From a virus, in the IMG/VR virus record IMGVR_UViG_3300042544_003254, positions 1-34,398 of that record: DNA of 34,398 bases; one strand, 5' to 3'. Position 1 is the first letter of the stretch. Each line of letters begins with the position of its first letter. The position numbers and the translations under genes are program-made. The notes beneath the pieces are model-generated. The model did not search any database. It saw only the letters and a program-made list of their open reading frames with translations, and had not been told where the DNA came from. Below are positions 1 to 34,398 of the stretch, piece after piece.

Positions 1-297
1 GGCAACTACAACCATCTTCACGATTTTGATATGCTCTACTTAGGTGGTCTTGAAGAGCAGTTATTCAGAAATCAGATAGTTACAACTCACGCGTACGCTC
101 TTTCCGAAAATATATATGAAGATATTGTTAATATGGCTATTCCATCAGGAATGGAGATTGATAACTTTTATGCTAAGATCATTCAACACATGTCTGTAAA
201 TAATAGAGTGGGTGGAAAATATCTTGTTAAAAAAACAGAGCCATTCAACACTGTATATCAAGACAGGCAGAACTTTAAATCAAATTTCGATCAATGA
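1..297 (+). CDS. C-terminal part of a GT25-like glycosyltransferase (5' end outside window)
   Basis: The reading frame is open from the first base of the window, so this is the C-terminal ~98 residues of a longer protein. What is seen: a HDFDMLYLGG segment followed about 20 residues later by TTHAYALS, then a helical tail with a D-x-FY motif. In family 25 (LPS biosynthesis type) glycosyltransferases, a D-hydrophobic-LYLGG strand followed by a THAY segment is a typical C-terminal pair. The role would be sugar transfer, on host surface polysaccharide or on a virion protein; the sequence cannot decide. Its stop overlaps the start of the next glycosyltransferase gene (ATGA), so the two are probably translated together. 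Family call fairly sure, substrate unknown. Confidence 0.7.
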   Translation, partial: GNYNHLHDFDMLYLGGLEEQLFRNQIVTTHAYALSENIYEDIVNMAIPSGMEIDNFYAKIIQHMSVNNRVGGKYLVKKTEPFNTVYQDRQNFKSNFDQ

Positions 298-1208
298 GAA
301 CAATCTTTCATATAACAGGAGGACTAGGTAAGCATGTAGCTGCTACTAGTGTTATCAATTCATATAAGCATGAAAATAAAGACGATGATATTATTGTATG
401 TAGCGCGTATCCTGGAGTATTTGAACGCAATGAAGGTGTAAGTGAGAGTAGAGACCTCAACAGTCTCGAGTATTTCTATAGAGATTATATCTCAGGCAGG
501 ACAGATACAAAAATCTTCGCTCAGGATCCGTACAGACAGCAAGATCATATTTTTAAGAGATTGCACCTTATTAAAACCTGGTGCAATCTTGTTGGTACAA
601 AGCAATACAAGAGTTCATCACTTAATTTTAATTTTAGAGAGGTAGAAATTGCAGGTAAACGATTTTTAGGTAATCAGAAACCACTTTGCGTCTTTCAGCC
701 ATTCGGAGGTAGCGTTCATACGCTACCGTATAACTGGGCTAGAGATATTCACCCTAATATTGCTCAGTCAATAGTGAATATGTTAGTACAGAAAGGTTAT
801 CATGTATTACATGTGTGTAATCAGTATCACCCTGTACTCGAGAACTGCGAGAGATTAGATGAACGTTGCACAGTAGGTACTTTAGCAGCTATCATACACT
901 TATCAACCGAACGTATTCTTATCGATTCTTCTTTACAGCATATTGCTGCTGCAATTGGTAAGCCATCGAAAGTAATATGGAATGTTACATCTCCTACATT
1001 ATTCGGTTACGATATGCATGCAAATATTCTTCCTAAAGCTGATTACTCTAAAGGTCATAGAAAATCATATTTGTATGATTTCGAAATCGGTGGTATTCCT
1101 GCTGAGTGTCCATTCGACAAATATACTCAAATGTTTGATGAAGAAGCAATTTACTATGCAGTTCTCTCAGACCCTCTCGATTCAAGTAATATATACAACA
1201 AAGCATAA
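294..1208 (+). CDS. GT9/heptosyltransferase-like glycosyltransferase
   Basis: A protein of 304 residues beginning MRTIFHITGGLGKHVAATSV, that is, an N-terminal strand then a GGLG loop as in the first Rossmann domain of GT-B enzymes. The second half has FQPFGGS (around residue 140), a helix, a YHVLHVC strand, and then LIDSSLQHIAAAIGKPSKVIW, which matches the C-terminal donor-binding domain of ADP-heptose:LPS heptosyltransferases (family 9), where a D-S/T-x-x-x-H-x-A-A-A-x-GKP motif is diagnostic. It overlaps the GT25-like gene by 4 nt and forms a two-gene glycosylation unit with it. The donor and acceptor cannot be inferred. Its stop codon TAA (1206-1208) lies inside the octamer driving the next gene. 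Confidence 0.65.
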   Translation: MRTIFHITGGLGKHVAATSVINSYKHENKDDDIIVCSAYPGVFERNEGVSESRDLNSLEYFYRDYISGRTDTKIFAQDPYRQQDHIFKRLHLIKTWCNLVGTKQYKSSSLNFNFREVEIAGKRFLGNQKPLCVFQPFGGSVHTLPYNWARDIHPNIAQSIVNMLVQKGYHVLHVCNQYHPVLENCERLDERCTVGTLAAIIHLSTERILIDSSLQHIAAAIGKPSKVIWNVTSPTLFGYDMHANILPKADYSKGHRKSYLYDFEIGGIPAECPFDKYTQMFDEEAIYYAVLSDPLDSSNIYNKA

Positions 1209-1211
1209 ATA
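1204..1211 (+). promoter_or_regulatory. T4-type late promoter octamer CATAAATA
   Basis: CATAAATA (one mismatch to TATAAATA), 6 nt before the ATG at 1218. It contains the TAA stop of the upstream gene. The transcript would start at or 1 nt before the start codon if T4 geometry holds. Confidence 0.6.
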
Positions 1212-1217
1212 TCATAT

Positions 1218-1577
1218 ATGTCAATCTTAACTGATAACAAAATTCCTGCCGCGCCGACTGTAACACCTGAAATGAGACAACAGAGACTCAAAGCTGTTGC
1301 TAATATAATTGTGAATACGACATGTGAAACATTTAATGATTTAGTTAGTGTACAGCGTAGAGGCATTGATCTTGTATGGGCGGATGATAGCTTTACTCCT
1401 CAGGAAATCCTAAACGAGCTTGGAGATAGAGCACCAGCTATCTTTGCAATGCACAGAGAACTATCAGAGTTTATTACAGATGTTGCTGCTGCTAATAATG
1501 TTAAAGTTGATCTTAAGCAACCTACTCATAACTTTACTCTATCAGGCAACAGTATTATTGTAGGAGATAAGCTTTAA
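1218..1577 (+). CDS. Hypothetical protein, 119 residues
   Basis: I do not recognise a family. The protein starts MSILTDNKIPAAPTVTPEM, has a mostly helical central part (residues 20-95) and a short beta-rich C-terminus (HNFTLSGNSIIVGDKL). There is no signal peptide or membrane segment. The start is supported by the CATAAATA octamer 6 nt upstream. The gene ends in a TTAA tetranucleotide that also supplies the stop of the convergent gp14-like gene. Its own late promoter and its place beside neck and terminase genes suggest a late, perhaps virion, protein; this is inference only. Confidence 0.6.
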   Translation: MSILTDNKIPAAPTVTPEMRQQRLKAVANIIVNTTCETFNDLVSVQRRGIDLVWADDSFTPQEILNELGDRAPAIFAMHRELSEFITDVAAANNVKVDLKQPTHNFTLSGNSIIVGDKL

Positions 1578-2518
1578 TAGTATTCACCATAGATATCGGT
1601 ATTATTTACCGACATGTCAAACACCTCGTTTCTCGAGGTGTTATCTATATCGCCTGGGTACGACTTCGCAGAAGAGGCTGACACGCCAGGTATAGTTGAT
1701 GATATAATACCAGAGAAAGCATTGTCGAATATTTGTTGATTTTGTTTCTCTGTTGGTGCTCCAGGCTCGAATGAATGCATATATCTCTTAGCTCTTAAAC
1801 GGTAAACATAGTGACCAAGAACAGGGTTAAGAGTAGCTATATCTTGATCAGTTCTCTCTGTTACTTCATAAATCTTAGAGCCTCTACCATTTGGTCTATC
1901 ACAGCCAAGAGGCCACACTTCGATTAGATCGCCAGATTTTGGCTCTACTGATTGACCAGTGCTATTATAAAGTTGTAGTGCTGAATATCTTGATGTACTG
2001 AAATCATAACCACCTACTTCAGGAGCTGTCGTATCAATGTTAGCAGGAAAATTAAATCCAGGAGTTGATGATTGAGCTTGTACATATGTAAGATACTCGT
2101 TATAACTCGAAAGTGCTCCTGTTTGTGTTCTGATGTAGAAGTCTCTATCAGCTATTTGATTCTCAAATGTTTCAATATGAACATATCCGGTGAATTCATC
2201 ATCCGGTGTGAAGCCAAACTTAGATAACTTAATAGCACCATCAGTTAGCTCGAGGTACATCATCAATGAAACAGGTCCATAGAAAACTGATGTTGGATCT
2301 GAGCCATAAAATGTATCAGCTGCAGATAAATTGAACGAATGAATGTAATAATTTACTGGTGTACCTAAATTGTTAATTAGGTCTCTAAAAGCCATATCAA
2401 ATACTAACTGCTCACCCATGAGATTCGCAGGGTTAAGCAACTGCCCACAATTAAGGTTAGCTGCACCAGCAAATACACTATCAATAGTGCAATCAGTTCT
2501 TGATGGATTACATCCCAT
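1574..2518 (-). CDS. gp14-like neck / head-completion protein candidate
   Basis: The protein has 314 residues. Seen: a hydrophobic segment MMYLEL then KLSKFGFTPDDEF (residues ~87-110), HIETFE, SGDLIEVWPL near residue 200, YEVTE, and HYVYRLRAKRYM near residue 240. This order (MYLE, LSKFG with an acidic pair, GDLI-x-PL, YEV, YVYRLR) is the pattern I know from the neck protein gp14 of T4-like phages, which closes the filled head and receives the tail. The assignment is from remembered family pattern, not a search. It lies 2 nt downstream of the 112-residue gene on the same strand and close to the large terminase, as in T4 where gp13/gp14 precede gp16/gp17. Several N-terminal cysteines (C3, C10, C24) are unusual. 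Confidence 0.55.
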   Translation of the reverse strand: MGCNPSRTDCTIDSVFAGAANLNCGQLLNPANLMGEQLVFDMAFRDLINNLGTPVNYYIHSFNLSAADTFYGSDPTSVFYGPVSLMMYLELTDGAIKLSKFGFTPDDEFTGYVHIETFENQIADRDFYIRTQTGALSSYNEYLTYVQAQSSTPGFNFPANIDTTAPEVGGYDFSTSRYSALQLYNSTGQSVEPKSGDLIEVWPLGCDRPNGRGSKIYEVTERTDQDIATLNPVLGHYVYRLRAKRYMHSFEPGAPTEKQNQQIFDNAFSGIISSTIPGVSASSAKSYPGDIDNTSRNEVFDMSVNNTDIYGEYY

Positions 2519-2519
2519 A

Positions 2520-2858
2520 TTACTTATTTAGTGTAGACACTTTGCCATACTGTACACCATCATCACCTGTATACATTTGAACGGTGGATGAAGAGTTACC
2601 AAGGTGTTTTGTTTTACCTGGAGCGAAATCGATCTTATATGATTGTAGTAACTTAATGAGCTGCGGGCCAGATACAACACCATTAGGTATAGTGTGCTTT
2701 GGTATATATTCTTTTCTTACTGTGCCTGGATTCTTTCTCATATGCACTCTATCAAACGACTTACCATTTGGTCCAGACTTTAACGACACTAAACGACTTT
2801 GTAGTGCGTTTTCTTTCTTTGCATATTCTGTTAAAAAGTACTCCTTGAAGGTAGTCAT
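2520..2858 (-). CDS. Small basic protein with capsid-targeting-like N-terminus
   Basis: A protein of 112 residues. Its N-terminus MTTFKEYFLTEYA closely resembles the capsid-targeting sequence of T4 internal proteins (MKTYQEFIAEA as I remember it): M-x-T-aromatic-x-E-aromatic, then a hydrophobic residue, x, E. L9-T10-E11 fits the L/I-x-E consensus cut by the T4 prohead protease gp21. The rest is Lys-rich with a C-terminal beta-type segment and no family I recognise. Inference: a protein packaged in the prohead and trimmed during maturation. The start is set by a perfect TATAAATA 5 nt upstream, directly behind a terminator. The next gene starts 2 nt after its stop. Confidence 0.6.
   Translation of the reverse strand: MTTFKEYFLTEYAKKENALQSRLVSLKSGPNGKSFDRVHMRKNPGTVRKEYIPKHTIPNGVVSGPQLIKLLQSYKIDFAPGKTKHLGNSSSTVQMYTGDDGVQYGKVSTLNK
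2525..2532 (-). promoter_or_regulatory. Late-promoter-like octamer ACTAAATA (minus strand)
   Basis: On the minus strand ACTAAATA stands 6 nt before the ATG at 2518. It lies inside the last codons of the upstream gene (T-L-N-K-stop). Two mismatches to TATAAATA, so moderate support, but the spacing is the same as at the clear sites. Confidence 0.45.
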
Positions 2859-2863
2859 ACTGT

Positions 2864-2871
2864 TATTTATA
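2864..2871 (-). promoter_or_regulatory. T4-type late promoter TATAAATA (minus strand)
   Basis: Perfect TATAAATA on the minus strand, spacer ACAGT, then the ATG at 2858. With T4 geometry +1 is the A of the start codon. It begins one base after the T-run of the preceding terminator, an arrangement repeated at 9081-9088 on the plus strand. Confidence 0.75.
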
Positions 2872-2872
2872 C

Positions 2873-2903
2873 AAAAACGGGCTTAGTCTTTCAACTAAGC
2901 CCG
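2873..2903 (-). terminator. Rho-independent terminator after the scaffold-like gene
   Basis: Read on the minus strand: a perfect 10-bp stem (CGGGCTTAGT / ACTAAGCCCG, 2878-2903) with a 6-nt loop, followed by a run of five T (2877-2873). It lies 27 nt downstream of the stop of the gene ending at 2931 and immediately before the next promoter. Confidence 0.85.
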
Positions 2904-2930
2904 CTCTCAATTCCTTGTCTTAATTAAGAA

Positions 2931-3485
2931 TTATTGTTCAAACAAAGATGTGCCAGTTTTAAGCTTGCCAACTTTGTTATTTTTGCCCATATCTGGTTGC
3001 TTAGCATTAACAAGAGCATGACCATGATCGCCATCGTCACCTACTTTGTTTGTGTATGCTGAGCTAGCACCGCCTGATTTAACTTTGAGGTTACCAACTT
3101 TGTTGTTCTTACCCATGTCAACTTGTTTAGCATTGACAAGAGTGTGACCGAGTTCTTCTTCGTCTTCATCGCCGAAGTCATCGCCACCGAAGTCGTCATC
3201 TGCATTTTCGTCGCCCATGTCGAAGTCACCCTCGTCACCAAGGTCTTCTTCGCCACCTTCAAGAACGCTCATAAGAACTTCGTGAAGTTTTTGTGCTGTA
3301 GCGCGATCAAGAGTGAATGTAACTTCATCACCTTCGCCGCCTAGGTCATCTTCAAGACCTTCGTCTTCAATGCCAAGAGCGTCAAGTTCTTGTTCTTGAT
3401 CCATTTCACCACCCATATCAGGAGCAGGTGCACCTGGGGTCATAACATTTTCGTAGAGTCTATCAAACAAAGATTTTTTTCTCAT
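2931..3485 (-). CDS. Nested in-frame product of the scaffold-like gene (internal start)
   Basis: Codon 112 of the 295-residue ORF is an ATG placed exactly 5 nt downstream of a perfect minus-strand TATAAATA (3491-3498), the same geometry as at the true gene starts. The product would have 184 residues and begin MRKKSLFDRLYENVM. Its residues 10-12 are L-Y-E, so the nested protein would itself carry an L-x-E site in the same place as the other capsid-targeting-like N-termini. It would hold the acidic domain and both C-terminal repeats but lack the Lys-rich N-terminal third. Nested in-frame scaffold products are known in other phages (lambda Nu3 within C). Alternatively the short form is the main protein and the upstream part a fused gene. 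Confidence 0.5.
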   Translation of the reverse strand: MRKKSLFDRLYENVMTPGAPAPDMGGEMDQEQELDALGIEDEGLEDDLGGEGDEVTFTLDRATAQKLHEVLMSVLEGGEEDLGDEGDFDMGDENADDDFGGDDFGDEDEEELGHTLVNAKQVDMGKNNKVGNLKVKSGGASSAYTNKVGDDGDHGHALVNAKQPDMGKNNKVGKLKTGTSLFEQ

Positions 3486-3818
3486 AAATTTATTTATACT
3501 TCTTCTCGCTATTTTTTGTGATTCTGTTGTCAATTTCTTCGACTTAGCTTCTTTTTCTGTCTCTTCAGATGTTTCATCTTGTGACAAATTGTTGATATCA
3601 TAAAGGTTATCATCTTTGATCTTCTTGTTCTTCTTATCAATGAGATCCTTAACATATCCTTCTGTAGAATCTGGACCACCTTTAATAAGAGGAGCTTCAC
3701 CGATTTCTCCAGGTTTCACTTTGCCCTGATGCTTTTGCTCAGTTACAATTTTGTGTTTAATATTGTTGAGCTGGTTACTATATATTTCACCAAGTTTAAA
3801 AAAGTCTCTTTTTGACAT
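2931..3818 (-). CDS. Acidic scaffold-like / prohead core protein with C-terminal repeats
   Basis: A protein of 295 residues. The N-terminal third is Lys/Glu-rich and helical (LGE at residues 9-11, again an L-x-E). The middle (about 130-220) is extremely acidic with D/E/G runs. The C-terminus holds two near-identical units, residues 224-249 and 266-289, each with the core VNAKQ-x-DMGKNNKVG, joined by a Gly/Asp-rich linker; it ends LFEQ. Acidic, low-complexity, mostly helical proteins beside terminase and neck genes are typical of phage scaffold or prohead-core proteins, but I cannot match a named family. Start supported by a perfect TATAAATA 5 nt upstream. An internal promoter and in-frame ATG (3485) suggest a second, shorter product. 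Confidence 0.6.
   Translation of the reverse strand: MSKRDFFKLGEIYSNQLNNIKHKIVTEQKHQGKVKPGEIGEAPLIKGGPDSTEGYVKDLIDKKNKKIKDDNLYDINNLSQDETSEETEKEAKSKKLTTESQKIARRSINKFMRKKSLFDRLYENVMTPGAPAPDMGGEMDQEQELDALGIEDEGLEDDLGGEGDEVTFTLDRATAQKLHEVLMSVLEGGEEDLGDEGDFDMGDENADDDFGGDDFGDEDEEELGHTLVNAKQVDMGKNNKVGNLKVKSGGASSAYTNKVGDDGDHGHALVNAKQPDMGKNNKVGKLKTGTSLFEQ
2952..3023 (-). repeat. Copy 2 of the C-terminal protein repeat
   Basis: This codes residues 266-289, core VNAKQPDMGKNNKVGKLKT. It differs from copy 1 mainly by V/P, N/K and the end of the unit. Confidence 0.75.
3072..3149 (-). repeat. Copy 1 of a C-terminal protein repeat in the scaffold-like gene
   Basis: This codes residues 224-249, core VNAKQVDMGKNNKVGNLKV. 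Copy 2 is at 2952-3023. Confidence 0.75.
3491..3498 (-). promoter_or_regulatory. Internal late promoter TATAAATA in the scaffold-like gene
   Basis: Perfect TATAAATA on the minus strand, spacer AATTT, then an in-frame ATG (3485-3483). It encodes part of R-S-I-N-K-F in the longer product. Confidence 0.6.
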
Positions 3819-3821
3819 AAG

Positions 3822-3829
3822 TATATTTA
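3822..3829 (+). promoter_or_regulatory. Weak late-promoter-like octamer TATATTTA for the large terminase gene
   Basis: TATATTTA (two mismatches) 6 nt before the ATG at 3836. It overlaps the minus-strand octamer almost completely. The match is weak, but the spacing is right and no other room for a promoter exists in the 17-bp gap. Confidence 0.4.
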
Positions 3830-3831
3830 TA
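3824..3831 (-). promoter_or_regulatory. T4-type late promoter TATAAATA for the scaffold-like gene
   Basis: Perfect octamer on the minus strand, spacer TACTT (5 nt), ATG at 3818. It overlaps the plus-strand octamer for the terminase gene within a 17-bp intergenic region. Confidence 0.75.
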
Positions 3832-3835
3832 CTAT

Positions 3836-5536
3836 ATGGCCAAAAAGTCAGATAAAACAGAATACTATCTAGGAAATCCTAACCTACCAGCAGCTAACAC
3901 GGTACTTGAGTACGAACCATGGATGATAAAAGAGCTCAGAAAAGCTAGAGAAAACATTCTCTACTTTGCTGAAAACTTCTTCTTTATTATTAATCTAGAT
4001 AGGGGTCGTGAGAAGATTAAATTGCATTCGTGTCAGAAGAGAGCTATACGCAAGATGAGAGACAATAGATTCTTCATCTTGTTAGCATCAAGACAGATTG
4101 GTAAATCAACGATGATGACAATCTATGTTTTATGGCAAGCATGCTTTAATGACGACCAGCGTATTCTACTTGTAGCTAACAAAGAGGCTACTGCGATAGA
4201 AATCTTTCAACGTGTACGATTAGCGTTTGAAGAATTACCAGTGTGGCTAAAGCCAGGTGTTAAAGAATATGGTAAGACATCGATGACACTAGATAATGGT
4301 AGTAGAATAGGTATATCAACTACAACAGGGTCAGCAGCGAGGGGTCAATCCGTGAACGTTGTTGTTATTGACGAGATGGGTCACATTGAGCCTCACTTGA
4401 TGGATGAGTTCTGGAAATCTGTTTTTCCTATTATTTCATCATCGAAAAAATCTAAGATATTCGTGTGCTCTACGGCTAATGGTACAGATAACTTGTTTTA
4501 TAAATTGTATGATGGTGCTGAGAAGGAAGAAAATGGATGGGCTCATGATAAGATTCTATGGCATGAAGTACCAGGTCGAGATGAGAAGTGGGCAGAGACA
4601 ACAAGAAAAACTCTTGGTTCATCAGAAGACTGGTTGCAGGAGTTTGAGTGTCAATTCCTATCTACTGGTGAATCATCTATCGACCAAGAGCTATTCCTTG
4701 ATATGTCACAGAGATGTACGCCTGCGCCTATTATATTAGATGAAGGCAATTACAAACTCTGGGAAGAGCCGAATCCAGAAAAAGTATATGTTGCAGGTGT
4801 CGATATATCTGAAGGAGTCGGTCTTGATGCTAGTGTCATTCAGATATTTGACATAACAGATCTTAGAGATATTACACAAGTAGCAGTGTATCATAATAGG
4901 CATATACCACCTCTCGAATTCTCTAATAAGCTTCATACTATTCTCAAAAACTGGGGGTCGCCTCTTGCTCTCATCGAGCGAAACAATTGCGGAGCTCAAG
5001 TTGTTGATAGACTTGCTTTTGATCTTGGATATACAAAGGTTGTATCATATGGAGCTAAAGTAGCTGGTAGAGCTAAGCCACAGATGGGTATGATAGCTCA
5101 TACTAATACAAAGGGTGCTGGTGTACGTAACATGAGGTACTTTGTAAACGAGCTAAGAACTGTAACATTCCGCGATATCGATACACTCAAGGAATTTAAG
5201 GACTTTGTCAGACACCCTAATGGTATATGGAAGGCTAAATCAGGATATAATGATGATAGAGTTATGTCATGCTTATGGGCACTGTTTGTTCTTGAAAAAG
5301 AAATAACCGAAAGATACTTTGACATTGTTGAAGTTGATGAACACGGTAAACCTGCTATGATTACTCCTATTGATTATGGTGTGGCTCTTTTTGAAGACCC
5401 TACTTCAATTTATAACGATTTTGAAGTAATTGGAGAAAATAACGCATTCTTATCACCTGTTGTATTCGGTATGGGAGATTCTGAGCAATTAGCCGAAATT
5501 GAATGGTTACAACAAGAGGGATGGATGTCACTATAA
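3836..5536 (+). CDS. terL: Terminase large subunit (T4 gp17 type)
   Basis: The DNA-packaging motor: an N-terminal ATPase drives DNA into the prohead and a C-terminal RNase H-like nuclease cuts the concatemer. Of 566 residues, the Walker A is SRQIGKST (85-92), the Walker B VVVIDE (175-180) and the coupling motif STANG (212-216). The nuclease domain opens with VAGVDISEG (catalytic Asp 323), with a further Asp at ~332 and IERNNCGAQV downstream. This is close to the length of T4 gp17 (610). The N-terminal helical block and SCQKRAIRKM before the adenine-binding region fit the family. It is divergent from the scaffold-like gene by only 17 bp. Its stop codon (5534-5536) lies in the promoter octamer of the next gene. 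The small subunit is not adjacent; a candidate is 11 kb downstream. Confidence 0.97.
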   Translation: MAKKSDKTEYYLGNPNLPAANTVLEYEPWMIKELRKARENILYFAENFFFIINLDRGREKIKLHSCQKRAIRKMRDNRFFILLASRQIGKSTMMTIYVLWQACFNDDQRILLVANKEATAIEIFQRVRLAFEELPVWLKPGVKEYGKTSMTLDNGSRIGISTTTGSAARGQSVNVVVIDEMGHIEPHLMDEFWKSVFPIISSSKKSKIFVCSTANGTDNLFYKLYDGAEKEENGWAHDKILWHEVPGRDEKWAETTRKTLGSSEDWLQEFECQFLSTGESSIDQELFLDMSQRCTPAPIILDEGNYKLWEEPNPEKVYVAGVDISEGVGLDASVIQIFDITDLRDITQVAVYHNRHIPPLEFSNKLHTILKNWGSPLALIERNNCGAQVVDRLAFDLGYTKVVSYGAKVAGRAKPQMGMIAHTNTKGAGVRNMRYFVNELRTVTFRDIDTLKEFKDFVRHPNGIWKAKSGYNDDRVMSCLWALFVLEKEITERYFDIVEVDEHGKPAMITPIDYGVALFEDPTSIYNDFEVIGENNAFLSPVVFGMGDSEQLAEIEWLQQEGWMSL

Positions 5537-5539
5537 ATA
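5532..5539 (+). promoter_or_regulatory. T4-type late promoter TATAAATA
   Basis: Perfect octamer, spacer ATAGCA (6 nt), ATG at 5546. The TAA at 5534-5536 is the terminase stop codon. Confidence 0.75.
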
Positions 5540-5545
5540 ATAGCA

Positions 5546-6127
5546 ATGGTCAATACACTACCACAATCAATTTTAAATAAGTCGCGAGTTGATAAGTTTC
5601 TACTTGTGTTCGATTTACCTCCAATCTTAAAGACATTCTCAAATACACTAAGAAGCGAGGAAGATGGTAGGTCTGTTAAACCAGATGCTGTTAAGTTCTC
5701 GATATTTGGTAGCATGGTACCTGAGATAACTGTACCTGCAATTGAGAATAGATATGCAGGTAATACACTGTATGTTTCTTCACATTCTAAAAACTCATAT
5801 CCGCCTGTTAATGTAAAATTTAACATAGATAATGAATACAATAACTATTGGGTGATATATCAGTGGTTAAACCTACTTCACGATCAAACAGAGGGCAGAT
5901 ATAATGCTCAAAATATTCAAATTGATTCTAATTTTAGTGATTATCAAACTGATATGACCATTTATGGTCTTGATGAATACAACAATAAAAAAATTGCTTT
6001 TAAGTATACAAAAGCGTTTCCTACATCAATTAATACTATCGATTACAATTATCAAGAATCTGGTGAAATTACTAGTGGATTTACCTTTGTATATTCTCAG
6101 ATGCATGTTGAAAAGCTAGCGTTCTGA
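5546..6127 (+). CDS. Tail-tube-like structural protein 1
   Basis: A protein of 193 residues starting MVNTLPQSILNKSRVDKFLL. It has a beta-rich pattern: VDKFLLVFDLPP near the N-terminus, then FSIFGSMVPEITVPAIE followed by Y-x-GNTLYV. In the second half, long strands (DMTIYGLD, KIAFKYTKAFPTSI) end in FTFVYSQMHVEKL. The early strand-PG/VP loop, the strand beginning PVNVKFNID and the closing F-T-F-x-Y strand follow the fold of the T4 gp19 tail tube and its relatives gp48/gp54. It sits between terminase and sheath, one place upstream of where T4 has gp18/gp19. It could be a second tube protein, a tail terminator or a baseplate tube-like protein. The tube-fold call is an inference from pattern. Confidence 0.5.
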   Translation: MVNTLPQSILNKSRVDKFLLVFDLPPILKTFSNTLRSEEDGRSVKPDAVKFSIFGSMVPEITVPAIENRYAGNTLYVSSHSKNSYPPVNVKFNIDNEYNNYWVIYQWLNLLHDQTEGRYNAQNIQIDSNFSDYQTDMTIYGLDEYNNKKIAFKYTKAFPTSINTIDYNYQESGEITSGFTFVYSQMHVEKLAF

Positions 6128-6146
6128 CAAAAAAAATCTGAAGACG

Positions 6147-6154
6147 TATAAATA
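6147..6154 (+). promoter_or_regulatory. T4-type late promoter TATAAATA for the sheath gene
   Basis: Perfect octamer, spacer ATCATAT (7 nt), ATG at 6162. Predicted leader of about 2 nt. Confidence 0.75.
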
Positions 6155-6161
6155 ATCATAT

Positions 6162-8462
6162 ATGTCAACAAGAACAATTTTGTCACCAGGTGTGGAAGTT
6201 CGCGAGCGCGATTTATCACTCGTAGCTCCAAACAATGTTGGAACAACAGTATTCGTAACAGGCTTTGCAAATCAAGGTCCATCAGATGAAGTGCTTAAGA
6301 TCACAACACGTGATGAACTTGAGCTAATCTACGGTACTCCTACTAACTCAGCAGAAAGATACTTCTATCACACAGTGAGAGAGCTTCTTAACTCTCCAGC
6401 AAACATTTATACATCAAGATTGCCATATGGCCTTGGAAGTGGTAGCGGATTTACAACAAAGTATTCCGCTCTTGTATATCCAGTTTCTACTGTTACATCT
6501 TCTACTAGTGCTACATCCAATACGCTTAACGTTTCTGCAGGTACATATGTCTTAGGTTCACCTACACACATGGAACTTACTGACACACAGTATCAGTCAA
6601 TTATTGAAGGATCTGCGTTTACATGGTCTGCTTCTGCTAGCACATCTTTTAGCACTCTTGGCGACCTTGGAAAAGCTGGTGTCGTTGTTCTCAATAAATC
6701 ACAAACAGCGATTAACGATCAGTTCGAAGGTTACTATATCGGTATTGGTGATAACTTCAATCTTAACCCTGGTACGGCATTTAATAGTATTACAGGTGTT
6801 AACACACTCAACTCGAGCTTAACTTCTACAGCAACATACATTCCTGTTCCAACTGGTACACTTCAGTTCCAACTTACTGCAGCAGTTAATGGTGCTTCGA
6901 ACAGTATTTCGCAAGTGATGGAGAATCTTACTGATTATCAACCAAGCGAAACTCAAGATGCTGATTTACTTAATATCGGTGTGTTTAAGCTTCGTAAATC
7001 GCTTTTCTCAACTGAAGCATTCAAGCTTGATTATGTTCTCGACGAAAAAGTAGTTGGTTCGATTGATTATTTCAAAACTATCAATGACGAAAAAGGCGGT
7101 CCTGCTATTAGTTATTTCCTAGAAAGCACTGATGAAAACTCACGTAACACTACAGTTCTTGTTAATGATTTTATCTCTAACAGACTTAGTACATCTTCGA
7201 TTGGTGTAGATGGTGTTCCGCTTAAGAAGGTTCGCGTGTTAACTAAGTCTCTTATCGATAACAATAATCAAACAACTTCAGGCGTATCGACAAGTACACT
7301 TAACTCGCTTGTTGCTACTCTAGGTTTTGCTGATAACCTTTACCCTCTAGGTGCTTATACAGGTGTTGCAGCTAATACAAAAGATCTTGGAGATATTCCA
7401 ACTAAGCTTGACCGTGCACTTGATTCGGTTCGCAACGACGATATCTATGAATTAGATCTTGTTGTTGAAGCTGGTCTAGGTACAATTTACGCTGCTGCTT
7501 CTGGTGCTCAAACTGCATACTACGACGAGACTAACTATAACAGCAATCTATCAACTCAAGTATCTGGTCTAAGAACAACAGGTACGCCGAGCAACGATGG
7601 TGTTACACTTCGTAACAACTACATGACAATCTTTAACAAGTTTGCAAACTTCTGCTCACCTGGTTATATCGGCGGTGGTCGTGGTGACTGTATGTTTGTT
7701 GCTGACCCACTACGTCATATCTTCGTAACTGGTACAAACAACAAGATTGCAGCTAATAAGAATTCAATCTATCAAAGAGACATTTACTGGGCACTTAGAC
7801 ACTTGTTCAGCACAGCTAATACATCATATGCTGCTGCTTATGCAAACTGGTCGAAAGTATATGATTCATACTCTGGCCAACAAGTATGGGCTCCATTCTC
7901 TGGTTTTGCTGCTGCAGCAATAGCTAGAAACGACGCTGCTAGATATCCATGGATTGCACCTGCTGGTTTCACAAATGGTCTTGTAACAAATGCTCTTGAG
8001 CTTGCTTCAACACCAAATCAGAAACAACGTGATGAGCTTTACAAAGTAAATCTTAACCCAGTAACATTCTTCCCTGCTCAGGGCAATGTTATCTACGGTC
8101 AAAAGACACTTAGCCGTAAGCCTAGTGCATTTGACAGAATTAATGTTCGTAGATTGTTCTTAGCTCTCGAAAGACCTTCTAAGAAACTATCACAGTTCTT
8201 CGTATTTGAACCAAACACAACATTTACTCGTACGCGACTTGTTAATGCTCTTGTACCTATCTTTGATAGAGCTAAGAACACAGAAGGGGTATATGATTAC
8301 TTGATTGTGTGCGATGAAAGAAACAATACACCACAAGTTATTGATAATAACGAACTGGTAGTTGACTTCTACATCAAGCCTGTACGCGCAAGTGAGTTTA
8401 TTCTTCTTAACTTTGTCGCAACTAGAACTGATACCAACTTCCGTGAAATTATCGGTGGCTAA
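6162..8462 (+). CDS. gp18: Tail sheath protein (T4 gp18 type)
   Basis: The contractile sheath subunit that surrounds the tail tube and drives injection. The N-terminus has the family signature LSPGVEVRERDLS (residues 7-19), followed by GTTVFVTGFANQGPSDEV and an ERYFYHTVRELLNSPA helix. The C-terminal third carries the conserved assembly domain: PWIAPAGFTNGLV, LNPVTFFPAQGNVIYGQKTL, RINVRRLFLALER, and FEPNTTFTRTRLVN, then a final ISEF-like strand ending REIIGG. At 766 residues it is about 100 longer than T4 gp18 (659), the extra probably in the surface-exposed middle domains. Followed directly by the tube gene, as in T4. Confidence 0.97.
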   Translation: MSTRTILSPGVEVRERDLSLVAPNNVGTTVFVTGFANQGPSDEVLKITTRDELELIYGTPTNSAERYFYHTVRELLNSPANIYTSRLPYGLGSGSGFTTKYSALVYPVSTVTSSTSATSNTLNVSAGTYVLGSPTHMELTDTQYQSIIEGSAFTWSASASTSFSTLGDLGKAGVVVLNKSQTAINDQFEGYYIGIGDNFNLNPGTAFNSITGVNTLNSSLTSTATYIPVPTGTLQFQLTAAVNGASNSISQVMENLTDYQPSETQDADLLNIGVFKLRKSLFSTEAFKLDYVLDEKVVGSIDYFKTINDEKGGPAISYFLESTDENSRNTTVLVNDFISNRLSTSSIGVDGVPLKKVRVLTKSLIDNNNQTTSGVSTSTLNSLVATLGFADNLYPLGAYTGVAANTKDLGDIPTKLDRALDSVRNDDIYELDLVVEAGLGTIYAAASGAQTAYYDETNYNSNLSTQVSGLRTTGTPSNDGVTLRNNYMTIFNKFANFCSPGYIGGGRGDCMFVADPLRHIFVTGTNNKIAANKNSIYQRDIYWALRHLFSTANTSYAAAYANWSKVYDSYSGQQVWAPFSGFAAAAIARNDAARYPWIAPAGFTNGLVTNALELASTPNQKQRDELYKVNLNPVTFFPAQGNVIYGQKTLSRKPSAFDRINVRRLFLALERPSKKLSQFFVFEPNTTFTRTRLVNALVPIFDRAKNTEGVYDYLIVCDERNNTPQVIDNNELVVDFYIKPVRASEFILLNFVATRTDTNFREIIGG

Positions 8463-8473
8463 TCTAACTAACT

Positions 8474-8481
8474 CATAAATA
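8474..8481 (+). promoter_or_regulatory. T4-type late promoter CATAAATA for the tail tube gene
   Basis: CATAAATA (one mismatch), spacer ATAATAT (7 nt), ATG at 8489. Confidence 0.65.
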
Positions 8482-8488
8482 ATAATAT

Positions 8489-9028
8489 ATGGCAACTACA
8501 ATCCAAACATTCTTCCAGCAAGCACAAAGAAGACAATTTGCAAGAGACTTCTTGTTTAGAGTCAAACAAATTAATCTTGCAGGTAATGCTGTTTTTAACG
8601 GTGAGTCAGATCTTGTGTATGCAAGATCTGCAGCTCTTCCAGGTAGAACAATTGAAAATAAAGCTGTTAACTACTTTGGTCAACAGTTTAACGTTCCAGG
8701 AAAATCATCTTATGATAATTCTGAAGGCTATTCAATTAACTTCTACCACGAAGAGAATATTGACTTGAGAAAGCGTTTCGAACAAGCATCGCGCGCTGTA
8801 TTTAACAATGATACTTCAACAGGTGACTACTATATGCCAGGGACAGGTGACACAATCACTCTTTCTGTGCTTAATAAAGATCTAGAAGAAATATCAACCA
8901 TTACCCTCGTTGGTGCTTCTATAAGAAATATCGGAGAGATTTCACATGAGATCGCTGATGGTACAGGTGAAATACTTAACTTCCCAGTTACTTTCTCCTA
9001 CCACTTCTATCAAGACTTTAGTGCTTAA
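8489..9028 (+). CDS. gp19: Tail tube protein (T4 gp19 type)
   Basis: A protein of 179 residues, close to T4 gp19 (163). It begins MATTIQTFFQQAQRRQFARD, then FLFRVKQINL, YARSAALPGRTIENKAVNYFGQQFNVPG and SINFYHEENIDLRKRFEQ. The second half is ITLSVLNKDLEEISTITLVGASIRNIGEIS and ends with the VTFSYHFYQDF strand. The Ala-x-x-Leu-PGR-x-I loop with FGQQFNVPG and the final F-x-Y-H-x-Y strand are characteristic of the gp19 family. It follows the sheath gene and has its own promoter and a strong terminator, which suits a high-copy virion protein. Confidence 0.93.
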   Translation: MATTIQTFFQQAQRRQFARDFLFRVKQINLAGNAVFNGESDLVYARSAALPGRTIENKAVNYFGQQFNVPGKSSYDNSEGYSINFYHEENIDLRKRFEQASRAVFNNDTSTGDYYMPGTGDTITLSVLNKDLEEISTITLVGASIRNIGEISHEIADGTGEILNFPVTFSYHFYQDFSA

Positions 9029-9048
9029 TCTAATAAGCACTAATATTC

Positions 9049-9079
9049 AAAGCGCTACGGTTTACGTAGCGCTTTTTTT
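9049..9079 (+). terminator. Rho-independent terminator after the tail tube gene
   Basis: A perfect 11-bp stem (AAAGCGCTACG / CGTAGCGCTTT) with a 5-nt loop, followed by a T-run up to 9079. Located 21 nt after the tube stop codon and one base before the next TATAAATA. Confidence 0.92.
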
Positions 9080-9080
9080 G

Positions 9081-9088
9081 TATAAATA
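9081..9088 (+). promoter_or_regulatory. T4-type late promoter TATAAATA
   Basis: Perfect octamer, spacer ACTGT (5 nt), ATG at 9094; predicted +1 is the A of the start codon. The block from the terminator T-run to the start codon is nearly identical to the minus-strand site at 2858-2877. Confidence 0.8.
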
Positions 9089-9093
9089 ACTGT

Positions 9094-9762
9094 ATGAGTA
9101 ACATAGTTCCATCGTTTTTAACGGTATTTTCTACATTTGATAAATTTTCAATACCATTACCGTTTTTATGGACTGTAACTGTCGATGAACCTCAAGGGTT
9201 AGCAGATAATATAAATTCAACATTAAGTAAAGCAGACTACGGAGCGTGGGTAGCCAAATCTCCTCTAGATTGGACTGATACGAATAATAACAATATATTT
9301 GTAGCTCAAGATTTTACTATACCGGGAGAGCAAATAGAAGCTGTATCTATCGGTGTAGATAGTAGCAGAGGTGCATTTATGCCTGGGCAAGGCGTATCAC
9401 AACGTGTTGATTTCTTACAGCGAAATGTTTCTATTAATTTTCTAGAAACTAATGCAGATATAGAGGCAATGCTCTTTAGACCATGGATTATTGCACTAGG
9501 CATTGATGGTTTGTTGGGCGGTAAATTGAGATCTACTATAACACTCACGCAGTATGATAGAAAAATGAAAATGCGTAAAGAATATACATTCTATGGTGCG
9601 TTTCCTACTAACGCTGAAGGTGTAACACTAAACTATACAGGTGACGAATTCAGTGTTAAGACCATTACATTTGGCTATACAAACTATAAGGTTAAATACC
9701 CTCTCGAAACACAAGGTTATTTTACAGGTGATATAATTAATGATACTGGAAATATTGCATAA
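9094..9762 (+). CDS. Tail-tube-like structural protein 2
   Basis: A protein of 222 residues. It has LPFLWTVTVDEP at residues 23-34, a DFTIPGEQIEAVSIGVD loop in the middle, NVSINFLETNADIEAMLFRPW, then KMRKEYTFYGAFPTNAEGV and a final VKTITFGYTNYKV strand. The IPG loop, the FLETN...RPW segment and the closing F-G-Y-x-x-Y strand are shared in outline with the two other tube-like proteins here (5546 and 8489). Probable role: part of the tube or its cap/initiator in the baseplate. It is the first gene after the tube terminator and heads the baseplate operon. Fold-level inference; no specific T4 gene number can be given. Confidence 0.5.
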   Translation: MSNIVPSFLTVFSTFDKFSIPLPFLWTVTVDEPQGLADNINSTLSKADYGAWVAKSPLDWTDTNNNNIFVAQDFTIPGEQIEAVSIGVDSSRGAFMPGQGVSQRVDFLQRNVSINFLETNADIEAMLFRPWIIALGIDGLLGGKLRSTITLTQYDRKMKMRKEYTFYGAFPTNAEGVTLNYTGDEFSVKTITFGYTNYKVKYPLETQGYFTGDIINDTGNIA

Positions 9763-9764
9763 TA

Positions 9765-10532
9765 ATGTTCACTATACATCTACCTATATCAAAAAAGCCG
9801 TTTACTGTTAAACCATTCTTGTTTAACAATGTAATAGATATTGCAAGACTCTCTTATGAAAATGATGATGAGAGTCTGTTTAAGTATCTTATTGATCATT
9901 TCGAGATAGAACCTCTCTGTATTGTAGATAAATTTTTTGTATTGTTAAAAGCTCGTCAGTTATGGCTTAGTGAGAAAGTTCGTATAAAAGATAACGATAA
10001 GTATATCGATTTAAATATGTCAAACTTATTCAAATGCTTTGACGGCGTAAGTCGTGTAGACAAAACTATTACAGATGGATTGCTTTCTATAACATTCACA
10101 CTTCCAAGGACATTAATAAGAGATAGTAATGATGATACATTTATAGAAACAATTAAGACTATAGATATACAAGATAATGTTATTTGCTTTGATACTCTAC
10201 CAAAGTCTGATCAACTGTCTATAGTATCTAAATTGCCTCCATCAACGTTTAAACTAGTAAGAGAGTTCTACAAGAGTATTCAATGGGAATACGTGTTATT
10301 CGAGTCACCAAAAAGAAATATACGCATCTCAATTGATTTTCTTACATCAGAACCATACGAGTTAATAAAAAATCTGTACAGTATATACGATCTACATTAC
10401 TGTAGAGAGGTACTACTGTACCTTTCAAAGCGAATCAGTTCTGATATACTTTATAAATCTACAATGTCGGATATTGAATATTATGTAGATGAAATCTATA
10501 GTACAGATAGCCATTCGTCTCAAACAATATAA
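9765..10532 (+). CDS. gp26/gp51-like baseplate hub assembly protein A
   Basis: A protein of 255 residues. The N-terminus FTIHLPISKKPFTVKPFLFNN resembles the LPS-x-GK-x-x-x-x-x-Pf opening of the T4 gp26-type baseplate hub/chaperone family. The remainder is helical with repeated Asp/Glu and Leu and no membrane segment. It starts 2 nt after the previous stop with no octamer, so it is probably translated from the upstream mRNA by coupling. It shares the opening motif and general composition with the next gene, so the two look like diverged paralogues. In other contractile tails such pairs act as chaperones for the tape measure or hub. Moderate certainty. Confidence 0.45.
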   Translation: MFTIHLPISKKPFTVKPFLFNNVIDIARLSYENDDESLFKYLIDHFEIEPLCIVDKFFVLLKARQLWLSEKVRIKDNDKYIDLNMSNLFKCFDGVSRVDKTITDGLLSITFTLPRTLIRDSNDDTFIETIKTIDIQDNVICFDTLPKSDQLSIVSKLPPSTFKLVREFYKSIQWEYVLFESPKRNIRISIDFLTSEPYELIKNLYSIYDLHYCREVLLYLSKRISSDILYKSTMSDIEYYVDEIYSTDSHSSQTI

Positions 10533-10535
10533 ATA
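10528..10535 (+). promoter_or_regulatory. T4-type late promoter TATAAATA
   Basis: Perfect octamer, spacer GTCTGT (6 nt), ATG at 10542. The TAA at 10530-10532 is the stop of the upstream gene. Confidence 0.75.
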
Positions 10536-10541
10536 GTCTGT

Positions 10542-11237
10542 ATGGTAGATCTCCAATCGTTTCTTGATAAAGTCGCAACACTTACTCCTCCAGCAGCCTC
10601 TGTCAAACTTCCTTCATCAGGCAAAGAAGTAAATATAACTCCTCTGAACATAATCCAACAAAAAAAACTTTTAACAGAAGGCGTTACAGATGAGTATGAG
10701 TTAATAGGTTTCACAAAGACTCTTAATGAGATAATTACTGAAGAAGTTTCAGACGCTCGCTTATGTGACAGAGCATACCTCGCAATTAAATTACGTAATA
10801 TATCTATAGATAATTACTTTGGTGATGTTGACTTATCTGAACTAACATCAGACTCGAAATGGACTAACGGTGTCGAACTTATTAAAGATGTTAAGACTGG
10901 TAACCTATCAATCTCCATTGAGATGCCATATCTTAAAGATGAAATTGTCTTACTTGATTACCTGAAAGCTAATCTAACAAGAGATGAAGAGTATAACACT
11001 CGTCTCATTTATTCAGTGGAGGTACTCAAATATATTAAGTCACTAACTATAGATGATACAGTATTAGTATTGAGCGACCTTACTATAGCTGATAGACTTG
11101 AGCTATTTGATAAGCTACCTATCATGTGTACTAAGGGAGTAGTAAGTTATATTGAGGAATTTAAAGAAAATGAGCTCAGTCTGTTAACTGTAGATGAACG
11201 TGTATTGGTTATTGATCGCGAATTCTTTAGCGTATAA
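10542..11237 (+). CDS. gp26-like baseplate hub assembly protein B
   Basis: A protein of 231 residues. Residues 20-45 read VKLPSSGKEVNITPLNIIQQ then KKLL, the signature opening of the T4 gp26-like family (LPS-x-GK, a Pro, then a charged-LL helix). Then come a DARLCDRAYLAIKLRN helix, in which the D-x-x-YL-x-x-x-x-R pattern is also family-typical, and IEMPYLKDEIVLLDYL. In T4, gp26 and gp51 assist hub assembly without being major virion parts. The next gene is the tape-measure candidate, which fits a chaperone role. Own octamer 6 nt before the ATG. Confidence 0.6.
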   Translation: MVDLQSFLDKVATLTPPAASVKLPSSGKEVNITPLNIIQQKKLLTEGVTDEYELIGFTKTLNEIITEEVSDARLCDRAYLAIKLRNISIDNYFGDVDLSELTSDSKWTNGVELIKDVKTGNLSISIEMPYLKDEIVLLDYLKANLTRDEEYNTRLIYSVEVLKYIKSLTIDDTVLVLSDLTIADRLELFDKLPIMCTKGVVSYIEEFKENELSLLTVDERVLVIDREFFSV

Positions 11238-11243
11238 TAAATA
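11236..11243 (+). promoter_or_regulatory. Late promoter octamer AATAAATA for the tape-measure candidate
   Basis: AATAAATA (one mismatch), 5 nt before a GTG start at 11249. It overlaps the stop codon of the upstream gene (11235-11237). Confidence 0.6.
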
Positions 11244-11248
11244 AAGAT

Positions 11249-13084
11249 GTGAATAAAGACACATCTAATGTCAAAACACTAGCTGAAATCGTTCAATTCT
11301 TTACTACACGGTTAGAAGGATTAAGTGATAGTACTCAACCTCAGGATAGTAGCTCAAAACAGTTAGCAGAAAAAAATGTTATACCTGGACCAGGTTCTAC
11401 CCTTGGGATAGGTGAGAGATCTGTCAATCCACGGTTAAGCAGTAATGAACGATCAAGGGTTTATGAAATAGGTACTATCTTAGCAAAAGCTCAGTATAAT
11501 TTCAATCTAACAAAGAAAGTTGATAAAAAGGAGAAGGCGTTAATACGTCAATCAGAATTTGGTATGCCTGGAAAACAATCGTTTTCAGGTACTAGAGTTA
11601 AGGGTAAAAAAGATAGTGATTCTGAAGATGGAGGTGGATTACTTGACAGTATTATGGGTATTAAAGATACTTTTGATTCTTTAAAAGATACTTTTGATTC
11701 TGCGAAGGATGGGGTTAAGAAAGCAAAGCGAGGAGTAAGACGTCTAAGAAGAGCACCAAGATCGCTTCCACGCTTAGCAAGAAGAAAACTAAGTAAAATA
11801 CGTTTGCCTAAGATATTTTCAAGAGCACCAAAGGTATCTGTACCAAAAGTACCTAAAGTATCTGTACCTAAAGTAGCAGTGCCGAAAGTGCCAAAGGTAT
11901 CTGTACCTACTGTACCAAAGGTACCTACAGTAATTCCAAAAGTTGCTACAAAAGCTGGTTCAATAGGAAGTAAGGTTCTAGATGTAGGTTCTAAGGTATC
12001 AACTGCTACAAAAGGCGTAGGTGGCGCAGGAAAAGCTACAGCTGCTTTAGGTACTATAGGTACGGCTGTTGGATCTATAGCGCCTGCGTTAGGTAAGGTA
12101 GGCTCTGCAGTCGGAACTGTCGGTAAAGTGGCAGGAAAGGTTGTGGCTCCATTAGCACTAGCTATCGATGGAGTTACCGCAGTAACAAAACTATCAACAG
12201 AAGCAGGTAGAGAGAATTTAAGAGCAACAGCTGAATCACTTGATTACCAAAAAGATTTTTTCGGCACTTTAGGAAAAGCAGTTCTATCTCCGCTTGAGAC
12301 CAGCTCAGCTATTGGTCTTGCAACTTATGATCTTATCGAGTCGTCAAGAGCTGCTGCTAAATCAGAAGCTAATTTAAAGGTAGCTGAAGAGAAATCTCAA
12401 GAGAAGACTGCGAAGTATGATACTGATAAGACTGGTAAAATAGATACACTAGAAGAAAAACTCAAGTTATGGAACTCTGCTGATTCTGGTCCTTCAAAAA
12501 TGAAGTTTTATAACGATAAAACTGGTAAGAAGTGGAGATATGATAAGCAAGCAGATACATTCACTTCATTAGAGGGTAATATGCAAATGAGCTCTAAGGA
12601 TTTTGTCAGACGTGAAACTCAAAAAGAGGGCGCTAAAACAGATAATAAAGAGCAAGCTCCTCAGCCTTCAACACCTACTATTACTGACCCTCAGCTTACA
12701 ACCCCACCACCAGCTTTTGTACCTGAACAGCCAAAAGCATTAGGTATAGCGAGAGCAGCAGGCGACATTGTTACAAAAGAGGCGGGTTTGAAAGCAAAGG
12801 AAGCAGAAAAAATAGCTACAAGCGGTGCAAAAGAACAATCACAGAATGCATCGATTGACCTAACAAGTCAGAACAATCTTATAGTTCAACAGACTCAGAT
12901 ACTATCTGAGTTGCTTAAAACGTCAAAAATGCAATTGGGCATTGTAGAAAAGGCTAAGCCAACTGTAATTAATAATACATCTGGAGGTTCGACTAATGTA
13001 TCATCAAGTAATAAGTTTGATACTGGAACTGAAACAAGTAGAAGTATGTATGGTTCATCACCTTATACCCTATCTCCTGTCTAA
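11249..13084 (+). CDS. Tape-measure / baseplate hub candidate with PKV repeats
   Basis: A protein of 611 residues from a GTG start; the ATG at 11247 is followed at once by TGA, and the octamer spacing selects the GTG. It has a charged N-terminal third, a very basic stretch (residues ~155-190: RRLRRAPRSLPRLARRKL), then about ten PKV/PTV units (193-233). A Gly/Ala/Val-rich hydrophobic block follows (about 245-312, GSAVGTVGKVAGKVVAPLAL), then helical and Gln/Ser-rich C-terminal parts. The length is close to T4 gp29 (590), the tape measure. The hydrophobic Gly/Ala block is common in tape measures that later enter the host membrane. Its position after two chaperone-like genes and before a tube-initiator candidate agrees. 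I saw no lysozyme motif. Confidence 0.5.
   Translation: MNKDTSNVKTLAEIVQFFTTRLEGLSDSTQPQDSSSKQLAEKNVIPGPGSTLGIGERSVNPRLSSNERSRVYEIGTILAKAQYNFNLTKKVDKKEKALIRQSEFGMPGKQSFSGTRVKGKKDSDSEDGGGLLDSIMGIKDTFDSLKDTFDSAKDGVKKAKRGVRRLRRAPRSLPRLARRKLSKIRLPKIFSRAPKVSVPKVPKVSVPKVAVPKVPKVSVPTVPKVPTVIPKVATKAGSIGSKVLDVGSKVSTATKGVGGAGKATAALGTIGTAVGSIAPALGKVGSAVGTVGKVAGKVVAPLALAIDGVTAVTKLSTEAGRENLRATAESLDYQKDFFGTLGKAVLSPLETSSAIGLATYDLIESSRAAAKSEANLKVAEEKSQEKTAKYDTDKTGKIDTLEEKLKLWNSADSGPSKMKFYNDKTGKKWRYDKQADTFTSLEGNMQMSSKDFVRRETQKEGAKTDNKEQAPQPSTPTITDPQLTTPPPAFVPEQPKALGIARAAGDIVTKEAGLKAKEAEKIATSGAKEQSQNASIDLTSQNNLIVQQTQILSELLKTSKMQLGIVEKAKPTVINNTSGGSTNVSSSNKFDTGTETSRSMYGSSPYTLSPV
11827..11945 (+). repeat. Tandem PKV/SVPKV coding repeat
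   Basis: Short degenerate units of the type CCAAAGGTATCTGTA encode PKVSVPKVPKV and variants, residues ~193-233 of the tape-measure candidate. A Pro every 3-6 residues should give a stiff extended segment. Confidence 0.75.
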
Positions 13085-13087
13085 ATA
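13080..13087 (+). promoter_or_regulatory. Late promoter octamer TCTAAATA
   Basis: TCTAAATA (one mismatch), spacer TTATT (5 nt), GTG start at 13093. Contains the stop TAA (13082-13084) of the upstream gene. Confidence 0.6.
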
Positions 13088-13092
13088 TTATT

Positions 13093-13878
13093 GTGAGTAT
13101 CTACAATATAGCTGCTAATAACCAGTATAAATGGACAACAGCAACCGGCCCGTTGTTAGACGAGGTGCCGCGTATATTCGCTACATCATACTTGATTCTG
13201 AAGAGTGATATACTTAATCAAATATCGACATGGGGTAACGCTATCACATCTTCAGATGGTGTTAGTTACTATGATAACCTTCATCCCATGGACGCAGGTA
13301 ATGCTACATCAGATGGTTGGATTTTTCCTTATTTTGGTGACGACGTTAGACAAATTAGTACATCGTGGGCGGACAACTATGTTGGATCTACTAACGGAAC
13401 GCAGGGACTTGCTTCATTAGGAGCTGTAGGTGTTGTAAGTCAACTAGCTGCTAATGTTCAAACAGCAGTAGGACAGTTTCAAGCAAACATTACTTCGCCT
13501 GGATCACTATACGAACCACCAAAATTCTTTAACTACGCAGAGTTAGGAGAAGGATCAGTTGGCATTGAGTTCTCTTTAATTAATACAATTAATTCTAACG
13601 ATTACGAGAAAAACTACGAGCTTGTTAAAAAATTAATAACTATAAATAAACTGAGTAGGTCATCAGGTCTTATCGTAGAGCCTGCAGCTTTGTGGAAAGT
13701 AACAGTTCCAGGTTACAGATATATTAGCTGGGCATCAGCTAATGTTGATGTCAAGCTTGTAGGGCAGAGAAAATACCTAGGTGGCAAACTGATACCTGAA
13801 GGTTATAGAGTAACAATCACTTTCACATCTCTATACACAGAACCAAGAGAACTAGAAAGTAAATATTCTAATAATTAA
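13093..13878 (+). CDS. Baseplate tube-initiator candidate (gp48/gp54 type)
   Basis: A protein of 261 residues from a GTG start. No in-frame ATG occurs until about residue 59, so GTG is very likely real. After a helical and Gly-rich N-terminal half comes LYEPPKFFNYAELGEGSVGIEFSLINTIN, then LVKKLITINKL, then WKVTVPGYRYISWASANVDVKLVGQRKYL and a final VTITFTSLYTEPREL strand. An extended strand ending F-x-L-x-NT-x, a helix of the V-x-x-LI type, and paired C-terminal strands beginning V-PG fit baseplate proteins that nucleate the tail tube (T4 gp48 and gp54). The neighbours (tape-measure candidate before, gp53-like after) agree. Family-level inference. Confidence 0.5.
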   Translation: MSIYNIAANNQYKWTTATGPLLDEVPRIFATSYLILKSDILNQISTWGNAITSSDGVSYYDNLHPMDAGNATSDGWIFPYFGDDVRQISTSWADNYVGSTNGTQGLASLGAVGVVSQLAANVQTAVGQFQANITSPGSLYEPPKFFNYAELGEGSVGIEFSLINTINSNDYEKNYELVKKLITINKLSRSSGLIVEPAALWKVTVPGYRYISWASANVDVKLVGQRKYLGGKLIPEGYRVTITFTSLYTEPRELESKYSNN

Positions 13879-13886
13879 GGGTAGAA

Positions 13887-13894
13887 TAAAAATA
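13887..13894 (+). promoter_or_regulatory. Late promoter octamer TAAAAATA
   Basis: TAAAAATA (one mismatch), spacer ATATT (5 nt), ATG at 13900. Confidence 0.5.
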
Positions 13895-13899
13895 ATATT

Positions 13900-14301
13900 A
13901 TGAAATTAGGTAACTATCAATCCGATATTAAATCCCTAAGTTCTCTAAGCATAACTGCTTACGAGAGGATTTTTAAGCTATATACAACAGAAAAGAACAC
14001 AAAGGAATTTCTGTTTTATAATATTCTTAAGAAGATTGAGATACCAGATACTATAGATGACGAACTTGTTAGTTTTTACAATGTAAAATCAGATATGCCT
14101 TTGACTATCTTATCTTACAAAATCTATGGTGATATGAAGCTTTGGTGGCTTTTGTTTCTAATAAACAAAAAAACACTTGAGACGAATAGATTCGTTGTTT
14201 CGGGAGGGATCCAAATAGAGTATATTAAACCTGAGTATCTATCATTAGTACTAAGTCAAATAACTAAAATAACTCAAGGTAATGGAAAACACTTTAACTA
14301 A
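13900..14301 (+). CDS. gp53-like baseplate wedge protein
   Basis: A protein of 133 residues. Residues 63-92 (SDMPLTILSYKIYGDMKLWW then LLFLINK) form a LysM-like segment: L-x-x-x-Y-x-x-YGD-x-x-x-WW-x-x-x-x-N. This is the diagnostic stretch of T4 gp53-type wedge proteins, which bind the baseplate hub-wedge interface. T4 gp53 is longer (196), so this is a short form. The gene has its own octamer 5 nt before the ATG, and its last 20 nt overlap the start of the hub-like gene. Confidence 0.7.
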   Translation: MKLGNYQSDIKSLSSLSITAYERIFKLYTTEKNTKEFLFYNILKKIEIPDTIDDELVSFYNVKSDMPLTILSYKIYGDMKLWWLLFLINKKTLETNRFVVSGGIQIEYIKPEYLSLVLSQITKITQGNGKHFN

Positions 14302-15631
14302 ATTAAATGGTTCATCGTACCAATACAAATACAAGATCTATAACGGTACGGGTCAAGAGTTTTCATTTAAAGACTCTGCGGTACAGAACTTGTTATACGA
14401 TGAGAGTCTGTTTGACCCATTTCCAGATGGCGCTATCACTATCGCAAACCCATCTAATTTTATAGATAGTAAGTTTATTTTCAGAGGAGATGGTTCTGAT
14501 AAGATTGACATATTCTTACGTGATGAAGCGAATAATACTGAGATAAACTCTACATTTACTATAATAGGTGAAAAGAACATAGTGGATGATGGTACACCTA
14601 TTAAAAATCTTAAGGTGTTTTACTTCATAGATAACCATGAATCTATGCTATTGCACAAATTCCCATATGGTCGTGCATATAGCGGTAAAGCTGGTAAAAT
14701 TATTAAGGACATACTCAAAGAGTTTAAGTTTGAGATAAAGAAAGACGATGCTGGTGAAGAGATATTTGAAGATGGTGACTTTATTTTATCTTTAACAGAT
14801 CCATTTGTACCATCTGTTAATTATAGGTATATCGATGTTATATATTACTTACTACAATATTATTACTTTAAAGATGGTGATACACCTGTAAAAGGAATCC
14901 TCTCGAAAGAAAGAGACGGTAAGTATTCTCTCAAAACAATGAGTAAGGACTTCTTTGAGAAGAATAGTGAGCTCTTAATAGAAGCATTTCATTCAGGCGA
15001 AATATTAACTAAGCAAGACGTACAAATAGGTAGTGAAGATAACCCTGATACACCACGTGATACTCCATCTGATAGAAATATAAGTAATGTTACTAGTATC
15101 TCACTCGATAAGTATAGTGTCGATGATTCTAATCAATTTTTTATGAATACGAATGTAATGAGTTATGATGATATTCTAGGCGAAAATCATATTGACCAAC
15201 TCCGTATTAAAGATGTAAGAGCTGAATGGGAAGAGAAGTTTGTGAAGAAGTTTCCAATGATGTACGGTGAACCTGTGAGACATCTTCCTATGACAAAGGA
15301 AAAACTAGAAGGTGAATTTAAGACATATCGGCTACCGTATAGCCGAGTTGATAATGTAAATATAGTAAAAGCAAATATGATTAACGATTTTATATTTCGC
15401 AACAATCAAATAATGATTACAACTAACGGAAACTTAGCTAGACAACCAGGTACATTTATTGATATATCCCTTCAGAAGAAAGAAGCGAAAAGCCCTCTTC
15501 TCCTTGGTAGGTGGTTTGTAACAGGAGTTGAACATATAAAATTAGGCTCTACATATAGGAACACAATTAAAGCTGTAAAGACATTTGCAGGGCCATCATA
15601 TAAAACTGGTAATAACGATCAAGATGTATAA
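14282..15631 (+). CDS. Baseplate hub candidate (gp27 type)
   Basis: A protein of 449 residues, mixed alpha/beta. Seen: NTEINSTFTIIGEKNIV in the first third, VFYFIDNHESMLLHKFPYG, YSGKAGKIIKDILKEF (~residues 135-150), then paired strands with YIDVIYYLLQYYYF. In the C-terminal third, PYSRVDNVNIVKANMINDFIF and GRWFVTGVEHIKLGSTYRN. A central S-x-K-x-x-x-I-x-x-IL helix and a C-terminal strand of the type W-x-V-x-x-x-x-H are common to phage hub proteins of the gp27/gpD fold. It overlaps the gp53-like gene by 20 nt and the next gene by 8 nt with no octamer, so it is likely read from the upstream mRNA. No lysozyme domain (gp5) is seen. Confidence 0.5.
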   Translation: MENTLTKLNGSSYQYKYKIYNGTGQEFSFKDSAVQNLLYDESLFDPFPDGAITIANPSNFIDSKFIFRGDGSDKIDIFLRDEANNTEINSTFTIIGEKNIVDDGTPIKNLKVFYFIDNHESMLLHKFPYGRAYSGKAGKIIKDILKEFKFEIKKDDAGEEIFEDGDFILSLTDPFVPSVNYRYIDVIYYLLQYYYFKDGDTPVKGILSKERDGKYSLKTMSKDFFEKNSELLIEAFHSGEILTKQDVQIGSEDNPDTPRDTPSDRNISNVTSISLDKYSVDDSNQFFMNTNVMSYDDILGENHIDQLRIKDVRAEWEEKFVKKFPMMYGEPVRHLPMTKEKLEGEFKTYRLPYSRVDNVNIVKANMINDFIFRNNQIMITTNGNLARQPGTFIDISLQKKEAKSPLLLGRWFVTGVEHIKLGSTYRNTIKAVKTFAGPSYKTGNNDQDV

Positions 15632-16583
15632 GTTATCAAAAAAAGTTGAACGTTTAAGAGCTGTTCTTTTAACTAAGAAACAGTCAGAGGAGCTTATCGG
15701 CAATCTCGACACTCTAGGAAATTTTTCAGAAGAAGATAAAACTTTAATGGAAAATTTTAAAAAAATCTATCATGCTGGTGTAAGACAGTTAAAAGTTTTT
15801 ATAACTTCGCTAGAAGACATAGGTACGAAGGTAGATGAATATACTATTACGTACTACCTAACGCAGCTTCGAAACAGCCCTTTTAAAGGGTTTCTTAGTG
15901 CATTGACATTAGATAAAAAGTACTGGAAGAATACTCCTGATACTCTAGGTGTTCAAGGCAACCTTAATAGATCTACAGTTGAGACTCCTATATCGGAACT
16001 AGCAGATACAACTGTATATGATATAAATGTACTTACACTTAAAAAGGTACCTAAGTTTATTCTAGATTCTCATAATGAGCTAACTAAAGCATCTAACACT
16101 GTCTACCAGAATTGTGTTCTAGGCTCTATTGTACTTGATAATCAGCTGAGAGAGGTATCAGCTCAGGCAAATAATAGTACACCGCATGGATCTTACCTTG
16201 TTGCTGATACAACATCGTGGACCAATACACAATCACTATCTGCTGAAATATTTCCTAAAATTAAAGAGTTTCTTGGTGATGAAACATACAGATTGTATGA
16301 GTTTAACCGCGAGATTAACTTATTTGACAAAGAACGTAACACAGATGTATCAACTCAGTATGTAATTCACCGTATTAGTGAATATTTTCAAGGTGGAGAT
16401 ACAAAACAAGCTGTTATTAGTGCAGATCTTATAGGTAATACATTCGAAAGCGATAAAGTACGTGAATTTAAGCTCGAAATCAAGAACGATGCTAAAAACA
16501 CCATACTTAATCTTCATACTGTCGAAGGACAGCTAGGTGACCTTAGTAAACCTAAGCAAGAACCGATTACAAAGAACGATTAA
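15624..16583 (+). CDS. Hypothetical protein, 319 residues, in the baseplate operon
   Basis: No family recognised. I place the start at the ATG at 15624, which overlaps the end of the hub-like gene (ATGTATAA). An upstream in-frame ATG at 15585 would add 13 residues (MQGHHIKLVITIK) lying wholly inside the hub-like gene and is less likely. The N-terminal ~100 residues are helical and Lys/Glu-rich with possible coiled coil; the middle is mixed and the C-terminus charged. No membrane segment. It is cotranscribed with the hub-like gene, so a baseplate or assembly role is plausible. It ends in a TTAA shared as a stop with the convergent small-terminase candidate. Confidence 0.6.
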   Translation: MYKLSKKVERLRAVLLTKKQSEELIGNLDTLGNFSEEDKTLMENFKKIYHAGVRQLKVFITSLEDIGTKVDEYTITYYLTQLRNSPFKGFLSALTLDKKYWKNTPDTLGVQGNLNRSTVETPISELADTTVYDINVLTLKKVPKFILDSHNELTKASNTVYQNCVLGSIVLDNQLREVSAQANNSTPHGSYLVADTTSWTNTQSLSAEIFPKIKEFLGDETYRLYEFNREINLFDKERNTDVSTQYVIHRISEYFQGGDTKQAVISADLIGNTFESDKVREFKLEIKNDAKNTILNLHTVEGQLGDLSKPKQEPITKND

Positions 16584-17032
16584 ACATCAACGACTTTTGG
16601 CTCAGGCTCTTCTGCTTTCTTAAGCAGTTCTTGCATTACTTCTTTACGAGACAGTAGGAAAGTAGCGTTATCGTTAACATTGATCTTCTCTCTTGAATCA
16701 ATATCCATTTGCTTAACCTCTTTTACAGTCTTATTGCGTTCAATTGATGTATATACCTTGTTTAACGATTCAATTGATGAAGAAGCTGCTTTGAGTAGTT
16801 CTGCTAACGCTGTTACATCTTTTGCTTCAGGTGCAGAACTGATATAATCCTGAACATTGTCGATAATTCCGAGCGTCTTGTTAATTAACTTACCAGATGT
16901 ACTGATAATGTATCTCTCTAAGTCTTCCTTTTGAAGATCTTGTTCTTGTACCGGCACTTTACGCGCAAGTGCTGTAGTATCTTTGAGTTGTGATAAAATA
17001 TCGTTGACTGCTTCGTCGAGTGAATCTTCCAT
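16580..17032 (-). CDS. Terminase small subunit candidate (T4 gp16 type)
   Basis: A protein of 150 residues (T4 gp16 has 164). The organisation fits gp16: an acidic N-terminus, a central helical hairpin (LERYIISTSGKLINKTLGII, then APEAKDVTALAELLKAASSS leading into LNKVY, residues ~38-92), and a C-terminal NDNATFLLSRKEVMQELLKK segment. The last resembles the N-x-A-x-F-V-G-S-T-x-E-L-x-x-x-L motif I know from gp16 homologues. Role: recognises DNA and regulates the large subunit. The unusual point is position: 11 kb from the large subunit and on the opposite strand, beside dut. Upstream is a weak octamer AATAAGTA (17038-17045), 5 nt from the ATG. Assignment by pattern only. Confidence 0.6.
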   Translation of the reverse strand: MEDSLDEAVNDILSQLKDTTALARKVPVQEQDLQKEDLERYIISTSGKLINKTLGIIDNVQDYISSAPEAKDVTALAELLKAASSSIESLNKVYTSIERNKTVKEVKQMDIDSREKINVNDNATFLLSRKEVMQELLKKAEEPEPKVVDV

Positions 17033-17043
17033 GAAATTACTTA

Positions 17044-17071
17044 TTGATTTTTATGTATTTAGTCATATAAT
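17044..17071 (+). promoter_or_regulatory. Sigma70-like promoter for dut
   Basis: TTGATT (17044-17049), 16-bp spacer, TATAAT (17066-17071). A start about 7 nt downstream would coincide with the ATG at 17078. No late octamer fits this gene, so it is probably expressed earlier than its neighbours. The -35 overlaps the weak octamer of the divergent gene. Confidence 0.5.
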
Positions 17072-17077
17072 CATGAC

Positions 17078-17578
17078 ATGCAAATCGAATATAGTTATCC
17101 GTCTGATGGTCAAACAGTATCTACTAACTCAAGTGTTGAAGTACGCAAAATTGATACACGCCTTAAATTTAAGAAAGTGCATCCTGACGCAAAGCTACCC
17201 ACGAAAAATAATGCTAGTGATGTAGGGTTTGATGTTTATAGCGTTGAGAATAAAGCAATTCCTGCTAGAGGTAGTGCAGTTGTAGATGTTGGCCTTGAAT
17301 TTGCTGAAATTTCACCTGACTTCTGGGTAAAAGTTGAAGGTCGTAGTGGTTTAGGATTTAAGTATGGTGTTTCGCCTCATCCAGGTATTATTGATCCTGG
17401 ATACAGAGGAAATGCTGGTATTAAGTTGTATAACAACACTGATACAGAATATATTGTTGAAAAAGGTGATAAAATAGCACAATTTGTTGTATATCGTAAC
17501 TATAATGTTCTTGTAGAAGAAGGCGAGACTGCAGAAAGCGATCGTGGTGCTAATGGTTTTGGTTCTTCTGGAAGATAA
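17078..17578 (+). CDS. dut: dUTP diphosphatase (dUTPase)
   Basis: Hydrolyses dUTP to dUMP and pyrophosphate, keeping uracil out of phage DNA and supplying dUMP for dTMP synthesis. All five motifs of the trimeric dUTPase family are present in order: I ASDVGFDVYS (46-55), II EGRSGLGFK (87-95), III GIIDPGYRG (103-111, with the catalytic Asp), IV GDKIAQFVV (130-138), V RGANGFGSSG (156-165). An N-terminal extension of about 25 residues precedes the usual start of the fold; starting at the first ATG is supported by the -10 box 6 nt upstream. It sits 2 nt before the clamp loader gene. The pair forms a DNA-metabolism island within virion genes. Confidence 0.97.
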   Translation: MQIEYSYPSDGQTVSTNSSVEVRKIDTRLKFKKVHPDAKLPTKNNASDVGFDVYSVENKAIPARGSAVVDVGLEFAEISPDFWVKVEGRSGLGFKYGVSPHPGIIDPGYRGNAGIKLYNNTDTEYIVEKGDKIAQFVVYRNYNVLVEEGETAESDRGANGFGSSGR

Positions 17579-17580
17579 TT

Positions 17581-18510
17581 ATGGCTCTTGACTTAAACGG
17601 AATTTGGTGCGAAAAGTATAGACCACGAACCCTCTTAGAGATTAGTCTCCCTGAGAGGGTTCGTGGTATCATCCAGGATTATCAAGGTAATTCTGAGATA
17701 CCTAACTTACTTTTCGTGGGTAGCCCTGGAACTGGTAAAACTACTACGGCTCTTGTCATTGTTAAGGAGATACTTAACTGCGATTATTTGTATATCAATG
17801 CTTCTGATGAGAATGGTATCGATACAATTCGTACTAAAGTATCTAACTTTGCTCAGACTAAGTCATTTGATGGTGGTATCAAAGTTGTTATTCTTGATGA
17901 GTCTGACTTCTTGAGTTCAAATGCTCAAGCAGCTCTACGTAATACTATGGAGTCTTTCTCAAAGTATACGCGTTTTATCTTGACTGCTAACTATAAGCAT
18001 AAGATTATACCTGCTATTCAGTCAAGATGTCAATTGCTTGATATCAAGCCTCATCTTGATGATAGTGTAAGATTTGTATATAGTATTCTTAAGAAAGAGG
18101 GTATTACAATACCTGAAGATCAGAAGAAGAAGTTCGTAGAATTGGTTAAGAGCAATTTTCCTGATTTACGTAAGTGTATTAACGAAGTACAGAAAAACTG
18201 TATCAGTGGTGAGTTATCTATCGAGAAAGTTAATACTAGTAATGCACTACTAACTTTTATATTTGATAGTATATCTGCTAAGAACTCTATTGAGTTACGT
18301 AAGTATCTTATTGAGAATGAAGAGCAATTCTATGGTGACTATGATACTCTGATGAAAGACTATCTTAACTTCTTATATGAAAGACCTATTGACGAATCCA
18401 AAAAGAAAGAGATGATCGCAATAATTGCAGAACATTTGTGGCGAGCTGCATTTGTAGCAGATCATGAGATTAATTGTTTTGCTTGCTGGATAAATCTAGA
18501 AGAAGTGTAA
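17581..18510 (+). CDS. gp44: Sliding-clamp loader large subunit (T4 gp44 type)
   Basis: AAA+ ATPase that opens the sliding clamp and loads it on primer-template DNA. In T4-like phages the clamp is also needed for late transcription, which links this gene to the late octamers here. Of 309 residues (T4 gp44: 319), WCEKYRPRTL (9-18) is the typical opening, Walker A GSPGTGKTT (47-55), Walker B VVILDESD (102-109), sensor 1 LTAN (134-137) and the SRC arginine-finger motif SRC (148-150). No small subunit (gp62) gene follows; a homing endonuclease does. It starts 2 nt after dut, so the two are probably cotranscribed. Confidence 0.96.
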   Translation: MALDLNGIWCEKYRPRTLLEISLPERVRGIIQDYQGNSEIPNLLFVGSPGTGKTTTALVIVKEILNCDYLYINASDENGIDTIRTKVSNFAQTKSFDGGIKVVILDESDFLSSNAQAALRNTMESFSKYTRFILTANYKHKIIPAIQSRCQLLDIKPHLDDSVRFVYSILKKEGITIPEDQKKKFVELVKSNFPDLRKCINEVQKNCISGELSIEKVNTSNALLTFIFDSISAKNSIELRKYLIENEEQFYGDYDTLMKDYLNFLYERPIDESKKKEMIAIIAEHLWRAAFVADHEINCFACWINLEEV

Positions 18511-18525
18511 TAAACAAGATAGTGA

Positions 18526-18533
18526 CATAAATA
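18526..18533 (+). promoter_or_regulatory. Late promoter octamer CATAAATA before the homing endonuclease
   Basis: CATAAATA (one mismatch). It is 3 nt from the first ATG (18537) and 6 nt from the second (18540). By the spacing seen elsewhere, the second ATG is the likelier start. Confidence 0.6.
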
Positions 18534-18536
18534 CAT

Positions 18537-19412
18537 ATGATGTATTACATATATTGTCACATAGATCCTGAGACTTGTAAGATATTCTATATAGGTAAAG
18601 GTACAAAAAATAGGTCTCGTAGTTTACAAAGCAGAAGTAATATACATAAAAATAAACTCGCTAAGTTGCAAAAATGCGGGTGGACAATGCAAGATATTGC
18701 TCGTATTCTATATGAAAACATAGAATCTGAACAGGCTGCGTATAATCTCGAGAAAGAATATATTAAACAGTACGGATTAAGGAGTGAAGGCGGTGTTTTA
18801 CTAAACCTTCAACAAGGAGGACAGGGTGCGAGCTCTGGTCAGCACAATAATAATTACAGACACGATCTAGAAGAGGAGACGTTTATTATGCTTTTACGCG
18901 AAGGTTATGATATAACATATATATCAAATAAGCTAAAAGTTAATAAAGACACGTTTAAGCGTCGATTTTATCCTGACAAAACATTAAGACAGTATTGCGA
19001 TTCGCATAGTATAGTAAAATATAATCATATGACACGTCTAGATATAACAGAAGAGCTTTTTGTAAAATATCTCAAAGAGCAGCGTACTAATAAAGAGATA
19101 GGTAAACTTTTAAAAATTAATGTAAATACGTTAAAGTCAAAATTTTACCCTAATACAACTCTAAAAGAGTACTGCAATAGTTATGGTATCGATTACGTTA
19201 ATACACAAAGAGCAAATAAGAATAGCAATTATAAAGAATTTGATAAGGATAAATTTATACGCCTCGTAGCACGTGGATGCAATCTTCAAGAAATAGAAAT
19301 AGCACTACAACTATCAAAGCGTTGCATTATAGAAAAATATAGAAACACTTTTAACGTAAAAAATTGGAGAGAACTTAAAGAAGTTCTCTCCAATTTTCGC
19401 TTGCTGGATTAA
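18537..19412 (+). CDS. GIY-YIG homing endonuclease with three tandem DNA-binding repeats
   Basis: A free-standing mobile endonuclease that would cut an allele lacking it. It has 291 residues from the first ATG, 290 from the second. The N-terminal GIY-YIG domain is visible as YYIYCHI (3-9) and FYIGKG (17-22), then Arg residues (26-30) and a helix with the catalytic-type Glu (LEKEYIKQYG, 71-80). Behind it are three ~50-residue units (about 109-159, 169-219, 235-285), each D/E-x-x-F-x-x-x-(L)-x-G/R then a helix-turn-helix-like I-x-x-x-L-x-(I/V)-x-x-x-T(L/F)K-x-x-(F)Y. The first two end in TL-(R/K)-(Q/E)-YC. It is inserted directly after the clamp loader gene. Its last codons form a 17-bp terminator stem. 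Confidence 0.85.
   Translation: MMYYIYCHIDPETCKIFYIGKGTKNRSRSLQSRSNIHKNKLAKLQKCGWTMQDIARILYENIESEQAAYNLEKEYIKQYGLRSEGGVLLNLQQGGQGASSGQHNNNYRHDLEEETFIMLLREGYDITYISNKLKVNKDTFKRRFYPDKTLRQYCDSHSIVKYNHMTRLDITEELFVKYLKEQRTNKEIGKLLKINVNTLKSKFYPNTTLKEYCNSYGIDYVNTQRANKNSNYKEFDKDKFIRLVARGCNLQEIEIALQLSKRCIIEKYRNTFNVKNWRELKEVLSNFRLLD
19360..19397. terminator. Bidirectional terminator hairpin inside the end of the endonuclease gene
   Basis: A perfect 17-bp stem (AAAATTGGAGAGAACTT / AAGTTCTCTCCAATTTT) with an AAAG tetraloop. A-rich on the left and T-rich on the right, so it can act on both strands. It serves the convergent genes ending at 19412 (+) and 19428 (-), and it lies within coding sequence of the former. 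Confidence 0.85.
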
Positions 19413-19427
19413 CTTGGAATGCGTCAA

Positions 19428-19943
19428 TTAGACTACTTTGCTACCAAAAGTCGTTTTGCCTTTAGTCATTAGTTGTCCGCTCTTAGTAACATACTTAAGA
19501 TTTTTAGTAATAACATCTGTAAGTTCTTTAGAAAGAGCAGCTTCATCATTAACATCCATACCTAACTTGGTAAGATCAGTAATAAGTGTTTGAACGGTGT
19601 TGCTGATATATGATCTATATTTAGCTTCTTCGCCAGCACGTTGACCTGCACCAACTTGCTTTGCTCCTGTTTTTTGAAGGTTAGCACCTGCCTGTGTTAA
19701 TTTATTTTTGCCAGGGTCAACAGAACCACCTACTGCTTCTACCCCTTTTTGTGCATAATCACCAGCCTTAGATATAGCCTTACCAGCTAACTGCTTAGCA
19801 CCGCCTGCTACTTGCTGACCTGCTCCTTTTACTGCGCCGATAGCTTGTGCACCACGAGCTTTAAAGCGATCAAATAGACCTTCTTCTATAACCTGTTCAT
19901 ATGCTTCCATAAGCATATCTGTATCTTTTTTTGCTGAACTCAT
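19428..19943 (-). CDS. Gly/Ala/Lys-rich protein with capsid-targeting-like N-terminus
   Basis: A protein of 171 residues, no family recognised. The N-terminus MSSAKKDTDMLMEAYEQVIE has L11-M-E13 and V-I-E, candidate L/I-x-E prohead protease sites, followed by EEGLFDRFKARGAQ. Residues ~30-105 are low-complexity Gly/Ala/Gln/Lys in an irregular GA-x-x-x-G-x-AK pattern (for example AGGAKQLAGKAISKAG). The C-terminal 65 residues are an ordinary helical domain. Inference: an internal or prohead-core protein trimmed during maturation. It is convergent with the homing endonuclease, separated by 15 nt and served by the bidirectional terminator. Confidence 0.6.
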   Translation of the reverse strand: MSSAKKDTDMLMEAYEQVIEEGLFDRFKARGAQAIGAVKGAGQQVAGGAKQLAGKAISKAGDYAQKGVEAVGGSVDPGKNKLTQAGANLQKTGAKQVGAGQRAGEEAKYRSYISNTVQTLITDLTKLGMDVNDEAALSKELTDVITKNLKYVTKSGQLMTKGKTTFGSKVV

Positions 19944-19951
19944 ATAATTAT

Positions 19952-19959
19952 TATTTATT
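19952..19959 (-). promoter_or_regulatory. Late promoter octamer AATAAATA (minus strand)
   Basis: AATAAATA on the minus strand, 8 nt before the ATG at 19943. Slightly longer spacing than at the other sites. Confidence 0.5.
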
Positions 19960-19987
19960 AGTTAGTAAAGTTTTTTATATAATATAG

Positions 19988-20521
19988 TTATTTTAAACCT
20001 TTGACGTAGTTAACAGTGTATGGCTCTTTACTATGCTTAAGAACTGTGTTTTTAGTAGCGAGCTTACGTTCCGATTTATTTGAAGGGTTCTCTTCATCTT
20101 CTACATACTCTTCTGGTTTAATATTCACCTTATCGACACGTCTCATTGCATCAGGAATAGGCGGTAGGTTCTGACCATATCTAATAGGTTCGCCTAAGCA
20201 GCATGGAATAGTAACATAATGCATGTATCTACCACCGCCTGTATCAACTGCAAGATCGAGATTAACTTCTAACGAAGAGCCTGCATCTGATGCAGGGTAT
20301 CTTTGAGGAGCTGTATCTTTAATATTAACAACACGGATGTGAAGGCCTGATTCAATCATTTGATCGATTAGATCCTTAACATTTTGACCTAATTGTTTAT
20401 ACCCTTCGTCGCTTTTAAAGTTTTTGTTGAACACGAATACATCTCCAACTTGAAATCCACCTCGTTGGAATCTCTTCATGTAGGATTCATATAGTGAAAC
20501 GAACTTGTTACGTTTTGTCAT
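19988..20521 (-). CDS. Hypothetical virion-associated protein, 177 residues
   Basis: The start is taken at the ATG at 20521 (MTKRNKFVSLYESYMKRFQR), 5 nt behind CATAAATA. The longer frame reaching 20617 would run through the divergent gene and both promoters. The N-terminus shows L10-Y-E12, again an L-x-E, then RFQRGGFQVGDVFVFNKNF, a glycine-rich turn and strand. The middle is beta-type (HIRVVNIKDTAPQRYP, LEVNLDLAVDTGGGRYMHYV) and contains CC. The C-terminus is Lys/Glu-rich and probably disordered. I know similar RF-x-RGGF-x-x-GD openings from uncharacterised T4-like virion proteins but cannot name the family. Probably late and head-associated. Confidence 0.6.
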   Translation of the reverse strand: MTKRNKFVSLYESYMKRFQRGGFQVGDVFVFNKNFKSDEGYKQLGQNVKDLIDQMIESGLHIRVVNIKDTAPQRYPASDAGSSLEVNLDLAVDTGGGRYMHYVTIPCCLGEPIRYGQNLPPIPDAMRRVDKVNIKPEEYVEDEENPSNKSERKLATKNTVLKHSKEPYTVNYVKGLK

Positions 20522-20526
20522 AAGAA

Positions 20527-20534
20527 TATTTATG
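20527..20534 (-). promoter_or_regulatory. Late promoter octamer CATAAATA (minus strand)
   Basis: CATAAATA on the minus strand, spacer TTCTT (5 nt), ATG at 20521. This decides the start of that gene. Confidence 0.65.
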
Positions 20535-20540
20535 CATAGT

Positions 20541-20548
20541 GATAAATA
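20541..20548 (+). promoter_or_regulatory. Late promoter octamer GATAAATA
   Basis: GATAAATA (one mismatch), spacer AATGT (5 nt), ATG at 20554. Divergent from the minus-strand octamer 6 bp away. The ATG at 20550 is in another frame and closes within five codons. Confidence 0.65.
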
Positions 20549-20553
20549 AATGT

Positions 20554-20838
20554 ATGGAATTTGACAAACTTGTAGAAGAGCTACTAACTGAAGCATCCAA
20601 GGGCTCGAGATGTACACGCACTACAAAAAAAGCATCGTCTCCTCTTAAAAGTAAGAAGTATACAAAGTGTGTTAAAAATCCTAGCGGTGAAGGGTACAAG
20701 AGAATTCATTGGGGCGATCCTAATATGAGAGTCAAAAAGTCTAATCCAAAGAGACGTAAATCGTTTAGAGCAAGACACAAATGCTCAAGTGCAAAACCAG
20801 GTACACCAAAACACGCTGCTTGCAAGGATTGGCAATAA
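20554..20838 (+). CDS. Small very basic Cys/His-containing phage protein
   Basis: The octamer spacing selects the ATG at 20554 (94 residues) rather than a GTG at 20539 that overlaps the promoter. About 26 of 94 residues are Lys or Arg. The N-terminus MEFDKLVEELLTEASKG has L6-V-E8 and L11-T-E13, so cleavage after E13 would leave a strongly cationic protein. The C-terminal half holds YKRIHWGDPNMRVKK, RRKSFRARHKC (to C77) and KPGTPKHAACKDW (to C90), a conserved block I recall from small phage proteins, with C77/H87/C90 as possible metal ligands. Inference: DNA-binding internal head protein. The stop TAA lies in the octamer of the gp25 gene. Confidence 0.65.
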   Translation: MEFDKLVEELLTEASKGSRCTRTTKKASSPLKSKKYTKCVKNPSGEGYKRIHWGDPNMRVKKSNPKRRKSFRARHKCSSAKPGTPKHAACKDWQ

Positions 20839-20841
20839 ATA
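20834..20841 (+). promoter_or_regulatory. Late promoter octamer AATAAATA for the gp25 gene
   Basis: AATAAATA (one mismatch), spacer TTTGA (5 nt), GTG start at 20847. The upstream stop TAA (20836-20838) is inside it. Confidence 0.65.
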
Positions 20842-20846
20842 TTTGA

Positions 20847-21329
20847 GTGATAAGTTTAAAACTTACAAATATTGCTCCAAGTAAAGGTAAAGAGGCATCA
20901 TTAGAGAAGGGATTCCTATATAAGGATGTATTACTCGATTTTGAAGATGGCTATACCTATAATAATCAACTCAACACAAAAGCAAAGTTAAACGATATTG
21001 TTGCTTTGTTTGATCTCGATGCTGTTAAAAACAGTATAAAAACGTGCTTTCTTACATCACCTGGCCAGAAAATACTATCACCAGAGTATGGTATTGATTT
21101 ACGTCAGTATCTCTTTGAACCAATCACTGCAGATACAGCGTTCTTTATTAGAGATGACATCTTTAACAACTTACCTCGCTTTGAACCAAGAGTAATAGTA
21201 CAAGGTGTTTCTGTTATACCAGACCCAGATAATAATCAATACAATATAACCCTTCAGATTGATGTTCCTTCGTTAAATATATACGGAGTGTCGTTGAAGA
21301 ATGCACTTAACAGTAATGGATACTACTAA
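20847..21329 (+). CDS. gp25: Baseplate wedge protein (T4 gp25 / GPW family)
   Basis: Links wedge to sheath initiation in the contractile baseplate. A protein of 160 residues from a GTG start (no nearby in-frame ATG; the octamer supports it). Residues 57-92 carry the family core: DLDAVKNSIKTCFLTSPGQK, then ILSPEYGIDLRQYLFEP. The S-I-x-x-x-x-x-T-x-PG-x-x-x-x-x-P-x-YG-x-x-L pattern is unmistakable for gp25. The C-terminal part is a beta-type segment ending with SLKNALNSNGYY. T4 gp25 is 132 residues; the extra lies N-terminally. It heads the wedge operon and is followed 2 nt later by gp6. Confidence 0.95.
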   Translation: MISLKLTNIAPSKGKEASLEKGFLYKDVLLDFEDGYTYNNQLNTKAKLNDIVALFDLDAVKNSIKTCFLTSPGQKILSPEYGIDLRQYLFEPITADTAFFIRDDIFNNLPRFEPRVIVQGVSVIPDPDNNQYNITLQIDVPSLNIYGVSLKNALNSNGYY

Positions 21330-21331
21330 CT

Positions 21332-23155
21332 ATGTCAAGACCAGAACAAAACATCGATTATAAACTACCTCAAGACGCTTATGTGACATTTGATGCACTT
21401 ACGCTCAAGGACTTTATCATTAAGAGACTTAATACAAATGAGAATTTTACTGATCAAATCTATGATGGCAGTAACCTGTCTTCTATTATTGATATAATAG
21501 CTTACTCATATCATGTATTGATGTTCTACCTCAATACAACAGCGTCTGAGTCTACATTTTCGCAAGCTACTCTTTATGAGAATATGAATAAGATTGTTAA
21601 CCTTGTTGGATACAAGCCAACTGGTAAACAAACATCGATATGCACATTAAACGCAACAGCTAATGCAAATTTACCTGTAGGGAGTTACACTATTCGAAAG
21701 TATTCGTACTTTCTCGTAGATGATATTCAATATACATTTTTAAAGAACTACACATTCACAAAAACTGAAACAGCTACTCAAACGCTAGACAGTATTAACA
21801 ATAATGTAGTTTTGTACCAAGGTACAGTTGAACAATATCCGGTCTATGTAGCTTCAGGTGAAGAATACGAGACATTTCCTATTGTTGTAGACAATATAGT
21901 TGACTCTACCACACTTAAGTTTATTGCTAATGGTACGATTTCAGTATATGTTAAAGAAGCTACTTCAAGCAAATACTATGAGTATGCTGAATCAAATAGC
22001 CTGTATCTCGCTGGTGCAAGTGATAGATCGTATGATCTAAGACTTAATGAAAACGGCAATTACGAAGTTAAATTTGGCAATGGTGTTTTTGGTAGAAAAC
22101 TAGAACAAGGAGATGAAGTTATTGTATACTACATCCTCAGTAATAATGTTGTAGGTGTTATATCTAAAAACGCAATAAGCGGTAACAAGCTCTTTAACTA
22201 TTCGACTTCGCTTTTCGAAACTATCTACACTGATGTAGAACCAGATTTGCAAGGTACAGTAGTGACAAATGCATTGAGTGAAAACATTGCGTTTACTAAC
22301 CCAAATAACTCTAGTATAATCTCTGAAGGCGAGACAGTAGACGAGATACGAAAAAATACTCCTGGTTTTGTTGCAAGCAATTTACGACTTGTAACATCTC
22401 AGGATTATACCTCGTTTTTATCAAAGAATCTAACAGGTCTTGCACAATCAATCTATGTTGCATCTAACACTGAATTCTTAGATAGTTATATAAACTACTT
22501 TTACAACATTAGTGTAGATCCAAATAAGGTAAATAGAGTATTACTCAATCAGGTTAACTTTGCAGACAGCTGCGACTTTAACAATATTAATGTGTTTACA
22601 GTTCCTACATTCAATGTTGAAGTAGACAGTCAAACACCAGAATATATGTCTACAGCTTTCAAGAATTTAATTGTTGATATCACAAAAGACATTAAAATGA
22701 TTAACACTGAAGTAGTGCCGCGTGACCCAGTGTATGTAACATTTAGACTAGGTTTCTCTAATAAGTCAGTACTTCAAACAACAATAGCTGACAACTGTAA
22801 ACTTGTTGTTGTACGTGAAAATACAAATAAGATACAGAAAGACACATTACGTAGTCGTGTTGCTACTGTTATTAAAGATTTCTTTGATCCTCGTAACAAT
22901 AAACTCGGCCAAAACATTAGCTTGAGTGAGTTATCTTCGAATATCTTAAGTATCGAAGGTATAAAGTACATATACACATATAATTCGCAAGAAGATCTTC
23001 GATTTAATGGTGTGTCATTACTTGGCTGGAATCCACTGTACCCAAGCGACGATATTTTTATACTTAACCAAGATACACAATTACAGTTCTTCAAATTCCC
23101 GTATCTTGATTATCCGCAAACAATTAGCAACTTTATCGATGTTATAGATGAGTAA
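21332..23155 (+). CDS. gp6: Baseplate wedge protein (T4 gp6 / gpJ type)
   Basis: The wedge scaffold that forms the ring of the baseplate. A protein of 607 residues (T4 gp6: 660). The N-terminal region shows KDFIIKRLNTNENFTDQIYD then SNLSSIIDIIAYSYHVLMFY, followed by ESTFSQATLYENMNKIVNLV and GYKPTG (about residue 85-92). This helix followed by GY-x-P-x-G is a hallmark of the gp6/gpJ family. The middle contains the beta domain with NGNYEVKFGNGVFGRKLEQG, and the C-terminal third has a DFFDPRNNKLGQNISLSEL segment. It has no octamer and is probably translated from the gp25 mRNA. Its end overlaps the next gene by 8 nt. Confidence 0.93.
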   Translation: MSRPEQNIDYKLPQDAYVTFDALTLKDFIIKRLNTNENFTDQIYDGSNLSSIIDIIAYSYHVLMFYLNTTASESTFSQATLYENMNKIVNLVGYKPTGKQTSICTLNATANANLPVGSYTIRKYSYFLVDDIQYTFLKNYTFTKTETATQTLDSINNNVVLYQGTVEQYPVYVASGEEYETFPIVVDNIVDSTTLKFIANGTISVYVKEATSSKYYEYAESNSLYLAGASDRSYDLRLNENGNYEVKFGNGVFGRKLEQGDEVIVYYILSNNVVGVISKNAISGNKLFNYSTSLFETIYTDVEPDLQGTVVTNALSENIAFTNPNNSSIISEGETVDEIRKNTPGFVASNLRLVTSQDYTSFLSKNLTGLAQSIYVASNTEFLDSYINYFYNISVDPNKVNRVLLNQVNFADSCDFNNINVFTVPTFNVEVDSQTPEYMSTAFKNLIVDITKDIKMINTEVVPRDPVYVTFRLGFSNKSVLQTTIADNCKLVVVRENTNKIQKDTLRSRVATVIKDFFDPRNNKLGQNISLSELSSNILSIEGIKYIYTYNSQEDLRFNGVSLLGWNPLYPSDDIFILNQDTQLQFFKFPYLDYPQTISNFIDVIDE

Positions 23156-25373
23156 TATTAACACAACTGAGTACTACGATTTTAATGTTAAAGATTATAC
23201 AGGAAGTGTAACATCACTTTCATCTTATAATCTAGACTGCACTCCTGTGCAGTTTGTACCTGTAATATCCTCAACTGTAACAGGGTTTACACGGCTTATA
23301 TGGTCTACAGGTGATGGAACGTTCGTAGAGGAGTATTCTCCGCGACACATCTACAAAAAACCCGGGAGATATACTGTATCTTTAATGGTGTACTCGACAA
23401 ACAACGAAGTAATACGTTCAAGTATATCAAAAAGCATTTTAATTAAAGATTATATTGAAGATAACTTTAATATCGAGTGCTCATCACTAGCACTTACTGC
23501 AGGATGTCTTAGTCCTGCGTTATCTGTTACTCAGACACTACCAATACGACTGTTTAACAGACGTACAGTAACTGCTCCTGTTAAAAGCAGTCAGTCTTTT
23601 GAGTTTATACCTAAAAGTCTTCAGAAGACAAAGATAACCATCCCTATCGATCAACCTTCACCCTCTGTTACTGTATTAGAACCTACAGCTGAAGAGTTAA
23701 AGAGAGTTTCAACTATTAGATATACACTAAGCGGTGCAAAATCAGTAAATTATTTCAATTTACCTGATAATCTATACAATCATCTTGAAATATACAACAG
23801 TCTGTTTACACGAACATACGTAGATTCTATATCTTCGTATGATATTCAACAGGTTTCAAATATACAATTGCCTCTTACAGCAGTATATGTCAAGCTAGAT
23901 GGATCTCAACTTACACAATCATATGAATACAGTAGTGAAAAAGAACTTGTCGGGTATAGAGGAACAGGTATTGTCTTTTATAGGGATGATGCGCCTACAG
24001 AGTTGTTCAACATCTCCTTTGATAGATATAATGATAATACATCTAATACGCTTAATGTAACACTATCGGGTAGCGTAGCAGCTAATACACCTACAAAGGT
24101 TGTAATAACATCTAATGGTATTACAGGTGATGGTTACCCGAATAGTATCTTTAATATTGATAAGAATAAGTTTGTAGATACTAATATTCACTTTGTTGCG
24201 TGTTTAACAGATTCTGTTGGTAATAAAGTCAAAAACTATGAACCTCTAGCTTATCCAGATAACATTACTTTTAACCTTGTCGGAAACAACGTTCAAACTG
24301 GTAGCTATTCAATCAGTAGCTTGCAGTCAACACTGTCTTCACTATCAGGCGGAGGTTATTTTAGAGGTTACCTTACATATACAGGTACACTATCAAGTCC
24401 GCTTACAAGTGTTTATCTAAGTGCTGCGTATGTCGATACTATTAACACAGAGTTAGACGAGTTTATAACAACTGAATCACTAGTTACTCTAACAACAGAA
24501 GCAGATCCTGTTAGTGCGAACTCGAACACTTTCAATATTTATCCACTTAACTACTACAAGCTTGTTAAGCTCAATGAAGACTATGACTTCGAGCAAATGT
24601 TCAAGAGTCTGATATTCCAAGAAACCTTAATGGATAAACCTATGCTATTCGAGGAGTTCTTAGGAACAATCTTCGGAAACGATAGTGTAGATGTCGAAGC
24701 ACTTGGTAATAAGTTGTATGAACGTATTAGTAATTTTATTAACAACAATACAAATATTAGTACTGCAGAAGTGATAAATCTCATGTCATATGCAGATTTA
24801 ATGTCAAACAATTCTGTTATGTTTGATAAAAACCTTCTCAACTTCCCTAACAAGATTCAACGTATTGTAAATCTTCTCTCAGTTAATAGAGATAAGCTTT
24901 TCGGCACAACCAACAAGTTTAACGAAAACTTTAGTGATTTCGGGTATACAACAAAAGATGTATATGGCAAAAACCTAGGAGATAAGATTGATACAACTAC
25001 TTATACAATAACTGCCGGTACAGATATTGTAGCATATGAGAAATTTAGTAAGATATACAAACTGTTAAACACATATCAGCCTTTGTGTGCTTCAACTCCT
25101 ACTGCATCTTCGTATAAGCTATCTAGCTATAACCCTAACTGGGGATGGCCTCTTGTTTTGCCACAAGATACATCATTGCAGTCGATTAACACATACTACG
25201 ACTTCTATGAGTTTGATTCACAGATAGCGGGTAATATTGTTGGTGGAGTTCTCAACTTTACACATACAACTGTTCCTTTTGATATTGATAATACTCTGTT
25301 ATTAGACAAGTCTGGTATCTACGAAAATATCATTTCAGATACACTGTATCAGTCACTGTCGCTTACTAAATAA
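23148..25373 (+). CDS. Large PKD-domain baseplate/tail protein A
   Basis: A protein of 741 residues. A PKD-type Ig-like domain occupies about residues 33-100: RLIWSTGDGTFVEEYSPRHI, then YKKPGRYTVSLMVYS. The middle is beta-rich with Ser/Thr-rich strands. The last ~250 residues are helical (for example FEQMFKSLIFQETLMDKPML) and end in a compact block with YNPNWGWPLVLP and YYDFYEFD. In T4 the genes after gp6 are gp7 and gp8; this gene holds that place but I cannot show homology. Probable baseplate wedge or periphery protein. The start overlaps the gp6 stop by 8 nt. The stop TAA overlaps an octamer placed for the following gene. Confidence 0.6.
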   Translation: MSNINTTEYYDFNVKDYTGSVTSLSSYNLDCTPVQFVPVISSTVTGFTRLIWSTGDGTFVEEYSPRHIYKKPGRYTVSLMVYSTNNEVIRSSISKSILIKDYIEDNFNIECSSLALTAGCLSPALSVTQTLPIRLFNRRTVTAPVKSSQSFEFIPKSLQKTKITIPIDQPSPSVTVLEPTAEELKRVSTIRYTLSGAKSVNYFNLPDNLYNHLEIYNSLFTRTYVDSISSYDIQQVSNIQLPLTAVYVKLDGSQLTQSYEYSSEKELVGYRGTGIVFYRDDAPTELFNISFDRYNDNTSNTLNVTLSGSVAANTPTKVVITSNGITGDGYPNSIFNIDKNKFVDTNIHFVACLTDSVGNKVKNYEPLAYPDNITFNLVGNNVQTGSYSISSLQSTLSSLSGGGYFRGYLTYTGTLSSPLTSVYLSAAYVDTINTELDEFITTESLVTLTTEADPVSANSNTFNIYPLNYYKLVKLNEDYDFEQMFKSLIFQETLMDKPMLFEEFLGTIFGNDSVDVEALGNKLYERISNFINNNTNISTAEVINLMSYADLMSNNSVMFDKNLLNFPNKIQRIVNLLSVNRDKLFGTTNKFNENFSDFGYTTKDVYGKNLGDKIDTTTYTITAGTDIVAYEKFSKIYKLLNTYQPLCASTPTASSYKLSSYNPNWGWPLVLPQDTSLQSINTYYDFYEFDSQIAGNIVGGVLNFTHTTVPFDIDNTLLLDKSGIYENIISDTLYQSLSLTK
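25365..25372 (+). promoter_or_regulatory. Late-promoter-like octamer ACTAAATA
   Basis: ACTAAATA (two mismatches), abutting the ATG at 25373 but 6 nt from the ATG at 25379. The same octamer and spacing occur at 2525-2532. Supports 25379 as start. Confidence 0.45.
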
Positions 25374-27685
25374 TGCAGATGGATAGTAATCATAAATTTG
25401 GATATCCTGAGGTTCCATTATCTATAACAAATATATCAGTTGATAAGCAATTTGCGACTGATGTATCCAACCCTTTTACGCTTCTTGAGTTTATTAAAGC
25501 GGTTAGTAGGTTTACAAGCCACACAGAGATAACTTCATACTATAATTACTACCTTACAAAGTGGAATAGAATAAAAACTTCTGTACAGTCATCAACAGAC
25601 ACACAGATAGTTGATGCATATACTACTTTTATTAAGGAAATAACCCTTAACTACACTACTCGTGAGGAGCAAATATTCCTTCAAAAGATAGACTACACAA
25701 ATCCTAACGATCTTGATGTTGCCCTATCGTTTATAAGCAGAAAGATAAAAGAAATCGCTCTATACTATAGTAAGAAACGTGATGATATTGTACTTGAAGC
25801 AACTAGAAAGAAGTTAAAGGGTTCAAATAAAGGTGTTGCTACTACAGTTAAAGAGATAATTGTAAGCTTTTTTCAAAATAAGCAAAACAGAGATGACGCT
25901 TCAAAATCTATTCAAAATCTTGATGTTATCGTAGGTGAAAGGTATAATGCATCGTCGTTCTTTAACAAGACTCCTGATGTACGTGAATATAACAACAAGG
26001 ACAGAGACTACAATCTCGATATCTTTCTTAAAAGCAATGCTGAGTTAGTAGCTTCTGTGTTCTCACAGACATCAAATGAATTTAAAATAGTAAATGAAGT
26101 AGATTCGATATTTGATAATAAGCGCGAGCTGACGAAAAAGTATATGGGTGCTGATTTCTTTTACTTATCTGCATCACCTATCATAAGCAATATACCTGTT
26201 GTTAGAATAAACGCAGACTATAATATTCTCTATAATAGAGAATTGCTTCTTAAGAAAATATTAGCTAATCAGCCTTGCTACTGTATTACAGTAAATGGTC
26301 CTGCTACACTCACAGTACTTAAGTGTAACGATACAGCATATACAGCAGTACAAGTAGTATCAGGTGCTGTTCACTATGATTGCGTTAGTGATATGTTTGA
26401 TATAACATCAAACACTCCTATTCTTTCAGGTAAAAAGTGCACGCAACAAAGTGATTGCGTGCCAGCAACTACAACAACTCGCCCTATTAGTACAACAACA
26501 TCGCCTAGTTTAACGCTACCTCCGCCAGCGACTAAACCGCCGACACCTAAACCACCGCCGCCACCTACAGCTCCAAAGCCAGACCCTAAGCCTAAGCCTG
26601 ACCCTAAACCAGAGCCTAAGCCTGCACCTAAGCCAGAAGAACCAAAAAATTGCTGTGAAAGTGTAGCTCTAACAATTAATCAAGAAGCACCTGTGCCTCT
26701 TTTTGATCTAGATGGATGTCTTGAAGGGTACACTCTAAAATGGACGTGTTCTGTTACATATGGTGCGTGCCCTCCTGCGACACATGTAGAGGTCGAACCT
26801 GATCTTGGCGGCTCTATTGGCGATACTCGAGTACCTACTCGTACTCCTGTCAGTGATGGTAAAGTAGAGTACACTAATGAAACATTTGTACCTGTAAAAT
26901 GCGATAGCGTTGAATTTGAATTTATAGAAAGCCCACGCGTCTCGTTTATGATAGGCGGAGGCGGTGAAGTGACAGTAGAATCAGAAACATTGCGTGATAA
27001 TGATAGTTGGGAATTTCTCGATGAACAGATATCGTCTGTAGACAATGATACTGTCACTGTTCCAGATGGTAAGGGAGGATTTAAAAGATATAGACTTGAC
27101 TCGTTTGACAATGAAACGCAAAATAGATTGAGACAACTCGGCGAAGATATAAAAAATGGAGACGCAGACATGACACCTTACGGTGGCGCTGTATCAGGAA
27201 ATCCATGTTATCCTACTGCAACGGTGAAATACACTCTCGAAGGTTCTAAAGAGTCTGATTGCTGTTCATCGACTACATCATCTACTACAACCCTAACCCC
27301 GCCATCGACAAGTTCTTCTACACCTGAGCAATCGTCAACTCCATGTGACCCATGCGATTATGATACACCTGGTGATATTGTTCCCCCTGAGAAACCGGCA
27401 GATGGAGGTAGTAGCGTAACACCGTCTCCTTCAAGTAGCGAAGTAACACCGTCACCTGATGGCGATGGCGGCGATCAACAGCCAGCGCCAGAAACTACTG
27501 AGTGTCCTCTTTGCGATGAAGGCAATACAAGCGGACCTCGCGGAAAACGTAGTTCGCCGACACCTGCTGAACCGTCTAATGATGTGACTTACGATACAGA
27601 CACAGAGACCACAACTACAACAACAACTACTACGACTACAACATCAGCTCCAACTACCACTTCACCTCCCACAACAGGACCGTGA
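25373..27685 (+). CDS. Large protein with Pro-rich, Thr-rich and Cys-pair segments
   Basis: A protein of 770 residues from the first ATG, 768 from the second (25379), which the octamer favours. Residues 1-300 are helical and Lys-rich. A Cys-containing beta segment (C-Y-C, then single Cys) runs to about 360. A Pro/Lys stretch (about 365-425: PKPDPKPKPDPKPEPKPAPK) is followed by NCC and a second domain (about 428-630). The tail from ~632 is Ser/Thr/Pro-rich with DCC, CDPC and CPLC motifs and a run of 12 Thr near the end. No family recognised. The N-terminal part probably anchors it in the baseplate, with the linkers carrying small Cys-bonded modules outward; this is inference. Codon composition of the Pro/Thr parts is more GC-rich than in neighbours. 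Confidence 0.6.
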   Translation: MQMDSNHKFGYPEVPLSITNISVDKQFATDVSNPFTLLEFIKAVSRFTSHTEITSYYNYYLTKWNRIKTSVQSSTDTQIVDAYTTFIKEITLNYTTREEQIFLQKIDYTNPNDLDVALSFISRKIKEIALYYSKKRDDIVLEATRKKLKGSNKGVATTVKEIIVSFFQNKQNRDDASKSIQNLDVIVGERYNASSFFNKTPDVREYNNKDRDYNLDIFLKSNAELVASVFSQTSNEFKIVNEVDSIFDNKRELTKKYMGADFFYLSASPIISNIPVVRINADYNILYNRELLLKKILANQPCYCITVNGPATLTVLKCNDTAYTAVQVVSGAVHYDCVSDMFDITSNTPILSGKKCTQQSDCVPATTTTRPISTTTSPSLTLPPPATKPPTPKPPPPPTAPKPDPKPKPDPKPEPKPAPKPEEPKNCCESVALTINQEAPVPLFDLDGCLEGYTLKWTCSVTYGACPPATHVEVEPDLGGSIGDTRVPTRTPVSDGKVEYTNETFVPVKCDSVEFEFIESPRVSFMIGGGGEVTVESETLRDNDSWEFLDEQISSVDNDTVTVPDGKGGFKRYRLDSFDNETQNRLRQLGEDIKNGDADMTPYGGAVSGNPCYPTATVKYTLEGSKESDCCSSTTSSTTTLTPPSTSSSTPEQSSTPCDPCDYDTPGDIVPPEKPADGGSSVTPSPSSSEVTPSPDGDGGDQQPAPETTECPLCDEGNTSGPRGKRSSPTPAEPSNDVTYDTDTETTTTTTTTTTTTSAPTTTSPPTTGP
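26539..26646 (+). repeat. Pro-Lys repeat coding tract
   Basis: Repeating CCTAAGCCT/CCAGAGCCT-type units encode PKPxPKPxPKP, interrupted by D, E and A. Likely an extended stiff linker and a tract prone to length change. Confidence 0.75.
27608..27643 (+). repeat. ACN codon run encoding 12 consecutive threonines
   Basis: Twelve Thr codons in a row (mostly ACA/ACT), followed by more Thr/Pro to the stop. Mixed codons, so not a pure microsatellite. Possible O-glycosylation site or flexible tether. Confidence 0.8.
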
Positions 27686-27700
27686 TATCCATCAAGAGTA

Positions 27701-27708
27701 GATAAATA
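27701..27708 (+). promoter_or_regulatory. Late promoter octamer GATAAATA
   Basis: GATAAATA (one mismatch), spacer CATTTAG (7 nt), ATG at 27716. It lies in one of the few true intergenic gaps (30 nt). Confidence 0.65.
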
Positions 27709-27715
27709 CATTTAG

Positions 27716-30700
27716 ATGTCTACAAATACGCAAGTTAACTCACTTATTCTTGATTTTCCTATACAACGTCAATCTTCTTTAGGGGAAAATACAGGTGTAT
27801 TTGCTATTGGTACATTATATCCAACGTCAACTGAGTTTGCTTCTGTTACTCTAGATTTTGGTGACGGTACTACAACTACTGTAGCTGCTAGTAGTGGCAT
27901 TGCAAAGTACAATCAAATTGTAGCTGAGCTATCTAGATACACAGGGTTCTTTCCTGATTGGCAAAACACAGCTGCAGCTATTGCAAAGGTAGCTGCACCG
28001 ATGTTTACTATAACACACCAGTACGAAAATGCAGGTGTATACAATGTACAAGCTACTCTTACTACTGTTGATGATATAAGCTATGTCGGTACACAAACTG
28101 CATTTAATGTTTATAATAGCGCAAAGGTGGTTCCACCTGACTACCTACCTGGTAGCTTAATTGGTAACGAAAATGCTACATATAGCATTCCTGATGGTTG
28201 GAGTACTATCTCACAAGAATATACAACCACAAATGGAACAAATTTACTATTTACCGATAACAATTTACCTGTATTAAGAACTACACAGTCAGTTCTCAGT
28301 AGTTTACCGTCACCTGTTGAATTTCTTATCTCGAATATTGCTGGTCGTGTAGATATCGATTACATCGAGTGGGTGTACGGTGATGGTTCAACTAGCGTAA
28401 CAACTGTTTTAGGTTCTCCTATAACAGAAGACCTTAGTAAAAGTGTATACTACTACCGTTTATTACCTTCAGAGCTTAGCTACTCTCCAAATGCTGCACT
28501 TTATGTGCGTAAAGGTACTACAAAGTATAAACTAGCTTTACAATCACCAGATATCGTCTTCCAAGACCGCGTTAACATTATTGTCAGTGTACCGACAATA
28601 AGTGTTTCTAAACTAAAGACATATGGATTCAACCTAACGCCGAGTACAACAGATACATTTCCTATTGAGTGTAGGTTTACGGTTCCTGTTACGCGTGAGC
28701 TGAAGTATATTTTCTGGAATCACGATGATGGCACATATGATATGACGCCTGTTGTGTACGATGAAACTACTCCGTTCATTAACCAGTACATTACTCATAA
28801 GCACACATACACATCGCACAATGTCAACCCATTCCTACCAGGGTGTATTCTTGTTTTTGAAGATGCTGCAGGAGCAATCTATTCTGAATATCATAGATCA
28901 CGAAATTACCTCGACTTTGATAATGGCTTAGTTAATCCAGCTGACAACTACTTCGTTAAACCTGTATTAGGTATTGACGGATACGTAAAGTATGATAACC
29001 TTAGCATGCTACCTGTCTACAAAGAGAACGGTGTAGTAGATGTATATATTAGATTAAGTCTTGGATACCCGTCACAGATCTATTTGTTCGATAAAATTAT
29101 CTGGAGCATTAACGGTAAAGAGTTTGTTCAAAATAAAAATACAGCAAAAGATTTCGGGTATATTGTAGCAAGAGATGTAGTTGTACCTACAGATTTTAAT
29201 ATAGAAGCTTTCTTATATGGTATACCTGCTATATACGCTAAGACTAACAATAACGAGCTACAATTTCATGATAGTTACAGTTATTCAACAAGCATCTTAG
29301 GTTATGATCAATGGTTAAAAGCGAGACAATCGCTTATCAATATATTACTAAAGGAACCTGAAGTAATACCACCTCAGCTACCGCCTACAATAACTATTAT
29401 AACATCTGCAGGTGATACGCAGATTATAACTCCTGTAATTGAATCAACTCTATCTACTACTGTTACGAGTTTTATAGCTCTTACTGGTATCGATATATCA
29501 TTCAACAAGCTATTTGCAGCAACATCACCAGCGTCTAACTTCTTAAATAGAGACTTTCCTTCATCAGCTACTACCGATGAATTCAAGGTAACTGTACCAA
29601 AACGTGATGTTGGCTACTTTACACCTCCTCAGACCTCAAATATAATCGTAGAACCTGGTCAATTTACATTTACTCTTGATGCTGATGTAGCTGATTTCAA
29701 CAAGCCATATTACTTCCCAGATCCTTTTAGGTACGGAAGCGAGACACCTGTACTTACGTTCTCCTTTAATGAAGATTCATTCAAAAATGGTAATCTATTT
29801 ACCATCGCACGAAATCGTCCTAATACATCTGACAACTTTATAACGTTTGATGGTTATACTTCACTTAAGTCACTTAATCCAAACTATGATATAAGTGATA
29901 TAGTAAATAGTGGTTACTTTCATAATTTTGCAGACGATATTTTCGGTAACAGATACGGTCTATTAAAAGCTAATAACTTTGAATCAACAGTAACAGTAGG
30001 TGAACCTATTCTAAACTATACAAATGTCTTTAATGGCTATAAGTTCTTTGATAGTTACTTCGGTAATGGTTATACGTTTAACTATTTCACGCCTTTATCA
30101 AGCGGAAATGAGATTATAGTACCTGGGTTGTCTACATTTACCGGTGCATTCAGTTCTACCGGTTCGAGATACACTCTTAAGTTTGGTAAATTTGCAAAAG
30201 ATACATTTCAATATGCAAAAGAACCTTTTGATGTAACTACACAGTACAGAATTCCTCTCAATCTAGGATTTAGAGATTGTGCTACATTTGTTATCAAAGG
30301 AACTGAACTTCTTAATGATAGTATATCATCTGACCTGTCAACATTCTCTACATCAACTACTGGTGTATACTACTTCAGTGAATTATTTGAAGCAGGCGTG
30401 TTTACAGCAGTACCTTATGTGCGTCCGTTAAGAGATACTGTTCTCTATCCGGGTATTACAGCTAGATTTACACAAAGTGTAAGAGTTTCTGGAGACAATG
30501 GTGTTGATGATGTCGATTGCGCTCTCTTTAAGACTATTATACCTGTAGAACGTGATTTATTCAATCTAGATACAATATCTTTAGATCTGACTGCAGTAAA
30601 CCCTCAGTCTGTAACACAATATGTGTCTTCAAACAGCACTACTGCTGATCTTGTTACTAGAGACGCTACGAATGGTGTATTATACATAAAAGACAGAAAT

Positions 30701-31396
30701 GGAAAAGTCGATACACTGTTGAACACACTACCGTACCTAAGCAACCGCTATACTACAAATGTTATCGCGCAATTATCGAGCTGTGTAAGAGATTTTGATG
30801 TTGTTTATGATACACTCTTTATCCAGACAAGTTCTTTACTTGTTATAGATAAGGTTACAGGCACTAATTCATCTGATTTACTTGTAACAGAAGGAAGAGT
30901 TGTGGAATATAACGCTAATCCGTTCAACAAACTATCTAACAGGTATAAAGTAGATTCTAATGTATATTTTGTTACATTATCTGCATTCAACACAACAAAT
31001 ACAGATACGCAATCAATCGTTCCGATGATTTATAAGTATAGCCTTGCAGATAATAAGGTACATACTGTATATCCGAATAATACCACATATGTTGACGATA
31101 ATGTTATACAGAGTAATGTGCTATTCACTGAGACATCCGCTCCTGTAATATCATTTACGCAGGAAACACAAACATTTAATCTTACATATATTGCGAAAGA
31201 TCAAAATAAGTCTCCTACTCTTGTATTCATTAACTTTAAGGATGTAATGGGTGATGTTATTACTAAATCTGTATATACAAACTTAGATAGTATAGGTAAT
31301 ACAACAGTATTCACGAGTTTAAGTACGCTAAGCAACTTTTCTGTACTATTATCATCACAAACCATAGCATTCAGCACATCTGCAATGATATTATGA
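27716..31396 (+). CDS. Giant PKD-domain tail/baseplate protein B
   Basis: At 1226 residues, the largest protein here. A PKD-like domain at about 24-135 (TLDFGDGTTTTV, later ITHQYENAGVYNVQATL) is followed by PKD-like units around 214 (YIEWVYGDGST) and 331 (IFWNHDDGTYDM, then HKHTYTS). The middle is beta-rich, aromatic and repetitive in texture. The last 250 residues contain FDVVYDTLFIQTSSLLVIDK and VYFVTLSAFNTTN, suggesting a propeller or stacked-strand domain. No enzyme motif seen. PKD domains in virion proteins usually serve as surface or carbohydrate-binding decorations; here probably a baseplate-rim or fibre-attachment protein. Its stop (TGA) overlaps the next start. Confidence 0.65.
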   Translation: MSTNTQVNSLILDFPIQRQSSLGENTGVFAIGTLYPTSTEFASVTLDFGDGTTTTVAASSGIAKYNQIVAELSRYTGFFPDWQNTAAAIAKVAAPMFTITHQYENAGVYNVQATLTTVDDISYVGTQTAFNVYNSAKVVPPDYLPGSLIGNENATYSIPDGWSTISQEYTTTNGTNLLFTDNNLPVLRTTQSVLSSLPSPVEFLISNIAGRVDIDYIEWVYGDGSTSVTTVLGSPITEDLSKSVYYYRLLPSELSYSPNAALYVRKGTTKYKLALQSPDIVFQDRVNIIVSVPTISVSKLKTYGFNLTPSTTDTFPIECRFTVPVTRELKYIFWNHDDGTYDMTPVVYDETTPFINQYITHKHTYTSHNVNPFLPGCILVFEDAAGAIYSEYHRSRNYLDFDNGLVNPADNYFVKPVLGIDGYVKYDNLSMLPVYKENGVVDVYIRLSLGYPSQIYLFDKIIWSINGKEFVQNKNTAKDFGYIVARDVVVPTDFNIEAFLYGIPAIYAKTNNNELQFHDSYSYSTSILGYDQWLKARQSLINILLKEPEVIPPQLPPTITIITSAGDTQIITPVIESTLSTTVTSFIALTGIDISFNKLFAATSPASNFLNRDFPSSATTDEFKVTVPKRDVGYFTPPQTSNIIVEPGQFTFTLDADVADFNKPYYFPDPFRYGSETPVLTFSFNEDSFKNGNLFTIARNRPNTSDNFITFDGYTSLKSLNPNYDISDIVNSGYFHNFADDIFGNRYGLLKANNFESTVTVGEPILNYTNVFNGYKFFDSYFGNGYTFNYFTPLSSGNEIIVPGLSTFTGAFSSTGSRYTLKFGKFAKDTFQYAKEPFDVTTQYRIPLNLGFRDCATFVIKGTELLNDSISSDLSTFSTSTTGVYYFSELFEAGVFTAVPYVRPLRDTVLYPGITARFTQSVRVSGDNGVDDVDCALFKTIIPVERDLFNLDTISLDLTAVNPQSVTQYVSSNSTTADLVTRDATNGVLYIKDRNGKVDTLLNTLPYLSNRYTTNVIAQLSSCVRDFDVVYDTLFIQTSSLLVIDKVTGTNSSDLLVTEGRVVEYNANPFNKLSNRYKVDSNVYFVTLSAFNTTNTDTQSIVPMIYKYSLADNKVHTVYPNNTTYVDDNVIQSNVLFTETSAPVISFTQETQTFNLTYIAKDQNKSPTLVFINFKDVMGDVITKSVYTNLDSIGNTTVFTSLSTLSNFSVLLSSQTIAFSTSAMIL

Positions 31397-31899
31397 CAAC
31401 ACAAACAATAAATCTATCTTCTAACAGCGCATCCACTCTGGTTGTTTCGCCAACAGCATACATGTACGATACAACCACCCTGGTTCTCGATACACAGTTT
31501 GTGTCTGCTGACAAGCCTCTATTATCTATTACAGTTAATTGGGGTGATGGTACTGATAATGAGTTTTACGCCAATGATTTCTTCTCAGATCAGCTAAATG
31601 TTGTAAACGAAATATCATTCGGGTATGACTATACAGTTATAAAGCCATATTCACACGAATACTCACCGTCTAGCGTAGCGTTAACACGTATTTTATCAGC
31701 GCAACTACTTGTAAATTACTTTGATAACACATCGTGCAGATTTCTTGTACCTATTAACATTACTAACCCTTCGTTAATAAACAAAGCAGGTGATTTGAAT
31801 GTGCTCAGTGTTAATAATCTAAGTTTATCTGGTGATTACATGATATCTCTTCATACTGCGAATGAAGGGTTTGTTATTGATACAGTTTTAAGTGTGTAG
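31393..31899 (+). CDS. Small PKD-like protein C
   Basis: A protein of 168 residues that looks like a single PKD-like domain: SITVNWGDGTDNEF (46-59), KPYSHEYSPSS, then QLLVNYFDNTSCRFLVPINI and two short strands. ATG overlaps the upstream TGA (ATGA), so it is translationally coupled to the giant PKD gene. It may be a separate subunit of the same assembly, or a domain split off from it. No signal peptide. Confidence 0.6.
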   Translation: MTTQTINLSSNSASTLVVSPTAYMYDTTTLVLDTQFVSADKPLLSITVNWGDGTDNEFYANDFFSDQLNVVNEISFGYDYTVIKPYSHEYSPSSVALTRILSAQLLVNYFDNTSCRFLVPINITNPSLINKAGDLNVLSVNNLSLSGDYMISLHTANEGFVIDTVLSV

Positions 31900-31906
31900 A
31901 GCTAAA

Positions 31907-31914
31907 TATACATA
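31907..31914 (+). promoter_or_regulatory. Late promoter octamer TATACATA
   Basis: TATACATA (one mismatch), spacer TACTGT (6 nt), ATG at 31921. A second candidate, GCTAAATA at 31901, is 12 nt from the ATG and fits worse. Confidence 0.5.
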
Positions 31915-31920
31915 TACTGT

Positions 31921-34143
31921 ATGTCTACCTATGTATCAATAAGTGCTTCTTCAATAAAATCTGAAGAACTTAAGACTACCATCCCTGGAGCAGAATTTAA
32001 GCAGAGTAATATACTGTTCGGAAGCGGTGTAGCTATTTGCTTTGCTAATGCATTGTCTGGTGTAACAGATATTCATGCAAAAAACTACTCGAACTTCTAT
32101 CTAACTAACAATACTCAGCTAGGTCAGATATTATCTGAGGTAAAGTCAGATATTAAGCCTACTAAAATAACTACAACCCTTCAACAGGGTACAAACAATT
32201 TTGTAAGTGTTGCACAAGGCGAAACGGATCTTTTAAAGTATATTGATACTAAATTAGGGTTATTTTTCTCTCAGGAAATACAAGATGTAAATAATCAATT
32301 TACTATCGATTTGATAGACAATAAATATTGCACTGTTTCGTATGATGACAACACTTCTACAAGGTATATTGTTGTTGATAACGGTGATTGCAAACTCAAG
32401 CGTGCACCTTTAATTGTATCTAATGAGCATTATTTCAGATACATTCTAAATGGTAATAATTTAGTTTTATTGTATGATAACTCAGGCAATACTTCTATTA
32501 TTACAAGTAATGCGGGTAAATTATCTGCAGTCAACTTCACTCAACATGTGTTTAACAATATATTAGAAAATGCTTTTACTATTAGTACAAAAGTAGGTAC
32601 AGAGTTACCAGATTTTATCGATCAGCAATACATTAGTTACTCGCTATCAGGTCTTAACATTTCAGCAGACGATAGAATTTCTAACCTCAACAACAATTAC
32701 TTGTTATCTAGAAATCATAATAACAGTAACTTGTATGATATCATGCTACTAAAGAACCAAACCAGTGAGGTTGGTGAAGTTGGTGTGTTTAATACACTTG
32801 GGCTAGCAAATGACAATACAGCTGCTAATTATAGAACATATACATCCTTAAACCGCAACATAGATCAGTTAGAAGACACAACACTTTCACTGAACTATGT
32901 GTGTTATAACCAATCATTTGTTATAGTTCCAGGAATTAACAGATTTACAACAAGTGATACACTGTTTCCATTTAGTGTTCTTAATGTTAATGATACAACA
33001 TTTATTGCAAATGGTGCCTTCGGCTCATCTACTCCTAAGTATGCTGATAAAGTATACAAAGAACAGATAAACAATATTGGAGAGAGTGCGACCTATCTAT
33101 GTACATGGCTTTCTTATAACCAGACTACAGATACATGCACATGGCTTGACAGATATTATTATCCTAATCTCACTACAAAGGAGCAGACACTAACAGCGTC
33201 AATCTACAATAATACATTTGAGAGTTATGTTGAAAAACTTATTAATTCGAACTTAGGTCTCAAGACTAATGTTGCTGAAACACAATATTTTGATAAATTA
33301 AGTGATTTTGCCTTCGAGCCTTCTGCATCATATGTGTATGATCGCATAGATATTGATAATATTGATTTCTTTACATCAAAAAATAGTGTAGACACATCGA
33401 TAAATGGCTATTATCCGCAAATTAATAGAAATAATGGCTTTACTTTAGGATTTTATATTAATCAATATGCTGGAACTGACTTTATAACATTGTATAGTAA
33501 GTTCAACTCTATTGAAGGTGGATTAAAGGTAGAATACAATAACGACACTATCATAATAACTGTAACATTCTATAATTCTGTAGCTAGCGACGCTTCTGTA
33601 GCTAGCAGCGATTTAAAAACGAGGTATAACCCCTTTACTAAAACTATTAGCTTGCCTGCTAGATCAAAAAACAGTGTTGTGTGTCATGTTGACAACAATA
33701 TAGGCGAGGTTAAAGTATTCCTAAACGAAGACAATGTAATAAATGAAGTCATTGAACCGCTTACCTATAATGTAATTGTGTATGGCGACTTCGTTGTAAA
33801 TGATCAACCGCTTAAAGAAAGCTCTAACTACTTATCAGATGTGTTTTTGAGTCTGGCTCCGCTTACATCAGAAGAACTTGAGTTACTTGTAACAAAATAC
33901 AACACTATTTACAATACATATTCAATATCACTTCCGTGTGGTATGAGAAATAGAACAGATAATGTTAAACATATTAATATTCTCGAGTCTTCGAACTTTA
34001 GTAAGTCTAATACATTCGATGTCTTCTTGAATGGATTAGAAGTCTCTAACAGCGACCGCGACGAACTCATACAAACCATAAAGGCGGAGTTAGTTGATGT
34101 AATGCCTCTAAACGCAACAATAAATACTATCGAAATATTGTGA
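31921..34143 (+). CDS. Tail fibre / adhesin candidate with LamG-like domain
   Basis: A protein of 740 residues starting MSTYVSISASSIKSEELKTT. The N-terminal 250 residues are mixed beta, and the middle is rich in Asn/Thr/Tyr. About residues 500-660 resemble a LamG/concanavalin-like jelly roll: NGFTLGFYINQY, DFITLYSKF, GGLKVEYNNDTIIITVTFY, VVCHVDNNIGEVKVFLNED, then LSDVFLSLAPLTSEELELL. Such domains bind carbohydrate, so a receptor-binding or fibre role is plausible. The C-terminal 90 residues form a separate small domain. Probably late-expressed from its own octamer. The next gene overlaps its stop (GTGA). Confidence 0.55.
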   Translation: MSTYVSISASSIKSEELKTTIPGAEFKQSNILFGSGVAICFANALSGVTDIHAKNYSNFYLTNNTQLGQILSEVKSDIKPTKITTTLQQGTNNFVSVAQGETDLLKYIDTKLGLFFSQEIQDVNNQFTIDLIDNKYCTVSYDDNTSTRYIVVDNGDCKLKRAPLIVSNEHYFRYILNGNNLVLLYDNSGNTSIITSNAGKLSAVNFTQHVFNNILENAFTISTKVGTELPDFIDQQYISYSLSGLNISADDRISNLNNNYLLSRNHNNSNLYDIMLLKNQTSEVGEVGVFNTLGLANDNTAANYRTYTSLNRNIDQLEDTTLSLNYVCYNQSFVIVPGINRFTTSDTLFPFSVLNVNDTTFIANGAFGSSTPKYADKVYKEQINNIGESATYLCTWLSYNQTTDTCTWLDRYYYPNLTTKEQTLTASIYNNTFESYVEKLINSNLGLKTNVAETQYFDKLSDFAFEPSASYVYDRIDIDNIDFFTSKNSVDTSINGYYPQINRNNGFTLGFYINQYAGTDFITLYSKFNSIEGGLKVEYNNDTIIITVTFYNSVASDASVASSDLKTRYNPFTKTISLPARSKNSVVCHVDNNIGEVKVFLNEDNVINEVIEPLTYNVIVYGDFVVNDQPLKESSNYLSDVFLSLAPLTSEELELLVTKYNTIYNTYSISLPCGMRNRTDNVKHINILESSNFSKSNTFDVFLNGLEVSNSDRDELIQTIKAELVDVMPLNATINTIEIL

Positions 34144-34398
34144 TATCATACTTTAAATACACCGATGGATCTGATTTTACCCTCAATGGATCATCTTATT
34201 CAGGACTTATCAATGTAATAGACTCAACTGTTTATACCGGTTCTGTGTTTAACAGCAATTCACAAGAATTAAGTAGTACTAATACATTTTTAGCAAAATG
34301 CTTCGAAGAAAACCTAAACTTTAACTTTTCTTCTAGCGCATCCCTGAAAGATCAAATACAGCAAGTTAGTATATATCCTCGGACTATACTAACTCTTG
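34140..34398 (+). CDS. Start of a further tail/fibre protein (truncated by window end)
   Basis: Open frame from a GTG at 34140 to the last base, 86 codons. It overlaps the previous stop (GTGA) and is therefore probably translationally coupled. The N-terminus reads MISYFKYTDGSDFTLNGSSY, followed by SGLINVIDSTVYTG, the Ser/Asn/Thr-rich texture of its neighbours. An AATAAATA octamer at 34119-34126 lies 13 nt before the GTG, further than at other genes. Too little is present to name a family. Confidence 0.6.
   Translation, partial: MISYFKYTDGSDFTLNGSSYSGLINVIDSTVYTGSVFNSNSQELSSTNTFLAKCFEENLNFNFSSSASLKDQIQQVSIYPRTILTL

Follow-up and report, generated by a model that had tools for sequence, protein, structure and literature searches.

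In a 34.4-kb genome fragment of an uncultured virus, recognized by its gene content as a T4-superfamily myovirus (IMGVR_UViG_3300042544_003254; the whole stretch of 34,398 nucleotides was analyzed and is called the window below), we found that 17 of the 32 genes carry an octamer that matches the T4 late promoter motif TATAAATA in at least seven of its eight positions and ends 5 to 8 nt 5' of the start codon. A Markov model of the regions upstream of these 32 genes gave an expectation of 0.89 such genes, with a maximum of 5 genes in 2000 simulations. The likely explanation, inferred without measured transcript ends in any of these phages and assigned a probability of about 0.86, is that these octamers are T4-type late promoters that yield leaderless or near-leaderless late mRNAs.

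The sites are listed in Table 1, where genes are named by the coordinate of their start codon (a final minus sign marks the minus strand) and the spacer is the number of nucleotides between octamer and start codon. Octamers with at least seven matches were found at spacer 5 in nine genes, at 6 in four, at 7 in three and at 8 in one, whereas further 4-nt windows, at spacers between 9 and 28, contained 0 to 2 matches each for the same 32 genes. Exact copies of TATAAATA are not over-represented in the whole window (8 versus 5.9 expected), and 6 of these 8 are located at spacer 5 to 7, so that it is their position and not their abundance that is unusual. The close spacing of octamers and starts in the window is real and strongly non-random. 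Gene calling simply took the longest ORF, with the in-frame start that gave the shortest spacer, and the cultured phages were treated identically.

A first-pass annotation of the window had listed some twenty octamers with their spacers, and all of them (20/20) are present as listed. Three (those of 2518-, 3836, and 25379) match in only 6/8 positions, and the list was incomplete, missing CATAAATA 6 nt 5' of the homing endonuclease start at 18540. Its statement that almost every gene without an octamer abuts or overlaps its predecessor also held (genes at 294, 9765, 14282, 17581, 21332, 23148, 31393, and 34140); the exceptions are the dUTPase gene 17078, which has a sigma70-type promoter, and 17032-, which has a 6/8 octamer. 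The two comparisons that it proposed, of the spacing with chance and with related phages, were both run: the spacing was far tighter than chance, and the 5- to 7-nt distance was conserved.

Table 1. Octamers, terminators, the sigma70-type promoter, and two genes identified by homology in the window
Feature	Position	Strand	Spacer (nt)	Start codon	Remarks
Octamer CATAAATA	1204..1211	+	6	ATG 1218	Conserved in L018, L038, L020
Weak octamer ACTAAATA (6/8)	2525..2532	-	6	ATG 2518-	
Octamer TATAAATA	2864..2871	-	5	ATG 2858-	Conserved in L020, L006
Intrinsic terminator	2873..2905	-			Hairpin -21.8 kcal/mol; ends 1 nt before octamer of 2858-
Octamer TATAAATA	3824..3831	-	5	ATG 3818-	Within 17-nt divergent gap
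Weak octamer TATATTTA (6/8)	3822..3829	+	6	ATG 3836	Terminase large subunit; overlaps octamer of divergent 3818-
Large terminase (gp17)	3836-5536	+			Homology
Octamer TATAAATA	5532..5539	+	6	ATG 5546	Tail-tube-like
Octamer TATAAATA	6147..6154	+	7	ATG 6162	Tail sheath; also present in orthologs with as little as 57% identity
Tail sheath	6162-8462	+			Homology
Octamer CATAAATA	8474..8481	+	7	ATG 8489	Tail tube
Intrinsic terminator	9048..9079	+			Hairpin -17.7 kcal/mol; ends 1 nt before octamer of 9094; also in L009, L013, L011
Octamer TATAAATA	9081..9088	+	5	ATG 9094	
Octamer TATAAATA	10528..10535	+	6	ATG 10542	
Octamer AATAAATA	11236..11243	+	5	GTG 11249	
Octamer TCTAAATA	13080..13087	+	5	GTG 13093	
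Octamer TAAAAATA	13887..13894	+	5	ATG 13900	Baseplate wedge subunit, gp53-like
Weak octamer AATAAGTA (6/8)	17038..17045	-	5	ATG 17032-	
Sigma70-type promoter TTGATT-N16-TATAAT	17044..17071	+	6	ATG 17078	dUTPase; leaderless in position
Octamer CATAAATA	18526..18533	+	6	ATG 18540	GIY-YIG-like homing endonuclease
Octamer AATAAATA	19952..19959	-	8	ATG 19943-	
Octamer CATAAATA	20527..20534	-	5	ATG 20521-	Back to back with octamer 20541..20548, 32-nt gap
Octamer GATAAATA	20541..20548	+	5	ATG 20554	
Octamer AATAAATA	20834..20841	+	5	GTG 20847	gp25-like baseplate wedge
Weak octamer ACTAAATA (6/8)	25365..25372	+	6	ATG 25379	
Octamer GATAAATA	27701..27708	+	7	ATG 27716	
Octamer TATACATA (7/8)	31907..31914	+	6	ATG 31921	

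With homologues of terminase, sheath, tube, gp25-like and gp6-like proteins, and clamp loader, the window meets the core criterion for the T4 superfamily. Its virion genes encode three tail-tube-like proteins and baseplate proteins of the gp53, gp25, and gp6 types, and homology identified a dUTPase and the gp44 clamp loader among the non-virion genes. The gp17 protein is only 34 to 38% identical to those of cultured T4-like phages; many relatives are present in IMG/VR, at 45 to 100% identity. In a gp17 tree, the clade of the window (n = 35) was split from nine cultured phages with a branch support of 100/100. The uncultured relatives compared reach sizes of up to 207 kb, G001 being the closest large one; they are not independent samples, and p-values across them are therefore somewhat optimistic.

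The arrangement is conserved in these relatives. The hexamer TAAATA at spacer 5 to 6 exceeded all other hexamers in six large relatives, with observed versus expected counts of 25 versus 0.37 (G001), 53 versus 0.57 (G004), 45 versus 0.49 (G003), 49 versus 0.50 (G002), and 18 versus 0.30 (G008). The signal was weaker and more spread in G006, and the sister group around this phage shows a looser spacing (15 genes at 5 to 8 and 11 at 9 to 13). Among orthologous genes, octamer and spacing are kept while the flanking DNA has diverged, and in the orthologs of 9094 the octamer shifts together with the start codon; apart from the cases given in Table 1, this comparison included the octamers of 3836, 5546, 8489, 9094, 11249, 13093, 20521-, 20554, and 20847. 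Furthermore, a Shine-Dalgarno (SD) sequence of at least 4 nt was found in none of the 32 window genes. Its frequency was 5 to 12% of genes in six relatives, which is near the shuffled background, compared with 25 to 70% in cultured phages, and SD sequences are scarce in the clade even among genes that have no octamer.

A homologue of gp55 is present in 11 of 14 large relatives, and the G001 homologue hits phrog_234, a late sigma family (E = 4.6e-23). No gp55 gene lies within the 34-kb window, and a search of the relatives for gp45 with one cyanophage query or PF02916 returned nothing above the cut-off. The octamers fulfill the criterion of being the T4-type late promoter motif in front of late genes; the use of gp55 at these octamers is an inference, without binding data.

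The step from spacing to leaderless messages rests on T4, in which the first base of the late octamer is located at -13 (PMC2988020). Its last base is consequently at -6, with five bases between the octamer and +1, so that a spacer of 5 places +1 on the start codon and spacers of 6 to 8 leave 1 to 3 nt. Identical measurements gave spacers of mostly 24 to 35 in the T4 late region and of 23 to 43 in S-SM1. When ten cultured T4-superfamily phages were measured in their late regions, sites near genes fell mostly into the 21 to 35 bin, and the 5 to 8 bin held 0 to 3. A hexamer scan of T4 placed TAAATA at spacer 27 to 28 and an AGGA-type SD at 4 to 7.

Several features of the sequence point to initiation at the start codon. 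At spacer-5 sites, a pyrimidine directly precedes the start codon in 146 of 161 cases (91%), compared with 317 of 524 control genes (60%; p = 1.7e-14). Of the 16 spacer-7 sites, 15 have a purine as the sixth nucleotide after the octamer, as expected if +1 is fixed and the start codon moves. The trend was weaker at the 49 spacer-6 sites, where the sixth nucleotide is a purine in 34 and is preceded by a pyrimidine in 22. Eight terminator-octamer-start junctions were detected, two of them in the window (2858- and 9094), at which the octamer is immediately preceded by the end of a strong hairpin with a T run, where transcripts arriving from upstream would stop. In the relatives, 20 divergent gene pairs have octamers at spacer 5 to 8 on both sides, within gaps of mostly 24 to 35 bp; in the window, the divergent pairs 20521-/20554 and 3818-/3836 are separated by 32 and 17 nt, respectively, and the latter recurs in relatives. 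Taken together, the initiator, terminator, divergent-pair, and no-SD evidence provides four independent signs of initiation at the start codon, a conclusion inferred from the sequence. The sequence criterion for leaderless mRNA, a -10 element located 5 to 8 nt from the start codon in the absence of an SD, is fulfilled. Three octamer genes in the window use GTG as their start codon, on which leaderless initiation is poor in E. coli, and this counts against the leaderless reading. The weaker spacer-6 trend, the looser spacing around G006, the lack of gp55 in the window, and the lack of a gp45 hit in the relatives are further points against the proposed explanation.

In the mechanism that we propose, RNA polymerase with a gp55-type sigma factor would open the octamer, and transcription would begin approximately 6 nt past it, at the first base (A or G) of the start codon or 1 to 3 nt before. 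Late mRNAs would lack an SD sequence because of this initiation point, and the ribosome would have to recognize the 5'-terminal start codon directly. The downstream genes of each transcript would probably be translated by coupling, which we propose because most of them abut or overlap their predecessor. The first step, namely, octamer opening and initiation at the start codon, has support in the sequence; the actual 5' ends, the action of gp55, ribosome loading, and coupling are inferred.

The same arrangement appears to extend to early genes. Sigma70-type promoters (TTGA, a 15- to 18-nt spacing, and a TATAAT-like element) end 5 to 9 nt before 43 start codons in the relatives (9 in G001, 18 in G004, 10 in G008, and 6 in G006), and five cultured phages had none at this distance in their late regions. 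Three of the close promoters in the relatives are those of gp55 genes. In the window, a single one occurs, TTGATT-N16-TATAAT-N6-ATG at 17044-17077, in front of the dUTPase gene. In G002, 29 genes are preceded by another element, TTAAAAACTAGNNTACAAT, that mostly ends 4 to 6 nt before the ATG. Among the promoterless genes of G001 and G004, 64 to 65% abut or overlap their predecessor, as compared with 6 to 9% of the genes with a promoter. Early genes of the wider clade would thus start from sigma70-type promoters in the same way as late genes do from octamers; this extension is inferred from sequence alone, with no 5' ends mapped. As early and late promoters are both close to the starts, leaders and SD sequences appear to have been lost from the lineage as a whole.

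These data also bear on the remaining claims of the first-pass annotation. Both of its premises on T4, the location of the octamer relative to +1 and the existence of real leaders on late genes, held. The prediction that 5' ends lie at the start codon or 1 to 3 nt upstream is supported, again without a mapped end. The proposed leaderless virion or late program is likewise supported but was too narrow, since early sigma70-type promoters are placed in the same manner. Two corrections are required: operon-internal genes are not leaderless and instead abut or overlap their predecessor, and spacers of 6 to 8 predict leaders of 1 to 3 nt, that is, near-leaderless messages. A bolder reading is that a whole T4-superfamily clade has abandoned SD-based initiation, that every transcription unit, early (sigma70-type) or late (gp55-type), starts on its start codon with the remaining genes coupled, and that the -10 element thus also positions the ribosome start. 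We lean towards this reading, by a modest margin.

Three alternatives were considered. The A+T-rich block might be a translation signal, S1-binding or Kozak-like in an SD-free host, that is located on messages with ordinary leaders. In its favor, octamer-free genes of the clade lack SD sequences as well, so that the host ribosomes must tolerate SD-free starts. However, operon-internal genes should then carry the block as well, and they mostly do not, abutting their predecessor instead; early genes have a different element, TTGA-N15-18-TATAAT, at an equal distance; terminators end directly before octamers; and the motif equals the T4 late promoter in a group whose members encode gp55. We therefore consider a translation signal very unlikely. 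Another alternative that we consider very unlikely is that the octamers are late promoters with shifted initiation, or that most messages are read through from upstream, and that ribosomes mostly act on leadered or polycistronic mRNAs. Genes are densely packed and many octamers span the stop codon of the preceding gene, which is compatible with this view, but the terminators at 2858- and 9094 end approximately 14 nt before the start codon and would cut read-through, divergent gaps of about 32 nt are too short for leaders unless the promoter is inside the coding sequence of the neighbor, and the initiator signature is centered on the start codon. Finally, a coincidence of base composition and packing, by which ATAAATA contains the stop codon TAA and marks gene junctions in A+T-rich DNA, draws on the lack of over-representation of the exact octamer across the window and is all but excluded, as the spacing is far from chance in shuffles and the null model, is just as tight at divergent starts, to which no stop codon contributes, and is absent in cultured phages of similar packing.

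A possible clue to the host was rejected. Scanning genome contigs with a gp17 alignment revealed one relative, L191, in a Verrucomicrobia metagenome-assembled genome, with 47% identity. This contig looks chimeric: its GC content changes from ~40% to 58% at ~2.85 kb, the reading frames at this junction are truncated, and no sheath gene was found in the genome carrying it.

T4 late transcription is a textbook system in which mRNAs have SD leaders. If our main reading is true, a virus lineage can switch its whole mode of translation initiation with the promoter octamer unchanged, leaderless starts can be predicted from promoters alone, and gene-start calls in environmental phages can be corrected. 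It would also raise the question of whether the phage conforms to its host in this respect or instead reprograms the ribosome; the Thermus phage phiYS40 appears to do the latter, altering initiation via a rise of IF2 and a fall of IF3 (PMC3594737). No IF3 homologue was found in 14 relatives, and ribosomal protein S21 is encoded only by two members of the looser-spaced group (G007 and G014) and thus does not track leaderlessness.

Leaderless phage mRNAs are already known, and the literature searched, whose coverage is incomplete, yielded no description of T4-type phages with leaderless late mRNAs. What seems new, pending mapped 5' ends, is a T4-superfamily clade with late octamers and early promoters at the start codons. 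With T4 late promoters (gp55/gp33/gp45), the window shares the octamer TATAAATA, which needs no -35 element, occurs on both strands, and precedes virion genes; a gp55 homologue is present in relatives and the clamp loader gp44 in the window. In T4, however, the octamer lies mostly 24 to 35 nt 5' of the start with an SD-bearing leader, whereas in the window the distance is 5 to 8 nt without SD. The NATAAATA late promoters of Kyanoviridae cyanophages have the motif, the gp55 family, and a marine T4-superfamily context in common with the window clade (PMC2984593), but in S-SM1, P-TIM68, and Bellamy the motif is mostly at least 21 nt upstream and SD use is weak to moderate. In phiYS40, most middle and late mRNAs are leaderless, so that, similarly, a whole class of phage genes is translated without SD (PMC3594737); its promoter system is unrelated, its host is Thermus, and leaderlessness is limited to middle and late genes, whereas it would include early genes in the window clade. 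A -10-like element ~10 to 12 nt before the start codon is an established way to infer leaderless genes (PMC3160421). Such TA-led bacterial genes share with the clade the closeness of this element to the start codon, but they depend on cellular sigma70 and form a minority in each genome, whereas the arrangement described here is phage-wide and includes a phage sigma factor.

In G002, a large uncultured relative of the window phage, 29 genes were found to share the element TTAAAAACTAGNNTACAAT, which ends approximately 4-6 nt 5' of the ATG. Judged from sequence alone, this element would be an early promoter of an unusual type, in which no -35 box can be recognised, and its placement, in the absence of mapped 5' ends, suggests that these genes are also leaderless.

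Both relatives that encode ribosomal protein bS21 belong to the group with looser promoter spacing. In the closest large relative, G001, the presence of QueD-like, GTP cyclohydrolase and ferredoxin-like genes suggests a possible pathway for 7-deazaguanine DNA modification, inferred solely from gene content.

In the window, a single sheath gene is flanked by three tail-tube-like genes (phrog_45), and two neighbouring genes both resemble the baseplate hub family phrog_150, which may reflect a duplication. A GIY-YIG-like homing endonuclease gene has its own late octamer, CATAAATA, with a spacer of 6. On a Verrucomicrobia MAG contig, a T4-type gp17 is joined to bacterial DNA of 58% GC, probably through chimeric assembly.

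Locations of the features described
Feature	Source	Locus	Position	Strand
TTAAAAACTAGNNTACAAT genes	G002	L175-L185	mostly 7-73 kb	plus, one or two exceptions
bS21	G007	L198	C1:4091-4225	
bS21	G014	L199	C1:18502-18642	
Putative modification genes	G001	L149, L148		
Sheath and tube-like genes	window		5546-9762	
phrog_150-like pair	window		9765-11237	
Homing endonuclease	window		18540-19412	
gp17 junction	MAG contig	L191	about 2.85 kb
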